DNA from: Sulfurospirillum sp. | GTDB lineage: Bacteria; Campylobacterota; Campylobacteria; Campylobacterales; Sulfurospirillaceae | Direction of reading: 5' to 3' | NCBI GenBank assembly: GCA_014859685.1 | Contig: JACUTU010000005.1 | Location: forward strand, 124,001-188,000 | Length of the DNA: 64,000 bases | Shown: positions 1 through 64,000 of the stretch, one piece after another | Layout of the letters: each line of letters begins with the position of its first letter | How positions within the stretch are numbered: position 1 is the first letter of the stretch | Notes under the pieces: generated by a model | Told to the model about the DNA's origin: nothing | Databases searched by the model: none | What the model saw: the letters and a program-made list of their open reading frames with translations, nothing else | Position numbers and translations under genes: made by a program

Positions 1-228
1 ATCAACACCATCTTTAACTATGGCATAGCTATCAGTATTTGAGTATAAAAGTATCTGTTCATCTTCAATCACTGCTTTTTGGATAACACCACTTTGCAAA
101 AGCATATTGTAGGTAGGTAGATTGATGATCTTGATATCATTTTTGAGATATGCAACTACCAAAAGTAGGAACACTATCAATAAAGCCCCCACGGTTATCA
201 TCAGTTTTTTTGATTTAATATGTAGCAT
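1..228 (-). CDS. FtsH-like AAA+ family protein, N-terminal part (truncated by window edge)
   Basis: Only the first 76 codons are visible; the gene runs off the left edge. The ATG at 228 lies inside the end of mtaB (14-base overlap), so the two are probably translated together. The visible part has a short basic start, one hydrophobic membrane segment at about residues 11-27, then a soluble stretch, as at the start of membrane-anchored FtsH-type proteases. The AAA+ and zinc-protease parts are outside the window, so the family is inferred mainly from gene order: in H. pylori an ftsH homologue follows the mtaB and mscS homologues. Any single-pass membrane protein would look similar. Confidence 0.5.
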   Translation of the reverse strand, partial: MLHIKSKKLMITVGALLIVFLLLVVAYLKNDIKIINLPTYNMLLQSGVIQKAVIEDEQILLYSNTDSYAIVKDGVD

Positions 229-1459
229 AATTTCCATCCTCTTTAGCATCAAATTGCTTTACATGTAGCCAAGTTTTGAGCAGATCTGCTTCGCTTTTAA
301 TTTTGATTTTATTGTAAAATTGATCATAGCCCACAAAAAAATCATCCTTTAATTCTTCCACTAAAACCTCTAGGATGGTGTTATTTTTTTTGCGAAAAGC
401 ATAATTTTTAGCATCTACCAAAGCTTGAATTTGCAACAATCTTTGTTTTGCCACATCACCTCTTATTTGTGGCTTCAAAAGAGCGCTTGGCGTGCCATCT
501 CGTTTTGAATATACAAAAGCATGGATATGTGTGAGTGGAAATTTTTCAAGTGTAGCGAACGCTTCATCCCAAACTTCGGGAGTTTCTCCTGGATGACCTG
601 TGATAAAATCAGTTCCCAAAGCAAAACCTTTGGCGGCAAGTTCTTCAAATAAAATCAAATCTTTATGCACTTGATTGCGTCGCTTCATAAGTGCTAACAT
701 ATTTTTTGAAGTGTGTTGCAAAGCTACATGTAAGTGTCTCTCTAGCCACGGCTCATCTAAAATCTCTTTAAAACTTGCATCAATTTGCACAGGCTCAATG
801 CTTCCTAATCGTATACGCCTGACACCTTTTATCAAACTTATGTGTTGCAACAATTCTCCAAGACTCGTGTTTTTATCTTTGCCATAACTACCGATATTTG
901 TGCCTGAGAGTACAAACTCGCCAAAACCATTGGCTGCTAATTTTTTTATCTGCTCAAGTATCTTTGCCTCATCTTGACTTCTCGCATCGCCTCGCACAAA
1001 AGGGATGATGCAATACGAACAACGAAAATCACACCCTTCTTGAATTTTGATAAATGCTTTGCTTTTTGAACTCATATCACTCACAATTGTACTATCAAGT
1101 GAGTGCAAATCCCCCATCTGCATAAATGAAGATGGAGCATGTAGGAGTGTGTTGATCTGCTCTTTTTCAGAGTGTCCAAGCACGCCAAAAACTTTTTTGG
1201 CCCGCAAAAGTTCTTCTCCACGGCTCAACGCTCCACAGCCAGCTAGGATCACTTTTTTACCTGTTCTGTTTTGTGCATTGATATAATTTCTCGCACCACT
1301 ATCGGCACCATTTGTTACCGTACAAGAATTGATAACCACGATATCAGCGCTCGCTTCATCATCTACTATCTCAAAATCTTTTATATTTTGCATCATCACT
1401 TGTGTATCATAGATATTTGTACGGCACCCAAATGTTTTAAAAAAAACTTTTTGTTTCAA
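215..1459 (-). CDS. mtaB: MtaB-type tRNA methylthiotransferase (radical SAM)
   Basis: Predicted to add a methylthio group to N6-threonylcarbamoyladenosine at position 37 of ANN-decoding tRNAs. The 414-residue protein has the N-terminal methylthiotransferase domain with three cluster cysteines (C12, C46, C75) and the radical-SAM motif CX3CX2C at C143, C147 and C150. A TRAM-like tail follows. Length and the TFGCRTN start fit MtaB/YqeV better than MiaB or RimO. The start is TTG, chosen because AGGAG lies 9 bases upstream. It lies 80 bases after mscS and overlaps the next gene by 14 bases, so it belongs to the aroB-mscS-mtaB-ftsH-like series. Confidence 0.88.
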   Translation of the reverse strand: MKQKVFFKTFGCRTNIYDTQVMMQNIKDFEIVDDEASADIVVINSCTVTNGADSGARNYINAQNRTGKKVILAGCGALSRGEELLRAKKVFGVLGHSEKEQINTLLHAPSSFMQMGDLHSLDSTIVSDMSSKSKAFIKIQEGCDFRCSYCIIPFVRGDARSQDEAKILEQIKKLAANGFGEFVLSGTNIGSYGKDKNTSLGELLQHISLIKGVRRIRLGSIEPVQIDASFKEILDEPWLERHLHVALQHTSKNMLALMKRRNQVHKDLILFEELAAKGFALGTDFITGHPGETPEVWDEAFATLEKFPLTHIHAFVYSKRDGTPSALLKPQIRGDVAKQRLLQIQALVDAKNYAFRKKNNTILEVLVEELKDDFFVGYDQFYNKIKIKSEADLLKTWLHVKQFDAKEDGNYATY

Positions 1460-1539
1460 TTCTTATTTCTCCTGTTTTTTAAAGCAAGTCTTGCCTTTGA
1501 CAAGAATGAAACTCTTAAGATAAATGCTTGCGGGTTTCA

Positions 1540-3168
1540 TTAAAATAGCACATCCTTGTTGATATCAATATCTAGTGGTGTTTTTCTTTGGTATTTGAGA
1601 TTGATAGTTTGTGTTGGATAGGCGATAGTGATATCATCTTCTTTGTTGATAGCATCCACGATATCCGCTGAGATATTGCTTCGCAGAGTCAAAGCAGCGT
1701 AAGAATTTGTCATATACCATGTGCTTATCACTAGGCCATACGGTTCATAAAATGAGAAAATACGCGGTTCAACATTTGTATTTTTAAGACTATATTGATG
1801 TCGCAATTGATTCAAATTTCTTCTTGCTATATCGGTGTATCCTTTGGAATATTTTTTTGTAATTTCCTTGATAATATAGAGTGCTTTCTTGTGGTTTGAA
1901 TCAAAAGTGATCGTCACATCGATGCCATCCCAAACTGTTTTGAGAGTTCCATGCGTGTAATTTGAGATAAGCGTTGTGAAGATAAAATTATTTGGCACAA
2001 AAAATACCCTTCCAGATCGACGATTTTCCATATATGTAGTAAGTGTGATATCCTCAAATATCGTCATTCGCAAAAGTGAAATATCGATGATATCGCCCAC
2101 ATAAGGCGCTCCATCCTTGAGTACTTTGATGCGATCTCCCACATGAAAACTTCCGCCAAAAACAATTACAAGCCAACCCAAAATGCTCATAAACCAATCT
2201 TTCATAGCGATCGCAATACCTGCAGATGCAAAACCCAAAACAGTCACAAGATAAGAAACATTTTCAATATACGCAAACAACAAAATGATCAAAATCAATG
2301 TGATATTTATAAAATTGATAATCTTATTTGCCATATAGTATCGTTCATTGTCTTTTATATATTTTTTAGCAATCATTTTAAATATTAACGACAAGACGAT
2401 AACGATGATCACAAATACTGCGATATTTAATGCCCGCTCCATCTGCTCTTTGATCTCATTTGTAACACCATACTTGATCTCATCTACTTTTTTAGTGTAG
2501 AGTGAATAAGTAGTTTGTGCAAGCTCGTGAGCACCATCAAATGCAATGAGATCTTTATCTATAGTAAGTAACTTTTGTTGGTTTTCCTCCGTATCAAAGA
2601 GTGTGACAACCTGCGTTACAAGTTCTCTTTTTTCTTGCAACTTTTTGATGAGCAAATCTAGTGTTGTTATCCTTGCGTTATAATCTGCCCTATCTTTTTC
2701 AATGAGTTTGATATATGAGAGTGCCGTAAAGATAGCAAAGGGACTGCTTATGTTTGGTTTAGGAGCGAGATCATCTGGTTTTACTATACTCAAAAATGGA
2801 GAAATTTTAAACTCTTGTAGCAATTCTAATTGCTTTTCAAGATTGTTTTGTTTTAAGCTTAATTCTTTTATTTTTGCTTTAGAAATATCATCTTTGCGTT
2901 TTGAGAATATTTTGATCTGCTCGTCGATACTAGTAAGTTCTTCCAAAAGTCGCTGGTATGCTGCATAATTTTCATAACGAATGAGCCAGATATTGTCCTT
3001 TATCGTTGCATCTATATTTGCTATTTGCACTCTAAGTGTATCCAACTTGCGTTGCATCTCCTTTTGAAGTGTGGCATTTGTCTCAGCTTCAAAGCTTGCA
3101 TTGAGATCTTCTCTAGCAAAAGTAAAAGATAAAAAAAGTAATGCAATAAGCCAAAAATATCTACGCAT
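1540..3168 (-). CDS. MscS-family mechanosensitive channel with long periplasmic N-terminus
   Basis: Predicted inner-membrane small-conductance mechanosensitive channel releasing solutes on osmotic downshock. From the ATG at 3168 the protein is 542 residues: an 18-residue signal peptide ending TFA, a long helical, charged region to about residue 235 (probably periplasmic coiled coil), hydrophobic segments at about 245-345, then the MscS core with glycine/alanine-rich pore helix ([14 protein letters not shown]) and the beta domain beginning near FHVGDRIKV. An upstream in-frame ATG at 3213 would hide the signal peptide and overlap aroB by 53 bases, so I prefer 3168, which overlaps aroB by 8. The H. 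pylori homologue occupies the same place between aroB and mtaB. Confidence 0.85.
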
Positions 3169-4207
3169 GAAATGCCTCCAACGATGTGCAAATTGTCTCT
3201 TTTGTGATATCATCTTTTATAGCAAATGATCCAATTGTTTTGGGTAAAATAAACTTTATCTTATGATTGTGTGATTTTTTATCCAAGAAAAACGCCTCAT
3301 AAAATTTTTCTACATGTAAGAGTTCATAGCTAGTTGGCAAGTTGTAGCCCTCAAGCAATGCTTGCACTCTTGCAGCATCTTCTTCGCACATCAAGCCCAA
3401 AGTGAGAGCAAGTGCATTTGCCATGCACATACCAATGCCAACTGCTTCGCCGTGCAAATAGCGAGTATAGTGTGTTTCATTTTCAATCACATGAGCAAAA
3501 GTATGACCATAATTCAAAACCGCTCGAATGCCCTCTTCTTTCTCGTCTTGTGCCACAACGCTCGCTTTGATGGCAACGCATTTTTGGATAGCTTGCTTGA
3601 GATTTGCCTCTACATGTAAGCTGTTATTTTCCAGCCAATAAAAAAAATCTGCATCAAAAGTAACTGCCATTTTGATGATCTCAGCCACGCCAGCACTGAA
3701 TTCGCGTTGTGGCAATGTTTGCAAAAATTTACTCTCACAATACACCGCCATTGGCTGCCAAAATGAGCCGATAAGATTTTTACCAAAACTATTGTTGATA
3801 CCGGTTTTTCCTCCAACACTTGCATCAACTTGTGCTAAAAGTGTTGTGGGAATTTGGATAAATTTGATGCCTCGCTGGTAGATTGAAGCACAAAAACCGC
3901 ACATATCGCCAATCACTCCGCCACCAAAAGCTATCAAAACAGATTTGCGATCGAGCCTATTTTTGAAACACTCTTCTAAGATAAAATTGATTGTTTCAAA
4001 ATTTTTGTATTTCTCACCATCAGGAATAATAATCTCATAGCACTCTTTAGCCTTGATAGTTTGCAAAATCGCATCACCATGCAACGCCCAAATCGTAGGA
4101 TTTGAGACGATGGCTACTTTTGTATCAAACGATAAATGTTCTAATTCATCGATATAAACCGTGTAATCTTGTGTTTTTTTTGCCTGAAAATTGATCTGAA
4201 CTTGCAT
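3161..4207 (-). CDS. aroB: 3-dehydroquinate synthase
   Basis: Second step of the shikimate pathway: converts DAHP to 3-dehydroquinate, using NAD and a divalent metal. The 348-residue product shows the glycine-rich [11 protein letters not shown] segment, the VGGKTGINN lysine/asparagine motif, and metal ligands in VAEIIK, YGHTFAH and [10 protein letters not shown]. The ATG at 4207 is chosen over an in-frame TTG four codons upstream because GGGA lies at good spacing before it. A TATAAT lies about 30 bases upstream. The coding sequence overlaps mscS by 8 bases. Confidence 0.95.
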
Positions 4208-4233
4208 ATGTAATCCCAAAATAAATATGCTAG

Positions 4234-4239
4234 ATTATA
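4234..4239 (-). promoter_or_regulatory. -10 element (TATAAT) for aroB
   Basis: Read on the minus strand the gap between the TrkA-like gene and aroB holds GAGTATAAT. A consensus TATAAT with T-rich sequence and no clear -35 is the usual sigma-70 promoter of Campylobacterota. The predicted start is about 20 bases before the aroB ATG. Confidence 0.5.
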
Positions 4240-4259
4240 CTCAATTAGGACTTAATTTC

Positions 4260-5663
4260 TCACAAAGCCGTTGGGATAAAAAGCTGGTAGCAGTTAGAAA
4301 GTTTGAAATAGAGTCGTTCCATATCGGTAGAAAAGATTGACAAAAGATTTGGCGAGAGAATTTTTTTATTGAACGGCACAAATTGCAAGATATCGTTTCT
4401 ATTTTGCAAGATTAGTAAGGGATTTTTGTTTTCACTGATGATATCTATCTCTTTTCCAAAAAGTTTTGAAAGATTTATAAAGTGTTCCACCAAAGAATTT
4501 CGCTCATTGAGACCATTTGGATTAAAGTTGTAGAGTTTGATCCCCAAATCAAGTTGCGAAGAGAGGTCAAAAACAACTGATGATTCTCTTTCTATATCTT
4601 CGCTATCACTGGAGAGTACAACACTTTCTTTAATATTTGCAAAACCCCATGCGCCAATTTTAAAAACAGGTATATGAATATCAAAAAGTGACTTTGTGTG
4701 CTTGATAAAAAAATCATTCGAAACAACAAGCAAACCAACATCACTATCATGTAAATCTTCTCGCATAACATCGATAGCACTGTGTTTAAAATAATCAATA
4801 CTCACATCGATATATTTACTATCATACCCTTTTATCTTATCCAAAGTTGTGCAAATTGTTGGATTAATGATCTTGATATATAGTTTGATGCTATTGATTT
4901 TAGCATGCAAGAGCAGAGCATCATCAACGATTTTTTCTATAGTTTTTATGTGCATATTTTTCATATCCACAAGGCAGTAGATACTATTGCCAAAAGGTGA
5001 TGGAAACTGTCCTATCTCTCGTTTAATACTTCTATAAACACTTTGTAAAACAACAGGATCACCAACAGCCAAAAGCATATCATTTGGCTGAATCATAAGT
5101 GTAGGACGCGGTAAAATCAGTTTATTTGCTCTATATACTGCGGAGATTTTCCATCTGTTTTGTTGAATAGATGCGATGTGTCTATACACATAAGAGCTTC
5201 CGATAGGCACTCGTATCTCCATGATTTCTCCAGTACCCAAACCAACATTTTGTGCGATAACAGGTACATTTGGGAGATAATCAGCAAAACGCGATGAGAG
5301 GATATTTTTTGTTTTTAGTAGCATAAGCTTGGTGTCATCATACTCCAAATTCCATTTATCCATAATCATAATTTGTATATCTTTTTTAATTTTGCGTATA
5401 TTTTCATAACTCGCCGTTGCGTCTAATTTTTCTGCAACTACAATCATCACCTGAACATAGTCTCTATACAAAAATGGGCTAAGTTTTTCAAAACTCGTAG
5501 GATCAAAAGAAAAAAATGAAAAATTTTCCGCTTTTTTATCAGGAAGCGTTGCGTCATTGTAGCTTATGACCTCATAAAGATTATCACTTGCATCGGTATC
5601 CATAACTCTTTGTAAAAAATGTTTTGCTAAAATACCATCAGCAATGATTAAAATTTTTTTCAT
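4260..5663 (-). CDS. TrkA-like protein with RCK_C domain
   Basis: 467 residues. The N-terminus (KKILIIADGILAKHFL) resembles a Rossmann-type TrkA_N fold but its glycine motif is degraded. Residues about 135-210 resemble the ligand-binding RCK_C domain (GTGEIMEIRVPIGSSYV, then LILPRPTLMIQPNDMLLAVG). The C-terminal half carries a second alpha/beta region I cannot place. Such proteins usually gate potassium transport; no Trk or Ktr membrane subunit is nearby, so its partner is unknown. H. pylori has a comparable protein close to aroB and tgt. GGAGAG precedes the ATG. It is transcribed divergently from the OmpA-like gene. Confidence 0.65.
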   Translation of the reverse strand: MKKILIIADGILAKHFLQRVMDTDASDNLYEVISYNDATLPDKKAENFSFFSFDPTSFEKLSPFLYRDYVQVMIVVAEKLDATASYENIRKIKKDIQIMIMDKWNLEYDDTKLMLLKTKNILSSRFADYLPNVPVIAQNVGLGTGEIMEIRVPIGSSYVYRHIASIQQNRWKISAVYRANKLILPRPTLMIQPNDMLLAVGDPVVLQSVYRSIKREIGQFPSPFGNSIYCLVDMKNMHIKTIEKIVDDALLLHAKINSIKLYIKIINPTICTTLDKIKGYDSKYIDVSIDYFKHSAIDVMREDLHDSDVGLLVVSNDFFIKHTKSLFDIHIPVFKIGAWGFANIKESVVLSSDSEDIERESSVVFDLSSQLDLGIKLYNFNPNGLNERNSLVEHFINLSKLFGKEIDIISENKNPLLILQNRNDILQFVPFNKKILSPNLLSIFSTDMERLYFKLSNCYQLFIPTAL

Positions 5664-5703
5664 TCTCTCTCCGTGGGTTTAATTTGTTATTTCAAAAAAA
5701 GGG

Positions 5704-5713
5704 GTATTATACC
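5704..5713. promoter_or_regulatory. Two-sided -10 region between the TrkA-like and OmpA-like genes
   Basis: The near-perfect palindrome GGTATTATACC reads TATAAT (preceded by TTTGG) on the minus strand and TATTAT on the plus strand. The minus reading gives the TrkA-like gene a leader of about 35 bases with GGAGAG. The plus reading lies only 5 bases before the ATG of the OmpA-like gene, so that transcript would be nearly leaderless. Confidence 0.45.
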
Positions 5714-5715
5714 AA

Positions 5716-6567
5716 ATGAAAATTTTTTTTGGCATCTTTTTTTACGCAGTAACTTCACTTTTTGGTTTTGAATACTTGCTTGAGAAGACATTTTTACAAG
5801 ATTCTTCACTTATAAAAGATGAGTTAATGCTCAAAAAGCTAGAGAAGCAAAAAACAGCAAGCAATGCCCAAGAATTGCTACAAAATTCTATAAAAATAAA
5901 AAAACAAACTATTGCTTTTGAGATTATCCGTCAAATGCTCAATCAAAAAAATGATCAACAAAAAAAGATAAAAACCATCTTGGAAAATGCGACCTTACCA
6001 CAAGATAACAATGCTACTAAAGCTCTACATGTAAGCCTCAACGCACAGCTCCAATCAGAATTTTTACATCTTTTAGCCCTAGAAAATATAGAAGATGGGG
6101 TAAAAAAACTCTACGAGGATTTGGCATTATTTTCTGAAAATGTTCGTGATAAAAATTCATTTTTGCTCACCAAAGCAAAGATCTTTTTTTTGACAGGAAC
6201 GCTAGTTTCAAAACTAAAAGAAGCGCAGTACTTTGCCAAAATTCACTTTTCAAGCAATGACACGAACATCAGCTCTTACTCTATGTCACTGCTTGCATGG
6301 TATGCTAAAAAGATGCGAGAAATGGAAAAAGCGAAGATAGAACTTACAGGGCATAGCGACATATTGCAAGGCTCACTTGAAAATGAGAAATTAGCATTAC
6401 AAAGAGCGGAGGAAACAAAAAAAGCACTTGTGAGTTTTGGACTTGAAGCCAAAAATATCACTACAAAAACTCACAGCGATTTATATCCAATCGCAAGTCA
6501 AGAAACACCGCAAGGACGCCTTTTAAATAGACGCGTTACCATAAAAATCATAGAGGAAAACAATTGA
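5716..6567 (+). CDS. Exported protein with C-terminal OmpA-like domain
   Basis: 283 residues with an N-terminal signal-like segment (residues 1-18, [20 protein letters not shown]). The middle is helical and charged. The last 80 residues look like an OmpA_C peptidoglycan-binding fold: IELTGHSD, then a [15 protein letters not shown] helix, and a closing NRRVTIKI, which matches the usual NRRV end. The family name rests on these motifs only. If correct, the protein binds the cell wall in the periplasm. It ends in a 4-base overlap (TTGA) with tgt. The ATG has only a distant AGGGG, and a -10-like element lies 5 bases upstream. Confidence 0.6.
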
Positions 6568-7691
6568 AATTTAGAATCGATGGCACAGATCAAGCAGCAC
6601 GCGCTTGCACAATCCAAACAACTCATAGTACTATTCAAACACCTGTTTTTATGCCCGTTGGCACCGCAGGAAGCGTGAAAAGTTTAGATGCTCAAGATAT
6701 GGCACTAGAACTTGGAGCGCAGATTATTTTGGGTAACACTTATCATTTGTATCTAAGACCAAGCGATACTGTAGTAAAGCATTTTGGTGGATTGCATGGT
6801 TTTACAAAGTTTCCAAATAGCTTTTTAACAGATAGCGGCGGATTTCAAGCATTTTCACTCAGTGACATCTCAAAAGCTGACGCATTTGGTATCCATTTTA
6901 AAAGCCACATAGATGGGAGTAAACACTACTTTACACCACAAAAAGTGCTTGATATTCAGTACAATCTCAATGCAGACATCATGATGATACTCGATGATCT
7001 CGTGGCTCTGCCTGCAACGAAAGAAAGAATAGCACTCTCCATAGAACGCACAACAAATTGGGCAAAAGAAGCGATAGTTCACCACAACACTCAAAAGCAA
7101 AAAGGTTTAAGAACTCATCAAAATATCTTTGCTATCATTCAAGGAGGCACTGATGAAGGATTTCGCAAAATATCTGCAACAGAACTGTGTGCTTTAGAAG
7201 ATTTTGATGGCTATGCTATCGGGGGCTTGAGTGTCGGAGAAGCCAATCAACAGATGTATGATACCGTTGCATTTACCACTCCTTTCATGCCACAAAACAA
7301 ACCTCGATATCTTATGGGCGTTGGCACACCCGAAGATTTAGTAGAAAATGTAGAGCGTGGTGTGGATATGTTTGATTGTGTTATGCCAACAAGAAATGCC
7401 AGAAATGGCACACTTTTTACTTCGTTTGGCAAGATAAACATCAAATCTGCCAAATACCAATTAGACGATGATCCAATAGATCCACAGTGCGATTGTTTTA
7501 CATGTAAACATTATAGCAAAGGGTATTTATCACACCTCTATCGCTCGAGAGAACTCACTTATTTTAGGCTTGCGAGCTTACACAATTTGCACTACTATCT
7601 CACTTTAATGAAAGAGATGCGTCACGCTATACTCGATCATAGATTTCGTGCATTTAAACAAGAATTTTATGCAAAAAGGACGGTCAAATGA
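6564..7691 (+). CDS. tgt: Queuine/preQ1 tRNA-ribosyltransferase
   Basis: Exchanges guanine-34 in GUN-anticodon tRNAs for preQ1, a step in queuosine synthesis; queA in this window acts next. The 375-residue TIM barrel shows the catalytic aspartate D90 in DSGGFQ, the GGLSVGE substrate loop (about 221-227), the nucleophile D271 in [14 protein letters not shown], and zinc ligands C309, C311, C314 and H340. The start is TTG at 6564, overlapping the upstream stop by 4 bases (TTGA). The following TAXI gene overlaps it by 4 bases (ATGA). Confidence 0.96.
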
Positions 7692-8968
7692 GATGCGAAT
7701 GGTGTAAAATAGCTTTCATTATCACAGCTTCCATAGCTGCAATTTTAGCATTTAGTTATCAATTTATCGATCCAGCACCGCCAAGAACTATCACGATAGC
7801 AACTGGTTCAACTTCTGGTTCGTATTTTAGTTTTGCAAATACATATAAAAAACTTTTACAAAAACAAAGGTTTGAACTCGTGATCGTGCCAACAGCTGGA
7901 TCAGTGGAGGCTTTGCAAAAGCTACAGAACAAAGAAGTTGATGTTGCCTTTATTCAAGGCGGTACAGCGCAACAAAGTGACAAAGAAAATCTTGAATCGC
8001 TTGCAAGTATCTATTTTGAGCCATTATGGATTTTTTATAATGCAAATTTAAATTTTAAATACATCAATGAACTCAAAGGAAAAAAGATCGCTATTGGAGC
8101 TTTGGGAAGTGGCACAAGACCATTGGCGCTTGATATTCTTCATGAAAATCATATAAATGAAAATAATTCTCATCTACTAGAACTTTCTGGAAAAAATGCA
8201 AAAGAATCTCTTTTAAATGGTGAAATTGATGCTTTTTTTACCGTGATATCTCCGCATTCACCTATGATTCAAGAATTACTTATAAATCCAAATATCAAGC
8301 TTTTAAACATCAAAAGAGCGAATGCTTATAGCAAAAGATTTCAATACTTAACTCCGTTACACCTCAGTGAAGGAGTTGTAAACCTTGAAAAAAATATCCC
8401 AACACAAAATATAACACTTCTAAGCACAACAGCGACACTTGTCATACAAAAAGATCTCCACCCAGACCTGATCCGGCTATTGCTAAAAAGTGCTAAAGAA
8501 ATACACGCAAAAACTTCTATTTTTCAAGAAAGCGAAAATTTTCCAAGCGATAAATACCTTCAAATTCCTATCAATCAAGACGCACAACACTATTTGCAAA
8601 AAGGTGATTCATTTTTAGAAAAGATATTTCCTTTTTGGATCGCAAGCACAATTGATCGATTTATCATCATGATTATTCCACTTTTAACACTTTTATTTCC
8701 AATCATCAAAGGAGCTTTGCCGCTATACCGTTGGAGAATTCGTTCCAAAATATACAAATGGTATAAAATACTCCATGAAATTGATCTCAAATTAGACTGC
8801 TTAAATGCAAACGAATTGAAATCTATACAAACAGATCTTGAAAAAATGGCACATGATATACAGCATGACAGCAAAATTCCACTTTCTTACATGGGCGAAT
8901 ATTACGACCTCAGGGTTCATGCGGATCTTATCTTGGCGCGAATAGAAAAAAAACTTGTAGTGGTATGA
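7688..8968 (+). CDS. TAXI-family TRAP-type substrate-binding protein with C-terminal membrane anchor
   Basis: 426 residues. An N-terminal hydrophobic segment (about 8-26) is followed by a periplasmic-binding fold typical of TAXI/NMT1-like receptors ([43 protein letters not shown]). A second hydrophobic segment near residues 322-345 ([19 protein letters not shown]) and a basic cytoplasmic tail follow. No TRAP membrane subunits are encoded next to it, so it is an orphan receptor or has a non-transport role; the substrate cannot be read from sequence. It overlaps tgt by 4 bases. Confidence 0.75.
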
Positions 8969-9019
8969 TTTATTTTTTATTTAGAATTTTTTAAGTACTA
9001 TACAAAAAAGGAGATACTT

Positions 9020-10195
9020 ATGTTTTCACCACTAGATGATTTTTTAAAAAAAGATTATGCCTCTGGAATATTGCTCATTGGTGCAACACTGCTTGCTCTT
9101 TTCTTGCAAAATAGCTTCTTTTCTCCACTATACAATGGCTTTTTACATACGCCGGTTGAGATAAAAATAGGTGCTTTACACCTTGCTAAACCTTTGTTGT
9201 TGTGGGTCAATGACGGGTTGATGGCGATATTTTTTTTCCTAGTGGGACTTGAGATTAAGCGAGAAGCACTTGAGGGTCATCTTTCTTCTAAAGAACAGAT
9301 AGCACTGCCAGCTATCGCCGCAACTGGCGGGGTTGTTGTTCCAGCACTTGTTTTTGTTGCGTTCAATTTTGGCAGTGATTTTGCGATGAAGGGCTGGGCT
9401 ATACCGACAGCTACAGACATTGCATTTGCACTTGGCGTACTTTCATTGTTGGGAAATCGTGTTCCTGTTTCTTTAAAACTTTTTTTACTTGCTTTAGCCA
9501 TCATTGATGATCTAGCAGCGATCATTATCATCGCTCTTTTTTATACGAGCGATTTATCGATGATTTCAATTTTGATAGCGTCTATCGCTCTTATTGCTCT
9601 TTTTATAATGAATAAAATGAATGTTATCAGAAAAGCAGCTTTTATACTTATAGGTATCGTGCTTTGGGTGAGTGTTCTAAAATCTGGCGTTCACGCGACT
9701 CTAGCCGGTGTAGCATTAGCTTTTATGATTCCTCTTAACAGTAAATACAAAAACGGCAAACCTTTTTCGATGAGCAAACAGATGGAACATGATCTGCATG
9801 GCTGGGTAAGTTTTCTCATATTGCCACTCTTTGCATTTGTAAATGCTGGTGTTGATCTTCGAGGTATTTCTATAGACGCTTTGTTTGCGCCTGTGCCTAT
9901 GGGTATATTGTTAGGTCTTTTTATCGGTAAACAACTTGGAGTTTTTGGATTTAGTTGGATTGCAATCAAAACAGGAATGACAAAACTACCACAAAATAGT
10001 AGTTGGATGCAACTCTATGGCGTGAGTGTTATCACGGGGATTGGTTTCACCATGAGTTTATTTGTAGATACTTTAGCATACAACGATACTGATCAATTTA
10101 TGTACACAGACAAACTAGGAATTCTTTTAGGATCACTATTTTCAGCGATTCTAGGCTATCTTATCTTGAGATTTGCAAAAAATGCCGAATTGTAG
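9020..10195 (+). CDS. nhaA: Na+/H+ antiporter NhaA
   Basis: Inner-membrane exchanger extruding sodium in return for protons. The 391-residue protein has about 11-12 membrane segments and the NhaA signatures: VNDGLMAIFFFLVGLEIKRE near residues 60-80, PTATDIAFALGVL, and the ion-binding aspartate pair in LALAIIDDLAAI. GGAGA sits before the ATG. It stands alone: 51 bases separate it from the TAXI gene, and a hairpin fragment of the dispersed repeat starts at its stop codon. Confidence 0.96.
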   Translation: MFSPLDDFLKKDYASGILLIGATLLALFLQNSFFSPLYNGFLHTPVEIKIGALHLAKPLLLWVNDGLMAIFFFLVGLEIKREALEGHLSSKEQIALPAIAATGGVVVPALVFVAFNFGSDFAMKGWAIPTATDIAFALGVLSLLGNRVPVSLKLFLLALAIIDDLAAIIIIALFYTSDLSMISILIASIALIALFIMNKMNVIRKAAFILIGIVLWVSVLKSGVHATLAGVALAFMIPLNSKYKNGKPFSMSKQMEHDLHGWVSFLILPLFAFVNAGVDLRGISIDALFAPVPMGILLGLFIGKQLGVFGFSWIAIKTGMTKLPQNSSWMQLYGVSVITGIGFTMSLFVDTLAYNDTDQFMYTDKLGILLGSLFSAILGYLILRFAKNAEL

Positions 10196-10255
10196 TTTTA
10201 GAGAGTTGTAGGGACAAATGTTCCTACAACAAAATGCAGTTTCCTTAGAAAAATC
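10195..10255. repeat. Truncated copy (D) of the dispersed intergenic repeat
   Basis: Matches only the second half of copies A and B: TTTTAGAGAGTTGTAGGGACA, then its partner arm. It fills most of the gap between the convergent nhaA and hisD genes. The first half and the end repeats are missing. Confidence 0.6.
10205..10230. terminator. Stem-loop between convergent nhaA and hisD
   Basis: Arms GTTGTAGGGACA and TGTTCCTACAAC pair over 12 positions with one G-T wobble and a 2-base gap. It is the central hairpin of repeat copy D. No strong T-run follows on either strand, so it may be a processing or weak two-way termination site. Confidence 0.5.
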
Positions 10256-10268
10256 AACACTTTTTTAA

Positions 10269-11555
10269 CTACAACCTCGCAAGCACAGCAGCCTCATGCG
10301 CACCTAAACCCTCTGCATTGGCAAGTCTTGCACATGCAACACCCACTTCTTGCAAACCTTTTTGACTCATGCTGATGATGGAAGTTCGCTTCATAAAATT
10401 CTCAACCCCAAGGGGTGAATAAAATTTTGCAGTGCCGCCAGTTGGCAAAGTATGGTTTGGTCCAGCGATATAATCTCCTATTGGCTCAGGCGTGAATTGT
10501 CCCATAAAAATCGCTCCTGCATGTTTGATCTGTGGCAAAATATCAAATGGATGTTTAGTCACTATCTCTAAATGTTCAGGGGCTATTTGGTTCATAAGAG
10601 CAACCGCTTCATCCATGTCACATGTAACAATTATAGCACCCCTATCTTGTATAGATTTACCAGCTATTGCTTTTCTAGAAATTTTTTCAAGCCACTCATA
10701 AATTTTTGTTTTTGTCTGCAATGCTATTTGCTCAAACGGCGTTATTAAGATAGAACTTGCCATCTCATCATGTTCTGCTTGTGAAAGTAAATCTATAGCC
10801 AAAAGATTTGTATCTGCACTTTCATCAGCTAAAATGCCTATTTCACTTGGTCCTGCTATCATATCGATATTGACTTCACCAAAAACCATTTTTTTAGCTG
10901 TTGCTACAAATATATTTCCAGGACCTGTTATCACATCTACTTTTGGAATAGTTGCCGTTCCATATGCCATGGCCGCAATGCCGCTCGCACCCCCTACTTT
11001 ATAAGCCTTAGTTATGCCACAAAGATGCATTGCTGCTAACAAGAGTTCGTTGAGTTCGTTGTTTGGTGCTGGAGTACAGACTACTATCTCTTTCACTCCA
11101 GCCACGATTGCTGGAATAGCATTCATCAAAAGAGAGCTTGGATACGCTGCCTTTCCCCCAGGGATATATAGCCCTGCTCTATCTACAGCATTTACTTTTT
11201 GCCCCAAAACAGTTCCATTGTCCTCAAAGTCAAGCCATGAACTTGGTTTTTGTTTCTCGTGATATGTCTTGATGCGATTATATGCTAAAGAAAGTGCGTC
11301 TTTGAGTTCGGGCGAGATATTTTCATACGCTTCCCTCATCGATGTAGTTGAGATTTGCAAATCACTTTGCGTGCTTGCTTGCCATTTATCAAACTTGCTT
11401 ATATGCCTTATAAGCGCTGCATTACCCTCATTTTTAATCTCAGCGATAATGCCAGAAACTATGGTTGAAACATTGTCCATGTCCATATGTCCGCGTTTCA
11501 AAAGCGAATCAAAATTTTCTTTAAAATTACTATCTGTTGTTTTATATATCTTCAT
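10269..11555 (-). CDS. hisD: Histidinol dehydrogenase
   Basis: Last two steps of histidine synthesis: oxidises L-histidinol to histidine with NAD and zinc. 428 residues with the family segments VDRAGLYIPGGKAAYPSS, TGPGNIFVATAKK, IDMIAGPSEIGI and the C-terminal GPNHTLPTGG. The ATG at 11555 is chosen over one three codons upstream because AAAGGA is 8 bases before it but touches the earlier ATG. It overlaps the PLP-enzyme gene by 14 bases. No other his genes are in the window, so the pathway is scattered, as is common in this phylum. Confidence 0.95.
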   Translation of the reverse strand: MKIYKTTDSNFKENFDSLLKRGHMDMDNVSTIVSGIIAEIKNEGNAALIRHISKFDKWQASTQSDLQISTTSMREAYENISPELKDALSLAYNRIKTYHEKQKPSSWLDFEDNGTVLGQKVNAVDRAGLYIPGGKAAYPSSLLMNAIPAIVAGVKEIVVCTPAPNNELNELLLAAMHLCGITKAYKVGGASGIAAMAYGTATIPKVDVITGPGNIFVATAKKMVFGEVNIDMIAGPSEIGILADESADTNLLAIDLLSQAEHDEMASSILITPFEQIALQTKTKIYEWLEKISRKAIAGKSIQDRGAIIVTCDMDEAVALMNQIAPEHLEIVTKHPFDILPQIKHAGAIFMGQFTPEPIGDYIAGPNHTLPTGGTAKFYSPLGVENFMKRTSIISMSQKGLQEVGVACARLANAEGLGAHEAAVLARL

Positions 11556-12447
11556 TTTTTTCATCCTTTAAAAGCTCGATTATACCATACTTGTATTTAT
11601 ATCTTTCTAACATCGATTCATTGCCTAAAAGTCCACCTTGATGGATATAAATCAGATCACCTTGCAAGGTGTGCCAGTACTCTAAAAGCTTTCTCCAACC
11701 TACAACATCATAAATCAAATCGTATTGAATGTGTGTGTATTGTTCGAGTTCGCTCCAAATTTTATAAAGTTCAAGCGAGGGTTTTGCATAATGGAATTTT
11801 TGAGAAATGTCCAATATTTTTGGAAAAAACTCTTCATTTTGTTCAAGCATTTGCCACTGTTTTTTAAGGTATACATCATCTGCAACAGTGCTACATGTAA
11901 AGACTGGATATTGAAGATACTTTTGCAGATACAAAGCTGTCGTGCCTGTACCAGAGGGTAAAAATACAAAAGGATTTTGCAAATGATGTGTTCTTATATC
12001 GTCTTGTAATTCTTGAGCTAAAATCTTCAAACCAAACTCCGCTTCACTTTGGCGTCCACCTTCTTGAACCACTAATGTGTCTTTACGAGCAAGTGCATTT
12101 GCACTCAAATTTGTATCTTCACTTTGGTATATTTTCATCCCATTTTGCAAAGCTGCTTTATAGTTTCCGATAGGATTTTGCTGCAAAAAAGAAGGAATTT
12201 GTTTGCAAAAATAGATAAATTCCCAGCCCCGCATGCGTGCCAATACTGAAAGCGAATACATGGCGTTTGATTGGTTGGATCCATAAGAAACAACACGCCT
12301 TACATGTAAGTATTCTTGAGATAAAAAGTAATGCAATTTGCGTGCTTTGTTACCCGAAAAATCAGCATGCAACAAATCATCTCTTTTAAGATAAAAGTCT
12401 CTATTTCTAAAATGCTGTTTTTGTAGTGGTGATGGAGAAAATTGCAT
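11542..12447 (-). CDS. PLP-dependent ACC deaminase/D-cysteine desulfhydrase family enzyme
   Basis: 301 residues of fold-type II PLP enzyme. Seen: YLKRDDLL and SGNKARKL, whose first lysine should hold PLP; SYGSNQSNAM, the phosphate/substrate loop; and FLPSGTGTTAL. These are signatures of the family comprising 1-aminocyclopropane-1-carboxylate deaminase and D-cysteine desulfhydrase. Which amino acid is cleaved cannot be told from sequence; D-cysteine or another D-amino acid is more likely than ACC in a non-plant-associated bacterium. It lies between fbaA and hisD in a minus-strand operon. Confidence 0.75.
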   Translation of the reverse strand: MQFSPSPLQKQHFRNRDFYLKRDDLLHADFSGNKARKLHYFLSQEYLHVRRVVSYGSNQSNAMYSLSVLARMRGWEFIYFCKQIPSFLQQNPIGNYKAALQNGMKIYQSEDTNLSANALARKDTLVVQEGGRQSEAEFGLKILAQELQDDIRTHHLQNPFVFLPSGTGTTALYLQKYLQYPVFTCSTVADDVYLKKQWQMLEQNEEFFPKILDISQKFHYAKPSLELYKIWSELEQYTHIQYDLIYDVVGWRKLLEYWHTLQGDLIYIHQGGLLGNESMLERYKYKYGIIELLKDEKNEDI

Positions 12448-12454
12448 AGAATTT

Positions 12455-12482
12455 AAGAGCCTTTCGCAAGACTCTTTTTTTT
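12455..12482 (+). terminator. Terminator-like hairpin with T8, in antisense orientation
   Basis: On the plus strand AAGAGCCTTTCGCAAGACTCTT can fold and is followed by eight T. No plus-strand gene ends here; it lies between fbaA and the PLP-enzyme gene, both on the minus strand. On the minus strand the T-run becomes an A-run before the hairpin. Confidence 0.35.
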
Positions 12483-13557
12483 AGTTTCTATCGATACAAT
12501 TGAGATCTGAAAAAGCTTTTTTGAGTCGTTCAATAACAGATTCTTGAGCAGATCGTAAAAATTTTCGTGGATCATAGTAATTTTTATTTGGTTTGTCTTC
12601 GCCTTCAGGATTGCCGATTTGAGACTGAAGATATGACGCGTATTTTTGTGTATAAGTCCTCACACCATCCCAAAAAGCCCATTGAGTATCTGTGTCGATA
12701 TTCATCTTCACCACGCCATAATCTATAGCTTCTCGTATATCGCTAAGTTCACTTCCACTACCGCCGTGAAACACAAAATTGACTGGTTTTTCACAGGTAT
12801 CAAGTTTTTCTTGTATATATTTTTGAGAATTATCCAAAATCTTTGGTGTTAAATTGACATTGCCAGGTTTATAAACTCCGTGCACATTACCAAATGAAGC
12901 AGCAATTGTAAAATTTGAGCTTATCTTAGAGAGCCTTTCGTATGCAAGTGCAACATCTTGTGGTTGCGTATAGAGTGCGGAATTGTCCAACTTTGTGTTA
13001 TCAACGCCATCTTCTTCACCACCTGTACAGCCAAGTTCTATCTCAAGTGTCATACCTATTTTGCTCATTCGCTTCAAATACTGCTCACATGTAGCGATAT
13101 TTTCTTCCAAACTCTCTTCCGAGAGATCCAACATGTGAGAGCTAAAGAGTGGTTTGCCTGTCTTTTCAAAGTTCTTTTCTCCAGCATCCAAAAGAGAATC
13201 TATCCAAGGCAAGAGTTTTCTATTTGCATGGTCTGTATGTAAAATCACAGGTACACCATAAGCACTTGCTACATAGTGTGTGTGCAAGGCTCCGCTGATA
13301 GCACCCAAAACTCCAGCTTGCTTAGCATCGATGCCTTTTCCTGCATAAAACTGCGCACCACCATTTGAAAATTGCACTATTATAGGAGAATTGATATTTT
13401 TTGCCGCTTCTAAAACAGCGTTGAGCGAATCTGTCCCAACAACATTGACCGCTGGAAGGGCGAAATTGTTAGCTTTTGCAATATCAAATATCTTCGCGAC
13501 ATCATCACCACTTACAACACCTGCCTTTACAAAATCGAAAATTTTTGCGCCCTTCAT
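12481..13557 (-). CDS. fbaA: Class II fructose-bisphosphate aldolase
   Basis: Cleaves or forms fructose 1,6-bisphosphate with zinc; likely gluconeogenic in this group. 358 residues, the length of the type A (E. coli FbaA-like) class. Seen: ALPAVNVVGTDS at the start, zinc ligands in ILHTDHA and later FGNVHGVY and FHGGSGS, and the phosphate site MNIDTDTQWAF. It follows the PEB4-like gene by 12 bases and precedes the PLP-enzyme gene by 33. Confidence 0.95.
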   Translation of the reverse strand: MKGAKIFDFVKAGVVSGDDVAKIFDIAKANNFALPAVNVVGTDSLNAVLEAAKNINSPIIVQFSNGGAQFYAGKGIDAKQAGVLGAISGALHTHYVASAYGVPVILHTDHANRKLLPWIDSLLDAGEKNFEKTGKPLFSSHMLDLSEESLEENIATCEQYLKRMSKIGMTLEIELGCTGGEEDGVDNTKLDNSALYTQPQDVALAYERLSKISSNFTIAASFGNVHGVYKPGNVNLTPKILDNSQKYIQEKLDTCEKPVNFVFHGGSGSELSDIREAIDYGVVKMNIDTDTQWAFWDGVRTYTQKYASYLQSQIGNPEGEDKPNKNYYDPRKFLRSAQESVIERLKKAFSDLNCIDRN

Positions 13558-13569
13558 AACACACCTCTT

Positions 13570-14382
13570 TTATTTTATAATTATTTTTGCGGTTTTTCTT
13601 AACTCTTGTGCTTTATCCGATACACTCACACGAAATTTTTCCATATGCAATCCATTTTTAATACGCTCTTTTGCTTCTTCATATTTTACAACTCCGCCGC
13701 CTTTGCTCTCTTCTTTCAAAATCACATGATGCCCAAAACTTGTTTTTACAGGTGTTTGTGTCATCGCACCATCTTTGAGTGCAAATGCGGCTTGTGAAAA
13801 TTCAGGAACCATCATGCGTTCATTAAACCAACCAAGATCACCGCCATTTGGTGCTGATGGGCCAGTTGACTTAGCTTTTGCAAGCTCTATAAATTTGTCA
13901 TTGAGTGCTTTACCGCTTAAGCCTTTAAGTTCAGCTATAACAGCTTTTGCATCCTCTTGGGTTTTGAGTAAAATATGTCTAGCTTTGATTTGTTTTGGAT
14001 CAACTAATTTGTTTTTATTCTCATCATAGTATTTTTTTATATCAGCTTCACTCACTACAACATTATCATATACTTTTTTCATCCATACTTCAAGTGCTAA
14101 GTTTTTTTTCACTTCAACAAGTGCTTCTTGAAAAGCTTTATCTTTTTCGATACCTGATTTCATCGCTTCTTTTGCCAAAAGTTTTCTATCAATAGCTTGA
14201 TCGATGATCTGTTTTTTTACATCTGGCGTTATGCCACCTTGTGCGAGTTGAGGCATTTGTGCAAGTATAGCTTGCATATCTTGATCATTGATCTCGTCTT
14301 CATCTACTGTTGCAAATACCGCTGCATTAAGACTAAGTGCTAAAAACGAAGCCGTTACGATACTTAAAATTTGCTTTTTCAT
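13570..14382 (-). CDS. Periplasmic parvulin-type peptidyl-prolyl isomerase (PEB4/CBF2-like)
   Basis: 270 residues: signal peptide (about 1-23), a helical N-terminal chaperone region, and one rotamase domain at about 130-230 (KQIKARHILLKTQEDA, GGDLGWFNERMMVPEF, TSFGHHVILKEE). It matches the PEB4/CBF2 adhesin-chaperone of Campylobacter in size and layout, which helps fold outer-membrane proteins. It heads the minus-strand run to fbaA. A TATAAT lies about 60 bases upstream on the minus strand. Confidence 0.88.
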   Translation of the reverse strand: MKKQILSIVTASFLALSLNAAVFATVDEDEINDQDMQAILAQMPQLAQGGITPDVKKQIIDQAIDRKLLAKEAMKSGIEKDKAFQEALVEVKKNLALEVWMKKVYDNVVVSEADIKKYYDENKNKLVDPKQIKARHILLKTQEDAKAVIAELKGLSGKALNDKFIELAKAKSTGPSAPNGGDLGWFNERMMVPEFSQAAFALKDGAMTQTPVKTSFGHHVILKEESKGGGVVKYEEAKERIKNGLHMEKFRVSVSDKAQELRKTAKIIIK

Positions 14383-14444
14383 CTAATTCCTTCTAATGTA
14401 ATTTTTCAATTTGAGCATTTTACTCATCTTTGAATTAAAAAATG

Positions 14445-14450
14445 ATTATA
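14445..14450 (-). promoter_or_regulatory. -10 element for the PEB4-like gene
   Basis: Minus-strand TTTGGTATAAT in the gap to the divergent nth gene. The predicted leader is about 55 bases. Confidence 0.5.
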
Positions 14451-14485
14451 CCAAAGTGGCATAAATGCTTCCTAAATAGTTTTGC

Positions 14486-14491
14486 TATAAT
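14486..14491 (+). promoter_or_regulatory. Extended -10 promoter for nth
   Basis: Plus-strand TTTTGCTATAAT, an extended TGn-TATAAT. Transcription would start near 14498, leaving about a 40-base leader before the ATG at 14538. This supports the downstream start, because the earlier in-frame ATG at 14442 would lie upstream of the promoter. Confidence 0.55.
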
Positions 14492-14537
14492 CATTACAAA
14501 ATTTACTTTATGCTTCAATAGCAAGGAAACGGACGAT

Positions 14538-15182
14538 ATGAAAAAAGCAAGTAAAAAAGATGTAGCATTTATCAAAACAACATTGAGCGAAAGATATGCT
14601 GATGCGGTTAGTGAGTTGCGGTACACAAGCCTTTATGAACTCTTAGTGGCAGTTATGCTCTCAGCACAATGCACAGACAAAAGAGTGAACATCATCACAC
14701 CAAATCTTTTTGCAGCATATCCCAATACTAAAAAATTAGCGCTTGCTGATATAGATGAACTCAAAGCACTTATAAATTCTTGCTCATTTTTCAACAACAA
14801 AGCAGCCAACCTCATCAAAATGGCTCGCAGTGTAGAGGAAAATTTTGGTGGCATGATACCACTTGATGAAGCATCGCTTATCTCTTTGGCTGGAGTTGGA
14901 CAAAAAACCGCACATGTAGTTATGATAGAACACACAGGTGCAAATGTGATGGCTGTAGATACTCATGTTTTTCGTGTTTCACACAGATTGGGACTCAGCG
15001 TTGCAAAAACACCAAGTGCAACAGAACTAGATTTGAGTAAAAAATTTCAAACCAACCTACATGTACTCCACCAAGCGATGGTTCTTTTTGGCAGATATAC
15101 ATGTAAAGCAAAAAATCCCCTTTGTGAGGAGTGTTTTTTAAGTAGTGTTTGCAAAAGCAAAGAGAGTTTTAAAGCGGGCTAA
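14538..15182 (+). CDS. nth: Endonuclease III
   Basis: Base-excision repair glycosylase/AP lyase removing oxidised pyrimidines. From the ATG at 14538 (AAGGAAACGG before it) the protein is 214 residues, the normal family length. Seen: LMLSAQ-like substrate region, the helix-hairpin-helix SLAGVGQKTAHVV with the catalytic lysine, VDTHVFRVSHRLG with the catalytic aspartate, and a 4Fe-4S cluster motif CX6CX2CX5C at the end. Its last 4 bases overlap the end of the convergent thioredoxin-fold gene. Confidence 0.95.
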   Translation: MKKASKKDVAFIKTTLSERYADAVSELRYTSLYELLVAVMLSAQCTDKRVNIITPNLFAAYPNTKKLALADIDELKALINSCSFFNNKAANLIKMARSVEENFGGMIPLDEASLISLAGVGQKTAHVVMIEHTGANVMAVDTHVFRVSHRLGLSVAKTPSATELDLSKKFQTNLHVLHQAMVLFGRYTCKAKNPLCEECFLSSVCKSKESFKAG

Positions 15183-15745
15183 TCACCCAAAACAGTGTTG
15201 AGCCATTTGATAGAACATCCAAGTGATGAATACTGTGGCAATGGTGGTTTTTGTTCACCAAAAAGTGCTATAAGTGCTTCTCTGAGATCTTCACTCTTTA
15301 CAGATCGCTCATCATGCCAATTATCATCTACTCTACCATGATAAAAGAGTTTCGCCTCTTTATCAAACAAAAAGATTTCAGGCGTACATGTAGCTTTGAG
15401 TGAATGAGCAACCGCTTGCTCTGCATCGATGAGATAAGGAAAATCAAAGCCAAACTCTTTTTGCTTATCGAGCATATGTGCAGGTGAATCTTCGGGATAA
15501 TTTGGATGAATATTTGGATTGATTGCGACCGTATTGACATCCAATTTTTTTGCAAATTCAGCCACTTTTATCAACCGCGACCAGATCGCATTTGAATAGG
15601 GGCAATGGTTGCACATCACAGCTATAATAAGTCCTGTTTTGCCAAGTAATTCTCGCGAATTATAAACCTTTTCACAAGCATCACTTAAAGAAAACTCTCG
15701 CAACACACTACCCAACGCCAATTCTTTTGATTTTACAAGTGACAT
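15179..15745 (-). CDS. Thioredoxin-fold (AhpC/TSA-like) protein with CNHCP motif
   Basis: 188 residues of thioredoxin/peroxiredoxin-like fold without a signal peptide, so probably cytoplasmic. Seen: LGKTGLIIAVMCNHCPYSNAI with a CXXC pair, NPNIHPNYPEDSP, and a cis-proline region TCTPEIFLFD. This pattern fits the PRX-like1 group, whose substrate is not established. Its start is 2 bases from the pepD stop, so they are likely co-transcribed. Confidence 0.75.
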   Translation of the reverse strand: MSLVKSKELALGSVLREFSLSDACEKVYNSRELLGKTGLIIAVMCNHCPYSNAIWSRLIKVAEFAKKLDVNTVAINPNIHPNYPEDSPAHMLDKQKEFGFDFPYLIDAEQAVAHSLKATCTPEIFLFDKEAKLFYHGRVDDNWHDERSVKSEDLREALIALFGEQKPPLPQYSSLGCSIKWLNTVLGD

Positions 15746-15746
15746 T

Positions 15747-17033
15747 TTATCCTACCTTTTTTATAATTTGCTCAACGATTTGAAAAATTCTTGCAACTGA
15801 AGCGAGATCACATTCTTCTTTGGTCGAGTGTGGAAATCTAATAGTTGGTCCTATTGACACGGCTTCAATCTTTTTTTGTTGCGTTTGTATAAGCACACCA
15901 CATTCAAGTCCAGCGTGAATCGCACGCAAAGCAATGCCATCATAAGTTTTTTGCATCTGCTCTTGAACAAGCTTTGTAAAAGTCCCAATTTGTGGCTTCC
16001 AAGCCGCATGCATCTGCTCTTGTTCAACACTAAAACCAGCCAATCTAAAAAGAGACATACATTCGAAACTCGCTTGAAGCAGATCATCATCGCTCATAGC
16101 TCTTACATTTACATCGATAATAATTTTCGTACCATCTTGCCTAATTTTTCCTATATTTGCACTGATAGAAGGTATCTGAAACTCTTTGTCAAAAACGCGA
16201 ACTCCTTGGTGTATCGCATTTAAAGCAAGCAACACAACTGCACCATCCTTAAGAGCTTCTTGTTTTGGATCTGCAATTTGGCATTTGCGTACTCGTGCAT
16301 CCATAAGTGAAAAATCTTGCCCTGTAGCAATTATAGCTTTTGCACTTTTAGGGATTGAGTTACGCATCTGCCCGCCTTCTAAACTGATAAGCTCCATATT
16401 TTTGTGTTGCAATAATTCTGCTACCAAGACTTTTATAGCAGAAGGAATATCCTTATCTATATCCACGCCAGAATGCCCGCCAATAAATCCATCTACACTT
16501 ATTTCAAAAAACAAGCTCTCTTTTGGTAAACTTTTACAAGTAAATTCTCTTGAAGCAACTATATCAACACCACCGGCACAACCAACATAGATCTCATCTT
16601 CTTGTTCACCATCAAGGTTCAGTAAGTAAGAGGATTGTAATTGCAATTGTAATTGGCTAGCTCCGATAAGACCCACCTCTTCATTGCTCGTAAAAAGTAC
16701 TTCAAGATTGGCAAATTTTTGCATACATGTAAAGATTATCGCCATTCCCATGCCATTGTCAGCACCTAGCGTTGCATCTTTGGCACTCAATATATCACCC
16801 TCAAATACAAGTTCCATGGCTTCAGTATGACCGATACAAACCATATCATAATGTGCTTGTAAACAAATCCTTGGCGTACCTTTTGAGGCTAAGATATTTT
16901 CATACGCATCAACTTGCACATCAAAACCACATGCTTTTGCATATACTATGATATGCTCTTTTAGTTTTTCGGCTTTATAGCTACAATGCGGCAGTGATGC
17001 TATTTTTTTAAAATGTTCTATGATTTCACTCAA
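15747..17033 (-). CDS. pepD: Aminoacyl-histidine dipeptidase (M20 family, PepD-like)
   Basis: Cytoplasmic metallodipeptidase hydrolysing Xaa-His dipeptides. 428 residues with two-metal M20 motifs: HYDMV, ADNGMGMA, TSNEEVGLIGA, and a dimerisation/lid domain near FIGGHSGVDIDKDIPSA. It is shorter than the E. coli enzyme (about 485). In C. jejuni a dipeptidase gene lies close to the lipoprotein, cmoB and hotdog genes found just downstream here, supporting the assignment. Confidence 0.88.
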   Translation of the reverse strand: MSEIIEHFKKIASLPHCSYKAEKLKEHIIVYAKACGFDVQVDAYENILASKGTPRICLQAHYDMVCIGHTEAMELVFEGDILSAKDATLGADNGMGMAIIFTCMQKFANLEVLFTSNEEVGLIGASQLQLQLQSSYLLNLDGEQEDEIYVGCAGGVDIVASREFTCKSLPKESLFFEISVDGFIGGHSGVDIDKDIPSAIKVLVAELLQHKNMELISLEGGQMRNSIPKSAKAIIATGQDFSLMDARVRKCQIADPKQEALKDGAVVLLALNAIHQGVRVFDKEFQIPSISANIGKIRQDGTKIIIDVNVRAMSDDDLLQASFECMSLFRLAGFSVEQEQMHAAWKPQIGTFTKLVQEQMQKTYDGIALRAIHAGLECGVLIQTQQKKIEAVSIGPTIRFPHSTKEECDLASVARIFQIVEQIIKKVG

Positions 17034-17085
17034 GGCTTTTTCCTTCTCATCAAAATTTAACGATTAAAATGCTAGTATAGCTTTT

Positions 17086-17313
17086 ATGAAAAAGTTATTA
17101 ATCCCTATTGTACCATTTCTTTTCTCTGGATGTTTGTATGTCAATGATCGTGGCATTGATACACATTATTACAATACATGTAAAGAGTATTATGATTCTA
17201 TGGGCGTGTATCATAAGCAGTGCGATGAAAATTTGCTTGAATTTCAAAGTATCAAAAATGAAACCGCACAAATCATAGACGAAACAAAAAAACTTTTTAA
17301 AGAAAGCAAATGA
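17086..17313 (+). CDS. Small predicted lipoprotein
   Basis: 75 residues: basic start, hydrophobic core and a lipobox LFSGC (cysteine at residue 16), so it should be lipidated and exported. The mature part is about 60 residues, tyrosine-rich at the front (DTHYYNTCKEYYDSMGVYHKQC) with two further cysteines, then a helical charged tail. No known domain. It overlaps cmoB by 4 bases (ATGA). C. jejuni has a lipoprotein gene in the same neighbourhood. Confidence 0.75.
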   Translation: MKKLLIPIVPFLFSGCLYVNDRGIDTHYYNTCKEYYDSMGVYHKQCDENLLEFQSIKNETAQIIDETKKLFKESK

Positions 17314-18209
17314 ATCTTGAGCTTATCCGTCAGGAAAAAACACGCGGTTTTAGTTTTAAAGACAATAAAATCAAAAAAGAATTACTTGCTACCCTGCCGG
17401 AAATCAGCAATATAAAATATTTGCTTGAAGATCGCATCAGTATCAATGCCTTACATGTAAGTGCTGAAAATTTAGAAAAAATCCACCACATAGCACTTGC
17501 ACTTCGACCATGGCGAAAAGGACCTTTTCAGGTATTTGACACCTTCATAGATACAGAATGGCAAAGTTTCATCAAATACAACCTTTTAGCCCCACATGTA
17601 AGTCTTAAAGATAAGATAGTAGGCGATATAGGTTGCAACAACGGTTACTATCTTTTTCGTATGCTACAAGACAAACCTAAAAAACTTGTCGGATTTGACC
17701 CTTCCATACTGTGCAATTTACAGTTTGATTTTATCAACAGTTTTTTAAAATCAGAGATAACTTTTGAACTTCTAGGTGTTGAACATCTTCCTTTTTATGA
17801 ACATAAATTTGATCTGCTTTTTTGCCTTGGCGTACTGTATCACAGACCAAATCCCATCAATACACTCAAAGAACTCTACGCAGCCTTGTTACCTCAAGGT
17901 GAGCTTGTATTGGATACATTTATGATCGATGGCGATGAGTCTTATGCGCTTACTCCCGCAAAAACTTACTCAAAAATTCCAAATATCTACTTTATTCCGA
18001 CCGTACGAGCATTGCAAAATTGGTGCGAAAGAGCCAAATTCTCCTCTTTTGAAGTATTGGCGATTAAGGCTACTGATATGCATGAACAGCGAAAAACAGA
18101 TTGGATTTTGGGAGAAAGTTTGGAAAATTTTTTAGATCCATCTGATGCTACCAAAACAATCGAGGGCTATCCTGCACCAAAAAGAGTATACATTAAAGTT
18201 CGCAAATAA
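17310..18209 (+). CDS. cmoB: tRNA U34 carboxymethyltransferase
   Basis: Transfers a carboxymethyl group from carboxy-SAM to 5-hydroxyuridine-34, giving cmo5U in tRNAs; carboxy-SAM comes from CmoA, also in this window. 299 residues with the class I SAM-fold motif IVGDIGCNNGYYLFRML at about 104-120, GFDPS, and FDLLFCLGVLYHRPNP. The substrate-fitting RPWRKGPFQVF segment near 66-76 is typical of CmoB. The ATG overlaps the lipoprotein stop. Its last codons contain a sigma-28 promoter for the next gene. Confidence 0.9.
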   Translation: MNLELIRQEKTRGFSFKDNKIKKELLATLPEISNIKYLLEDRISINALHVSAENLEKIHHIALALRPWRKGPFQVFDTFIDTEWQSFIKYNLLAPHVSLKDKIVGDIGCNNGYYLFRMLQDKPKKLVGFDPSILCNLQFDFINSFLKSEITFELLGVEHLPFYEHKFDLLFCLGVLYHRPNPINTLKELYAALLPQGELVLDTFMIDGDESYALTPAKTYSKIPNIYFIPTVRALQNWCERAKFSSFEVLAIKATDMHEQRKTDWILGESLENFLDPSDATKTIEGYPAPKRVYIKVRK

Positions 18210-18220
18210 ATATCCGATAT
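18194..18220 (+). promoter_or_regulatory. Sigma-28 (FliA) promoter for the hotdog protein
   Basis: TAAAGTTC, 11 bases, then TCCGATAT. The enteric consensus is TAAAGTTT-N11-GCCGATAA and the Campylobacter -10 is close to CGATAT, so both boxes and the spacing fit very well. The -35 box lies within the last codons of cmoB. Transcription would begin near 18227. Confidence 0.8.
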
Positions 18221-18252
18221 AAGCTACACAAACGCATAGACAAGGAAGTCCA

Positions 18253-18795
18253 ATGGCTCAAAATAGTGCAACAACTTTAGCAAAAGATTTAATCAATCAA
18301 TCTCCTATTATTGATGAATTTAACAGTTCATTCGAAGAACACGAATCTCAAGAGCAAAATTCTTTTCAAGATCAAGATGAACTCAAAACACACAATCGCA
18401 TCCGCAACAACCTTTGTGGCACCATCATCAAACTTGAACAAGGAGCTTCAAGAGTCAATTTACAAACGACAAAAGAGATGGTTGTAGATGATTTTGGCTT
18501 GATCCACAGTGGTTTTATAGCAAGTGCTGCTGATTATGCCGCAAGCGTTGCTATAAATGAAGAAAATCTCGTCATCATAGCAAGTCGCATCAAATTTTTA
18601 GCACCAGCAAAGCTTAATGATCTCATTGAATTTACAGCAAAAGCAAAATTTGAAGATAGCCGAAAAAGAGAGATCCGAGTCTCAGGTTACATCAATGAAA
18701 TCCATGTTTTTGAAGGTATCTTTCAAGCAGTTATACTCGAAAATCACATCCTCAAAGCAGACATAAAACATCTCAAAAAAATGCACATAAAATAA
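18253..18795 (+). CDS. Hotdog-fold protein, Cj0977/HP0420-like
   Basis: 180 residues. The first 45 are acidic and glutamine-rich and look unstructured. The rest is a single hotdog domain: GLIHSGFIASAADYAASVAINEENLVI, then FLAPAKLNDLIEFTAKAK, as in PaaI-like thioesterases, but without clear catalytic residues. C. jejuni Cj0977, also downstream of cmoB, is a hotdog protein expressed from a sigma-28 promoter and needed for invasion although not for motility. The same promoter type and neighbour here suggest orthology. AAGGAAG precedes the ATG. Confidence 0.8.
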   Translation: MAQNSATTLAKDLINQSPIIDEFNSSFEEHESQEQNSFQDQDELKTHNRIRNNLCGTIIKLEQGASRVNLQTTKEMVVDDFGLIHSGFIASAADYAASVAINEENLVIIASRIKFLAPAKLNDLIEFTAKAKFEDSRKREIRVSGYINEIHVFEGIFQAVILENHILKADIKHLKKMHIK

Positions 18796-18837
18796 AATAT
18801 TTTTCTTCAAGAGGCACATCATTAATCTTTACGCTTT

Positions 18838-19431
18838 TTAGATGTATTCAAGCCAGCGGGGGAGAGTTTTTCTCTCTTCATGGCTTGTTGTTGTTCCGCC
18901 GTGACCTGGATAAATCTTCCAATTTTCTGTGTATCGTAAAAATTTTTTGATACTTTTTTTCATAGCTTGCGGGTCACTATAAGGAAAATCCACCCTCCCA
19001 ATAGAGCCTTTAAACAAAAAATCTCCACTAAAAAGATTTTCGCCTATCAAGATACCGCTACATCCAGGAGTGTGTCCAGCAAAATGGAGATAGGAAAAAC
19101 GAATACCATCGATCTCGTGCATCCTCTCATCTTCCACTAACACATCAGGTATGCTCACGGGTGTACCTTGGGAGAAAGGATCATTTGCTAACATAAAAGC
19201 ATCATCGATTGGAATATACAAGGGTACATTGAGCTTTTCTTGCAACTCTTTATTGCTCCATACATGATCAAAATGCCCGTGTGTATTGAGTATAGCAATT
19301 GGATTTTTTGCATGCTCCAAGACCCATTTTGTGGCACCAACACCTGGATCAATAATTAAATCTTTTCCATCAACTTGCACAATATAACAATTTGTTTGAT
19401 ACAAACCCATAGGTTTTTGAAGAATTTTCAT
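18838..19431 (-). CDS. MBL-fold metallo-hydrolase (glyoxalase II-like)
   Basis: 197 residues of metallo-beta-lactamase fold with the zinc motif NTHGHFDH near residue 50, further ligands in FAGHTPGCSG and FSGDFLF, and the final YPGHGGTT. Small hydrolases of this type act on thioesters or persulfides, but the substrate is not clear. It stands alone, convergent with the hotdog gene, and its promoter side abuts repeat copy A. Confidence 0.8.
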   Translation of the reverse strand: MKILQKPMGLYQTNCYIVQVDGKDLIIDPGVGATKWVLEHAKNPIAILNTHGHFDHVWSNKELQEKLNVPLYIPIDDAFMLANDPFSQGTPVSIPDVLVEDERMHEIDGIRFSYLHFAGHTPGCSGILIGENLFSGDFLFKGSIGRVDFPYSDPQAMKKSIKKFLRYTENWKIYPGHGGTTTSHEERKTLPRWLEYI

Positions 19432-19462
19432 TCCTTTTTTTCCTTTAAAAATTTGATAAATA

Positions 19463-19605
19463 GCTGACCTTACGCACTTTTGTAAAAAAGTTCGTAAATA
19501 CCTCTAATTTTCTCGAAAAGTACCTTTTTCGTAGCTTTAGAGGGTTGCAGGGACATTTGCCCCTACCACTAAAACGCACAAGTTCGTTTTAGTGCGTAAC
19601 ATCAA
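19463..19605. repeat. Dispersed structured intergenic repeat, copy A
   Basis: About 143 bp in the divergent gap between the MBL and nadE genes. End repeats TTACGCAC (19470-19477) and GTGCGTAA (19592-19599). Internal pairings: CCTCTAA with TTAGAGG; a partial AGGGACA hairpin; and CACTAAAACG (19567-19576) with CGTTTTAGTG (19585-19594), 10 of 10. Copies B (37826) and C (50834) align over the whole length; D (10195) is a fragment. It contains no ORF. The rest of the gap (19606-19719) is AT-rich and should hold the nadE promoter. Confidence 0.85.
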
Positions 19606-19719
19606 TAAATAATATATTTTTACACACTATAGCAAACTTAAATTAACGAACTAAATATAAAAGCGTTATTTAATAGTTCCTTCAGTATAATTGAAAGTCT
19701 TAAGAAAATACACATCTTT

Positions 19720-20538
19720 ATGGAAAAGCTACGCGTGAAAAAATATGCAATGATTGAAAAATTTTTAATCAAATTTTTACAACAAGAAGTCTATAAAACA
19801 AGCTTAAAAAAAGCTGTTTTAGGATTAAGTGGTGGCATCGATTCAGCAGTTGTTGCCATCTTATGCCAAAAAGCTTTTGGTGAAGATTTTTTTGCTTTTA
19901 TGTTGCCTTCTAAAAATTCAAGTCCTTCAAGTCTTGAAGATGCCTTGCTTTTGTGTGAAAAATTTGGCATACAACATCAAAGCATTCCTATCACGCCCCT
20001 TTTACAAGCCTATTTTGAAAAAAAGCAAGCTTCTCATCTACGCATGGGAAATTTTAGCGCTCGCATGCGTATGTCTATCTTATATGATATGTCTGCAAAA
20101 TACGATGCTCTGGTTATCGGTACGAGCAACAAGAGTGAGCTACTCTTGGGCTATGGAACGCTTTATGGCGACCTTGCATACGCGATCAATCCCATAGGCG
20201 ACTTATATAAAACGGAGATTTTTGCATTTGCACAGCACCTAGGCGTACCGGAATCTATCATCAAAAAGCCACCAAGTGCCGATCTGTGGGAAGGTCAAAG
20301 CGATGAAGCTGATCTTGGTTATAGTTATGCACAACTTGATCGTGCCTTAAAAGCTTTCGTTGATGAAAGACTCAACAGCACACAATTGCTTGAAGCTGGA
20401 TTTGAACCACAACTCATAGAACTCATACAAAATAGAATATCTAAAAATCAGTTTAAAAGAAAACAGCCACTTATTGCCAAATTAGGTTATCAAACAATCA
20501 CACATGATTTTTTATATCCACGAGACATCAAAGCATAA
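19720..20538 (+). CDS. nadE: NAD+ synthetase (ammonia-dependent type)
   Basis: Final step of NAD synthesis: ATP-dependent amidation of nicotinate adenine dinucleotide. 272 residues, no glutaminase domain, so it probably uses ammonia. Seen: the PP-loop GLSGGIDSAVVAILC at about 35-49, GTSNKSELLLGYGTLYGD, and KPPSADLWEGQSDEADLGY. No strong ribosome site precedes the ATG, and an in-frame ATG at 19750 is an alternative start. It opens the nadE-degT-lpxK-argB-thrC-kdsB run. Confidence 0.93.
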   Translation: MEKLRVKKYAMIEKFLIKFLQQEVYKTSLKKAVLGLSGGIDSAVVAILCQKAFGEDFFAFMLPSKNSSPSSLEDALLLCEKFGIQHQSIPITPLLQAYFEKKQASHLRMGNFSARMRMSILYDMSAKYDALVIGTSNKSELLLGYGTLYGDLAYAINPIGDLYKTEIFAFAQHLGVPESIIKKPPSADLWEGQSDEADLGYSYAQLDRALKAFVDERLNSTQLLEAGFEPQLIELIQNRISKNQFKRKQPLIAKLGYQTITHDFLYPRDIKA

Positions 20539-20550
20539 CAAGGAATGCAC

Positions 20551-21684
20551 ATGAAAGAAATCCCATTTTACAAGCCTTTAATCGGTGATTTAGAAAAAAA
20601 ACTTATCAATGAAGTTTTGAGTTTTGAAGAGACATCAAAAGTGGATGAACTTGAAATAAAATTTGCCAAATACATAGGCTCACAATACGCTGTTTCCACC
20701 ATGAATGGAACCGCTGCTATGCACCTTAGTATGTGTGCGCTTGATCTCAAGAGAGGTGACAAGATCATTTGTTCGGTCAATTCCTTTCCATCTTTAGCAG
20801 AAGTTATCCGACATTTTGATGCGGAACCAATTTTTGTTGATAGCAACAAAGATGATTTCAACATGGATATAAAAGCACTTGAACAAGTGCTTACAAAGAG
20901 TCATCATAAAAAACTCAAAGGTATTTTTATCTCACATGTAGCAGGTCAAGCTGCGGATCTCGATGGCATTTATCATCTAGCGCACAAATATGACATAAAA
21001 GTGATTGAGGATGCGACACAAGCGATGGGTGGGACTTATAAGGGGCAAAAGATAGGAGCGACTGGTTCAGCAATTACATGTTTTCGCTTTTCTCCGCAGA
21101 TGAAAAATTCTATTGCAAGTGGTGGCATTATCATAAGCAATGATAAGGAATTGGTTGAGAGAGCAAAGCTTTTACGCAATCATGCTATCGTAAGTGATGG
21201 CTGGGATCGATTTGGCAATCTAGGCTATGTGTATGATGTCGTGGATATCGGGGTAAAATATGATATGAACGAACTCAATGCTGCATATTGCCTTGCGCAA
21301 CTTTCAAGAAGTGATCAATTTATACAAAGAAGAATAAAAATCGCTCAGATATATGACACAGAACTTGCAAATTGTCCGCACATCTCAACACCTATTAAAA
21401 AATCAGACCACATCTACAACCAATACATCATCAAAGTGGACAAAAATAGAGACAGTTTTGCAAAAGAATTAAAACAAAACGGCATCTACACCGCATTGCA
21501 TTTTATTCCTTTGCACCTTTTGAGTTATTATAAAAACAAATATTCACTGCGAGTTAATGACTTTCCAAATGCCTTGCACAATTACCAACAAATTCTCTCA
21601 TTGCCTATCTATGCGGGGCTTGATGATGAGCAAGTACATTATATCTGCAACAAGATAAAAGAGATAGCCTCACACCGTGTATAA
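20551..21684 (+). CDS. DegT/DnrJ/EryC1/StrS-family sugar aminotransferase
   Basis: 377 residues of fold-type I PLP enzyme. Seen: MNGTAAMHLS (PLP phosphate), D154 and Q157 in IEDATQAMGG, and the PLP lysine K185 in RFSPQMKN, followed by SGGIIIS. The usual SxxK-x-GEGG sequence is altered, but the lysine is kept. These enzymes aminate keto-sugar nucleotides for surface glycans. Its place before lpxK and kdsB suggests LPS or related glycan synthesis. The ATG at 20551 is chosen over one at 20545, because AAGGA touches the earlier codon. Confidence 0.8.
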   Translation: MKEIPFYKPLIGDLEKKLINEVLSFEETSKVDELEIKFAKYIGSQYAVSTMNGTAAMHLSMCALDLKRGDKIICSVNSFPSLAEVIRHFDAEPIFVDSNKDDFNMDIKALEQVLTKSHHKKLKGIFISHVAGQAADLDGIYHLAHKYDIKVIEDATQAMGGTYKGQKIGATGSAITCFRFSPQMKNSIASGGIIISNDKELVERAKLLRNHAIVSDGWDRFGNLGYVYDVVDIGVKYDMNELNAAYCLAQLSRSDQFIQRRIKIAQIYDTELANCPHISTPIKKSDHIYNQYIIKVDKNRDSFAKELKQNGIYTALHFIPLHLLSYYKNKYSLRVNDFPNALHNYQQILSLPIYAGLDDEQVHYICNKIKEIASHRV

Positions 21685-22606
21685 CAGATTTGTTCTATGG
21701 GTTGAAGAGTATCTCTTCTTCCCCTCCTCGCCCCTCCAATACCTCCTCGCTTTTTTACTGCTGCCTTTTTCCCTAATCTACACACTCATTGTTACATGTA
21801 AGCGATTTTTTGCTCGTGCAAAGCCTTATGGTATTCCTATCATCAGCGTAGGAAATCTCAGCATTGGAGGAAGCGGTAAAACTCCTTTTCTCATAGCACT
21901 TGCCGCAAGGTATGAAAACTGTGCCGTGGTGCTTCGAGGATACAAACGAAAAAGCAAAGGTATGATAGTAGTGTCACACGGAGGAAAGATTTTAGTTGGT
22001 GTGCAAACAAGTGGTGATGAGGCGGCATTGCTTGCTAAAAACCTTTCAAACGCCACGATTATAGTCGCTGAAGATAGGATTGAGGCAATCTTAAGAGCAA
22101 AAGAGCTAGGTTGTAAAATAGTTTTTTTAGATGATGGTTTCTCCAAAGCAAATATCCAAAAATTTGATATTCTCATCCAACCAAAACTCCAACCAAAACT
22201 TCCTTTTTGTTTACCAAGCGGTGCTTATCGTGAGCCTCCATGGATTCAAAATGTAGCAGATCTCATCATCAAAGAAGATATTGATTTTCACAGAGTTGTA
22301 CAGATCCAAAATCCAAGTAAAAAGATGGTGCTTGTAACCGCTATTTCAAAGCCACAAAGACTTGATCCATTCTTAAATCAAAGTATCATTGCCAAAGAAT
22401 ATTTTGCCGATCACCACCATTTCAGTGAAAAAGAGCTTATAGAAATCTTGCAAAAATACAAGGCAACTTCTCTTTTGGTAACACAAAAAGATCTTGTCAA
22501 AATAGAACAATTTGTACATATTCCAGTTTCAATTTTAGCTTTACATGTAGAGATAAATAAGGATATTTTAACAAAGATAAACGCATTTTTAGACAATTTT
22601 AGATAA
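21677..22606 (+). CDS. lpxK: Tetraacyldisaccharide 4'-kinase
   Basis: Phosphorylates the 4' position of the lipid A precursor at the inner membrane. 309 residues: hydrophobic anchor at about 20-40, P-loop NLSIGGSGKTPF at about 60-71, VVLRGYKRKSKG, TSGDEAALLA, and VFLDDGFSKANI (the family DDGxQ motif with S in place of the usual H or Q). The start is GTG, overlapping the aminotransferase stop by 8 bases. Confidence 0.92.
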   Translation: MYNRFVLWVEEYLFFPSSPLQYLLAFLLLPFSLIYTLIVTCKRFFARAKPYGIPIISVGNLSIGGSGKTPFLIALAARYENCAVVLRGYKRKSKGMIVVSHGGKILVGVQTSGDEAALLAKNLSNATIIVAEDRIEAILRAKELGCKIVFLDDGFSKANIQKFDILIQPKLQPKLPFCLPSGAYREPPWIQNVADLIIKEDIDFHRVVQIQNPSKKMVLVTAISKPQRLDPFLNQSIIAKEYFADHHHFSEKELIEILQKYKATSLLVTQKDLVKIEQFVHIPVSILALHVEINKDILTKINAFLDNFR

Positions 22607-22639
22607 AATCAACCTTTAATTTTTCAAAGGAATACTGCC

Positions 22640-23503
22640 GTGGTAGATAAAATTCAACAGGTAAAAACACTTCTAGACGCACTCCCGTACATCAAAAGTT
22701 TTCGCAAAAAAACTATCGTCATCAAATATGGCGGTGCAGCACAGATAAACCCACTACTCAAAGACAAATTTGCTCAAGATATCATCTTGCTTTATCTTGT
22801 TGGCTTGCGTCCGATCATCGTTCACGGCGGCGGCAAGAAGATCAATACACTTCTTGATAAACTCCAAGTATCCAGTGAATTTGTTGATGGTATGCGTGTA
22901 ACAAGCGAAGCAGTGATGGAAGTAGTTGAGATGGTTTTAAGTGGCAATATAAACAAAGAAATCACAACTCTACTCAACCACCACGGTGCAAAAGCTATTG
23001 GTATTACAGGCAAAGATGCAAATTTTATCAAAGCAAAACCACTAGAAAATGGTAAGTATGGACTTGTGGGAAAGATCACACACATCGATAAAAAAGTACT
23101 TAAAAATCTTATAAAAGAGGGTTTTATTCCTGTCATTGCTCCGATTGCTAGCGGTGATGATGAAAATCATCCTGGCTACAATATAAATGCTGATCTAGCC
23201 GCGAGCAAAATTGCAGCATCTATCAAAGCTGAAAAAGTCATCTTTCTCACAGATACACAAGGTGTTTTAGACAAAGAAGGCAAACTCATCTCAAAACTTG
23301 ATAAAAAAAATATTGATGCACTCAAAAAAGATGGCACTATCAGTGGCGGTATGCTTCCAAAAATTGATGCGTGTTTAGAAGCACTCAGTGCGGGTGTTAA
23401 AAGCGCACAAATCATCGATGGACGCATCGAACACTCAATCCTTTTAGAGCTTTTCACTAAAGATGGCATCGGCACATTTATAACAAACGAGGAGAATATA
23501 TGA
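22640..23503 (+). CDS. argB: N-acetylglutamate kinase
   Basis: Second step of arginine synthesis. 287 residues with amino-acid-kinase motifs IVIKYGGAAQ, IIVHGGGKKI, GITGKDANFI, NINADLAASKIAA and a C-terminal GGMLPKIDACL. The start is GTG at 22640. It overlaps thrC by 4 bases (ATGA). It joins lipid A and threonine genes in one run, so the operon mixes pathways. Confidence 0.95.
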   Translation: MVDKIQQVKTLLDALPYIKSFRKKTIVIKYGGAAQINPLLKDKFAQDIILLYLVGLRPIIVHGGGKKINTLLDKLQVSSEFVDGMRVTSEAVMEVVEMVLSGNINKEITTLLNHHGAKAIGITGKDANFIKAKPLENGKYGLVGKITHIDKKVLKNLIKEGFIPVIAPIASGDDENHPGYNINADLAASKIAASIKAEKVIFLTDTQGVLDKEGKLISKLDKKNIDALKKDGTISGGMLPKIDACLEALSAGVKSAQIIDGRIEHSILLELFTKDGIGTFITNEENI

Positions 23504-24984
23504 ATTTTATAGAAACAAGAGGCAACGATAATATCAATCCAAAAGAGGTAACATTTTCTTATGCCATCATGAATCCAAGTGCTAGCTTTGGAGGCTTATA
23601 TGTACCACAATCATTGCCCCAAATAGATTCAGATTTTTTAGTGAATGCAACACAAAAATCCTACAAACAGATCACTTTAGATATCCTCGAACTTTTTGCT
23701 ATTGACATAGAAGAATCTGTATTGCAAGAAGCGGTTAATTTGTATGATAAGTTTGATGATCCAAGCGATCCAGTGCCATTTGTAAGCATAGAAGATGATC
23801 TTTTTGTCAATGAACTTTTCCACGGGCCAACAAGAGCTTTCAAAGATATGGCATTGCAACCTTTTGGCGTGATTCTCTCACATGTAGCACAAAAACAAGC
23901 ACAAGATTATCTTATCTTAGCAGCAACGAGTGGTGATACAGGTCCTGCAACGCTTGATACTTTTGCAAATAAACAAAATATACGGGTAGTGTGTATGTAT
24001 CCAGATGGCGGCACAAGCGATGTGCAACGCTTGCAGATGCAAACACAAGAGGGAAAAAACCTGAAAGTGATTGGTGTCCATGGGAATTTTGATGACACAC
24101 AAGCTGCGCTCAAAGCCTTGCTTGCTTCACCAACATTCAAAGCAGAACTTGCTAAACAAAATATCAAACTTAGTGCTGCAAATTCTGTCAATTTTGGACG
24201 CATTATTTTCCAAATCATTTACCATATTTTCGCCTATGTCTCACTGCTCAAACTCCAAAAAAGACAATGCGGTGAAAAATTTTACACCATCATTCCAAGT
24301 GGTAATTTTGGCAATGCTCTTGGGGCGTATTATGCCAAAAAAATGGGTTTACCTATCAAAAAAATTCTCATCGCATCGAATATCAACAATATCCTCACAG
24401 ATCTTATCAACACGGGCGTTTATGACCTTCGTCAAAGAAAACTTCTACTCACAACAAGCCCTGCTATGGATATCTTGATCTCTTCAAATGTAGAGCGTAT
24501 TTTGTTTGATAAATTTGGCAGCGAGCGGTGTGGTGAACTTATGGATTCTTTGCGTGATTTCAAATACTATAAACTCACAGACGAAGAACTTGCAAGTTTA
24601 CAAGAAGATTTTGCGGCTGTATATAGCGATGATACTTTTGCAAAAGAAACTATCAAACACTATGCAAAAAAAGGCTATGTGATGGATCCGCACACCGCAA
24701 CTTGCCTCAAAGCTTATGAAGATCTTTGCACAAAAGATATCCCAAGCGTGCTTTGCTCCACAGCACAGTGGACAAAATTTGCACCGACTATGATGCAAGC
24801 ACTTCAAAATAATGAGAAAAAGTACACTGATATAGAAGCACTCAAAAGCGTCAGTGACGCCTTACATGTAGGCATTCCAGAGTGCATCAGCTCATTGTTT
24901 GAAAAGAAAATTTTACACGATAACATCGTTGATAAAGAAAATATCGAAGCAGAAATTCTCGCTTTTATCAGAGGCATAGTATGA
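23500..24984 (+). CDS. thrC: Threonine synthase
   Basis: PLP-dependent conversion of O-phosphohomoserine to threonine. 494 residues, the long class. Seen: FHGPTRAFKDMALQPFG with PLP lysine K115, AATSGDTGPATL, and SANSVNFGRIIFQ. Coupled to argB and kdsB by 4-base overlaps. Confidence 0.95.
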   Translation: MNFIETRGNDNINPKEVTFSYAIMNPSASFGGLYVPQSLPQIDSDFLVNATQKSYKQITLDILELFAIDIEESVLQEAVNLYDKFDDPSDPVPFVSIEDDLFVNELFHGPTRAFKDMALQPFGVILSHVAQKQAQDYLILAATSGDTGPATLDTFANKQNIRVVCMYPDGGTSDVQRLQMQTQEGKNLKVIGVHGNFDDTQAALKALLASPTFKAELAKQNIKLSAANSVNFGRIIFQIIYHIFAYVSLLKLQKRQCGEKFYTIIPSGNFGNALGAYYAKKMGLPIKKILIASNINNILTDLINTGVYDLRQRKLLLTTSPAMDILISSNVERILFDKFGSERCGELMDSLRDFKYYKLTDEELASLQEDFAAVYSDDTFAKETIKHYAKKGYVMDPHTATCLKAYEDLCTKDIPSVLCSTAQWTKFAPTMMQALQNNEKKYTDIEALKSVSDALHVGIPECISSLFEKKILHDNIVDKENIEAEILAFIRGIV

Positions 24985-25727
24985 TTATCATCCCAGCACG
25001 CATGGCCTCAACGCGTTTTGAGCGAAAAATTCTTGCTCCAATTTATGGTGAGCCGATGTTCATAGCAACTGCAAAAAAGGTACAAAATCTTGATCGTGTC
25101 CTTATCGCAACGGATGATACAGAAGTATTGAAAATAGCCCAAAGTTATGGTTTTGAAGCGGTTATGACAAGTATTTTGCATCAAAGCGGCACTGATCGTA
25201 TCAATGAAGCTGCACAAAAATTCAATCTCAACGATAATGAAGTGATCATTAATGTTCAAGCAGATGAGCCTTTTATAGAACCACAAGTGATTCAAAGCGT
25301 TATCGATAGACTCAAGCAAGCTTTGCAAAATAATGAAGATATTATGATGGTAAGCTGCTACAAAAGCATAGATTCAAGCGATGCTCAAGATCCAAATCTT
25401 GTCAAAGTCATCACAGATGCAAGTGAAAATGCGATCTATTTTTCACGGGCAAAAATTCCTTATGAAAGAGCTACATGTAAGGAATATTTTGGACACTTAG
25501 GCATCTATGGTTTTAGCAAAAAATCACTCCAAGCATTTTGTGCATTGCCATCAAGTCCGCTTGAAGAGATAGAAAAACTTGAACAATTACGAGCCATTTA
25601 TCATGGTAAAAAAGTAGCGATGGTACGGGTGCAAAGTGAAAGTTTTGGCATCGACACTCCTCAAGATTTACAACGAGCATTGGCATATTTTAACGGAGAA
25701 AAAAATACCAATAGCTTTGATAAATAG
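24981..25727 (+). CDS. kdsB: CMP-KDO synthetase
   Basis: Activates 3-deoxy-manno-octulosonate with CTP for LPS inner core. 248 residues with IIPARMASTRFERKIL (the usual LPGK replaced by ERKI), VLIATDD, INVQADEPFI and HLGIYGFSKKSL. The ATG overlaps the thrC stop. It closes the run begun at nadE. Confidence 0.94.
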   Translation: MIIIPARMASTRFERKILAPIYGEPMFIATAKKVQNLDRVLIATDDTEVLKIAQSYGFEAVMTSILHQSGTDRINEAAQKFNLNDNEVIINVQADEPFIEPQVIQSVIDRLKQALQNNEDIMMVSCYKSIDSSDAQDPNLVKVITDASENAIYFSRAKIPYERATCKEYFGHLGIYGFSKKSLQAFCALPSSPLEEIEKLEQLRAIYHGKKVAMVRVQSESFGIDTPQDLQRALAYFNGEKNTNSFDK

Positions 25728-25766
25728 AGTCGCTATAACGCCTCATTTTGTGTGTGCTTATGTAAA

Positions 25767-26039
25767 TCAAACATTATGTTCGCTTATAACACTATAGGTT
25801 TTCAAGCCATTTTCTCCTACTTGAAAAATGGCTTTACATGTAGAAAATCCAGCTAATTCAAGAGCTTCTTTTAACACTTGCAAGATAAAAGTTTCAGTAC
25901 TCAACAAAGAGGTACTCGTTGTGCCGTGATACGCAAATGGCTCATTGGCAACACTTACAAAACCTTCTTCAAAAAGGTGTTTTTCAAAAACTTGTTTATC
26001 TCCTAAATTCTCTATATCTACTATCAACACAACTTCCAT
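25767..26039 (-). CDS. Conserved-looking 90-residue protein, function unknown
   Basis: Small soluble protein (EVVLIVDIENLGDKQVFEKH at the start) with an alternating strand/helix pattern and three short beta-like stretches, possibly a ferredoxin-like fold. No signal peptide or motif I recognise. The ATG overlaps the dsbD stop (ATGA), and GGGAG is 8 bases upstream, so it is translated after dsbD; a TTG one codon earlier is less likely. A role with DsbD is only suggested by position. Confidence 0.6.
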   Translation of the reverse strand: MEVVLIVDIENLGDKQVFEKHLFEEGFVSVANEPFAYHGTTSTSLLSTETFILQVLKEALELAGFSTCKAIFQVGENGLKTYSVISEHNV

Positions 26040-27817
26040 CAAATACTCCCAAGATGTGCTAAAAAATCTTTTGCGTTTTTAAAACCTATCACCCGTTTTG
26101 CTTCCAATTCTTTGGCGTCTTTAAAAAATAGTATGGCTGGCGGTCCAAAAAGTCCAAAGGCTTTTAAAAGCTCTTTATGGGCGTTATTATTGGCAGTTAC
26201 ATCTGCTTGCAAGAGTATAAAATTTTGCATTTTTGCTTGCACAAGTGGATCTGAAAAAGTGAATTTTTCAAGTTCCACGCAACTCACACACCAATCAGCA
26301 TAAAAATCAAGCATTACAGGTTTTGTGGCATTTTTCAAAGCTTTTTCTAATTCTTGAAGATTTGCAATTTGCATAAACGCATTTTGCTTTTTTTCTACAC
26401 CTGTGTTTGTGACGCTTACACCAAATCGCTCAAGCGGTGCAAGCATATTTTCAGCATTGCTCATCACGCCAATAAAAAGTGCCGCCCCATAGAGTAAAAA
26501 AATAATTGCTAAAGATTTTAACAATTTTTTCCAACCGCTTACTGTTTGCTCTAAAGGTTGCAATGCACCCATATACACAGAAGAGCTGAGTACCAAAATC
26601 GCACTCAAAAGCATCGTCGCTTGTGCGGAAATAATTCTTGAAAGCATCCAAATTGCTACCGCAAGCATCACGACACCAAAGACTTTATTGACATTTTCCA
26701 TCCATCCACCAGGTCGCGGCATAAATTTACCAGCACTCATACCGATGGCGATCAATGGCACGCCCATACCTAAACTCATCGTGAATAATGCAGCTCCGCC
26801 AAGAAGGGCATCGCCGCTTTGTGATATGTAAACCAGTGCTCCAGCAAGTGGTGCGGCAACACAAGGACCCACGATAAGTGCGGAGAAAAAACCCATCACA
26901 GCAACACTCACAAAACCTTGACCTTGCATCTGGTCTGATTTTTTTGTGAGTGCGGATTGGATAAATGATGGCAACTGAATCTTATAAAAACCAAACATTG
27001 ATAATGCTAATGCCACAAAGACAAAACTAAACAACGAAATAACCCATGGATTTTGCAAAGATGCTTGGATATTTGTCCCAAACAATCCAGCTAAAACACC
27101 TGCTATCGTGTAAGCAAGTGCCATCGCTAAAACATAAACCGATGAAAGCCAAAATGCTTTTTTAGTAGTGATATTTTCAGATTGAGATACGATGATAGAT
27201 GATAGGATCGGAATCATAGGAAATACACAAGGAGTAAATGAGAGTAAAAGTCCAAATCCAAAGAAACTCAACAAAACAAGCCAGATGCTATTGGTTGCAA
27301 TAGAATTTGCGATTGCTGATTCTTCAGAAGTTTCCTTATTCACTTGATTGTTACTCGGTATTTGTGCTTGTGCTTGTGCTTGTGTCTGTGAGAGTGGGAG
27401 TGTAAAAGTAAAATCCTTTTGCATAGGTTGGTAACAAATCCCAGATTTTGAGCATCCTTGAAACTCGACTCGCAAGGTAAATGCACCGCCGCCAATATCT
27501 CTTTTCACTGTAGCAAGTGGCAATAAAAGTGTAAAGTTTTCGTTGAAAATTTTATATTCTTCATAGACTATTGCCTCTGGTCTTTTGATCACAGTATCTA
27601 GGAAAATAACTTTTGGTTTTACAATAGAAATTTTGAACTTATCATCATAGAGATAAATGTTTTCACCAAGCTTTATATCGATCACAATAGCATCAGCAAC
27701 TTGCGAAGCTTGAATCTTAAATGCCTCATCTGGCGGAAGAACTTTTGGCTGCTCAAGCGCAAAAACAACACTTGCTAAAAGCATACATGTAAAGAAAATT
27801 TTCTTAAAACCAATCAC
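26039..27817 (-). CDS. dsbD: Thiol:disulfide interchange protein DsbD
   Basis: Carries electrons from cytoplasmic thioredoxin to periplasmic thiols. About 592 residues: signal peptide; N-terminal domain with the pair in GCSKSGICYQP; eight-segment membrane domain with SFTPCVFPMIPI and VGPCVAAPLAGAL holding the transmembrane cysteines; and a C-terminal thioredoxin domain with YADWCVSCVELEKF. A complete three-domain DsbD. GTG at 27817 is preferred over the TTG at 27823, because AGAGGA touches the TTG. A QAQAQAQ run follows the first domain. Confidence 0.93.
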   Translation of the reverse strand: MIGFKKIFFTCMLLASVVFALEQPKVLPPDEAFKIQASQVADAIVIDIKLGENIYLYDDKFKISIVKPKVIFLDTVIKRPEAIVYEEYKIFNENFTLLLPLATVKRDIGGGAFTLRVEFQGCSKSGICYQPMQKDFTFTLPLSQTQAQAQAQIPSNNQVNKETSEESAIANSIATNSIWLVLLSFFGFGLLLSFTPCVFPMIPILSSIIVSQSENITTKKAFWLSSVYVLAMALAYTIAGVLAGLFGTNIQASLQNPWVISLFSFVFVALALSMFGFYKIQLPSFIQSALTKKSDQMQGQGFVSVAVMGFFSALIVGPCVAAPLAGALVYISQSGDALLGGAALFTMSLGMGVPLIAIGMSAGKFMPRPGGWMENVNKVFGVVMLAVAIWMLSRIISAQATMLLSAILVLSSSVYMGALQPLEQTVSGWKKLLKSLAIIFLLYGAALFIGVMSNAENMLAPLERFGVSVTNTGVEKKQNAFMQIANLQELEKALKNATKPVMLDFYADWCVSCVELEKFTFSDPLVQAKMQNFILLQADVTANNNAHKELLKAFGLFGPPAILFFKDAKELEAKRVIGFKNAKDFLAHLGSI

Positions 27818-27844
27818 AATCAATCCTCTGAATTAAATTATGGT

Positions 27845-27850
27845 TATAAT
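27845..27850 (+). promoter_or_regulatory. -10 element for ppk2
   Basis: TGGTTATAAT on the plus strand in the dsbD/ppk2 divergent gap. A second candidate, sigma-28-like (TAAATTTT-N11-TTCGATAT at 27863-27889), lies closer to the gene. Confidence 0.4.
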
Positions 27851-27912
27851 ATCCAAAGCATTTAAATTTTTTATAAATATTTTCGATATACACAAATAAC
27901 AAGGAGAAAGAT

Positions 27913-28752
27913 ATGGCAAAAAAAGAAAATGACAGCACAGAAGAAAGTGATGGCAAAGTAAAGATTTGGGTAAAAAAAGAAACTATCGAGTATGAACACG
28001 AGTTGCACAAACTACAAATAGAACTCTTAAAATGGCAAAATCATATCAAAGCAACGGGCAGTAAGTTTTTACTTATTTTTGAAGGACGCGACGCGGCTGG
28101 TAAAGGTGGCACTATAAAACGCATCACTGAACACTTAAATCCAAGAGGCGCGAGAGTGGTAGCACTTGAAAAACCAAGCGATATCGAACGAACACAATGG
28201 TATTTTCAACGCTATGTGAGGCATTTACCAAGTGCTGGAGAAATCGTTTTATTTGATAGAAGTTGGTATAACAGAGCGATGGTCGAGCCTGTTATGGGTT
28301 TTTGCAGCGAGAGAGAACACCACAAATTCCTTAAAGATGCACCAAAATTTGAATCTATGATCAGTGATGAGGGAACAAAGTTGTTTAAGTTTTATTTTTC
28401 TGTCTCAAAAGAGGAGCAAAAGAGACGATTTAAGGAACGAGAAACAGATCCTCTCAAGCAGCATAAACTCTCCCCTGTAGATCTAGAATCACAAAAATAT
28501 TGGGATGAATACACGCTTGCAAAATTTATGATGCTCTCTGCAACACATAGTGCAAGCTCACCTTGGACTGTCATAAAAAGCGATGACAAGAAGAAGGCGA
28601 GACTCAATTGCATCAGATACTTACTCGATCAAGTTGATTATCCAAACAAGATAGATCAAAGCGAGATAATTGTCGATAGAAGCATCGTTATATATGGTCG
28701 CGATGAATCTATCAATATGGAAAAGAAATTTAAATTTAACGCAAAAGCTTAG
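27913..28752 (+). CDS. ppk2: Polyphosphate kinase 2
   Basis: Uses polyphosphate to phosphorylate GDP or ADP. 279 residues, single-domain class I length. Seen: Walker A FEGRDAAGKGGTIKRI at about 56-71, GARVVALEKPSDIE, YFQRYVRHLP, Walker B IVLFDRSWYNRAMVEPVMGF, and the lid SKEEQKRRFKER. AAGGAG precedes the ATG. It ends in a 4-base convergent overlap with the thioesterase gene. Confidence 0.94.
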   Translation: MAKKENDSTEESDGKVKIWVKKETIEYEHELHKLQIELLKWQNHIKATGSKFLLIFEGRDAAGKGGTIKRITEHLNPRGARVVALEKPSDIERTQWYFQRYVRHLPSAGEIVLFDRSWYNRAMVEPVMGFCSEREHHKFLKDAPKFESMISDEGTKLFKFYFSVSKEEQKRRFKERETDPLKQHKLSPVDLESQKYWDEYTLAKFMMLSATHSASSPWTVIKSDDKKKARLNCIRYLLDQVDYPNKIDQSEIIVDRSIVIYGRDESINMEKKFKFNAKA

Positions 28753-29219
28753 ATTGAAGAGTAGCCGTGCAATCTAATTTCACGGCGGATTTTTCCATCA
28801 TGAAAGCGTCTTTTATCGACAGCACTTTGAGGCTGAAGCATTGGTACTTCTATTGGCTTACCATTTTCGTCTACATGTACCATAGTAAAGAAGCAACTGT
28901 TTGTATCGGTAACTATACCTTTTTGAATATCCTCAGCAATAACTTTTATGCCGATTTCCATAGAGGTTCGCCCAGTATAGTTCACGCTTGCTAGAAAAGT
29001 TACAAGAGTACCAACTGGAATTGGATGCCGAAAGATAACTTGATCTACGCTCAAAGTTACAACATAACCACCGCAATATCTTGAAGCACAAGCATATGCC
29101 ACTTGATCTAAAAATTTAAGCAAATCTCCTCCGTGTACATTGCCAGAAAAATTTGCTTTATCAGGCGTCATCAAAACAGACATACTTAATTTACTTTTTT
29201 CAAAAGGTGTCATTTCCAT
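28749..29219 (-). CDS. Acyl-CoA thioesterase, hotdog fold
   Basis: 156 residues with the hotdog pattern of hexameric acyl-CoA thioesterases: NFSGNVHGGDLLKFLDQVAY (catalytic aspartate), YVVTLSVDQVIFRHPIPVG and TNSCFFTMVHVDENGKP. It resembles C. jejuni Cj0915. It likely hydrolyses medium- or long-chain acyl-CoA. AAAGAG lies before the ATG. A hairpin separates it from dnaK upstream. Confidence 0.85.
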   Translation of the reverse strand: MEMTPFEKSKLSMSVLMTPDKANFSGNVHGGDLLKFLDQVAYACASRYCGGYVVTLSVDQVIFRHPIPVGTLVTFLASVNYTGRTSMEIGIKVIAEDIQKGIVTDTNSCFFTMVHVDENGKPIEVPMLQPQSAVDKRRFHDGKIRREIRLHGYSSI

Positions 29220-29243
29220 AAAAACTCTTTACATGTAAGATTT

Positions 29244-29264
29244 TAGGGGTCTAAATGACCCCTA
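29244..29264 (-). terminator. Stem-loop after dnaK
   Basis: Arms TAGGGGTC and GACCCCTA pair 8 of 8 around a 5-base loop, 8 bases after the dnaK stop on the minus strand, followed by AAATCTT and one TACATGTA copy. The T-run is weak. Confidence 0.65.
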
Positions 29265-29271
29265 GAGAAAT

Positions 29272-31155
29272 TTATTCTACTTCAGCGTCGATAACATCGT
29301 CATCTTTTTTTGCTTTTGCACCAGCGTCTGTGCCTTGTGCGGCACCTTGATCCTTTTTATACATGGCTTCAGCTAATTTATGACTTGCTTCACTCAATGC
29401 TTTTACTTTTGCATCGATATCTTCTTTTGAAGCACTATCATTTGCTAGTGTCTCTTTGAGATCTTTGAGTGCAGTTTCAATTTTTGCTTTATCTTCAGCA
29501 CTAATAGACTCACCCATCTCTGCTAGAGATTTTTCTGTTTGATGTGCAAGTGCATCTGCTTGATTTCTAACCTCAACGGCTTCTTTTCTTTTTTTGTCTT
29601 CCTCTTTATGCAACTCTGCATCTTTAACCATTTTTTCGATTTCAGCATCATCAAGTCCGCTTGAACCAGAAATCTTAATCTCTTGTGCTTTTCCTGTCGC
29701 TTTATCTGTCGCACTTACAGTTAAAATACCATTAGCATCGATATCAAATGCAACTTCAATTTGTGGTACACCACGAGGAGCTGGCGGGATATTGTCTAGG
29801 TTAAATTGCCCAAGCGATTTATTGTCTCGTGCAAATTCTCTCTCGCCTTGGAGCGCATGGATTGTAACCGCTGGTTGGTTATCTTCGGCGGTTGAAAAAG
29901 TTTGTGTTTTCTTCACAGGAATTGTTGTACCTTTTTCGATGAGTTTTGTCATCACGCCACCAAGTGTTTCGATACCGAGACTTAAAGGAGTTACATCAAG
30001 CAAAAGTACATCTTTCACATCACCTTTGATAACAGCACCTTGGATAGCTGCACCGATAGCTACAACTTCATCAGGATTTACTGATTTATTGAGCTCTTTA
30101 CCAAAAAATGCTTTAACTTTTGCCTGTACCAAAGGCACACGAGTTGAACCACCAACCATTACGATCTCTTTAATTTCATCCTTGCTTAGATCAGAATCTT
30201 TGACAACTTCTCTGATTTTTGTAATAGTTTCATCCACAAGATCTTCAATCATAGATTCAAATTTTGCACGGGTCAATTTTTTTACCAAGTGCTTAGGACC
30301 TGTTGCATCTGCTGTTATAAATGGTAAATTTACTTCTGTTTCACTTGAACTTGAAAGCTCTTTTTTTGCATTTTCAGCAGCTTCTTTGAGTCGTTGCAAT
30401 GCCATAACATCATTTTTTAGTTCAATGCCATTTTCTTTTTTGAACTCATCAGCCAACCAATCAATAAGGCGGTTATCAAAATCATCTCCACCCAAAAATG
30501 CGTTTCCGCCAGTTGCTAAAACTTCTACAACATTATCGCCAGTTTCAAGAACAGTAACATCAAATGTTCCACCGCCCAAGTCATAAACAACTATTTTTTC
30601 AGCTTCTTTTTTATCCAAGCCGTAAGAAAGTGCCGCTGAAGTCGGCTCATTGATAATTCTTAGAACATTGAGTCCTGCGATCGTACCGGCTTCTTTTGTA
30701 GCTTTTCTTTGAGAGTCATTGAAGTATGCTGGAACCGTGATAACAGCGTCACTCACCTCTTCCCCTAGAAAACTTTCTGCGTCTTCTTTCAGTTTCATCA
30801 ATACTTTTGCTGAAATTTCTTGTGGTGTATATACTTTGCCCTCAATTTCTATAGCGCAAGCACCGTTTCTATCTACTACTTTATATGGCAATCTTTTTTT
30901 TGCTTCATCCGCTTTTTCTTCATCACTCATAAGCCCCATAATTCGTTTGATAGAATAGATGGTTCGCTTTGGATTTGTAACGGCTTGTCGCTTTGCAGTT
31001 TCGCCAACAAGCACCTCATCTTTATCAGTAAACGCAACGATAGAAGGCGTTGTATTTCTTCCTTCTTTGTTTGCTATAACTTTACTCTCACCTCGCTCAT
31101 AAATCGCAACACACGAGTTTGTTGTTCCTAAATCTATTCCTATAACTTTTCCCAT
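29272..31155 (-). CDS. dnaK: Chaperone DnaK (Hsp70)
   Basis: ATP-dependent cytoplasmic chaperone working with GrpE and DnaJ. 627 residues: ATPase domain opening [16 protein letters not shown], phosphate motifs [14 protein letters not shown] and [11 protein letters not shown]; substrate domain near [17 protein letters not shown]; helical lid; acidic tail ending VIDAEVE. Third gene of the hrcA-grpE-dnaK operon; dnaJ is not in the window. No TACATGTA inside it. Confidence 0.98.
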
Positions 31156-31176
31156 AATTACATCCTTTTTTTAAAT

Positions 31177-31743
31177 TTATTTTACTATACTCACCATTGC
31201 TGGTCTAATTACTCGATCTTTTATCTTGTAACCTTTTTGAAAAACTTGTAAAATTTCACCCTGTTTTTTTTCTTCACTATCCAATTGCATTACTGCTTCA
31301 TGAAAATTCGGATCAAACTCTCCATTTGCTTCGATCATCTCTAAGCCGTGTTTTTCAAAAGCTTTTTTGCACTGTTCAATTGTAAGATCTATTCCCTCTT
31401 TTATCTTCACAAAAAGCTCTTGCGGATTAGAATCTTCACTCTCTTTGATAGTACTTGCAGCATCAAGTGCATCAAGAACACCGAGCATATCTCTTGCAAA
31501 AAGCTCATTTGAGTACGCTATTGCTTGCATTTTTTCTCGTTCAAGTCTTTTTTTTAGATTTTCAAATTCTGCATTTGCTCGCAGATACTTATCTTCAAGC
31601 TGTTTTACTTGATCTCGCAAAAGAGTGAGCTCATCTGGTAAATTTTCCTCTTCTGTTTCCTCTTGGAAAGTTTCTTCTATAACCTCATCTTGTTGCATAA
31701 CAAGTTCTTCTTGTATGCTTTCATCTTTTTTTTCAGTACTCAC
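31177..31743 (-). CDS. grpE: Nucleotide exchange factor GrpE
   Basis: Releases ADP from DnaK. 188 residues: acidic disordered start to about residue 35, long coiled coil to about 85, then the beta domain with LEMIEANGEFDPNFHEAV and QKGYKIKDRVIRPAMV. It abuts hrcA directly and precedes dnaK by 21 bases. Confidence 0.96.
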   Translation of the reverse strand: MSTEKKDESIQEELVMQQDEVIEETFQEETEEENLPDELTLLRDQVKQLEDKYLRANAEFENLKKRLEREKMQAIAYSNELFARDMLGVLDALDAASTIKESEDSNPQELFVKIKEGIDLTIEQCKKAFEKHGLEMIEANGEFDPNFHEAVMQLDSEEKKQGEILQVFQKGYKIKDRVIRPAMVSIVK

Positions 31744-32550
31744 TTATAATACCTCCTCGTTACATGTATGCATTAAAAACTCCTCAAAATTACTCTCCAA
31801 CCGTCCAAAGAAGAACAAAGACACAGCATCCTCATCTAGTTTTGCTAAATGTTTTACAGCCATAGTCCCTTTTGGAATAAAATCCTTAAAATACAACCCC
31901 TCTTGTAAAGATGTAGCAAACTCTGGATGCAATATCTCTTCTATCATCCCCATCTTGCCAAATTGATCGGCAAGTGCATAAACTTGTGATTCTCCACTTT
32001 GCAACATATGCGATAATGAAAAAATTTGTTCAATTTTGTCATGCAACTCGTACAATCCAACCTGTGCAGAGATCTTTTTTAACTGCAATATATCACATCC
32101 TATAAGATTTGATAGAAATCTTTTCACAAGATCACTGTATTTTAAAACAATTTCGCTTCTATCAAAAACCAAAATAAGATATCGATCAGCAACACTCATA
32201 ACTTCTTTAAGAAGATCTTTGTGCGTTTTTGCTACTTTACAAAACAAACCAAACTCTTGTACGCCATTTGCAATATGATCTAAGCTCTTAATCCTCAAAG
32301 TATTTTTTGGATGGATTGTTTTTGTCCAATACTCCTGCAAAGCACTTTGTGTTGGTACTCTTCCGCTACTTACATGTAGTTGATCAAGCGCACCTTCTTG
32401 TGAGAGTTTTTTGAGATATATACGAATGGTTGATGGAGAGATATTGAGATTCATCCGCACTTGCAATTGGGCTGAACCAATTGGCAAATGAAACTTCACA
32501 TACTCTTGAATAATAGTTTGTAAAATCAGATCTCTTTTAGATATTCTCAT
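31744..32550 (-). CDS. hrcA: Heat-inducible repressor HrcA
   Basis: Represses class I heat-shock genes by binding CIRCE, with its activity tuned by GroEL in other bacteria. 268 residues, shorter than the Bacillus protein. The N-terminal winged helix (ILQTIIQEYVKFHLPIGSAQ, SPSTIRIYLKKLSQEG) is clear; the rest is divergent, as in H. pylori. It leads the dnaK operon and lies directly behind a CIRCE-like site, so autoregulation is likely. Confidence 0.9.
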   Translation of the reverse strand: MRISKRDLILQTIIQEYVKFHLPIGSAQLQVRMNLNISPSTIRIYLKKLSQEGALDQLHVSSGRVPTQSALQEYWTKTIHPKNTLRIKSLDHIANGVQEFGLFCKVAKTHKDLLKEVMSVADRYLILVFDRSEIVLKYSDLVKRFLSNLIGCDILQLKKISAQVGLYELHDKIEQIFSLSHMLQSGESQVYALADQFGKMGMIEEILHPEFATSLQEGLYFKDFIPKGTMAVKHLAKLDEDAVSLFFFGRLESNFEEFLMHTCNEEVL

Positions 32551-32551
32551 A

Positions 32552-32578
32552 TTAGCACTCTCAAGTTTTAATTGCTTG
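32552..32578 (-). promoter_or_regulatory. CIRCE-like HrcA operator with one degenerate arm
   Basis: Consensus is TTAGCACTC-N9-GAGTGCTAA. On the minus strand the right arm GAGTGCTAA is perfect, one base before the hrcA ATG. At exactly N9 the left arm reads CAAGCAATT, matching 5 of 9 positions (AGCA and a T). It lies in the transcript leader, downstream of the promoter. Confidence 0.6.
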
Positions 32579-32582
32579 AAGA

Positions 32583-32612
32583 ATTATACAACATTGAGTG
32601 TAATCTTGTCAA
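32583..32612 (-). promoter_or_regulatory. Consensus sigma-70 promoter of hrcA-grpE-dnaK
   Basis: Minus strand: TTGACA (32607-32612), 18 bases, TATAAT (32583-32588). Both hexamers are perfect, rare in this phylum, where -35 boxes are usually missing. The -35 sits in CTTGACAAG, and related CAAG/CTTG pairs recur on both sides, so a second repressor of HspR type (CTTGAGT-N7-ACTCAAG) may also bind. Confidence 0.75.
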
Positions 32613-32728
32613 GCATAAAACTTGAGCATAATAGACTAAAGTATTCTTATATAATTTTTTTAGACCCTTATAAGTTGAACAAAAAGTTGGAGAAAGAATT
32701 AAAAAAATGTAGGTATAGAAGGAAAATA

Positions 32729-32902
32729 TTAGAAGTGAGAAATTGGATGTTGCGTTTTTTTGGAGAATGAAAAAAGAATTTTGAAAATCTTACGCATCTC
32801 TTTTCTTGAGCTTTTTAATTTATTTATGAAAGATTTTCTCTCATTCATTGAGATAAAAAGTTCATCAAGCGCTTGTCTTTCTGTTTTGCTGAGTGTGCCC
32901 AT
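32729..32902 (-). CDS. 57-codon ORF coupled to an XRE regulator
   Basis: Starts with an ATG overlapping the stop of the XRE gene (TGATG). It encodes MGTLSKTERQALDELFISMN, then a basic helix-rich middle and a mildly hydrophobic, basic tail. No known family. The tight overlap and the lack of any other gene in this stretch suggest the pair is one unit, such as a small regulatory or toxin-antitoxin-like system, but nothing in the sequence proves this. Confidence 0.5.
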   Translation of the reverse strand: MGTLSKTERQALDELFISMNERKSFINKLKSSRKEMRKIFKILFSFSKKTQHPISHF

Positions 32903-33147
32903 CAGTTTTCCTCCATCGCTTTTTTGATCCGTTTTACTACAAGTAAAACATCTTCGTCATCTAATTCAATCAACATTTTAAAAATTGCAGTTGCTGCTTG
33001 TGGTTGTGAATTACCAAGTTTCCAGTCTTGATAAGTTCTCATAGATATGCCAAGTTTTTCTGCCATTTCACGCTGACTAATCTTCTTTCCAAAAAATTTG
33101 GATTCAACCGCATTGTGAAGTACATTAAATATATCATTTGTCTTCAT
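32902..33147 (-). CDS. Small XRE-family helix-turn-helix protein
   Basis: 81 residues, almost entirely one HTH domain: KKISQREMAEKLGISMRTYQDWKLG at about 21-45, followed by a helical tail. No ligand or protease domain. The ATG has no ribosome site, and a TAGAAT -10 lies only 8 bases upstream, so it may be translated from a leaderless transcript, as some phage repressors are. It lies between rpsO and hrcA with no mobile-element genes nearby. Confidence 0.75.
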   Translation of the reverse strand: MKTNDIFNVLHNAVESKFFGKKISQREMAEKLGISMRTYQDWKLGNSQPQAATAIFKMLIELDDEDVLLVVKRIKKAMEEN

Positions 33148-33398
33148 GCAGATGATTCTATCCGATAATGTTTTAATTACACCTAAATATATGTAAAAAG
33201 TTTAAAATTATACCACAAAAAAGAGTTATTTCTATTTTTTTAAACATTAAATTGATAAAAATATGCAATTTTAGTTATATAAAATGTTTTATAATGTTAA
33301 AATATACGGTTTATTGTATAAAATATATTTGTGTTTAGATAAAATTATAAAAAAGAGGTATTAGCAGGGGAGAGAAGGGTCTTTGCAGACCCAAAAGA
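33148..33398. other. AT-rich gap between the XRE gene and rpsO
   Basis: About 250 bases of very AT-rich sequence. The XRE-side end holds a minus-strand TAGAAT (33155-33160). The rpsO-side end holds the post-rpsO hairpin. Several TATAAT-like words occur on both strands between, but composition alone would give many. No convincing ORF or structured RNA seen. Confidence 0.5.
33377..33392 (-). terminator. Short hairpin after rpsO
   Basis: GGGTCT-GCAA-AGACCC, six pairs with a GNRA-type loop, 7 bases after the rpsO stop on the minus strand. It is followed by a pyrimidine-rich TTCTCTCCCC and not by a plain T-run. Confidence 0.6.
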
Positions 33399-33671
33399 TT
33401 ATTTATCTCTAATTGAAAGAGCTGTTATAACTTCGATATACTTTGTGTAATCTCGTCTTTTCAGATATTTCATCAATCTTTTTCTTTGACCAACAAGCTT
33501 TAAAAGACCCAATCTTGATGAGTGATCTTTTTTATTGATCTTGAGATGCTCTGTTAGATACTTGATCCTATTAGATATAAGAGCGATTTGTACTTCTGGT
33601 GAACCTGTGTCACCTTCAGATCTGCCAAACTGTTGAGCGATTTCTATTTTTTTCGCCGAATCCAAAGCCAT
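33399..33671 (-). CDS. rpsO: Ribosomal protein S15
   Basis: 90-residue primary 16S rRNA-binding protein of the platform. Full-length family match: FGRSEGDTGSPEVQIALIS, LTEHLKINKKDHSSRLGLL and the basic RKRLMKYLKRRDYTKY. A strong AGGAGG lies before the ATG. It is monocistronic and divergent from the rrf2-flhA genes. Confidence 0.98.
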   Translation of the reverse strand: MALDSAKKIEIAQQFGRSEGDTGSPEVQIALISNRIKYLTEHLKINKKDHSSRLGLLKLVGQRKRLMKYLKRRDYTKYIEVITALSIRDK

Positions 33672-33726
33672 AATGACCTCCTGAATTGGTATTTTATTTG
33701 CCTTAAGTCTCCAAAAAGCGGAAGAA

Positions 33727-33732
33727 ATTATA
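33727..33732 (-). promoter_or_regulatory. -10 element for rpsO
   Basis: Minus-strand TATGGTATAAT, about 55 bases before the rpsO ATG. On the plus strand the same gap holds TGCTATATT and TACAAT (33813-33818) as candidates for the Rrf2 gene. Confidence 0.5.
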
Positions 33733-33849
33733 CCATACTAAACAAAGAAACTCTTTAAAGACAGAAAAATTTGTGCTATATTTTTTTTTAAGCTCTATGA
33801 AGTTTTAATTTAGTACAATTATTGTCTTAATTAATTGCAAGGATGATTT

Positions 33850-34254
33850 ATGCTTTTAACAAAGGCGAGTGAATATGCGCTTCTTTCTTTAATCGTTATT
33901 GCCAAAAAAGATTCTCCACAAGATGTAGAAACGCTTTCTACACAACTTGGAATCTCAAAAAGCTTTTTAGCTAAAATTCTCCAATCACTTGCCAAAGAGG
34001 GGATTGTACAATCATTCAAGGGAGCCCACGGCGGCTTTATACTTTCAAAACCTCCACAAGAATTGAGCATTAAAGCTATTATAGAATGTGCTGAGAAAAA
34101 ACCTGCATCTGTTTTTGAATGCTCGCAAGATAGTAGCTCTTGCCCAGGAAATAAATCTGACCTATGCCGAGTGTGGCCTTTCTTAAAAAAACTCCAATCT
34201 AAAATTGATGAATTTTTAGATAATATGTCATTACAAGATATCATAAGTGATTGA
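33850..34254 (+). CDS. Rrf2-family transcriptional regulator with cluster cysteines
   Basis: 134 residues. The winged helix (TKASEYALLSL, LGISKSFLAKILQSLAKEGI, GAHGGFILSKPP) is typical. Cysteines C91-X6-C98-X7-C106 match the spacing used for an Fe-S cluster in IscR/NsrR-type proteins, so it probably senses iron-sulfur status, redox or NO. It lies 27 bases upstream of flhA, as does an Rrf2 gene in C. jejuni; co-transcription with flhA is likely. Confidence 0.88.
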   Translation: MLLTKASEYALLSLIVIAKKDSPQDVETLSTQLGISKSFLAKILQSLAKEGIVQSFKGAHGGFILSKPPQELSIKAIIECAEKKPASVFECSQDSSSCPGNKSDLCRVWPFLKKLQSKIDEFLDNMSLQDIISD

Positions 34255-34281
34255 TATATTTTTATAACTCTTAAGGTTCCC

Positions 34282-36492
34282 ATGGCAAGCAAAACAAAAA
34301 CTATCTTTGCACGAGTAATTCCCTATTTAGAGCCTATAGTAAAAGCCAAAGATTTAACAGTTGTTGCGTTTATCATTGCAATATTGGCGATTATCATCGT
34401 ACCACTTCCAAGTGGTATACTTGATTTTTTTCTTACTATATCTTTATCTATTTCTGTTTTAATCATTCTTATTGCCTTATATATTCCAAAACCGACTGAT
34501 CTTACAACTTTTCCTACGCTAATTCTTATCATAACGCTTTATAGACTCTCTTTAAATATCGCCACCACAAGAATGATTCTTAGTAATGGGCATAAGGGAA
34601 CTGACGCAGTAAGTGATATCATCTCGAGCTTTGGACAATTTGTCGTTGGTGGCAATTATGTTATAGGTATCATCGTTTTTTCTATCCTTGTTTTGATCAA
34701 CTTTATGGTTATCACCAAAGGCTCCACTAGAGTTGCAGAAGTTGCGGCTCGTTTCACACTTGATGCAATGCCTGGAAAACAAATGGCAATTGATGCGGAT
34801 CTTAACGCTGGGCTTATCGATGAAAAAACTGCAAGAAAAAGACGCGAAACAATCATCCAAGAAGCAAACTTTTATGGCGCAATGGACGGTTCGAGTAAGT
34901 TTGTCAAGGGTGATGCGGTTGCTGGTATCATCATCACGATTATTAACATCATCGGCGGTTTTCTAATAGGAGCCTTTCAGTATGATCTTGATATCGCCGT
35001 AAGTGCACAAACTTACACTATACTCACAATCGGTGATGGACTCGTTTCGCAACTTCCAGCACTCATCAGCTCAACAGCAACTGGTATCATCATAACACGG
35101 GCTAGCAAAGATGGTGATGACAACCAAGGATTTACGCAAGGAGCAATTGATCAGCTTTTCAGTGAATCAAAAACACTTTTAATAGTGGGCTTCATCCTTA
35201 TGATGTTTGCAATAGTTCCTGGTTTGCCGACGATATCATTGGGTTTTGTGGGACTTATCTTTCTTTCATTGGGGTATTTGGTAAAAAAGACGCAAGATGG
35301 CTCTTTCTCTTTTGAAAAGTTTTTTGCCAATGCCAATGCCAAAAATAATGCACAAAATGCAAGTATACGCACACAAAAAACTCAAGGTAGTGATTCCCCT
35401 ATTCCACCAAGAAGAAATCCAGAAGAAGAAAAAGCTGAAGAAGAAAAAGTGCTTAATGATATTTTAAAACTTGAGATTTTAGAACTTGATCTAGGCTACC
35501 AACTCATCAAACTCGCTGATCCAATGCAAGGAGGCGACTTACTTGAACGCATCAAAAGTATGCGAAGAAAGATAGCGAGTGATTTTGGGTACCTGATCCC
35601 ACAAGTTCGTATCAGAGACAATTTACACCTCAGTCCAAATCAGTACCAACTCTTACTTAAAGGCATCGAAATAGGTTCAGGTGAAATCTATGCAGACAAG
35701 TTTCTTGCGATGGATAGCGGGCTTGTTTCAGAACCAATACAAGGCATTGAGACAAAAGAGCCAGCTTTTGGACTGGATGCACTCTGGATTGATCCAGTTC
35801 TAAAAGAAGATGCGATTATCAAAGGCTACACTACTATTGATCCTGCAACGGTTATCTCGACGCATATGAGTGAACTTATCAAAAAACACTCTGAAGAACT
35901 TCTCACAAGACAAGAAGTACAAACGCTTGTTGATAAAACAAAAACCAGCTTTCCAGTTATCGTCGATGATGTACTCAAAGTCGCTTCCATCGGTCTTATA
36001 CAAAAAATTCTCAAAGCGCTTTTACACGAAAAGATACCTATCAAGGATCTTTTAAGCATCCTAGAAACTATTAGCGATGTAGCTGAAGTCACAAAAAATG
36101 TAGATATCATCACAGAACAAGTTCGTGCAAAACTTGCAAGAACGATCACAAGATTGTACCGTGATGAAGATGGTACGCTAAAACTTTTGACATTTAATGC
36201 AGGAACTGAGCAAAAACTGCTTGATGCCCTAAGAAACAAAGATGGACTCAGAGAACTTATCTTAAATATAGGTCAAATCAATACACTTGTACAAAGCGTG
36301 AGTAATGAAGCTGCAAAAATTCTACAAAGAGGCATTGCGCCTGTAGTTATTATCGTTGATCCGCTACTACGAAAATCTCTTTATGATATTTTTGAAAAAT
36401 TTGGACTTGATGTTGTTGTCTTAAGCCATGCTGAAATTGATTCGAGTGTGAACTTTGAAGTGCTAGGCTCTATCGAAATAGAAAAATTATAA
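34282..36492 (+). CDS. flhA: Flagellar export gate protein FlhA
   Basis: Central inner-membrane part of the flagellar type III export apparatus, which in Campylobacterota also switches on later flagellar genes. 736 residues: about eight membrane segments to residue ~340 with the FHIPEP core (LYRLSLNIATTRMIL, then ARFTLDAMPGKQMAIDADLNAG), an acidic linker, and a large cytoplasmic domain. It sits between rrf2 and a DHH gene, not in a flagellar cluster. It lacks any TACATGTA copy. Confidence 0.97.
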   Translation: MASKTKTIFARVIPYLEPIVKAKDLTVVAFIIAILAIIIVPLPSGILDFFLTISLSISVLIILIALYIPKPTDLTTFPTLILIITLYRLSLNIATTRMILSNGHKGTDAVSDIISSFGQFVVGGNYVIGIIVFSILVLINFMVITKGSTRVAEVAARFTLDAMPGKQMAIDADLNAGLIDEKTARKRRETIIQEANFYGAMDGSSKFVKGDAVAGIIITIINIIGGFLIGAFQYDLDIAVSAQTYTILTIGDGLVSQLPALISSTATGIIITRASKDGDDNQGFTQGAIDQLFSESKTLLIVGFILMMFAIVPGLPTISLGFVGLIFLSLGYLVKKTQDGSFSFEKFFANANAKNNAQNASIRTQKTQGSDSPIPPRRNPEEEKAEEEKVLNDILKLEILELDLGYQLIKLADPMQGGDLLERIKSMRRKIASDFGYLIPQVRIRDNLHLSPNQYQLLLKGIEIGSGEIYADKFLAMDSGLVSEPIQGIETKEPAFGLDALWIDPVLKEDAIIKGYTTIDPATVISTHMSELIKKHSEELLTRQEVQTLVDKTKTSFPVIVDDVLKVASIGLIQKILKALLHEKIPIKDLLSILETISDVAEVTKNVDIITEQVRAKLARTITRLYRDEDGTLKLLTFNAGTEQKLLDALRNKDGLRELILNIGQINTLVQSVSNEAAKILQRGIAPVVIIVDPLLRKSLYDIFEKFGLDVVVLSHAEIDSSVNFEVLGSIEIEKL

Positions 36493-36500
36493 GGAAACAA

Positions 36501-37550
36501 ATGAATTACAAGATATATCACCTCTCACACACGGATCTTGATGGCTATGGATGCCAAATGGTTGTGAAAAACTATTTTGAAAATGTTGCATTTTATAACT
36601 CCAACTATGGTAAAGAAATAGATGAACGAATAAATGAAATTCTCAACAATATAAGCACAGAAAATTTTGAAAATAGCCTCATTCTTATCACTGATCTCAA
36701 CCTCACACTTGAACAAGCAAAAGAGATAGAAGCAAAATTGCAGGTAAACCAACAAAATATTCAAATTCTTTTACTAGATCATCACAAGAGTGGACAAGAT
36801 TGTGAACAAAAATACCAATGGTACTTTTTAGATTCCTCAAGGTGTGCAACGCAAATTACTTATGATTTCTTCTCATCTATCTTGGGAGAAAATCCACAGC
36901 TTGCAAAAACAGTTTCGGTTATAAATGCTGTCGATATTTGGCTTGAAGATGATGTACATTTTGAACTTGGAAAGGTTTGTTTAGGCTTTATAAGTGGCGC
37001 AAGAGAACTGAATCGTATCATGTTTCCCCTTGAAAATTCAAATTATATACTAACGCTTCTTGAAAATGCACAGCCTCTTTTTGATGAACCAAAGCCACAT
37101 ATTAGACTTGATGAAAATATCCATAAGCTCAAAAAATCATTTTTTAGAGGCAATCTTGAAGATGATACACTTGATAATTTCATCTCAAGATACAATGTAA
37201 AACTCCTCAGTCAAAATAAAAATAAAATGCAGATAGAGTATGATGGACATAAGGGAATTTTAACTTACAATATCGGCAATGTCTCCATAATTGGCAATGA
37301 TTTTCTCAAAAGTAATCCTGATTTTGATTTTTTTATGGATGTTACTTCTCGCAAAACAATCAGCTTGCGAGCCAATGGGGGCGTGGATGTGAGCCTTATG
37401 GCAGCACGCCTTGGCAATGGTGGAGGACACCCCAATGCTAGTGGCGGCCTTTTAAATGCATTCAAAGACAGTTTTGTGTATGATACCATCAGAAAGCAGA
37501 TACACGATATCATACTAGCTAAAGGAGCTAACAATGCAACAAGATCCTAG
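36501..37550 (+). CDS. DHH-family phosphoesterase, oligoribonuclease-like
   Basis: 349 residues. Two-metal motifs: SHTDLDGYGC at about 9-18, ILITDLNL, LLLDHHKSG (the DHH motif), and a DHHA1-like end with GNGGGHPNASGG. The layout fits NrnB-type 3'-5' exonucleases that degrade short RNAs or pAp-like nucleotides. It follows flhA by 8 bases and overlaps the next gene by 17. Confidence 0.82.
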   Translation: MNYKIYHLSHTDLDGYGCQMVVKNYFENVAFYNSNYGKEIDERINEILNNISTENFENSLILITDLNLTLEQAKEIEAKLQVNQQNIQILLLDHHKSGQDCEQKYQWYFLDSSRCATQITYDFFSSILGENPQLAKTVSVINAVDIWLEDDVHFELGKVCLGFISGARELNRIMFPLENSNYILTLLENAQPLFDEPKPHIRLDENIHKLKKSFFRGNLEDDTLDNFISRYNVKLLSQNKNKMQIEYDGHKGILTYNIGNVSIIGNDFLKSNPDFDFFMDVTSRKTISLRANGGVDVSLMAARLGNGGGHPNASGGLLNAFKDSFVYDTIRKQIHDIILAKGANNATRS

Positions 37551-37797
37551 CCTCAAAGATGCTTTACAAGAAGCAGAGATCGAGATAGAAGAGATCGCTA
37601 TGCAGCTCGCAGATATGCTTGGTGCGGCCCTCTATTTTGCGGGTGTTAAAAAAGAAAATCTTCCAAAAGCCGTAGATGCTTACCTAGCAGGCATTGATGA
37701 AACTCTTGGTGATGATGATGATGCGGAAATGGGATTTGAAGAAGTTGTTCAGGTAATCGAAGATTTACAAAAAAAACATCCAAAACTTTTTAATTAG
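37534..37797 (+). CDS. Small acidic helical protein, unknown function
   Basis: 87 residues, strongly acidic with a LGDDDDAEMGFEE stretch, and otherwise helical (IEIEEIAMQLADMLGAALYF). No signal peptide or known domain. It overlaps the DHH gene by 17 bases in another frame, so it is probably translated with it. Its stop codon lies in the arm of the TACATGTA stem-loop. Confidence 0.65.
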   Translation: MQQDPSLKDALQEAEIEIEEIAMQLADMLGAALYFAGVKKENLPKAVDAYLAGIDETLGDDDDAEMGFEEVVQVIEDLQKKHPKLFN

Positions 37798-37827
37798 TTT
37801 ACATGTAAGCTCTTACATGTAAACTAA
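37794..37827. terminator. Stem-loop built from two inverted TACATGTA copies
   Basis: Arms TTAGTTTACATGTAA and TTACATGTAAACTAA pair 15 of 15 around a 4-base loop. It contains the stop of the 87-residue gene and runs into repeat copy B. It lies between convergent genes, where a two-way terminator is expected, but no T-run follows. Confidence 0.6.
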
Positions 37828-37958
37828 CTGACCTTACGCGCTTTTGTAAAAAAGTTCGTAAATACCTCTCATTTTCTCATAAAGTACCCTTTTTCGTAGC
37901 TTGAGGGGATTGTAGGGACATTTGTCCCTGCCACTAAAATGGACGCGTTAGTTTTTCT
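37826..37958. repeat. Dispersed structured intergenic repeat, copy B
   Basis: Nearly identical to copy A in the first 60 bases (CTGACCTTACGCGCTTTTG and onward). The internal stem reads CCTCTCA/TGAGGGG, and the GGGACA-TT-TGTCCC hairpin is perfect. Its right end, GCGTTAGTTTT, supplies the stop codon of cmoA (TAA at 37948-37950). Outer ends AAACTAAC and GTTAGTTT are inverted repeats. Confidence 0.85.
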
Positions 37959-38652
37959 TTGCGATAAAAGTTATAAAATTTCCATATTGAAAAATTGTAT
38001 TTATTTTTTGAAAGCCCGCATTTTCTAGCATTTTGATATTTTCATCTTGCGTGTAAGGCACAAGAACATTTTCCAACGCTTCTCTTTTTTGTGCGATTTC
38101 AAAATCACTATAGCCTTGTTTTCTTTTAAAATCATAGTACAGATCAATCATCTGTTTATCGAGTTTTTTATCTTCAAATATAATTTTTTCACTCAAAATA
38201 AAAGATCCGCCATCTTGAAGTGCATTGTAAATATTTGCAACAAACTCATTTCGGTGAAGAGGTCTTATAAATTGTAGCATATAATTTGCAATAATCACTT
38301 TGGAGCCGCTAAGATCTGCTGTTGTGATATCTTCACAAATTAATTTTATATCCGCGCCATAAGCATTGCGTTTTTTCTGTGCGTTTTCTAACATCGCTTT
38401 TGAATTATCTATGCCTACAAGAACGCGATTGTGGGATTTATTATACAGATGCAAGAGTGTATTTGCAGTTGAGCAACCAAGATCAATGATCTTCTCACCT
38501 TCTTGGCTATTACATAAAGCAAGATCGCATACAAGATTGAGTACATCTTTGTAAAAAGGGATGGATCGCTCAAGCATATCATCAAAAACAGAAGCGACAT
38601 CAGCATCGAAAGCAAATTGTTGTGTAATTGGTTTTGAAAAAATTGTGTCCAT
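37948..38652 (-). CDS. cmoA: Carboxy-S-adenosyl-L-methionine synthase
   Basis: Makes carboxy-SAM from SAM and prephenate for CmoB. From the ATG at 38652 the protein is 234 residues, the family length; the 40 residues readable upstream have no conservation I recognise and would run through the promoter. Seen: FDADVASVFDDMLERSIPFY, IDLGCSTANTLLHL, NYMLQFI and a family-like RKQGYSDFEI. The last codons (KN-stop) lie in the repeat end. A TATAAT lies upstream on the minus strand. Confidence 0.9.
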   Translation of the reverse strand: MDTIFSKPITQQFAFDADVASVFDDMLERSIPFYKDVLNLVCDLALCNSQEGEKIIDLGCSTANTLLHLYNKSHNRVLVGIDNSKAMLENAQKKRNAYGADIKLICEDITTADLSGSKVIIANYMLQFIRPLHRNEFVANIYNALQDGGSFILSEKIIFEDKKLDKQMIDLYYDFKRKQGYSDFEIAQKREALENVLVPYTQDENIKMLENAGFQKINTIFQYGNFITFIAKKN

Positions 38653-38731
38653 TAGTGTCTTTTTTGTGAAATTATATTGGAACTTATCATAAAGTATGAT
38701 AAAATTTTGACAAGAAAAAAGGCTTAGCATT

Positions 38732-39511
38732 ATGAATAAACAATTAGAAGAATTAACAAGTGAAACCATCAAAGAAGTGATGGCTCTTGAAATCGTTTTA
38801 CCAGAGATTTATAAAGATATATTTTATACAAAAGCAAAGATAAAACATATCAATATAAATCTTGATGACAAGGAAGAAGCACTTATTTACGCACTTAAAA
38901 AAATACAACAAATCGAAAAAGAAACACAAAATTCTACAGGCATTCTTAAAGAAAGCATCACAAGTGCAAAAGAAGCGATAGCAAAAAGAGATGTAAAAAA
39001 ACTCGACAACATCCACAAAGAAGTAAGCTTACTTGAAGAGAAAATCATCAAACTACAAAGCCAACTATTTTTTGATGAACTCACTGATGTGTATAACAGA
39101 AGGTGGTTTTTGGAAGAGTATCTACAGAACCAAACTTTTCCATCTAGTGGTGTTTTAGCTTTTGTTGATATCGATGAATTTAAAAATATCAATGATAACT
39201 ATGGTCATCTTGTGGGCGACAAAGTACTGAAACTCATAGCACAAACACTCAAACGCATAGAACAAGCACATATAGTGCGATTTGCTGGAGATGAATTTTT
39301 GATCATAGCACACAAACTTACTCTTTACGAGTTGCGTCAAAAAATCAAAACAATCTTGGTAAATCTTTCAAAAACAGGATTAAAATCTGGAGAATTTGTT
39401 TTTAGTACAAGCTTCTCTTACGGATTGGTAGAATTTGATAAGGATTTGCATATGAAAAAAGTCATCAAACAAGCCGATCAAGCGATGTATGATTATAAAA
39501 AATCCAAATGA
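38732..39511 (+). CDS. GGDEF-domain protein (probable diguanylate cyclase)
   Basis: 259 residues, soluble. A helical, coiled-coil-rich N-terminal region (1-110) precedes one GGDEF domain (about 112-257): LTDVYNRR, VDIDEFKNINDNYGH, VGDKVL and the signature as AGDEF at 185-189. AGDEF forms can be active. No RxxD product-inhibition site is seen upstream of it. It has no membrane or sensor domain, so the N-terminal helices must supply regulation. Its end overlaps ribF by 19 bases. Confidence 0.88.
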   Translation: MNKQLEELTSETIKEVMALEIVLPEIYKDIFYTKAKIKHININLDDKEEALIYALKKIQQIEKETQNSTGILKESITSAKEAIAKRDVKKLDNIHKEVSLLEEKIIKLQSQLFFDELTDVYNRRWFLEEYLQNQTFPSSGVLAFVDIDEFKNINDNYGHLVGDKVLKLIAQTLKRIEQAHIVRFAGDEFLIIAHKLTLYELRQKIKTILVNLSKTGLKSGEFVFSTSFSYGLVEFDKDLHMKKVIKQADQAMYDYKKSK

Positions 39512-40327
39512 TATGCACCTAAACATCTGCATACTTTTAAAACTTCTTTAGCATTTTTTATATCTTCACTTATCTGATTTTTGAGTGCTTCAAGCGAATC
39601 AAATTTTTTGTTATCTCGTAGATATTTTACAAAAAATATATCCAGATTTTGTGGTGCTTGTATCTGTTTATCTAAGATGTGTGTTTCTATCGCAAAACTT
39701 CCATCAGTTGTTTCTCGATTCCCAATAAATGAAACAGAATCAAAATAATCACTCCCTATGCGAGTTCTCGTTGCATAAACACCGCTTTTTGGCAAGATAT
39801 AATCCTTGATGCTTATATTGAGAGTGGCATACAAACTTTTACTTCCTAAACCTTGCCCTTTTATAACATCGCCGCCGATTGCAAATTCTCTCCCTAAAAA
39901 ACTATTTGCCTCTTCTATTTTTCCCTCAAGTAAAAAATCTCGAATAATAGAGGAATGTACCGAGATGCCTTTATGAAAAAATTCGGGAACAACTTCGACT
40001 ACACCATCAAAAAGTTTTTGCAAATCATACGCATTACATGTACGCCCATTGCCAAACATAAAATCATATCCAACTACAATTTTTATAAGATGCGTAAACT
40101 CTTTTGTTAAGAGTGTTATAAACTCTTCACCACTGAGATCTTTGAGCTTTAAAAAATGATAAAACATACAAGGATATTTTGAGTATTCACTTCTTTTTAT
40201 ACCAGGAGTCAGATTTGCTTGATCTTTGTCGATGACGAAAAGCGCACCATTTTCCCCGAGTTTACGGATAAGTTCCATATGTCCCAAGTGGATGCCGTCA
40301 AAACTTCCAATTGCAATGGTATCAACT

Positions 40328-42990
<2,663 letters not shown>

Positions 42991-42993
42991 CTA

Positions 42994-43440
42994 TTATCTT
43001 TTTGTATAAATATCAAAAGTTTTATGACGCACCTTGGCTGCTATATCTCGTTTGATCATATTTAGCGCATACCTGCGATCGCCGCCTTTGATTCGTCCTA
43101 CTTCCTTTTGTCCACAAGTTTTACAAACAAAAAAAGTATTTTTTTCATGGAGTTTTGTTGTTGTTTTGCAATTTTCATCATCAACAAAAAGCATTTGCTT
43201 ACATGTAGAGCAAAAACACCACAAATCAACTACACTGTCACCCTGCCAACTCCATCGCCAAATCACGCCATAGAACAGATCACTCACATAAAGTTTATAA
43301 CGAGGCTCAAATATCTTCCACACAAAATAGAGCAGAAAAATTAACACAATTAAAAGAAAAATTGGCGCTAGCAGAACCAATACAAAAGGAAGATTGTACG
43401 CAGTTGCTAAACTTTGCAAATATGCTAATGCCATATTCAT
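42994..43440 (-). CDS. Single-pass membrane protein with zinc-ribbon-like cysteines
   Basis: 148 residues. One long membrane segment at about 17-42 (LPFVLVLLAPIFLLIVLIFL), then a cytoplasmic-looking domain with CFCSTC and, 30 residues later, FVCKTCGQ: two CXXC knuckles able to bind zinc. A basic tail follows. No named family recognised. The ATG overlaps the folP stop (ATGA), and ligA follows, so it is part of the operon; its task is unknown. Confidence 0.7.
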   Translation of the reverse strand: MNMALAYLQSLATAYNLPFVLVLLAPIFLLIVLIFLLYFVWKIFEPRYKLYVSDLFYGVIWRWSWQGDSVVDLWCFCSTCKQMLFVDDENCKTTTKLHEKNTFFVCKTCGQKEVGRIKGGDRRYALNMIKRDIAAKVRHKTFDIYTKR

Positions 43441-44252
43441 GATAAACTTACCCGCCCTATGGCTTCTTGCACGCTTAGAGCTTGTACATGTTCTTTGACA
43501 TCATGCACTCTAACGATGCTAGCACCCTCTTTTACGGCTACTAGATGAATGGCAAGTGTACCTGCAAGTCTTTGCTCGATTGGTGTTGGAATGATGGCAT
43601 CTATCATTGATTTTCTACTTGCACCCACTAAAAGTTCATAACCAAAATGCAAAAAATGTGCTTGGTATTTGAGCAATGCAAGATTGTGTTCAAGTGTTTT
43701 ACCAAAACCAATCCCCACATCAAGAATAATTTTTTCTATTCCAAATCGTTTCGCTTTTGCGATGCGTTCATCAAAAAAAGCATCTAATTCGGTGAGAATA
43801 TTTTCATAATGCGGATTACTCTGCATATACGATGGTTTGCCTTGCATATGCATCAAAACAACGCTAGCATCATAACTTTTGATAATTTTTGCCAGTGCAT
43901 CGTTGTTTAGGGCTGTGATGTCATTAATGATTGTAAATCCTCTATCAAGCCCAAACTGCGCACACAATGGCGAGTAAGTATCGAGAGAAAAATCTACTTT
44001 TTCAAACAATCTATGCTCATAAATACTTTCCACAATAGGCTTGATTCTCTCCAATTCTTCTTCACAACGCACACCAACACTTCCTGGACGCGACGAAACA
44101 CCGCCTATATCGATGATATCTGCTCCATCTGCAATCATTTGTTCTATTTTGGCTATGGCATTGTTTGCATTAAATCTACTACTAGCATAAAAACTATCCT
44201 CATTAGCATTGAGCACGCCCATAATTTTTACTTTATTTTTTAGATAATTCAT
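43437..44252 (-). CDS. folP: Dihydropteroate synthase
   Basis: Joins p-aminobenzoate to dihydropterin pyrophosphate in folate synthesis; sulfonamide target. 271 residues, with KIMGVLNANEDSFYA (the usual TPDSF replaced by NEDSF), ADIIDIGGVSSRPG, LDVGIGFGKTLEHN and LVGASRKSMI. It overlaps holB by 4 bases. H. pylori has the same hobA-holB-folP order. Confidence 0.92.
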   Translation of the reverse strand: MNYLKNKVKIMGVLNANEDSFYASSRFNANNAIAKIEQMIADGADIIDIGGVSSRPGSVGVRCEEELERIKPIVESIYEHRLFEKVDFSLDTYSPLCAQFGLDRGFTIINDITALNNDALAKIIKSYDASVVLMHMQGKPSYMQSNPHYENILTELDAFFDERIAKAKRFGIEKIILDVGIGFGKTLEHNLALLKYQAHFLHFGYELLVGASRKSMIDAIIPTPIEQRLAGTLAIHLVAVKEGASIVRVHDVKEHVQALSVQEAIGRVSLS

Positions 44253-44872
44253 CTGTTTTTTCTCAACATAATACTCATCAAAAGTGAAGTAAGGAGATTT
44301 TGCGGTCGCACATTGAGTTCACACAACTCGACAAGTTTTCCAAAATACTCGAGTTCTTTATGACTAAAAGAGAGCTCAAACTCTTTGATCGCTTCTTGCA
44401 CAATACATTGGATCATTGATTTGAGTTCTTGCTTTGAAAGTTTGGCATTTTCTTTGGTGAAAGTATAAATCATACCTACATCCAACCTATCAAGACATAA
44501 ACCACTTTTTTGCAACTCTTCTTCTACATGTAACTCAACAGTAGTCATTCTTGAGCGGATTGTTGGTAAAAGTCCCATTTTTGAAGTAGTGATGAGTACA
44601 AAAACAATATTGTGTGGTGGTTCTTCGAGTATTTTAAGCAGAGCATTTTGCGAGTAGATATTGTACGCGTTTGCACAAAGCATCAAAATCTTTGTTTGTT
44701 CCTCAGCAATATATGCTTCTTTAAGAACAGCTTTTGCATCCTCAATCGAAAACTCTTTTTCACTCACAAATGGCACAATGCGTAAATGCGCATAACGATT
44801 TAAAATATGTTCTTTAGCAATCTCTTGATTTTTGCAAACAAAGATACAGCTCTTAGGATTTGGACTAGGCAT
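44249..44872 (-). CDS. holB: DNA polymerase III delta' subunit (HolB-like)
   Basis: Clamp-loader subunit. 207 residues, short relative to E. coli (334) but usual for this phylum. Seen: IFVCKNQEIAKEHI, YNIYSQNALLKILEEPPHNIVF and TIRSRM (SRC-like motif). The P-loop is degraded, as in other delta' proteins. The ATG at 44872 overlaps hobA by 8 bases; a longer form from 44905 would intrude into hobA without ribosome site. Confidence 0.88.
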   Translation of the reverse strand: MPSPNPKSCIFVCKNQEIAKEHILNRYAHLRIVPFVSEKEFSIEDAKAVLKEAYIAEEQTKILMLCANAYNIYSQNALLKILEEPPHNIVFVLITTSKMGLLPTIRSRMTTVELHVEEELQKSGLCLDRLDVGMIYTFTKENAKLSKQELKSMIQCIVQEAIKEFELSFSHKELEYFGKLVELCELNVRPQNLLTSLLMSIMLRKNR

Positions 44873-45416
44873 TACCCAAACTGACCTCAGCAAACAATAC
44901 AGCATCGATACTTTTATCTAAAAGTCTAAAAAGCTGAATGAGTTTGATATCCAAAAGATCATCATTGCTTGAAAGATAAAAACTATTTTGCAACTGCTCA
45001 TCAAGAACCCACATGAAACTATCGTCACTTCTTTTAGCTATTTGCATACGGCTATCATTGCCTTTACCGATATAAAAAAAGTTGTAACCATTTGGAAATG
45101 CGTGTGCCAACATATTTTCTAAAAGCTCTATATCTTCTTTTGTTTTAATGCTCTCAAAATTTGGAAATAAGGACTTCAAAGAAAGAAAAGGAAGCAATGG
45201 ACGATTGTTGTTAGACTTGTTGATACTCTTCAATATATACTCACAAAACCATTCTCTTTGCATGTCTGTGACAAGGATAACACTTTGTGCTTGCATAATT
45301 TTTTTAAGCATTGCACTAGCAAGTGGAACCCATTCAAATCGCTTCTCTTCCATCCAACTCATCATAGAATCATCTTTGCGAATGGTATCAAGCGTCCATT
45401 TTAAAAAATCTTGCAT
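44865..45416 (-). CDS. hobA: HobA, DnaA-binding replication initiation factor
   Basis: Structural relative of DiaA that binds DnaA domain I and helps build the orisome; specific to Campylobacterota. 183 residues: MQDFLKWTLDTIR at the start, REWFCEYILKSINK, and LIQLFRLLDKSIDAVLFAEVSLGNA at the end. Gene order lysC-hobA-holB-folP equals that of H. pylori HP1229-HP1232. No SIS-type sugar-binding motif is evident, as known for HobA. Confidence 0.92.
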   Translation of the reverse strand: MQDFLKWTLDTIRKDDSMMSWMEEKRFEWVPLASAMLKKIMQAQSVILVTDMQREWFCEYILKSINKSNNNRPLLPFLSLKSLFPNFESIKTKEDIELLENMLAHAFPNGYNFFYIGKGNDSRMQIAKRSDDSFMWVLDEQLQNSFYLSSNDDLLDIKLIQLFRLLDKSIDAVLFAEVSLGNA

Positions 45417-45419
45417 CTA

Positions 45420-46622
45420 TTATGCGTCCAAATCATAAGCACTATGCAAAGCACGCACTGCAAGTTCACCATATTTTTGTGCAACCACCATGGAAACTTT
45501 GATCTCACTTGTGCTAATCATCTCTATATTGATACCCTCTTTTGCAAGTGTTTCAAAAGCTTTGCATGCAACACCACTGTGTGATTTCATTCCAACACCT
45601 ACGATGGAAACTTTGACTATTTCGCTATCATATTCTACAAGCTCAGAAGCTTTAATTTGCGCCATCGCTTGTTTTGTCATTTCAACTTCATTTTGAGGAA
45701 CAGTAAATCCTAGATTTGTAGTACCGTCGTAACCAACATTTTGGATTATCATATCAACATTGATGTTTTCATTAGCAAGTTTTCTAAAAATCTCTGCTGC
45801 AATTCCTGGTTTGTCACTTACACCTCTTAGTGTTACTCTTGCTTGATTTTTATCGAGTGCTACACCGCTTACTATTGGTTGTTCCATGATATTTTCTTCC
45901 TTTGTTATAAGAGTTCCCTCGTTGTCATTAAAACTACTTCTTGTAACAAGATTGACATTGAGTTTTTTTGCCATTTCAACTGAACGGGTTTGTAAAACTT
46001 TTGCACCTAAACTTGCAAGTTCAAGCATCTCATCATAGCTTATCTTATCAAGTTTTTTGGCTTTTGGCTCGATTCTTGGATCTGTGGTATAAACCCCATC
46101 AACATCTGTATAAATTTCACAAAGATCAGCCTCAAGCGCGCCTGCGATCGCAACTGCCGAAAGATCACTGCCGCCACGACCTAAAGTAGAAACTTCACCG
46201 CTTCGATTGATGCCTTGAAATCCTGCAACAACCACGATATTGCCCTCTTTTATTTTTTGCTCGATCTTCGTTCTATCAATACTTTCAATGCGGGCTTTTG
46301 TATGACATAAATCTGTCTCAATGCCAGCTTGTCGTCCACTCATAGCAACCGCTGGGTAACCCATGCTTGCGAGTGCGATAGCCAACAGTGCGCTTGTGAC
46401 ACGCTCTCCTGAACTAAGCAACATATCCATCTCTCTTTGTTGCGGATTATTTGTAAAATATTCTGCATACTCGATGAGTTTGTTTGTCTCACCGCTCATA
46501 GCAGAAACAACCACGACAACATCATTGCCATTACGCCTTGTTTTTGCTACTCGTTTTGCAACTTCGTTAATGCGCTCAAGCGTTCCGACGCTTGTACCGC
46601 CGTATTTTTGTACAACCAACAT
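45420..46622 (-). CDS. lysC: Aspartokinase
   Basis: First step to lysine, methionine and threonine. 400 residues: kinase domain opening LVVQKYGGTSVGTLERI, GFQGINRSGEVSTLGRGGSDLSA, TDVDGVYTTDPRI, and two C-terminal ACT domains (from about 265 and 340) for feedback control. It lies 2 bases after rppH and 3 before hobA. Confidence 0.96.
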   Translation of the reverse strand: MLVVQKYGGTSVGTLERINEVAKRVAKTRRNGNDVVVVVSAMSGETNKLIEYAEYFTNNPQQREMDMLLSSGERVTSALLAIALASMGYPAVAMSGRQAGIETDLCHTKARIESIDRTKIEQKIKEGNIVVVAGFQGINRSGEVSTLGRGGSDLSAVAIAGALEADLCEIYTDVDGVYTTDPRIEPKAKKLDKISYDEMLELASLGAKVLQTRSVEMAKKLNVNLVTRSSFNDNEGTLITKEENIMEQPIVSGVALDKNQARVTLRGVSDKPGIAAEIFRKLANENINVDMIIQNVGYDGTTNLGFTVPQNEVEMTKQAMAQIKASELVEYDSEIVKVSIVGVGMKSHSGVACKAFETLAKEGINIEMISTSEIKVSMVVAQKYGELAVRALHSAYDLDA

Positions 46623-46624
46623 CT

Positions 46625-47086
46625 TTATAGATATCCTTCTTTTTTAAAATATTGCAACACTTTTCTATACACAGGTTTTTTAAAATAAGTAATTTTTTTT
46701 ATCGCCTCATCAAAAGCTAAAAATTGATACTCACGAAATTCTGGTTCTTTTGTTTTGAGATTTATCTTTGCATCTGGCTTCAATCGTACAAGAAAATATT
46801 TTTGTGTTTGCCCATCAAATGGATACATTTTTTTTGCAATAGTTTGCGGAAAATCATAGCTCAACCATTCAGGATATTCAGCAAGAATTTCCACATCTCG
46901 TGTGCCTATCTCCTCTTCTAATTCTCGCAAAAGAGCTTGTTTTGGCTTCTCACCTGTATCGATACCGCCTTGTGGAAATTGCCACGCATCTTCTATATCT
47001 ACACGCAATGCCAAAAAAAGCTCACATGCAAAGGGATATTTTGACGAAACTATGACAGCTGCAACATTTGGTCTGTATCGTTTCAT
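46625..47086 (-). CDS. rppH: RNA pyrophosphohydrolase (Nudix)
   Basis: Removes 5' pyrophosphate from mRNA to begin decay. 153 residues: [50 protein letters not shown], which contains the Nudix box GX5EX7REUXEEXGU, and a closing [13 protein letters not shown]. It heads the minus-strand operon that runs to ribF. Confidence 0.92.
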
Positions 47087-47193
47087 TTCATTGTCTCCTT
47101 TTTTGCTAGGCTTATGGGTTTCATATTTTCTTTAATGCTTTTTTTAGATAGAATGTTACCAAAAAAGTGATTAAATTTTGCCAAAGGCTACGC

Positions 47194-48249
47194 TTGATAC
47201 TCTATATCCACATTCCTTTTTGTGATTCCAAATGCCATTACTGTGCTTTCAACTCTTTTGTAGATAAATTCGAGCTCAAAACCACTTACATGGAAGCTTT
47301 GCACAGGCAACTTTTGGATGAATTGGTGCATTTTCAAGCTACAAAGCACTCGATAACATCTGTTTTTATAGGAGGCGGGACGCCCTCAACTATCAAACCA
47401 GAACTCTACAAAGACCTTTTTACCACACTCAAACCATACTTAAGTGATGATTGTGAAATCACAACTGAAGCCAATCCAAATTCTGCTACACTTACTTGGT
47501 TGCGTGGCATGCAAGAACTTGGCATCACAAGATTGAGTCTTGGCGTGCAGAGTTTTGATGCAAAAAAACTTGCATTTTTGGGCAGAAACCATACGCCACA
47601 AGCAGCTATCAAAGCTGTGGAAAACGCCCACAAAATTGGTATCCAAAACATCTCAATTGATTTGATATATGCCACAAGTTTAGATAGTAAAAAACTACTT
47701 ACATGTGACATAGATCAAGCATTTGCTCTTCCTATCAATCACCTCAGTTCCTATGCGTTGAGTATAGAACAAGGCACTGTTTTTGCGGGCAAAAACCACT
47801 ACAGTCATGACACACCACAACTTGCACGATTCTTTATTGAGTCTATAAAAAAACAAGGCTTCCCCCAATACGAAATCTCTAATTTTGGTACCTATAAAAG
47901 CAGGCACAATCTTGGCTATTGGTCGGGTGAAGATTATATAGGGCTGGGTGCTGGGGCGGTTGGATTTTTAAAAAATCAAAGATACTATCCTACAAAAGAT
48001 AGAGAATGCTACATCAAAAATCCACTTGAAAAAACGGTTGAAAATCTGAACAAAGAAGCCTTACATGTAGAGAAAATATTTTTAGGTTTGCGTTGTAAAG
48101 TTGGCATTGCAAAAAAGGATATTTTAGTTTGTGAGGAGCAAAAAGTAGCTATTTTACTGCAAGAAAAAAAAGTCTTTTTATCAAATAATCGCTACTATAA
48201 TGCAGATTATCTTCTAGCCGATGAGATAGCATTATACATAATCTCATAG
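47194..48249 (+). CDS. hemW: HemW-type radical SAM protein (heme chaperone)
   Basis: HemN-like protein that handles heme rather than oxidising coproporphyrinogen. 351 residues from a TTG at 47194, chosen because AAAGG is 6 bases before it and family members begin just before LYIHIPFC; a GTG at 47167 is in frame but has no ribosome site. Seen: HIPFCDSKCHYCAF (CX3CX2C), FIGGGTPSTI, RLSLGVQSFD and QYEISNFG. First of the hemW-tatB-tatC-queA genes. Confidence 0.9.
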   Translation: MILYIHIPFCDSKCHYCAFNSFVDKFELKTTYMEALHRQLLDELVHFQATKHSITSVFIGGGTPSTIKPELYKDLFTTLKPYLSDDCEITTEANPNSATLTWLRGMQELGITRLSLGVQSFDAKKLAFLGRNHTPQAAIKAVENAHKIGIQNISIDLIYATSLDSKKLLTCDIDQAFALPINHLSSYALSIEQGTVFAGKNHYSHDTPQLARFFIESIKKQGFPQYEISNFGTYKSRHNLGYWSGEDYIGLGAGAVGFLKNQRYYPTKDRECYIKNPLEKTVENLNKEALHVEKIFLGLRCKVGIAKKDILVCEEQKVAILLQEKKVFLSNNRYYNADYLLADEIALYIIS

Positions 48250-48321
48250 TTTTATCGATTATTTAGTATAACTTGGCTAATATTCATTTCTTTTCAAAGA
48301 AGCTAAAAAGGTTACAACGAT

Positions 48322-48732
48322 ATGTTTGGAATGGGTTTTACAGAGATTTTACTCATAGCAGTTATTGCTATTTTATTTTTAGGGCCTGACAAACTTCCCT
48401 CCGCCATGGTGCAAATAGCTAAATTTTTCAAACAATTTAAAAGTAGTATAAATGACGCAAAAAACTCTTTTGAACAAGAAATTAAGCTCGAAGAGTTAAA
48501 AACACAAACACAAGCATACAAAAAAAGACTAGAAGAAGCGCAAACAAGCGTACGCAAAACGGTCACATTTGATGAACTCAACGAGATAAAAAAAACAACG
48601 CAAAATGCAACCGATACTATACGAGAGATTAAAGACAATATTTCCAAAGCACAAACTACACTAAGCAATCCTTCGAAATTGCTCAGCGATGAGATCCTAA
48701 AACCTGCTGAAAATACACAAAGTGAGAAGTAA
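48322..48732 (+). CDS. tatB: Sec-independent translocase subunit TatB
   Basis: Receives twin-arginine substrates with TatC. 136 residues: MFGMGFTEILLIAVIAILFLGPDKLP (membrane helix and the GPDKLP hinge), then amphipathic helix and a long charged helical tail. Its stop overlaps the tatC ATG by one base. tatA is not in this window. Confidence 0.93.
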   Translation: MFGMGFTEILLIAVIAILFLGPDKLPSAMVQIAKFFKQFKSSINDAKNSFEQEIKLEELKTQTQAYKKRLEEAQTSVRKTVTFDELNEIKKTTQNATDTIREIKDNISKAQTTLSNPSKLLSDEILKPAENTQSEK

Positions 48733-49490
48733 TGTTTGAAGAGTTAAAACCACATCTTGTGGAATTGCGAAAAAGATTGGGTATTTCTGTCGCTGCTTTG
48801 CTAGTGATGTTTTTTGTTTGCTTTACATTTTGGCAACCGCTCCTAGCTTGGATGCTAGCACCGCTCAAAGAAGTATTGCAAGATGACTCAAAAGTAATTT
48901 TTACAGCTTTACAAGAGCCTTTTTTTGTGGCACTCAAAGTTTCATTTTTTGCTTCATTCATCATTTCTTTACCAATTATTTTTTGGCAATTATGGCTTTT
49001 TATAGCTCCAGGACTTTATGAAAATGAAAAAAGACTCGTTATCCCTTTTGTAGCTTTTGCAACTACAATGTTTATCATGGGTTCAGCTTTTTGTTACTTC
49101 GTAGTCATTCCTTTAGGATTTGAATTTTTAGTCAATTTTGGTGGAGATCTTTTTACTGCCTTACCAAAAATCGGTGAATATGTAGGCTTTTTCACGAAAC
49201 TTCTTTTTGGTTTTGGACTCGCTTTTGAGTTGCCTGTAGTTACATTTTTTCTTGCAAAAATTGGACTTGTGGATGATCGAGCTATGAAAGATTTTTTTCG
49301 TTATGCTATCGTAATTATCTTCTTGCTAGCAGCACTCCTCACACCTCCTGATATTCTTACACAATTTTTAATGGCAGGGCCGCTGATTATTTTATACGGC
49401 GTCTCTATTTTGATAGCAAAAGCAGTCAATCCAGCGCAACCAATCGATGAAGAAACAGGCACAGAAAATAGTGAAAAGGAAGAAGCATAG
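48732..49490 (+). CDS. tatC: Sec-independent translocase subunit TatC
   Basis: Polytopic receptor of the Tat export system. 252 residues with six membrane segments; seen: PHLVELRKRLGISV, PEPFFVALKVSFFASFI-like region (as LQEPFFVALK), FIAPGLYENEKR and LLTPPDILTQFLMAGPL. Its TAG stop forms ATAG with the proposed queA start. Confidence 0.96.
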   Translation: MFEELKPHLVELRKRLGISVAALLVMFFVCFTFWQPLLAWMLAPLKEVLQDDSKVIFTALQEPFFVALKVSFFASFIISLPIIFWQLWLFIAPGLYENEKRLVIPFVAFATTMFIMGSAFCYFVVIPLGFEFLVNFGGDLFTALPKIGEYVGFFTKLLFGFGLAFELPVVTFFLAKIGLVDDRAMKDFFRYAIVIIFLLAALLTPPDILTQFLMAGPLIILYGVSILIAKAVNPAQPIDEETGTENSEKEEA

Positions 49491-50512
49491 ATCCGCTTTT
49501 TTTCAGAGATAGTTACAACTATGACTTACCACAAGAGCTTATAGCGGACTTTCCAGCAAACCCAAGACAGAGTGCCAAACTCCTCGTGTATGATTGCAAA
49601 ACCAAAAAAATCACGCATACTATTTTTAAAGAACTCTTTTCATTTTTACCGCAAGATACGGCCGTGATTTTGAATGATACAAAAGTGATCAAAGCAAGAA
49701 TTTTTGGAGTAAAACAAAGTGGCGGAAAGATAGAACTGCTCTTAAATTCTCCATTGCAAGACAATTTATACAGCGTTTATATACGCGGAAAAGTAAACAT
49801 CGGCAGTGAACTTTTTTTTGAAAATAACCTCAAAGCGATTGTACAAAAACTTCAAGATGATGGTACTAGAGTTGTAGCTTTTTTTCAAAACAGTAAACAA
49901 ATCGACACAAAAAAACTTTTTGATATTTTAGAATCTATCGGACATATTCCTCTGCCTCCTTATATAAAACGCCCTGACACCCTACAAGATGCAAGTGAAT
50001 ATCAAACTGTTTTCAGTAAGATTCAAGGTGCGGTGGCAGCACCAACTGCTTCATTGCATTTTAGTCAATCAATGTTTAGCGAGCTTCAAAAACGGTATGC
50101 ACATGGTTTTCTTACCTTACATGTAGGTGCTGGAACATTCAAACCTGTAGAAGCTGAAAATATAAATGACCATGTAATGCACAGTGAGTTTTACGCACTT
50201 AGCGAGGCTACATGTAAGCTCTTAAATTCGGAAAAAAAGATACTTGCTGTGGGAACAACGGTAACAAGAAGCGTTGAGTATTTTGTGCGAACCCAAAAAC
50301 AAAGTGGTTTTAGCAACCTCTTTTTACATCCAAACAACCAGCCACAAAGGGTTGACCACCTTTTGACAAATTTTCACTTGCCAAAATCAACACTCATAAT
50401 GCTTGTTGCTTCATTTATTGGACTCAACGAAACACTTCGCATTTACCAAGAAGCTATCGATCAAAAATACAGATTTTTTTCTTACGGTGATGCGATGCTG
50501 ATTATGCGTTGA
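49487..50512 (+). CDS. queA: S-adenosylmethionine:tRNA ribosyltransferase-isomerase, apparent AUA start
   Basis: Transfers the ribosyl of SAM to preQ1-tRNA to make epoxyqueuosine, after Tgt. The frame is open from 49472. Conserved QueA N-terminal residues (SYNYDLPQELIADFPANPRQ) are encoded from about 49511, upstream of the first usual start codon, a GTG at 49586. The only well-placed initiation point is ATA at 49487, with AAGGAAG 6 bases before it; the product then begins (M)DPLFFRDSYNYDLP and is 341 residues, the family length. Other motifs: ILNDTKVIKARIFG, GAVAAPTASLHF, LHVGAGTFKPV, NFHLPKSTLIMLV. Confidence 0.9.
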   Translation: MDPLFFRDSYNYDLPQELIADFPANPRQSAKLLVYDCKTKKITHTIFKELFSFLPQDTAVILNDTKVIKARIFGVKQSGGKIELLLNSPLQDNLYSVYIRGKVNIGSELFFENNLKAIVQKLQDDGTRVVAFFQNSKQIDTKKLFDILESIGHIPLPPYIKRPDTLQDASEYQTVFSKIQGAVAAPTASLHFSQSMFSELQKRYAHGFLTLHVGAGTFKPVEAENINDHVMHSEFYALSEATCKLLNSEKKILAVGTTVTRSVEYFVRTQKQSGFSNLFLHPNNQPQRVDHLLTNFHLPKSTLIMLVASFIGLNETLRIYQEAIDQKYRFFSYGDAMLIMR

Positions 50513-50786
50513 GATCTAGCAGTGAGCCTAACATTTGATCTTTTGTTTTTATAGCAGTTGCATTTGCTTCGAAACCGCCTTGGATATTTATCTGCTCACT
50601 CATCTCTTTGGCTAGGTCTGTTGCATTGTTACTTTTAGAAGAGCTTGCTACAACGCTATTTGCACCTGCACTTTGCATTGTTGTATTGGTTGCTTGATAA
50701 TCTTGTGTATTGAGATTTGCCACATTGTTTGCATTATTTGACATCCAGTTATTGTAAGCTTGCATAGAATTTGCATTGATCTGCAT
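50502..50786 (-). CDS. Minimal flagellar rod/hook-like protein
   Basis: 94 residues that look like the two ends of a rod protein joined: an N-terminal NNWMSNNANNVANLNTQDYQA (rod proteins have SANNIANxNTxGY) and a C-terminal EMSEQINIQGGFEANATAIKTKDQMLGSLLDL (rod proteins end in an E-M-I-x-x-QR-x-Y-E-A-N helix). The usual middle domains are missing. It may be a small rod or export-adaptor part. AAAGGA precedes the ATG. It overlaps queA by 11 bases, tail to tail. Confidence 0.6.
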   Translation of the reverse strand: MQINANSMQAYNNWMSNNANNVANLNTQDYQATNTTMQSAGANSVVASSSKSNNATDLAKEMSEQINIQGGFEANATAIKTKDQMLGSLLDLNA

Positions 50787-50833
50787 CAGAAATCCTTTCT
50801 CTATTTATTGGATAATTCTACCACTGTTTTTCA

Positions 50834-50972
50834 AACTGACCTTCTACGCTCTTGAAAAAAAGTTTGTAATGCTCAAAAAAAATACTTTTTTCGTAACTCT
50901 AAGAGGTTGTAGAAATATCTCTTTTTACTACAAGAACTGATGAATTCGTTTTAATGTGAACATCAGTTTTTC
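50834..50972. repeat. Dispersed structured intergenic repeat, copy C (diverged)
   Basis: Aligns with A and B from CTGACCTT through TTTTTTCGTAAC and the TTGTAG/CTACAA hairpin to the end. Ends AAACTGA and TCAGTTT are inverted repeats. More mutated than A and B, but the end repeats and central hairpin arms remain. The right end carries the stop codon of ruvX (TGA at 50963-50965). Confidence 0.75.
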
Positions 50973-51358
50973 ATTGCAATATAACGCTCAAGGATAATTT
51001 TTGCAGCCATCGAGTCTATTTTACCATCTCTTTTTTGTCGATTTATGCCTCGCATTGCGGTTTTTGCTTCTATGCTTGAGCCGTATTCATCTACAAAAAA
51101 AACCTCTTTTGAAAAATCAAGCAAAGAGATAAAATGTTTGATTCGTCTATCCATCTCCTCTTCGCTTGCTCCACCTTTTGGGATACCTACAACTAAAAGC
51201 TCAATTTGCCAATTTTGTAAAAACTGATCTACTTCTCTTGCTGCTTGCACACGATTTTTACGCAAGATCGCTTCTTGAGGGATAATTACACCCTCCATCA
51301 AGCACAAAGCAACTCCAATGCGTTTCAAGCCGATATCTAAAGCAGCGATCTTTTTCAA
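50963..51358 (-). CDS. ruvX: Putative Holliday junction resolvase / pre-16S rRNA nuclease
   Basis: YqgF family, RNase H fold. 131 residues with ALDIGLKRIGVAL (catalytic aspartate D7), VVGIPKGGASEEE and FFVDEYGSSIEA (second acidic pair). In other bacteria it trims the 16S rRNA 5' end. It overlaps dprA by 4 bases. Its final KN-stop is encoded in the end repeat of copy C. Confidence 0.9.
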   Translation of the reverse strand: MKKIAALDIGLKRIGVALCLMEGVIIPQEAILRKNRVQAAREVDQFLQNWQIELLVVGIPKGGASEEEMDRRIKHFISLLDFSKEVFFVDEYGSSIEAKTAMRGINRQKRDGKIDSMAAKIILERYIAMKN

Positions 51359-52134
51359 CTTAGTCTCACTATTTTGCCATTGATAATTTTGATAAGACCT
51401 TGCAATTCATATTCATATACAAGCTCCCCAAATGTGCCAAGAGCCTCAAATAAACTCGGTTGCAAATCGCAAAAAACCAAAAAAGGATCAGCAGCACTCT
51501 GCGTTATTATTGCATCACTATGTAGAGCAACAAAAGCATCTATGTCATAGATACACTTTGCGAAACCTTGCGACAAAAGATCATTTGTAGCTTGACTTTC
51601 ACCAAGTCTATGCGGAAATACAAAGATCTCTTTTTGCATTTTTAAGGCATACTCCACACTTCGCATACTTCCCGAACCAATGTCGGCATACGCCACCACA
51701 ATCACCTCTCCAAGTGCTACAATAAGCTCATTTCGAAGAGGAAAATTATATTTCGCAGATGGTGTTCCTATCGCAAATTGGCTCAGCACTAAACCGTTTT
51801 CCTCGATAGATTGGATCATACGCGCATTGATAGCTGGATACCTTTTATCAAGTCCTGTGCCTGCTACCATGATGGTATTGTGCGTGCCTGCATGTAAATG
51901 TGCGATCGTATCTGCACCAATAGCACCACCGCTTACGACGCAAACACCAGCGTTAGAGAGTTTACTCGCGAGCTTACATGTAAGCTCTTTTGCATAAGGG
52001 TTGAGTTTGCGACTCCCCACGATGGAGATTTTTCGTTTTTGCAGTAGTTCAAGATTACCTTTATAAAAAAGATGTGGCGGGTATTTACGCATAGAGTGCA
52101 ATTGCGGGATATCAAAACTTATCTCTTGTATCAT
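51355..52134 (-). CDS. dprA: DNA-processing protein DprA
   Basis: Loads RecA on incoming single-stranded DNA in natural transformation. 259 residues: Rossmann-like core with KISIVGSRKLNPYAKEL, GVCVVSGGAIGADTIAH, PLRNELIVALGEVIVV and GSGSMRSVEYAL; C-terminal DML1-like winged helix is short. It lies between the YibQ-like gene and ruvX; H. pylori has the same dprA-ruvX pair. Confidence 0.94.
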   Translation of the reverse strand: MIQEISFDIPQLHSMRKYPPHLFYKGNLELLQKRKISIVGSRKLNPYAKELTCKLASKLSNAGVCVVSGGAIGADTIAHLHAGTHNTIMVAGTGLDKRYPAINARMIQSIEENGLVLSQFAIGTPSAKYNFPLRNELIVALGEVIVVAYADIGSGSMRSVEYALKMQKEIFVFPHRLGESQATNDLLSQGFAKCIYDIDAFVALHSDAIITQSAADPFLVFCDLQPSLFEALGTFGELVYEYELQGLIKIINGKIVRLS

Positions 52135-52135
52135 T

Positions 52136-53200
52136 TTAGAGATCTTTTACATATACGAGCGTTATTCCCTCAAGTATCGGCTTTGCTTTTTGCAATACTT
52201 CGAGTGTATTTGTATGTGGATGACCAATGGCAATGGCGTAACCGTTTTTCTTTGCAAGTTTTACCGCTTTTAAAAGTTGTTCTTGAATGAGTGATTTATC
52301 GATGTCATTGTCTAAAAAAATATCTCGCGAATACAGTTTCATGCCGTATTTTTCAAACACTTCTGGCACTTTTGTCTTGGCAGTTGTTCTACTATCTATG
52401 AAGGTGATATTTTGTACTCTCAAAATCGAGATAAGTCTATCCATCGCATCAAAATCTTCTGTGTAGGTGCTTCCCGTATGGTTATTGTAAAAGCTTACAT
52501 GTGGAAAATCTTTTTTGATTTGCAAGATTCTTTGCTCTATATTTATGCTTGAATTATTCCGCAAGAGAGTATTTGGTTCGGGTGTTGCATAATTGCTAGC
52601 TTCAAGCGGAAGATGTACCATCGCAAAGGAAAAGCTTTTTGATAACTCTTTTGTGTCTGGGTGCCTTGTGGTTGGCGGAAAAAAACTCGGCGTAACTTTA
52701 AATGGAATTTTTTTGATAGCTCTTGTTTGATGCTCAAACGCTACATCATCGATAATGATTGCAAGTTTTGGTTTACCAGTACTTGGATAAAACTTTTTTT
52801 CTTTCTTTGGTATCAGCGGTTTACTTTTTTTTTCTTCAGAAGATAGGCTGTTTTTATAATCTTTAATTTCGGAGAGATGATCATCATTTTGAACTTTTAT
52901 ATCAAGCTTTTGTACCTCTTTTTTTGGGGGTAATTTTGCGTATGGCACCTTGGGAATTTCTGATGAAATGAGAGGTTTTGATGCGAGACGATTTTTTTCT
53001 GCATCAAGCATTTTTTTCATCTTGTCCATAAGTTCTTGCGTTGATTTGTCACTAGATTGTTTTTGATTGTATGTTTGAAAAGTATCTAAATAGCTAATAC
53101 CAAAAAGGAGCAAAAGTGGCACTACAAACACAAAAAGTGTAATTGCAAGCTTTTTTTTAGAAAAAAATTGCTTTGATGATTTTTTATTTTTATGGGACAT
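52136..53200 (-). CDS. Divergent polysaccharide deacetylase (YibQ-like)
   Basis: 354 residues: basic start, membrane anchor at about 17-36, a lysine-rich linker, then a NodB-like barrel (about 140-354) with KLAIIIDDVAFEH, FAMVHLPLEA, FYNNHTGSTYTED, ITFIDSRTT and AIAIGHPHTNTLEVL. Acts, if active, on a periplasmic glycan. It separates minE and dprA, 1 base from the latter; in H. pylori these are closer together. Confidence 0.82.
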   Translation of the reverse strand: MSHKNKKSSKQFFSKKKLAITLFVFVVPLLLLFGISYLDTFQTYNQKQSSDKSTQELMDKMKKMLDAEKNRLASKPLISSEIPKVPYAKLPPKKEVQKLDIKVQNDDHLSEIKDYKNSLSSEEKKSKPLIPKKEKKFYPSTGKPKLAIIIDDVAFEHQTRAIKKIPFKVTPSFFPPTTRHPDTKELSKSFSFAMVHLPLEASNYATPEPNTLLRNNSSINIEQRILQIKKDFPHVSFYNNHTGSTYTEDFDAMDRLISILRVQNITFIDSRTTAKTKVPEVFEKYGMKLYSRDIFLDNDIDKSLIQEQLLKAVKLAKKNGYAIAIGHPHTNTLEVLQKAKPILEGITLVYVKDL

Positions 53201-53207
53201 TTTAGAT

Positions 53208-53450
53208 TTATTGCTTTCCTAAAACAATTTCAACTTCAAGCATATCGATGCTTTTGTTTGAATGTGAAGTTATCTTCACATCATCGACGCTTGTATATTT
53301 TTTAATAACAGCGATGAGATCATTGCGTAAATCATCCAAATAAGGCAACTTACAATCTACTCTCTCATGTGCTAGCATGATGGTCAAACGATCCTTAGCT
53401 ATTCCTGCACTACTCTGTTTTTTTCCAAAAATTCGCTCAAAAAAACTCAT
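53208..53450 (-). CDS. minE: Cell division topological factor MinE
   Basis: 80 residues. The N-terminal MinD-contact segment includes [16 protein letters not shown], and the dimer domain ends [12 protein letters not shown]. Drives MinD oscillation. It overlaps minD by 4 bases. minC is not in the window. Confidence 0.93.
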
Positions 53451-54256
53451 CTAAAAATTCCTTTAAGTGCACCAAAAAGACCTTTTTTTGCTTTTATATT
53501 TACAAATTCGATCTCTTCTCCAAGAATTCTTCGTGCGATCCTGCGATAACTTTCAGCTGCTTGGACATTTTCTTTGTAAATGACAGGAACGCCTGTATTT
53601 GTAGCGGTTATAATATGTTCATCATCAGGAACCACGCCGATAAGTGGTAAAGCTAAAATATTTAAAACATCATCGATACTGAGCATATTGCCCGCTTCTA
53701 CCATTTCTGGTTTGATACGGTTGATGATGATGTGTTTTTCTACCTCTTCACCATTTTTTGCTTTTTCACTTTTTGCATCAATGATACCTATAACGCGATC
53801 GGCGTCTCTAACCGAACTTACATCAGGTGTTGAAACGATTAAAGCACGGTCTGCCAAAAAGATAGAATGCTCAAATCCGCTCTCGATGCCAGCTGGTGAG
53901 TCGATCAAAACAATATCAAAACTTTCCTTGAGTGCCGTTAGTAACTCTTTAACTTTGTCTCTTTGTAAAATATCTTTATCTTTTGTTTGGCTTGCGGGTA
54001 AAAAGTAGAGATTTTTCGCTTTTTTATCATTAATCAATGCTTGTGATAAATTGCATCTACCCTCCATCACATCAACAACATCATAAACGATTCGATTTTC
54101 TAAACCCAAAATCATATCGAGATTTCGCAAACCTATATCAAAATCTATTGCAACTACTTTTTGTCCGAGATTTGCCAAACCTACTGCTAGATTTGCTGTG
54201 GTTGTGGATTTGCCCACACCACCTTTTCCAGAAGTTACCGTGATAATTGTACCCAT
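53447..54256 (-). CDS. minD: Septum-site determining ATPase MinD
   Basis: 269 residues. Deviant Walker [20 protein letters not shown] (10-28), [28 protein letters not shown], and a C-terminal amphipathic membrane helix ([13 protein letters not shown]). With MinE it keeps the division ring at mid-cell. It follows ilvC. Confidence 0.97.
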
Positions 54257-54287
54257 GAGAAATGTAACCTTTATAGATTATTTTGTG

Positions 54288-54320
54288 TACATGTAAGCGA
54301 TTATATATCGCTTACATGTA
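54288..54320. terminator. Second stem-loop built from two inverted TACATGTA copies
   Basis: Arms TACATGTAAGCGAT and ATCGCTTACATGTA pair 14 of 14 around TATAT, in the 72-base gap between ilvC (ends 54329) and minD (starts 54256), both on the minus strand. No T-run follows. Confidence 0.55.
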
Positions 54321-54328
54321 AGAGTTAG

Positions 54329-55399
<1,071 letters not shown>

Positions 55400-55481
55400 T
55401 TACTTAGTAACCTCTAAAAGGATTTTATAAAGTGCTTTTAGCTATCATTTTAAAACTTAAAACCACTAATTGGAATCAAAA

Positions 55482-56294
55482 ATGGAAAGCAGCATTATTA
55501 AGAAGATTAAGTCCCTCCCTCCGCTGGATGATACCATCCTAAAAATTCAACAAGTTTGCAATGATAAAAATAGTTCCTTAAACGAACTTGTTAAAATTGT
55601 TGAAACGGATCCAATGCTTACTGCCAATATTCTCAAATCTTCCAATTCACCTTTATACGGATTTAGTCGCGAGATCAAAAATATATCCCACGCTATATCA
55701 CTTTTTGGAATGGCAACTATCCGCGGTTTCGCACTCTCAAGCGCCATCAAACAAAATTTAAAAATAGATCTTAGCCCTTATGGCATATCAAACCAACAAT
55801 TTTTAACAATTAGCACGCAACAAAGTGCGCTCATGTTCAATTGGTACTCAAAAATAAACAAATCATTACTCGACATCTTGATTCCTGCTTCGTTTTTGAT
55901 GGAAGTTGGCAAGATAATCATCTCACACGAGATCACTGAACTTGGCAAAAAAGAGGAATTTTTCTTGCAAGTGAAATCTCTTAAAACACCACTTGAACTT
56001 TCCAATATAGAAAAAGAGTTTGTTGGTTTTTCAAACGAAGAAATCACTGCAAAAATCTTTGAAACATGGAATTTAGAATTAGAACTCGTAGAATCTATCC
56101 GATATTGTAATGATCCGCAAAACGCACCTGAGCATATCAAAGCATATAGCACTGCATTGTTAGCTATCAAAACTTGCATTAACATCTTTGGAGCATTCAC
56201 CAACGATTCTATTGCCGCAACGCTTAGTTTGCTAGCACAAAATGAACTTGATCAAGAAATCTTTTTAGCTGCGATCGAAAAAGTCAATCAATGA
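55482..56294 (+). CDS. HDOD-domain signalling protein
   Basis: 270 residues, almost all one HDOD domain (related to HD phosphohydrolases but lacking the metal HD pair): IKSLPPLDDTILKIQQ, ETDPMLTANILKSSNSPLYG, and ISHAISLFGMATIRGFALSS. These proteins often act in signalling or motility regulation without known catalysis. The ATG at 55482 is preferred over TTG at 55470. It overlaps rnr by 4 bases. Confidence 0.85.
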   Translation: MESSIIKKIKSLPPLDDTILKIQQVCNDKNSSLNELVKIVETDPMLTANILKSSNSPLYGFSREIKNISHAISLFGMATIRGFALSSAIKQNLKIDLSPYGISNQQFLTISTQQSALMFNWYSKINKSLLDILIPASFLMEVGKIIISHEITELGKKEEFFLQVKSLKTPLELSNIEKEFVGFSNEEITAKIFETWNLELELVESIRYCNDPQNAPEHIKAYSTALLAIKTCINIFGAFTNDSIAATLSLLAQNELDQEIFLAAIEKVNQ

Positions 56295-58228
56295 ATCAAT
56301 TTCTCCTCGCCCTCACTCAAGGAATGAGCGAGGAGGAAATCACACCCGAATTCCGCCCTCTTTTTCTTGAACTTCAAGGTCTGAAAGTACTTAAAAAAGT
56401 AAAAAATATTTACGAATTAGACAATCATTACCGTTTTGGCATCATAGACATTGCTTTTAGTGGTACGGGATTTGTACAAACCTTCTCACAGCAACATTTC
56501 AAAGATCTTCTCATTGAACCCCGAGATACACATGGTGCAATGCGAGGTGATATAGTCTTAGTCAAACGCCTACATGTAAGCGACAGCAGAGCAAAAGCCA
56601 AAGTAATTTACATCATCAAAAGAGCCCATGCTTCAAGTCTTGTCTATACTAAAATGCAAGCCAAACAAATCCTTGGCATCAACATTAAAACAGGTTTAGC
56701 ACAACAACTCGCGGCGACACAAAAATCACTCAAGCAACTTCCCGATGCAACGGTACTTAAAATCAGCAATGATGGTGGCGTTATAGAAGAGGTTTTGGGT
56801 GTTATGAGCGATCCGCTTGTAGATGAAAAAATTTCACTTGCACTCTATGAAAAAGTGGAGTATTTTTCAAAAGAAGCAGAGCTTGAGGCAAGTAGCCATG
56901 GAGATTTTGTAGAGCGATCGCTCTATAGCAATAGAGTTGATCTCACGCATCTTCCTTTTTGCACCATTGACCCTGTGGATGCAAAGGATTTTGATGACGC
57001 CATCTATTTTGATGTGCAAGAAAACACACTTTATGTTGCTATCGCCGATGTGAGTGAATATCTTTTTGATATGGGAGCGTGTGATAAAGAAGCGAAAACA
57101 AGAGGCTTTTCAATCTATTTTCCACACAAATCCATCCCAATGCTTCCACGAAGTCTTAGTGAAAATATCTGCTCACTTAAGCCAAATACCGATAGACTTG
57201 CTTTTACTTTTAAAATCAAACTTGATCCAAATTCACTAGAACCACAAAGTGAAGAGCTATTTGAGAGCATTATCCACTCCAAAAGACGCTATAACTACGA
57301 TGAGATAGATCTTTTTTTGCAAAAAGATTTCTCACAAGCCACAAGCGTAGATGATGCAATACTAAGCTATCTTTTACCTCTTGATACACTCATGCAAAGA
57401 GTTCGCACAAAGCGACTTAAAGATTCTTTTGAATTTTGCTCAAGTGAAATTCGTATGCAAGTAGATGCCAATCAAAACCTCCTTACAACCAATATCGAAA
57501 CGCAAACAGCCTCACACTCACTCATAGAAGATTGTATGTTGCTTGCCAATAAAGCTGCTGCAAAACGGATCTCTTATGGCATTTTTCGCACACACGCTGA
57601 ACCAACTTATGAAAAGATGATACAACTACTAGACGACCTTGTACTTGTTGGCATCAGCGTACCTTTTCACCCAAATCTTCCAGTTCTCATAAAAACCATA
57701 CAAGAAAAAGCCGATGCCTTTGATATCAGGCAAGAGGTTGATAAACTCATTATCAAATCGCAACAAAAAGCTGTATATGAGCCAGAAAATAAGGGACATT
57801 TTGGGCTTGGATTTTCAAGTTATACACATTTTACTTCACCTATTAGGCGTTACAGTGATCTTACATTGCATAGACTGCTCAAAGCAGATTTGACTCACAA
57901 TACAAAAAGAAAGGCTTTTTTACTCAAAGGAATCGAATCGCTTTGTGAACAAATCAGCAATCTTGAGCGAGAAAGCGACAAAGTTGCATGGGACTATATG
58001 GATCGAAAATACGCAAGATGGGCGCGGGACAATATCGGTGAAAATGTAGAAGCAATCATCATAGATATCAATAAAACACCCGTAGCAAAACTTGATGATA
58101 AACTTAAAGGGGCTCGTATATTTTTGTTAGATGAGGATGTTGATCTTTTTGAACGCGTACTTATCAAACTCGTTGAAGCAGATATCGCTACAACAAAAAT
58201 CTTTGCAAAAATTGTACGGAGATTGTGA
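56291..58228 (+). CDS. rnr: Ribonuclease R
   Basis: 3'-5' exoribonuclease able to degrade structured RNA. 645 residues: a short N-terminal part, cold-shock-like fold, then the RNB core with TIDPVDAKDFDDAIYFD (metal aspartates), YHFTSPIRRYSDLTLHRLL-like segment (as THFTSPIRRYSDL), and a degenerate S1 end. Length equals that of Helicobacter enzymes and is shorter than E. coli. It overlaps HDOD and holA. Confidence 0.93.
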   Translation: MNQFLLALTQGMSEEEITPEFRPLFLELQGLKVLKKVKNIYELDNHYRFGIIDIAFSGTGFVQTFSQQHFKDLLIEPRDTHGAMRGDIVLVKRLHVSDSRAKAKVIYIIKRAHASSLVYTKMQAKQILGINIKTGLAQQLAATQKSLKQLPDATVLKISNDGGVIEEVLGVMSDPLVDEKISLALYEKVEYFSKEAELEASSHGDFVERSLYSNRVDLTHLPFCTIDPVDAKDFDDAIYFDVQENTLYVAIADVSEYLFDMGACDKEAKTRGFSIYFPHKSIPMLPRSLSENICSLKPNTDRLAFTFKIKLDPNSLEPQSEELFESIIHSKRRYNYDEIDLFLQKDFSQATSVDDAILSYLLPLDTLMQRVRTKRLKDSFEFCSSEIRMQVDANQNLLTTNIETQTASHSLIEDCMLLANKAAAKRISYGIFRTHAEPTYEKMIQLLDDLVLVGISVPFHPNLPVLIKTIQEKADAFDIRQEVDKLIIKSQQKAVYEPENKGHFGLGFSSYTHFTSPIRRYSDLTLHRLLKADLTHNTKRKAFLLKGIESLCEQISNLERESDKVAWDYMDRKYARWARDNIGENVEAIIIDINKTPVAKLDDKLKGARIFLLDEDVDLFERVLIKLVEADIATTKIFAKIVRRL

Positions 58229-59211
58229 TGTATAAAAGAGATCTTGAGCGTGCTTTGCAAACCAAAACACTCCCGCAGATTATCTTTCTTTATGGAGAAT
58301 GTGACTATCAAAATAACTATTTTGCACAAAAAACTCTCGCATATTGGGGCGTTACTGAAGATGAAAAACTTTCACTTTATTTTGATGAATATGATACAAA
58401 AAGTGCCATTATGCACCTTAGTCAATCTTCTCTCTTTGGTGGAAAAAATGTTCTGCTTATCAAAACAGACAAAGATCTTAGCAAAGATGCTAAGGAGTTG
58501 ATTCAATTATGTCATAAAAATAGTGATAATTTTTTCTTATACCAGTATTTTGGAGAAAGCCAAAAAGCCAAAAAAATAGCCGATAACTTTTCTAAAAAAA
58601 ATAAAGCAGATTTTGTGAGATTTTTTAAGCCAAATATATCTGAAGCAATGGCGCTCTTACATGTAAGAGCCAAAGAGGTTGGATTAGAGATTCAAGGTTA
58701 TGCACTTTCATATCTTTATATGCAGCACCATGAAAATCTTTCTCTTTGTGCTAATGAATTTGAAAAACTTTCTTTGCTTGATAAAGAGATTGATACAAAT
58801 GATATAGATAGATTTGTTTATGGGCTTGGGAGTGTTAGTATGGAAGATTTTATCGCAAAATTACTCAAAAAAGAGGATATACGAACAGATTTTGCTACGC
58901 TTTGTGAAAGTGGCGTGAACGATGAAAACGACATTATTAGAGCACTTGAATTCTCCATCGTTTCACTTTTACAATTTCACATGTATATCAAAATCCATGG
59001 AACTTTTGATGCACGAGAAATTTTAGGCTATCCCTTGCCACCACAGATAGCAGCACAAAGAGCGCAAGCGTGTATGAAGATAGATCTGATAACCTATAAA
59101 AATCTTCTTGAATATCTATTTGTTAATGATCTCAAACTTAAAAAAGTAAAAAATCTTGATAAAAATAGTTTTTTACTCGCAACACTCATCGGGTTGCAAA
59201 AACTACTTTAA
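58228..59211 (+). CDS. holA: DNA polymerase III delta subunit (HolA-like)
   Basis: 327 residues. Clamp-loader wrench subunit. Seen: QIIFLYGECDYQNNYFAQ, LSQSSLFGGKNVLLIKTDKDLS, and FDAREILGYPLPPQIAAQRAQ near the end. The ATG at 58228 overlaps the rnr stop (TGATG) and has GGAG at better spacing than the GTG one codon earlier. Divergent from E. coli, as in its phylum. Confidence 0.85.
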   Translation: MYKRDLERALQTKTLPQIIFLYGECDYQNNYFAQKTLAYWGVTEDEKLSLYFDEYDTKSAIMHLSQSSLFGGKNVLLIKTDKDLSKDAKELIQLCHKNSDNFFLYQYFGESQKAKKIADNFSKKNKADFVRFFKPNISEAMALLHVRAKEVGLEIQGYALSYLYMQHHENLSLCANEFEKLSLLDKEIDTNDIDRFVYGLGSVSMEDFIAKLLKKEDIRTDFATLCESGVNDENDIIRALEFSIVSLLQFHMYIKIHGTFDAREILGYPLPPQIAAQRAQACMKIDLITYKNLLEYLFVNDLKLKKVKNLDKNSFLLATLIGLQKLL

Positions 59212-59220
59212 GGAGTCAGC

Positions 59221-60066
59221 TTGCAAGATTTGAACTGGAAAGAAAACTATGCAGTTGGAGAAAAAAGAATTGATTATGAACATAAGCAACTTTTTATCAT
59301 AGCGCAAAAAGCTTTTTCTGTAGTTGGAAGCGATCAAAAGATGCAAAAAATCAAAACCATTGTGCATGAACTGATGGACTACACAAAGATACATTTTTAC
59401 CACGAAGAGGAGTTTATGCAAAAAGCAAGCTTTCCAAAACTCGAAGAACATAAAAAATTACACCTTGCAATCATCAAATCTATGAATCAATTTTTAAAAA
59501 CTATCAATGCAAAAACACTCTACGAAATCGAAAAGGATTTAGCACATTTTATTGAAATTTGGTTTATCCATCATATTATTTATGAAGATAAAAAAGTTCA
59601 TATTTGGTTAAAATCAGCAAATCTAAGCTATAAAAATGCAACTTGGAAGAGCGAATATACCATTGGCGAAGCCACAATAGATGCGCAACATCAAGAACTT
59701 TTTGAGATAGCTAATGAAGCATTTGCTGTCGTACAAGCAGAAGATAAAAAAGAAAAAATCAAAGAAATCATCCATAAACTTTTCACATATACGCAAGAAC
59801 ATTTTGCTTATGAAGAGCAATTTATGAAAACCATAAACTACAATAATTTAGATGAGCAAAAATCCGCACACCAACACATTTTAAATACACTCAATACGCT
59901 TGTTTTACATTGCCAAGAAGCAAATATGCAAGCACTTGAAGAGAAACTTATCGAGTTTGTAGATGTAGGACTTGTGCAGCATATCGTGCAAGAGGATAAA
60001 AAGATAGGCAAATGGTTGGTTTTTTTAGAAGATCTTAAAGAAGCAAAAAAACTCAAAGAAGTCTAA
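59221..60066 (+). CDS. Tandem-domain bacteriohemerythrin
   Basis: 281 residues made of two hemerythrin domains (about 5-132 and 139-271). Both keep the diiron ligand pattern: domain 1 with IDYEHKQLF, HFYHEEEFM, EEHKKLHLAI and HHIIYEDKK; domain 2 with IDAQHQELF, HFAYEEQFM, SAHQHIL and QHIVQEDKKI. Probably binds or senses O2. Start is TTG, with AAGGAG 6 bases before. It follows holA by 9 bases but is likely an added gene with an unrelated role. Confidence 0.92.
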   Translation: MQDLNWKENYAVGEKRIDYEHKQLFIIAQKAFSVVGSDQKMQKIKTIVHELMDYTKIHFYHEEEFMQKASFPKLEEHKKLHLAIIKSMNQFLKTINAKTLYEIEKDLAHFIEIWFIHHIIYEDKKVHIWLKSANLSYKNATWKSEYTIGEATIDAQHQELFEIANEAFAVVQAEDKKEKIKEIIHKLFTYTQEHFAYEEQFMKTINYNNLDEQKSAHQHILNTLNTLVLHCQEANMQALEEKLIEFVDVGLVQHIVQEDKKIGKWLVFLEDLKEAKKLKEV

Positions 60067-60119
60067 AAAAAGTTTTCATATGCTACAATGCGTGCGAAAA
60101 ATTTTTACAAGGAAACTGC

Positions 60120-60614
60120 ATGAAAAATTTAAAAGTTTACGAATACACACAAGAGGAGTTAAACAAATTCCAATATGCCACTATCGAAACAAAAAATGGC
60201 ACTATGAATATCAAACTTTTGATAAACGAAGCCCCAAATACAGTAGCAAACTTTGCAACACTTGTTAATGACGGATTTTATGATGGACTTTCTTTTCATC
60301 GAGTTATAGCAGGATTTGTAGCGCAAGGCGGTTGCCCAAATGGTACAGGTTCAGGTGGTCCAGGTTGGCACATCGCATGTGAAACAAAAACAAATACAAC
60401 AAAACATGCAAAAGGTATTCTCTCCATGGCACACGCTGGTACAAACACTGGTGGTAGTCAATTTTTCATCTGCTTTGCAAATCTCCCACATTTGGATGGT
60501 TTGCACACTGTTTTTGGAGCGATAGATCCAAAAGACACACAAAGCCTCAAAGTCTTAGATGACATTAAGCAAAATGATAAAATAATCAAAATACAGATCA
60601 AAGAATCCCTGTAG
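60120..60614 (+). CDS. ppiB: Cyclophilin-type peptidyl-prolyl isomerase
   Basis: 164 residues without signal peptide, so cytoplasmic. Seen: LSFHRVIAGFVAQGGCPNG, SMAHAGTNTGGSQFFICFANLPHLDGLHTVFG. The arginine, phenylalanine and glutamine of the active site are present. AAGGAAA lies before the ATG. It converges with the S24 repressor. Confidence 0.94.
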   Translation: MKNLKVYEYTQEELNKFQYATIETKNGTMNIKLLINEAPNTVANFATLVNDGFYDGLSFHRVIAGFVAQGGCPNGTGSGGPGWHIACETKTNTTKHAKGILSMAHAGTNTGGSQFFICFANLPHLDGLHTVFGAIDPKDTQSLKVLDDIKQNDKIIKIQIKESL

Positions 60615-60621
60615 TCTTACA

Positions 60622-60656
60622 TGTAGCACTTCTTATCGTCTGATAAAGGTGCTACA
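60622..60656. terminator. Hairpin between convergent ppiB and repressor genes
   Basis: TGTAGCAC pairs with GTGCTACA, extended by TTATC/GATAA with a small mismatch. The left arm starts in a TACATGTA copy, and the right arm contains the repressor stop codon. Serves both directions if active. Confidence 0.6.
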
Positions 60657-61311
60657 CCTCGCAAGAAAGCGTTCCTAAAACTTTTCCTAATATCCGCACA
60701 TCGTTTGCATTAATTATCTCATCACTATAGTTTTTATTATCAGATACCAAAGCTACTTTACCATTGGCTTGCAACTGCAATCTTTTAATGAAAAGTCCAG
60801 CGGGTGTTGTGAGTATGTAGATACCTGTTCGACATGGGTTCGTGCTTGATCTGTCGAAGAAAACGATATCGCCATCTGTGAGTGTTGGCTCCATAGAATC
60901 GCCGATAACATTGATCGCTTCAACATTTTTCATCACACCAGCACCACCTAAATGTGCAACAAACTCCTCATCAAGTGTAATCTGTGTGCTTGCATCCTCA
61001 TAATTCAAAGCCCCACCGCCTGCAGAAGCATAGATATCACGAAAATAACTAATTCGTGAGAACTTCTTTGTTTCATTATAAAGACTCTCAATGATTTGAT
61101 CAAACAACAACCAATTGATAGATATCTTCCTTTTTGCACAAAATTCTAGTATCTCTTTATAGGGTATCTTGTTACGATTTTTCATAGTTGCCAAGCTGAT
61201 TTGATTGATGCCCAAAGAGCTTGCAACATCCTTATCATAAATCTTACGCTCACCCAATTCAGCACAAAGAATATCTTTAATCTTATCAACTATTTCATTG
61301 AAATTTGCCAT
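60652..61311 (-). CDS. S24-family (CI/LexA-type) repressor
   Basis: 219 residues. N-terminal HTH (KDVASSLGINQISLATMKNRN at about 27-47, phage-CI-like, not LexA winged helix) and a C-terminal S24 peptidase domain: cleavage site A97-G98, catalytic serine S139 in GDSMEPTLTDGD and lysine K176 in GLFIKRL. So it may be self-cleaved on DNA damage through RecA. No phage genes adjoin. AGGA precedes the ATG. A 34-codon ORF is divergent. Confidence 0.88.
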   Translation of the reverse strand: MANFNEIVDKIKDILCAELGERKIYDKDVASSLGINQISLATMKNRNKIPYKEILEFCAKRKISINWLLFDQIIESLYNETKKFSRISYFRDIYASAGGGALNYEDASTQITLDEEFVAHLGGAGVMKNVEAINVIGDSMEPTLTDGDIVFFDRSSTNPCRTGIYILTTPAGLFIKRLQLQANGKVALVSDNKNYSDEIINANDVRILGKVLGTLSCEV

Positions 61312-61332
61312 TTTTTATCCTTTTTATTGCAA

Positions 61333-61381
61333 ATTGAAATATTATTGTAGCATATTTTCAATTTATATTACAATATTGAAA
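61333..61381. promoter_or_regulatory. Candidate triple operator between repressor and micro-ORF
   Basis: The gap holds three copies of TTTCAAT or its complement: ATTGAAA 61333-61339, TTTCAAT 61356-61362, ATTGAAA 61375-61381. Centres are 23 and 19 bases apart, close to two turns of the helix. TATTGTA and TACAATA form another inverted pair; TACAAT could be a -10 on each strand. Confidence 0.5.
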
Positions 61382-61399
61382 ATTTTATGGAGATTTACA

Positions 61400-61504
61400 A
61401 TGAAAACAATTTTTCTAAAAAGTAGTTATACACTCAAAACAATCAATGATTATTTTGACAGGCTTGAGCAACAAATGCTTAAAATTAGCAATATCTTGTT
61501 TTAA
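61400..61504 (+). CDS. 34-residue micro-ORF divergent from the S24 repressor
   Basis: MKTIFLKSSYTLKTINDYFD, then RLEQQMLKISNILF: amphipathic helical, basic, no membrane segment. GGAG lies 9 bases before the ATG, good for a genuine start. Its promoter would overlap the triple operator, so the repressor likely controls it. Possible small stress peptide or a remnant; not recognised. Confidence 0.5.
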   Translation: MKTIFLKSSYTLKTINDYFDRLEQQMLKISNILF

Positions 61505-61527
61505 ATTAAGTTATCTTAAAAGAAAGT

Positions 61528-61578
61528 TATAGTAAAATCCGCACCTATTCTTAAATATCCTTACTCTACTTGTAGGGT
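61528..61578 (+). promoter_or_regulatory. rpsF promoter and leader hairpin
   Basis: TATAGT at 61528-61533 is the likely -10. The leader has a hairpin ACTCTA-CTTG-TAGGGT (61563-61578, six pairs including one G-U) preceded by a CCG. In many bacteria S6:S18 binds a CCG-bearing structure in this leader to control its own operon; whether this is that site cannot be told without covariance comparison. Confidence 0.4.
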
Positions 61579-61598
61579 GAAATCCAAAAGGAGAAACA

Positions 61599-62000
61599 AT
61601 GACGCGACATTATGAGTTGCTTTTTGTGCTTAAACCAACACTTGTTGATGAAGAAGTACAAGCAAGGATTACTTTTCTAAAAGAAACTTTAGAAAAGAAT
61701 GGTGCAGAGATATCTGCTTTCCAAAATATGGGAACAAGAAAATTAGCCTATAAAATTGAAAAATTTGAAAGAGGCTATTATGGAGTTTTCTACTTTACAG
61801 CCCCAAGTCTCGCTATCGGCGAAGTTGAACGAAATATCCGTATCAATGAAGATTTTATCAAATTTATGAGTGTCAAATACGAAAATCAGAAAGAGCTCAG
61901 ACACTGGAATAAAATAGTTGAAAAATGCAACAAGCAAGTTACAACTACACAACCAGTTGATGCACCAGTCCAAGAAACAGAGGCAAGCCCAGAAGCCTAA
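61599..62000 (+). CDS. rpsF: Ribosomal protein S6
   Basis: 133 residues: MTRHYELLFVLKPTL, GTRKLAYKIEKFERGYYGVF and VERNIRINEDFIKFM; a C-terminal extension rich in threonine, glutamine and proline follows. Binds S18 on the 30S platform. A good AAAGGAG precedes the ATG. First of rpsF-ssb-rpsR. Confidence 0.96.
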   Translation: MTRHYELLFVLKPTLVDEEVQARITFLKETLEKNGAEISAFQNMGTRKLAYKIEKFERGYYGVFYFTAPSLAIGEVERNIRINEDFIKFMSVKYENQKELRHWNKIVEKCNKQVTTTQPVDAPVQETEASPEA

Positions 62001-62014
62001 CCAAAGGAGCCACC

Positions 62015-62479
62015 ATGTTTAATAAAGTTATTTTAGTTGGAAATCTAACAAGAGATTGTGAATTGCGTTACGCACCAAGTGGTAGTGCTGTTTGTAGCAC
62101 AGCAATTGCAACAAATAGAAAATACAAAAACCAGATGGGCGAGCAAAAAGAAGAAGTTTGTTTTGTGGATATTACCTTTTTTGGTCGCACAGCAGAGATT
62201 GCAAATCAATATCTCGGTCGTGGGAAAAAAGTTCTTATTGAGGGTCGTCTCAAACTTGATCAGTGGACAGACCAAAGTGGAGCCAAACGCAGCAAGCATA
62301 GTGTTCAAGTAGAATCACTGCAAATGCTTGATGGCAAAAATGATGGTAATACTTCAGCACCAAGCAATGGAGGATATCAAAATCCAACAAGCAAGCCACA
62401 AACACCGACTTATACAAACAAACATGATGGCAATGATATACCTGACATCGACATCGATGCAGATGAAATACCATTTTAG
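62015..62479 (+). CDS. ssb: Single-stranded DNA-binding protein
   Basis: 154 residues: OB fold (1-108; FNKVILVGNLTRDCELRYAPSGSAV, KEEVCFVDITFFGRTAEIANQYLGRGKKVLIEGRL), a disordered asparagine/threonine-rich linker, and the acidic tip DIDADEIPF that recruits partners. AAAGGAG before ATG. Between rpsF and rpsR as in most bacteria. Confidence 0.97.
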   Translation: MFNKVILVGNLTRDCELRYAPSGSAVCSTAIATNRKYKNQMGEQKEEVCFVDITFFGRTAEIANQYLGRGKKVLIEGRLKLDQWTDQSGAKRSKHSVQVESLQMLDGKNDGNTSAPSNGGYQNPTSKPQTPTYTNKHDGNDIPDIDIDADEIPF

Positions 62480-62498
62480 CATATAAAGGATTTTACAA

Positions 62499-62765
62499 AT
62501 GGCACCAGAAAGAAGAAAATATGCTCGCAAATATTGCAAATATTGCGAAGCAAAAATAGAGTTTATTGACTATAAAGATACAAAAATTTTAAAACATGCA
62601 CTCTCTGAGCGTTATAAAATTATGCCTCGTCGTCTAACAGGTACTTGTAAAAGACATCAAGAGATGGCTGAACTTGCTATCAAACGAGCAAGACATACAG
62701 CACTCATTCCTTATGTAGTTGATACAAGAAATGTTGTTGCACATCCATTTGATCAACTCCAATAA
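62499..62765 (+). CDS. rpsR: Ribosomal protein S18
   Basis: 88 residues. [18 protein letters not shown], which keeps zinc-type cysteines, and [24 protein letters not shown] are family marks. Last gene of the operon; terminator follows directly. Confidence 0.97.
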
Positions 62766-62786
62766 GACTTACATGTAAGCTTCAAA

Positions 62787-62822
62787 GGGAGTGACACGAT
62801 TATCGTGTCACTCCCTTTTTTT
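62787..62822. terminator. Strong bidirectional terminator between rpsR and lon
   Basis: Arms GGGAGTGACACGAT and ATCGTGTCACTCCC pair 14 of 14 around a single base (effective loop 3 or more), followed by seven T on the plus strand; the opposite strand has TTTGAAG. A TACATGTA copy lies just before it at 62770. The T-run touches the lon stop codon. Confidence 0.9.
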
Positions 62823-64000
62823 ATGCCCGCACTAGTGTGTGTTCCAAAACTTCTTCTATGTGCGTTATCGGAAGTATCTGCATTTTTGCTTTCACTTCAT
62901 CTGGAATATCTTTAAGATCTCTCTCAAAATTTTTCTTTGGTATAAGCGCTAAGTTAATTTTGGCTTTAAAAGCTGCGATCAGTTTTTCTTTGAGTCCACC
63001 TATTGGCAATACTTTTCCACTTAAAGTAAGTTCGCCAGTCATTGCTACATCACTTCTTACTTTATATTCACCGAGAATAGAAGCGATCGCACATGCCATA
63101 GTGATACCCGCACTTGGACCATCTTTTGGTGTTGCCCCTTCTGGTACATGTAAGTGCAAATCAAAACGCCTATAAATCTCGCTTGCCTCAAGATTACTAA
63201 CCTTTTCATCTATCTCTTTTTGGCTTAGTGGTATAAGCGATGGCTTTATGGTAAGCTTTTTCTCATCAATCAAAACTTTCACAACACTCAAGGCTATCTT
63301 TGCAGACTCTTTCATCACTTCCCCTAAAGAGCCAGTGATTTGCATTGCACCTTTGCCTTTGATTTTAAGTGCTTCAACACGCAAAACATCTCCGCCAACA
63401 CTCGTCCATGCTAGACCATTGACTTGACCAATTGTATCTTTTCTGTCTCTCTCTTCTATTTCAAAAACTTTTTTCTCTAAAAATTGTTCCAAATTTGCAA
63501 GTGAAATTGAAATTTTTTTGATGGAAGGATCAATCAACAACTGTTTTGCAACTTTTCTCAGTATCTCAGCAACTCTTCTGCGAAGATTTCTCACACCTGC
63601 CTCTCGCGTATAGTTTGCGATAATTATCTCAAGCGCGGTTTTGCTAAAAGTTATTTCAGAGTTTTTTAACCCATGTTTTTTTAATTCTTGCGGTATAAGA
63701 TATTTTTTCAAAATTTCAAGTTTTTCCTGAGGCGTATAAGAACTTAAAAATATAAACTCCATCCTATCACGCAAAGGCGCAGGAATAGAACCGACATCAT
63801 TTGCAGTTGCAATAAAAACTACCTTGCTCAAATCAAGATTGAAATTGAGATAATAATCCCTAAATCGATTATTTTGTTCAGGATCTAAAATTTCTAAAAG
63901 CGCCGCAGTTGGATCACCTCTATAGTTTTTTGCTACTTTGTCTATTTCATCAAGCACCATAACAGGATTCATTTGCTTAGCTTCGATCAGCCCTTGCACA
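62821..64000 (-). CDS. lon: ATP-dependent protease Lon, C-terminal part (truncated by window edge)
   Basis: The final ~393 codons. Visible: Walker B and sensor region of the AAA+ module ([56 protein letters not shown]) and the protease domain with catalytic serine in [14 protein letters not shown] and lysine in [12 protein letters not shown]. The N-terminal substrate domain and Walker A are outside the window. Degrades damaged and regulatory proteins in the cytoplasm. Confidence 0.95.

What the first reader, a model, noticed from the sequence alone, without database searches (positions are those of the whole stretch)
260..63152. Highly iterated palindrome TACATGTA across the window
By hand I count about 43 exact TACATGTA sites, plus about 10 CACATGTA/TACATGTG relatives. 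With about 36 percent GC (my estimate), chance predicts roughly 2. Sites are spread on both gene orientations, mostly inside genes, where they often encode Leu-His-Val or Thr-Cys-Lys, and usually extend to TTACATGTA or TACATGTAAG. Examples: 725, 3311, 12301, 17452, 21793, 24863, 30s of kb, 44525, 51975, 58658, 63145. This resembles HIP1 in cyanobacteria or DNA uptake sequences. A dprA gene is present, so an uptake or chromosome-organising signal is possible; a methyltransferase target is another option.
Basis: partly seen in the sequence, partly recalled or inferred. Interest (0 to 1): 0.8.

Follow-up and report, generated by a model that had tools for sequence, protein, structure and literature searches.

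The report
Conserved genome-wide TACATGTA palindrome, Sulfurospirillaceae
The eight-letter palindrome TACATGTA occurs about once every two kilobases across the genomes of one family of sulphur bacteria and is so strongly conserved that it alters their proteins, so it looks like a real DNA signal, comparable to the HIP1 or DNA-uptake signals of other bacteria, although what reads it is still unknown.

Summary
The window holds 43 TACATGTA sites (about 1 expected); its genome holds 1110 (reversed control 38). Enrichment is confined to one Campylobacterales family, Sulfurospirillaceae (43 of 44 genomes clearly above control), and is absent in 22 other families.

It is not codon or dipeptide usage. 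Sites are 96% identical between Sulfurospirillum species whose background 8-mers are 51% identical. CATG or ACATGT outside the octamer is not conserved, so the octamer (TTACATGTAA in Sulfurospirillum) is the unit kept. The motif reshapes proteins (Leu-His-Val 8-fold over its permutations). Lineages that lost the sites keep those peptides as scars while the DNA sites erode at or above the flanking rate.

A solitary D12-class adenine methyltransferase is the best partner. In other families its relatives sit beside a PF05315 (IceA/NlaIII-type, CATG) endonuclease. In Sulfurospirillum, 12 of 12 near-complete genomes with the syntenic gene carry 484-576 sites/Mb; 6 of 7 without it carry 42-323. Outside that genus the link is inconsistent.

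My reading: a HIP-like, methylation-coupled self-DNA mark with DUS-like genus dialects. Use in DNA uptake is plausible but unproven; the reader protein is unknown. I found no report of it in the papers held.

The parts
260..267 (.). TACATGTA site, in gene 215-1459(-), Leu-His-Val frame
725..732 (.). TACATGTA site, in gene 215-1459(-), Leu-His-Val frame
3311..3318 (.). TACATGTA site, in gene 3161-4219(-), Leu-His-Val frame
3611..3618 (.). TACATGTA site, in gene 3161-4219(-), Leu-His-Val frame
6026..6033 (.). TACATGTA site, in gene 5716-6567(+), Leu-His-Val frame
7499..7506 (.). TACATGTA site, in gene 6564-7691(+), Thr-Cys frame
11892..11899 (.). TACATGTA site, in gene 11542-12447(-), Thr-Cys frame
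12301..12308 (.). TACATGTA site, in gene 11542-12447(-), Leu-His-Val frame
15058..15065 (.). TACATGTA site, in gene 14442-15182(+), Leu-His-Val frame
15098..15105 (.). TACATGTA site, in gene 14442-15182(+), Thr-Cys frame
15385..15392 (.). TACATGTA site, in gene 15179-15745(-), Thr-Cys frame
16724..16731 (.). TACATGTA site, in gene 15747-17033(-), Thr-Cys frame
17175..17182 (.). TACATGTA site, intergenic
17452..17459 (.). TACATGTA site, in gene 17310-18209(+), Leu-His-Val frame
21793..21800 (.). TACATGTA site, in gene 21677-22606(+), Thr-Cys frame
22542..22549 (.). TACATGTA site, in gene 21677-22606(+), Leu-His-Val frame
24863..24870 (.). TACATGTA site, in gene 23500-24984(+), Leu-His-Val frame
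25472..25479 (.). TACATGTA site, in gene 24981-25727(+), Thr-Cys frame
25835..25842 (.). TACATGTA site, intergenic
27784..27791 (.). TACATGTA site, in gene 26039-27823(-), Thr-Cys frame
28872..28879 (.). TACATGTA site, in gene 28749-29219(-), Val-His-Val frame
29230..29237 (.). TACATGTA site, intergenic
31761..31768 (.). TACATGTA site, in gene 31744-32550(-), Thr-Cys frame
32371..32378 (.). TACATGTA site, in gene 31744-32550(-), Leu-His-Val frame
37800..37807 (.). TACATGTA site, intergenic, first of an inverted pair (37800/37814)
37814..37821 (.). TACATGTA site, intergenic, second of an inverted pair
40035..40042 (.). TACATGTA site, in gene 39493-40392(-), Thr-Cys frame
40697..40704 (.). TACATGTA site, in gene 40328-41038(-), Leu-His-Val frame
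41338..41345 (.). TACATGTA site, in ligA 41035-42990(-), Leu-His-Val frame
   Evidence: ligA by Pfam
41787..41794 (.). TACATGTA site, in ligA 41035-42990(-), Thr-Cys frame
43200..43207 (.). TACATGTA site, in gene 42994-43440(-), Thr-Cys frame
44525..44532 (.). TACATGTA site, in gene 44249-44905(-), Leu-His-Val frame
48062..48069 (.). TACATGTA site, in gene 47167-48249(+), Leu-His-Val frame
50118..50125 (.). TACATGTA site, in gene 49586-50512(+), Leu-His-Val frame
50209..50216 (.). TACATGTA site, in gene 49586-50512(+), Thr-Cys frame
51975..51982 (.). TACATGTA site, in dprA 51355-52134(-), Thr-Cys frame
   Evidence: DprA by PF02481
54288..54295 (.). TACATGTA site, intergenic, first of an inverted pair (54288/54313)
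54313..54320 (.). TACATGTA site, intergenic, second of an inverted pair
56571..56578 (.). TACATGTA site, in gene 56291-58228(+) (RNase R/II family), Leu-His-Val frame
58658..58665 (.). TACATGTA site, in gene 58225-59211(+), Leu-His-Val frame
60618..60625 (.). TACATGTA site, intergenic
62770..62777 (.). TACATGTA site, intergenic
63145..63152 (.). TACATGTA site, in lon 62821-63999(-), Leu-His-Val frame
   Evidence: Lon by Pfam

Best explanation
TACATGTA is a highly iterated palindrome that works as a selected genome-wide DNA mark in Sulfurospirillaceae. Shown here: it is enriched throughout this family and nowhere else sampled; the complete octamer (decamer TTACATGTAA in Sulfurospirillum) is what is conserved; it forces amino-acid changes; it erodes in some lineages. 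Inferred: its central CATG is adenine-methylated by a resident orphan D12 methyltransferase related to the partner of IceA/NlaIII-type CATG endonucleases, and a still unknown dimeric protein reads the full palindrome. The most likely use is recognition of self DNA, probably during DNA uptake or recombination, in the manner of DUS in Neisseria or of CtsM-methylated sites in Campylobacter jejuni. My confidence in the steps: selected mark 0.97; octamer or decamer is the unit read 0.9; D12 specificity for CATG 0.65; D12 functionally tied to the sites 0.55; use in uptake 0.35.
For: Family-wide, family-only enrichment. Between Sulfurospirillum species 95.9% of sites are identical against 51.1% of background 8-mers, while CATG (67.0% against 68.6%) and ACATGT (43.5% against 58.6%) outside the octamer are not conserved. 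Core divergence is about 0.7% against about 10% in flanks, extending one base each side. LHV 123 against a mean of 15.8 for its permutations, TCK 50 against 5.0. At ligA codon column 1465 the site is intact in all 18 Sulfurospirillum genomes outside the low-count lineages and eroded in exactly the six low-count genomes; in G013 only 3 of 30 orthologous sites survive, with peptide scars left. Syntenic D12 present: 484-576 sites/Mb in 12 of 12 near-complete Sulfurospirillum genomes; absent or replaced: 42-323 in six, 500 in G028; phylogenetic contrasts r=0.59, p=0.008. D12 relatives next to PF05315 ICEA in other families. Genus-specific flanks around one core, as in DUS dialects (PMC3630211). 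A Sulfurospirillum plasmid carries 14 sites in 39.9 kb.
Against: D12 does not track the sites outside Sulfurospirillum. G006 (1124 sites), G008 (379) and G004 (887, only a D12 remnant) lack it; G005 (28), G014 (104) and G025 (92) have it; and many genomes of other families have it without the sites. CATG as such is not conserved, so methylation alone is not the selected feature. No methylation data exist. ComEC and PilC/GspF occur irrespective of sites, and a small ComEA-type protein was found in only one of 16 Sulfurospirillum genomes searched. Spacing is random (CV 0.95-1.05), and one-off variants are mostly not enriched, unlike what I recall for Haemophilus USS. DUS are not palindromic.
Confidence: 0.4

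Rival explanations
1. Chromosome-maintenance element: the palindrome is bound by a nucleoid, segregation or repair protein spread over the chromosome and has nothing to do with DNA uptake, as has been suggested for HIP1.
For: Strong conservation of individual sites, near-uniform density of 484-576/Mb across 12 Sulfurospirillum species, no ori-ter trend in G030, weak case for competence genes.
Against: Dispensable: G013 (42/Mb) and G005 (28 in total) live without it. Also on a plasmid. No regular spacing.
Confidence: 0.33
2. Uptake sequence of the classical DUS kind, recognised as plain sequence, with methylation irrelevant.
For: Density, dialects with a common core, inverted intergenic pairs, protein changes forced by the motif, presence of dprA and comEC.
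Against: Palindromic; competence genes do not covary with site number; ComEA-type protein missing from most Sulfurospirillum genomes searched; D12 covaries with sites in Sulfurospirillum.
Confidence: 0.15
3. Mismatch-repair ratchet in the sense of Elhai (PMC4390886): methylation-directed repair creates and keeps the sites as a by-product.
For: Palindrome containing an apparent methyltransferase target; HIP1 precedent.
Against: MutS1 (PF01624) was not found in the window's own genome (1110 sites) nor in G004 (887 sites) and most of genus g4. Non-synonymous changes are driven and individual sites conserved.
Confidence: 0.05
4. Transcription-factor regulon or global regulator binding sites.
For: Intergenic density is 2-5 times the coding density.
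Against: 65-82% of sites lie inside genes; convergent gaps are as rich as or richer than divergent ones; more than 1000 sites.
Confidence: 0.05
5. By-product of codon, dipeptide or mutational bias.
For: The octamer fits Leu-His-Val and Thr-Cys-Lys codons.
Against: LHV and TCK are enriched only where the DNA sites are or were; intergenic sites are denser; conservation exceeds that of every other word of comparable sample size tested.
Confidence: 0.01

Closest known systems
HIP1 (GCGATCGC) and alternative HIPs of cyanobacteria (Elhai 2015, PMC4390886)
   Same: Palindromic octamer, once per about 1-2 kb, clade-wide, lost in some lineages, containing the apparent target of an orphan methyltransferase.
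   Different: Different sequence, phylum and base composition; no evidence for the proposed mismatch-repair ratchet (MutS1 not found in the window's own genome); flanking dialects and a 10-bp conserved unit.
DNA uptake sequence (DUS) of Neisseriaceae (Frye et al. 2013, PMC3630211)
   Same: Thousand-fold iteration, dialects distributed by genus around one invariant core, inverted intergenic pairs.
   Different: TACATGTA is a perfect palindrome; no receptor known; no transformation evidence; ComP-like receptor not sought.
Methylation-dependent DNA uptake in Campylobacter jejuni (CtsM, RAATTY; PMC8627207, PMC8468864)
   Same: Same order; an orphan adenine methyltransferase marks a palindromic motif used to recognise self DNA.
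   Different: RAATTY is a short frequent site (about 28,000 per genome in a C. coli strain), not an iterated octamer; CtsM recognises a different sequence; uptake not tested here.
IceA/NlaIII CATG restriction-modification systems
   Same: The D12 methyltransferase family is the partner of PF05315 ICEA endonucleases in G047, G071, G080, G088, G090 and G098.
   Different: In Sulfurospirillaceae the gene stands alone (weak ICEA match beside D12 only in G015; ICEA without D12 in G039); restriction causes site avoidance, not enrichment.

Membership tests
Highly iterated palindrome (HIP-type element) | Palindromic octamer far above Markov expectation genome-wide | tested here: met
   1110 against 38 control; 269 against 9.5 in 464 kb
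Highly iterated palindrome (HIP-type element) | Clade-wide with sporadic loss | tested here: met
   43 of 44 family members clearly above control, G005 at 28/25, low-count lineages such as G013; 0-25 sites in 56 genomes of other families
Highly iterated palindrome (HIP-type element) | Resident orphan methyltransferase for an internal sequence | tested here: inconclusive
   Orphan D12 in most members, CATG specificity by association; missing in G004, G006, G008, G028; methylation not measured
HIP1 proper | Sequence GCGATCGC in cyanobacteria | tested here: not met
   Different word; family is Sulfurospirillaceae
DNA uptake sequence (DUS/USS) | Genome-wide iteration with dialects around an invariant core | tested here: met
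   Flank dialects CTTACATGTAAG, CTTTACATGTAAAG, CTCTACATGTAGAG
DNA uptake sequence (DUS/USS) | Oriented, non-palindromic word | tested here: not met
   Perfect palindrome with symmetric conserved flanks
DNA uptake sequence (DUS/USS) | Promotes uptake of self DNA via a receptor such as ComP | not testable with these tools
   Only gene presence tested: ComEC and PilC/GspF nearly everywhere, ComEA-type protein mostly missing in Sulfurospirillum
CATG (NlaIII/IceA-type) modification enzyme | D12 methyltransferase paired with PF05315 endonuclease | tested here: met
   Adjacent genes in relatives outside the family; identity of the enzyme family only
CATG (NlaIII/IceA-type) modification enzyme | Methylates CATG | not testable with these tools
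   No long-read data; inferred from the partner endonuclease family

The most novel reading that the evidence does not exclude
Sulfurospirillaceae use a methylated, genome-wide palindrome as a self-DNA passport: an orphan CATG methyltransferase marks TACATGTA and a family-specific reader admits or recombines only DNA carrying it, so HIP-type and DUS-type elements would be one phenomenon.
Probability: 0.25. Interest if true: 0.88.

Novelty: new variant of a known kind. Interest (0 to 1): 0.74.

Why it matters
The function of HIP1 has long been an open question, partly because cyanobacteria offer few lineages in which it was lost. Here one genus, with cultured non-pathogenic species, shows presence, erosion, dialects and protein scars of an iterated palindrome, together with a candidate methyltransferase that was lost at a conserved locus. 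That makes the question of what maintains such elements directly testable by comparing species and by deleting one gene.

Tried and rejected
Viral contigs with LigA: no relatives. N6_N4_Mtase (PF01555): present patchily, absent in many high-count genomes, rejected as the partner. MutS1 as driver: rejected as a general requirement. ComEC, PilC/GspF and ComEA as covarying genes: no covariation with sites. D12 as sole sufficient cause: rejected, because many non-family genomes have it without sites. PDB search with D12 and with the ICEA neighbour: nothing useful. Even spacing and ori-ter gradient: not seen. Literature for the word, and for uptake sequences or competence in Sulfurospirillum or Sulfurimonas: nothing relevant among the listed papers.
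Full report
OBSERVATION. The window holds 43 exact TACATGTA sites against 0.87 expected from dinucleotide shuffles and about 1.1 from a trinucleotide Markov model. The own genome (2.096 Mb, 23 contigs) has 1110 sites against 38 for the reversed word. Sites lie on both gene orientations. In the window 20 of 43 encode (Leu/Val)-His-Val, 14 Thr-Cys, none the Tyr-Met-Tyr frame, and 9 are intergenic in 8% of the DNA.

WHO HAS IT. Among 100 relatives every member of the own family except G005 is clearly above the reversed-word control (92 to 1727 sites against 16 to 74). G005 has 28 against 25. In 56 genomes of 22 other families of the order the counts are 0 to 25, near the control. The family is Sulfurospirillaceae: G003 carries a 39,868-bp plasmid identical in length to S. 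diekertiae pSDCE1; G019 (2,814,086 bp) and G022 (2,698,323 bp) match S. diekertiae JPD-1 and S. cavolei UCH003 in length, so genus g2 is Sulfurospirillum. The window's own genus g1 is unnamed here.

IT IS SELECTED. In orthologous stretches of Sulfurospirillum pairs differing by 5-14%, the core diverges by about 0.7% per base and the flanks by about 10%; the T and A just outside the octamer are equally protected. Of 123 site observations 95.9% are identical in the partner genome, against 51.1% of all 8-mers. CATG outside the octamer (67.0% against 68.6% background) and ACATGT outside it (43.5% against 58.6%) are not conserved. Other palindromes with usable counts (TTTGCAAA, AAAATTTT, TTTTAAAA and others) reach 55-73%; AAGATCTT had only 2 cases. 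The unit kept is therefore the octamer or decamer, not CATG alone.

IT SHAPES PROTEINS. In 464 kb of the own genome LHV occurs 123 times, its five permutations on average 15.8 times; TCK 50 against 5.0. In 420 kb of G030: 112 against 18 and 58 against 3.0. Genomes of other families show no such excess.

LOSS AND SCARS. In G013 only 3 of 30, and in G016 none of 9, sites present in relatives survive, and the core diverges as fast as or faster than the flanks. Both still carry excess LHV and TCK. At ligA codon column 1465 all 18 Sulfurospirillum genomes outside the low-count lineages have TACATGTA, and exactly G013, G016, G022, G033, G036 and G039 have decayed versions such as TGCATGTT, TACATGTC and TGCACGTT.

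DIALECTS. The core is shared but favoured flanks differ by genus: CTTACATGTAAG in the own genus, CTTTACATGTAAAG in Sulfurospirillum, CTCTACATGTAGAG in genus g4. G005, which lacks TACATGTA, has a weaker over-represented CATG-centred word, TATCATGA (116 against 22 in 220 kb); whether it is the same kind of element is open.

A CANDIDATE PARTNER. A D12-class adenine methyltransferase of about 330 residues occurs in most family members, at one conserved locus within Sulfurospirillum and another within g4. No PF05315 endonuclease is found in these genomes, apart from a weak match beside D12 in G015 and a match in G039, which has no D12. In other families the same methyltransferase family stands next to a PF05315 ICEA protein (G047, G071, G080, G088, G090, G098). 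ICEA1 is the NlaIII-like endonuclease of Helicobacter (52% identity, PMC2749054), and HpyIM is described as the CATG-specific methyltransferase (PMC4687069, PMC2749054 reference list). CATG is therefore the likely target, by association. In near-complete Sulfurospirillum genomes all 12 with the syntenic gene have 484-576 sites/Mb; the seven without it have 42, 96, 122, 243, 249, 323 and 500. In six of these seven the flanking genes are still together with no methyltransferase between them; in G028 the flanking gene was not found. Independent contrasts on a ligA tree give r=0.59, p=0.008; the tree is not well resolved. Synteny itself was checked directly in 9 of the 12 and is taken from sequence similarity in the rest. 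Outside Sulfurospirillum the link fails in both directions.

WHAT IT IS NOT. Mismatch-repair ratchet: MutS1 was not found in the own genome. Promoter regulon: most sites are in genes, and convergent gaps are as rich as or richer than divergent ones. Polar chromosome signal: palindromic, no ori-ter trend in 20 stretches of G030, random spacing. Competence: ComEC and PilC/GspF are nearly universal with or without sites; a small ComEA-type protein is found in the own genome but in only one of the 16 Sulfurospirillum genomes searched, which weakens the uptake reading.

MECHANISM. I propose a self-DNA mark: methylated at CATG by the orphan enzyme and read as a whole palindrome by an unknown dimeric protein. 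Dispensability, DUS-like dialects, presence on a plasmid (14 sites in 39.9 kb) and the precedent of methylation-dependent uptake in C. jejuni (PMC8627207, PMC8468864) favour a role in DNA uptake or recombination over an essential chromosome function. The margin is small, and methylation, uptake and reader are all inferred.

NOVELTY. A search for the word in 5.39 million open papers returned 290 papers, none relevant among the 20 listed; 'highly iterated palindrome' returned 14, dealing with cyanobacteria or citing the cyanobacterial element in passing. I know of no report in Campylobacterota, but subscription journals are not covered.

Noticed in passing
G005, L058-L067 and L018: Genome without TACATGTA has its own CATG-centred over-represented word TATCATGA (116 against 22; palindrome ATCATGAT 60 against 16.6), possibly a switched dialect.
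   Followed up: partly
G059 (family f17), L109-L110: Non-palindromic, DUS-like word TGCGTGAG (16 against 1.0 in 40 kb; TCTGCGTGAGC) in another Campylobacterales family.
   Followed up: no
G046 and G067 (families f4, f6), L099-L100, L113: CGAAGAG-centred words over-represented in two other families.
   Followed up: no
own genome G000 (464 kb incl. window); G008, G009, G017: The tetramer ACGT is nearly absent (observed/expected 0.02-0.06), suggesting a strong restriction pressure; it also removes TACGTGTA near-misses.
   Followed up: no
window 37800-37821 and 54288-54320: Pairs of TACATGTA sites form perfect or near-perfect inverted repeats in intergenic gaps; close pairs (14-55 bp) recur in the G000 and G030 samples, as paired DUS do in Neisseria.
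   Followed up: partly
L013:7954-8196 (own genome, upstream of D12): An 80-aa ORF that looks like a fused scrap of an N4/N6-methyltransferase start and an endonuclease end, a possible remnant of a restriction-modification system (by eye only).
   Followed up: no
G004:C10:84224-84490: C-terminal remnant of the D12 methyltransferase in a genome that still has 887 sites, suggesting recent loss.
   Followed up: no
G039:C17:1430-1981: An ICEA-type endonuclease gene without a detectable D12 partner in a Sulfurospirillum genome with eroded sites.
   Followed up: no
L218 (pSDCE1) 1692-2732: A plasmid-borne D12 gene next to IS21, itself containing four TACATGTA sites within 1 kb.
   Followed up: no

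Follow-up and report, generated by a model that had tools for sequence, protein, structure and literature searches.

A dispersed intergenic repeat of Sulfurospirillum is very probably a MITE moved in trans by the transposase of NF049921 insertion sequences

Results

Copies of the element in the window

The window analysed here is a stretch of 64,000 nucleotides from Sulfurospirillum sp., in which the best-preserved copy of the repeat, copy A, lies between a metallo-beta-lactamase-fold gene on one side and an NAD synthase gene on the other. A profile made from genomic copies of 140-161 bp was run on the window and, as a control, on the reversed window, where its best E value was 0.15. It recovered all four intergenic sites (E 5e-45 to 4e-5) that a preliminary description of this DNA had assigned to one element. 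That description had the sites right and the coordinates of the good copies shifted by 1-2 bases; the copy at 37828 is without its 3′ end and the site at 10195 is an internal fragment only. The features are as follows.

10177 to 10235, + strand: internal MITE fragment (profile E 4e-5)
19457 to 19463, no strand: left copy, TAAATAG, of the 7-bp target-site duplication (6/7 match to the right copy)
19464 to 19605, + strand: MITE copy A, full length, 142 bp (profile E 5e-45)
19464 to 19478, + strand: left terminal inverted repeat (TIR) CTGACCTTACGCACT, from the end-motif search
19470 to 19497, + strand: hairpin 1 (TTACGCACTTTTGTAAAAAAGTTCGTAA)
19501 to 19543, + strand: hairpin 2, nested (CCTC..CGAAAAGTACCTTTTTCG..GAGG)
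19549 to 19564, + strand: hairpin 3 (AGGGACATTTGCCCCT)
19567 to 19594, + strand: hairpin 4 (CACTAAAACG..CGTTTTAGTG), with compensatory changes across genera
19591 to 19605, - strand: right TIR, reading TTGATGTTACGCACT on this strand, one change from CTGATGTTACGCACT
19606 to 19612, no strand: right copy, TAAATAA, of the 7-bp target-site duplication, from flank comparison
37828 to 37964, + strand: MITE copy C, which keeps its left end but has lost the inverted repeat on the right (profile E 5e-35)
50836 to 50966, + strand: diverged MITE copy (profile E 2e-13)

TTTTTCA flanks the diverged copy on either side, and 2 additional bases stand at the left. Upstream of the internal fragment lies a gene for an NhaA Na+/H+ antiporter (9020-10195); its stop codon falls inside the fragment, so that the gene may owe its end to the MITE.

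Ends, hairpins and folding

When copies are oriented alike, CTGACCTTACGCACT stands at the start of the element and its near-complement AGTGCGTAACATCAG at the end, giving an imperfect 15-bp inverted repeat (CTGACCTTACGCACT / CTGATGTTACGCACT) of the kind by which MITEs are recognised. Each of the features noted earlier is seen in the element, CTGACCTTACGC at its start, TTTTTCGTAG at its centre, a hairpin with GGGACA and an end complementary to the start, and no copy has any coding capacity, as had been said. Four hairpins lie between the ends. Folded as single-stranded DNA, copy A reaches -24.8 kcal/mol against -12.2 for its shuffles (z -5.0), and 6 of 21 consensus pairs, chiefly in hairpin 4, show compensatory changes across genera; a search of the window with the Rfam covariance models gave no match. 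Seen among few and related sequences, the compensatory changes leave a selected role of the structure possible rather than established.

Copy number and size classes

Compared with its own genome (2.1 Mb in 23 contigs), copy A has at least 42 matches, the full-length ones being 82-94% identical. The end motif CTGAYSTTACGCACT, allowing up to 2 mismatches, occurs at 133 sites in the genome, whereas the backwards control gives 5. Taking as a TIR pair two ends 35-170 bp apart with no more than 5 mismatches over both together, we found at least 53 TIR-bounded copies of 38-161 bp in the 342 kb of own sequence examined, namely the stretches around sites and the contig ends. The search for further genomic copies proposed in the preliminary description therefore has a clear outcome, and the element is short, multi-copy and non-coding, as MITEs are.

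These copies fall into size classes of about 40, 65-77, 90, 108, 142 and 160 bp, each with target duplications of its own. By eye, the short forms are mostly the long form minus an internal block bounded by repeats of 3-6 bp, for example TTTAG or CGTAA. Two 90-bp copies at different sites (C5:14348 and C15:194553) are identical, from which it follows that the 90-bp form was itself amplified, while the junctions of the 40-bp copies differ among them, which suggests that these arose by repeated independent deletions. A series of sizes made by the loss of hairpins would be a natural record of MITE erosion. Shorter still is a 29-bp stretch in another genome (L123; G028:C9:53778-53806), in which a 3-bp spacer separates two 13-bp inverted repeats and which is flanked by TTATTAT and TTATGAT (6/7 match); it is probably a deletion remnant, too short for easy pairing of its own ends.

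Insertion footprint and empty site

An exact 7-bp duplication flanks 21 of the 53 TIR pairs. When right flanks were re-dealt among the 53 pairs in 2000 shuffles, 0.72 were expected and no shuffle gave more than 6. Duplications of 2-5 and 8-12 bp show no excess and those of 6 bp number 2 exact against 0.15 expected; a few copies inside the palindrome TTACATGTAA have a 6-base duplication. The duplication is thus of one fixed length, as expected of a MITE. In many copies it has decayed, which we have counted against the explanation preferred below. The target is AT-rich and reads TTAWTAA, and 51 of the 53 copies are intergenic although a simple ORF rule assigns 88% of the sequence examined to open reading frames. 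Insertions often read TAA/CTGA, which recalls the TAACTGA repeats of Beggiatoaceae (PMC4679880); a term search of that paper turned up neither MITE nor TTACGC. The MITEs of Thiomargarita (PMC4853749) have flanking repeats of 10 bp or of TATAG type and do not match the family.

Two genomes of the same genus (G001 and G002) contain no match to the element anywhere. Both lack copy A at the syntenic position, where the aligned flanks lie 62 and 64 bp apart; the intergenic stretch is 216 bp in the own genome and would be 67 bp minus the element and one duplication. The comparison of empty sites advocated earlier thus yields agreeing lengths at this one site, copy A, and, since the intergenic sequence itself has diverged, it is synteny and length that carry the argument. 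At the site of copy C, G002 has a different 615-bp stretch that cannot serve as an empty site.

Spread of the ends and of related elements

Of 299 Campylobacterales genomes, 57 have the end signature CTGAYSTTACGCA, and so do 26 of the 81 genera; a backwards control is near zero. Elements with the same core occur beyond the genus, both within the family (genus g4) and outside it, in other families. Plasmid records gave a single match, a related element on pSULKU01 of Sulfuricurvum kujiense, and phage records gave none. Thirteen non-coding elements of several sizes with the same ends were found in distant genomes, 5 of them with exact 7-bp duplications, including two of a class of about 267 bp. 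This second non-coding class shares the ends and occurs in several families of the order (L135, L142, L124, L138, L115).

An insertion sequence with the same ends

The preliminary description held that the mover, if any, is not in the window, and this is borne out: it was found in relatives, with remnants in the own genome. Sought in genomes with only few end sites, the candidate is an insertion sequence (IS) of about 1.1-1.2 kb that has the ends of the MITE, makes a 7-bp duplication and encodes a DDE transposase of about 350 aa; this answers the proposal to look for a transposase sharing the ends. In G212 (C377:1362-2463) both ends lie 1102 bp apart and flank a gene for a 350-aa protein that matches the NCBIfam model NF049921 at 330 bits (curated cut-off 250) and also Pfam DDE_5 and DDE_Tnp_1. 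At L141/L152 the ends CTGACCTTACGCACT and CTGACCTTACGCACC flank a 350-aa transposase, the L141 copy being without a clear duplication (4/7); at L156, in a metagenome-assembled Campylobacterales genome, ends of the CTGACCTTACGCACC type stand on both sides and TTACTAA is duplicated 7/7. A scan for NF049921 across genomes yielded 80 relatives in many phyla, whose ends, found independently of the MITE, read CTGACCTTACGCACC, CTGATGTTACGCAG and CTCACCTTACGCA; many of these ISs have exact 7-bp duplications, again found without using the MITE. Ends and duplication length of the MITE are therefore identical to those of an autonomous element (L141/L152, L156 and others), and the interiors of MITE and IS are unrelated. 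No TIR pairs of MITE size were found in the short flanks searched near ISs of other phyla.

Contig C7 of the own genome has the 5′ end of the IS and the N-terminus of its gene, some 45 codons, immediately next to a MITE, at C7:330586-330771 within the stretch C7:330586-330888, and a C-terminus ...NQITYSELQKLKGA, its stop codon inside the TIR (frame read by eye), lies at the end of contig C18. As the own assembly yielded only fragments of an NF049921 transposase gene, one of them at a contig end, and no intact one, present activity of the MITE family is unproven. The PF01609 / DDE_Tnp_1 transposases of ten related genomes were considered as movers and rejected, their loci being without these ends. 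The own genome also has a partial DDE_Tnp_1 transposase gene (230 aa; C23:6796-7083, L110) without MITE ends.

Discussion

We propose that the repeat is a MITE moved in trans, through shared ends, by the DDE transposase of the roughly 1.1-kb NF049921 IS, a model in which we place high confidence. The NF049921 transposase would act in trans, binding the terminal inverted repeats (CTGAYSTTACGCACT) that MITE and IS have in common, the element would be cut out and inserted at AT-rich TTA-W-TAA sites, and repair of the insertion site would leave the 7-bp target-site duplication. Copies would then shrink by internal deletions between repeats of 3-6 bp near hairpins, giving the size classes, some of which, such as the 90-bp form, would have been amplified in their turn. 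Ends, duplication, target preference, dispersal, an empty site and the matching IS are observed; that this transposase moved the present copies, that it did so by cut-and-paste and that deletion occurs at hairpins is what we infer. Under the model, dispersed intergenic repeats with a patchy distribution through Campylobacterales are now tied to a definite transposase group. MITEs as a kind are known, and this family appears to be undescribed, the literature we searched having yielded no paper on it.

The preliminary description had left the choice between a MITE, a REP-like element and a structured RNA. A structured RNA, leader, terminator or REP-type element held at fixed regulatory positions and spread by duplication rather than transposition would account for folding that beats shuffles (z -5.0), for compensatory changes in 6 of 21 consensus pairs, mostly in hairpin 4, and for the intergenic position of 51 of 53 copies, yet it is contradicted by precise inverted ends with 7-bp target duplications, by the empty site of copy A in both same-genus genomes, which are without any element match, by the absence of an Rfam match in the window and by a copy A region that contains no terminator-like site. 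We consider it highly improbable, and on the strength of the ends, the duplications, the many dispersed copies and the empty site we read the family as a MITE, so that of the three earlier options this one stands and the other two are superfluous. REP/BIME units in the strict sense, palindromic units without target duplications that are linked to RAYT (Y1) transposases, are rejected on the 7-bp duplications. It is very unlikely, too, that a different transposase happening to recognise the same ends moved the MITE. The own assembly without an intact NF049921 gene and the unrelated interiors of MITE and IS would allow for such an enzyme, but DDE_Tnp_1 loci in ten related genomes are without these ends, the own genome has NF049921 IS remnants that carry them, and duplication length and end sequence both match NF049921 ISs in many phyla.

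The origin of the size classes admits another reading, in which the 40-90 bp classes are separate MITE families of their own origin and not deletion products of the 142-160-bp element. A palindromic 40-bp type with left-type ends on both sides, which occurs three times, speaks for it; the correspondence of most short classes to the long element minus a block bounded by repeats of 3-6 bp speaks against it, and we think it unlikely, keeping to deletion from the long form. We would be similarly doubtful of a further idea about the hairpin core (CGTAGCTTTAGGGGGTTGTAGGGACATTTGTCCCTGCC and the following stem), kept across genera and families with compensatory changes, namely that the core is more than a passenger and that its structure, in RNA or DNA, may promote transposition or control neighbouring genes. 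On that view, arms would exchange the core as a module, one either domesticated or kept by selfish selection.

Correia, RUP and other bacterial MITEs are, like the present family, short, structured, intergenic and mobilised in trans; they have different ends and target duplications (e.g. TA) and are not from Campylobacterota. The NF049921 ISs, filed as 'IS701_2', share with the MITE the terminal sequence CTGAYSTTACGCA and the 7-bp duplication, which makes them its likely mover, but at about 1.1-1.2 kb with a transposase gene they have the ends alone in common with it. MITEAba12 of Acinetobacter (PMC6382973) offers a parallel, being a non-coding element of 111-114 bp whose TIRs are identical to those of the resident ISAba12, whose duplication has the length of that of its IS and whose interior is unrelated to it, and for which trans-mobilisation of short elements by the IS transposase has been argued. 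It differs in its ISAba12-type transposase, its 9-bp duplication and its nearly uniform length, and in that an intact IS is co-resident and transposition has been observed.

NCBI places the mover under IS701 (NF049921, 'IS701_2'), a family whose definition (PMC2266710) asks for a 4-bp duplication and a YREK motif that is incomplete. In the mover group 23 of 25 members have the whole motif (Y-2-R-3-E-6-K) and the duplication is 7 bp (L156, L158, L166, L174, L176, L183, L187, L211, L300, L301, L305), so the mover fails as an IS701 in the sense of that paper on both counts, and the NCBI filing of the group needs revision. The mover does have the YREK motif and the duplication of 7-13 bp that mark IS4, with IS4 model scores below their cut-offs; by these two features it fits the IS4-type elements and would be expected to work like an IS4-type transposase. 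A sequence search of the PDB with the mover gave weak matches only, all to Tn5 transposase over the YREK region (E 0.55). The ISPepr1 subgroup of IS4 (PMC2266710) resembles it in a complete YREK, 7-8-bp duplications, 5′-CT ends and AT-rich targets, whereas ISPepr1 elements are 1.5-1.6 kb long with another terminal consensus. The transposases of IS701 sensu De Palmenaer 2008 and of ISAba11 are related to that of the mover, ISAba11 at about 22-23% identity.

Two other repeats were noticed. One is a 10-base palindrome, TTACATGTAA, with 13 occurrences in the window where 0.11 would be expected (7498, 12300, 17451, 21792, 29229, 37799, 37813, 40696, 41337, 51974, 54312, 58657 and 62769). Its count in the whole genome is 446, the reversed pattern giving 1; same-genus genomes have 657-733, genomes elsewhere in the family as many as about 1300, and those of other families of the order 0-6. 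It sits in genes and between genes, like the HIP1 palindrome of cyanobacteria, and is printed in no paper of the literature searched. The other, GCTTTAGTGCAAGGAATTT...AAAGGAGACAG (L099, L100, L102, L271, L272, L277, L281, L283), is a tandem or dispersed repeat found at many contig ends of the own genome (C9, C11, C13, C19, C20 and C21), where it probably breaks the assembly, and in places it lies just 5′ of a start codon.

Follow-up and report, generated by a model that had tools for sequence, protein, structure and literature searches.

The gap between ilvC and minD in the 64,000-nt stretch of DNA that we analyzed (the window) holds a hairpin with one copy of the palindromic word TACATGTA in each arm. 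This locus raises the question of what is maintained here, the structure or the word, and of what maintains the word wherever else it occurs; to our knowledge, no function has been agreed on for iterated words such as HIP1. The features of the window that bear on this question are the following.

53447–54256, minus strand: minD (ORF; NCBIfam TIGR01968 over cut-off)
54288–54301 and 54307–54320 (arms) with loop 54302–54306, no strand: inverted pair of TACATGTA (repeat search, folding, simulation)
54288–54295, no strand: left copy of TACATGTA (word search)
54313–54320, no strand: right copy of TACATGTA (word search)
54329–55387, minus strand: ilvC, ketol-acid reductoisomerase (ORF; NCBIfam TIGR00465 over cut-off)
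37794–37827, no strand: the other word pair of the window, a 15-bp perfect stem with a 4-nt loop between convergent ORFs
260–63152, no strand: span of all 43 window copies of TACATGTA (word search; 36 inside ORFs according to a crude ORF caller)

The hairpin between ilvC and minD

We found that the arms of the hairpin are 100% complementary over 14 nt and lie 5 nt apart, and that the hairpin is positioned 8 nt past the ilvC stop and 31 nt ahead of the minD ORF start (both genes are on the minus strand; minE was likewise confirmed by NCBIfam, alongside ilvC and minD). The window contains just three perfect stems of 12 bp or longer (loop 3–10), two of them being word pairs, and stems of at least 14 bp appeared in 0 of 20 first-order Markov simulations. 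The 33-nt hairpin has a folding energy of –18.9 kcal/mol (z –7.5), and 0 of 200 shuffles were as good. The original prediction of an exact 14-bp stem with the word in each arm is borne out as a structure beyond chance, and comparing both pairs confirmed that its flanks are unlike those of the 37.8-kb pair. A search of Rfam with positions 53900–54700 gave no match up to an E value of 1. The window's longest perfect stem (62784–62818; 16 bp, 3-nt loop) is G+C-richer (AAAGGGAGTGACACG...) and is not a word pair; a lone TACATGTA at 62770 precedes it by 6 nt.

We compared 30 ilvC loci, with the minD start visible in 29, and found that the gap is at most 21 nt in 12 of the 29 and at least 57 nt in the other 17. 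A stem-loop is predicted in all 17 long gaps, mostly from unrelated sequence; the energies are lower than those of first-order simulations by 1.8 to 6.8 standard deviations. Because every long gap holds a stem-loop and most of these are built from unrelated sequence, it is the stem that the gap keeps, and the word pair is one means of building it. Two words build the gap stem in the genome under study (G000) and in G012, G015 and G021. In G002, the partner of the one remaining word is degraded: one outer arm has decayed but the inner stem is intact. Across these five sequences we found compensatory change at each of the three flank base pairs that adjoin the word, and pairing holds for 94.5% of cells.

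One explanation, for the local hairpin only, is intrinsic termination of transcription after ilvC and before minD, which would suit a strong stem placed so soon after the ilvC stop and the presence of a stem-loop in 17 of 17 long gaps. We consider this improbable, as there is no U-tract beside the hairpin on either strand, so that the stem followed by a U-tract that marks an intrinsic terminator is not seen. The coding strand right after the stem reads CACAAAATAATC, and no terminator-like site was called at the hairpin. Moreover, ilvC and minD are probably co-transcribed, because at most 21 nt separate them in 12 of 29 genomes.

Word pairs are also in excess elsewhere in the genome. Pairs with a gap of 9–17 nt number 14 in G000 as compared to 5.3 expected, and 26 in G003 as compared to 6.2 expected (the pair statistics cover 29 of 29 pairs in G000 and 51 of 54 in G003). 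At least 4 inner base pairs are formed by 5 pairs in G000, where 1.5 are expected from re-dealt flanks (P 0.012), and by 22 pairs in G003, where 10.4 are expected (0 of 5000 shuffles). Several good hairpins lie within ~10 nt of ORF ends, some of them between convergent ORFs, and many other close word pairs sit inside ORFs. Over-represented inverted pairs able to form stem-loops, a property of DNA uptake sequences, are therefore present here.

Taken together, these data establish that the hairpin is real and that its pairing is selected. It had been proposed that the flanks pair too and that selection acts on the structure as well as on the word, with compensatory flank changes in relatives as the place to look; such changes were found in G002, G012, G015 and G021, inner flanks match better than re-dealt ones, and unpaired arms at the same place in relatives were not seen. 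The accompanying suggestion that the structure was newly made by inversion gained no support, since the flanks at one place are not the same in different species, and about a thousand single copies of the word stand elsewhere. The main interest of the hairpin is as a way in to the iterated word.

Some observations concern the surroundings of ilvC. In G018 (contig C24, L013), tandem ~45-nt units fill the stretch between the ilvC stop and the end of the contig. In G005 (L074), a hairpin (ATCGGGT...ACCCGAT) is located downstream of ilvC; minD was not noted in the 160 nt read after ilvC there, and the gene order may differ. In several genomes of genus g2 (e.g. L011, L020, L026), a copy of the word coincides with the ilvC ribosome-binding site or lies close to it, and the G013 variant is TACACGTA.

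A palindrome iterated within one bacterial family

In the window, TACATGTA is present in 43 copies where 0.87 are expected, and in the genome it is present in 1110 copies as compared to 38 of the reversed-word control; it is a palindrome iterated far above expectation genome-wide, the property by which HIP words are recognized. All 8 letters matter, as 43 of the 56 occurrences of ACATGT in the window are flanked by T and A. None of the window copies inside ORFs (36 of 43) is in the frame TAC-ATG-TAN, and in 100 kb of G003, 29 of 60 copies are intergenic (both by a crude ORF caller). The word is enriched in 36 relatives of the same family, with up to 1727 copies, the exception being G005 (28 vs 25), and 23 genomes of the order's other families have 1–23 copies each. 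TACATGTA is thus a palindrome with about a thousand copies per genome in one bacterial family, that of Sulfurimonas and its neighbours, for which Sulfurimonadaceae is probably the right name. Among the papers listed in literature searches on Sulfurimonas with uptake, natural transformation, palindromes and methylomes, there was no report of iterated TACATGTA, and we make no claim that it is unpublished.

In G005, TATCATGA is used instead, with 1209 copies as compared to 43 for its control and to 50–295 in the other 43 genomes. In 100 kb of G005, 32 of 51 copies of TATCATGA read TATCATGAT, and the palindrome TATCATGATA accounts for 8. CATG is common to TACATGTA and TATCATGA, so that the lineages have dialects sharing a core, as uptake sequences do. 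No replacement CATG word like that of G005 was found in samples of 20–140 kb from G014, G025, G015, G008, G018, G016, G013, G022 and G033. Among CATG words, TACATGTA itself predominates in 8 of the 9 low-count genomes sampled, and it is not enriched in the G014 sample; in G022 and G036, the ACATGT context is looser. Further words, for the most part runs such as AAAAGAG, likewise occur in excess in the low-count samples, and in a 60-kb sample of G022 (L255, L256, L091) overlapping 9-mers around CGAACCGACACAAGAT are strongly over-represented and are perhaps another repeat family.

The word might be bound, in a way that depends on adenine methylation, by a protein that organizes the chromosome or acts in regulation, or it might be a methylation-sensitive landmark of the nucleoid. 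Its palindromic form, its genome-wide occurrence, its position mostly inside ORFs in the window and its link to a methyltransferase are all compatible with such a site; however, the word was swapped for TATCATGA in one species and lost in others that thrive, which argues against an essential role, and we give this explanation little credence.

An orphan methyltransferase and the upkeep of word sites

Using one query, we found a D12-class methyltransferase of ~330 aa (PF02086), in several subtypes, in 33 of 44 family genomes. The family assignment is D12 class N6-adenine; searches of NCBIfam and PDB gave no specificity (0 matches in the PDB sequence search with the methyltransferase). In genus g2, all 13 clade-A copies in the tree lie next to one and the same Tat-signal gene (judged by eye from ORF starts), which is Transglut_core by Pfam in one genome, and a CheY-like gene is on the enzyme's other side in 8 of 13. 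No restriction-enzyme gene was recognized beside the clade-A copies in the 1.5-kb flanks that we read. The clade-A copy of G003 was placed by size and identity only and is absent from the subtype tree. In G013, G016, G022, G036, G033 and G065, the CheY and Tat genes are present with no methyltransferase between them (empty site). Two candidate discriminators were set aside: PF02086 presence alone is too coarse, as it mixes subtypes, and subtype and locus needed separating; ComEC was found in 41 of 44 genomes, whether or not the enzyme is present.

In the genome under study, the enzyme typical of its genus is represented by a remnant, which lies next to the gene (asparaginase-like by our reading) that neighbours the enzyme in G001 and G002. 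The genome's own copy is located elsewhere and belongs to another subtype, also found in low-count genomes such as G025 and G014; both observations speak against the link between enzyme and word. The nearest named genome for its methyltransferase is Sulfurimonas sp. KA11 (98% identity). Close relatives of this subtype (about 50–79% identity; L156–L224) occur in Bacteroidota, Treponema, Bacilli and others, and the subtype therefore moves between phyla.

We found that word density is 424–576/Mb in 14 g2 genomes with the enzyme as compared to 42–323/Mb in 6 with the empty site (Mann-Whitney p 5e-5, with kinship ignored and some sizes rounded); this two-group comparison left out G028, G060, G062 and G063, for which the locus state was not established, and all other genera. 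The six empty-site genomes fall in at least three branches of the ilvC+minD tree, the inner supports of which are modest. Word counts predicted in advance held for G065 (low count), G064 and G066, were marginal for G061 (424/Mb as compared to a bound of 450) and failed for G062 and G063, and there was no clear advance prediction for G060. High counts were found in three genomes in which no enzyme of this kind was found, G028 (99% complete, ~500/Mb), G062 (~542/Mb) and G006 (~416/Mb). Thus, the methyltransferase goes with the word in g2, by density and also by site (below), and G028, G062 and G006 stand against a strict link between enzyme and word.

To follow individual sites, we compared the 20-kb neighbourhoods of ilvC in 17 genomes of g2, the best-sampled genus. 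Among 11 enzyme-bearing genomes, words were intact in 917 of 1020 comparisons (90%) as compared to 33–35% for neighbouring 8-mers, whereas the words of enzyme-bearing genomes were intact in five empty-site genomes in only 51 of 379 (13%), as compared to 18% for neighbours; these counts are overlapping pairwise comparisons of ~129 query sites in one 20-kb neighbourhood per genome and are not independent. With 10 enzyme-bearing genomes instead of 11, 744 of 830 were intact as compared to 46 of 351 in empty-site genomes, and by site family 120 of 155 cells were intact as compared to 6 of 64, both counts using sites chosen in enzyme-bearing genomes. The reverse view removes such bias and agrees: when the words of empty-site genomes were traced instead, 51 of 90 comparisons found them intact in enzyme-bearing genomes (16% for neighbours), and 4 of 25 did so in other empty-site genomes (17% for neighbours).

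Three control palindromes did not split in this way (TTTGCAAA, 22 of 113 as compared to 14 of 65; AAAATTTT, 248 of 425 as compared to 117 of 226; TTTTAAAA, 368 of 739 as compared to 179 of 378); a fourth control word, ATGTACAT, did split (20 of 65 as compared to 0 of 33), at few sites. Changes in decayed sites are commonest at the outer letters (37, then 20, 16 and 13). In G022 and G036, which have another enzyme subtype, the word is kept 2–3 times above neighbours, and in G013, G016 and G033, its upkeep is at or below neighbours. G028, with a high count and no enzyme found, is intermediate (36 of 54 intact), as would be expected of recent enzyme loss. These comparisons within one genus show that individual word sites are kept well above their surroundings between species with the enzyme and are mostly broken where its usual locus lacks the gene. 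The loss of most copies in enzyme-less relatives suggests that the word acts as a tag, and that this tag counts only where methylation of it is possible.

These data bear on the explanation that TACATGTA is a plain DNA uptake sequence of the Neisseria/Haemophilus type, bound by pilin regardless of methylation, with only an indirect link to the enzyme. Copy number and spacing resemble those of DNA uptake sequences, G005 has a dialect, inverted pairs lie near gene ends, and the high counts of G028, G062 and G006 without a found enzyme are as such a sequence would allow. However, site decay follows the empty enzyme locus in at least three branches although ComEC is kept, and we regard the plain uptake sequence as unlikely.

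Possible functions and known systems

For HIP1 (GCGATCGC) and the alternate HIPs of cyanobacteria, passages of PMC4390886 describe an association with orphan methyltransferases and a proposed mismatch-repair ratchet. The present word could be a HIP1-like by-product of methyl-directed mismatch repair, as it is likewise an iterated palindrome associated with an orphan methyltransferase (in the terms of those passages), but the model needs MutS/MutL, and MutL was over cut-off in 0 of 44 family genomes as compared to 11 of 14 controls. Weak MutL matches were found in 27 of the 44, mostly covering the first 80 of 555 positions. Because MutL is below cut-off throughout the 44 family genomes, the methyl-directed mismatch-repair ratchet does not fit, and we judge it very unlikely. 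With the ratchet set aside, selection or biased recombination on the methylated word remains.

We propose that the orphan enzyme would methylate the word, with its CATG core, and that the methylated word would serve as a self-tag. DNA with intact methylated tags would be preferentially taken up and recombined during natural transformation, restoring broken sites; without the enzyme the tag would go unread and decay, and word pairs at gene ends would be tags reused as transcript stem-loops. Both the methylation of the word by this enzyme and its role in uptake are thus conjectural steps. For the explanation as a whole, a stem-making iterated palindrome whose upkeep tracks the enzyme and which acts as a methylated self-tag, with uptake as the likeliest function of the tag, we see an even prospect. 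Its strict form, in which about a thousand methylated copies of TACATGTA mark a cell's own DNA, only marked DNA enters, enzyme loss leads to word loss and one species switched to TATCATGA, is put forward tentatively. We are similarly guarded in ranking a methylation-read uptake tag as the likeliest single function and the plain uptake sequence as the next.

Related species that differ in whether this locus carries the methyltransferase gene act as natural knock-outs, in which word sites survive or decay, and the question of what maintains iterated words becomes testable in bacteria without detectable MutL.

TACATGTA resembles HIP1 and the alternate HIPs, as described in PMC4390886, in being a palindrome with hundreds to thousands of copies in a genome and in going, within g2, with an orphan methyltransferase. 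It differs in being an A+T-rich CATG word from another phylum in which no MutL was found, and in its site-by-site loss where the enzyme locus is empty. The tags of Neisseriaceae are iterated, have dialects and form inverted pairs at gene ends, as described in parts of PMC3630211 and PMC2397512, and TACATGTA shares with the DUS and USS of Neisseriaceae and Pasteurellaceae, on the account in those parts, its copy number, its lineage dialects with a common core and its inverted pairs near gene ends. In contrast to DUS and USS, TACATGTA is a palindrome, its upkeep tracks a methyltransferase and its part in uptake is presumed. According to a section of PMC10046745, C. jejuni takes in DNA only if CtsM has methylated it at RAATTY, and in the terms of that section the two systems have in common the phylum, an adenine methyltransferase and a palindromic motif that uptake needs in its methylated form, uptake again being presumed for ours. 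TACATGTA is longer than RAATTY and strongly iterated, and the enzymes found here are at most candidate counterparts of CtsM. If the word is an uptake tag, DUS-type tags and the methylation-gated uptake of Campylobacter would be joined in one system.
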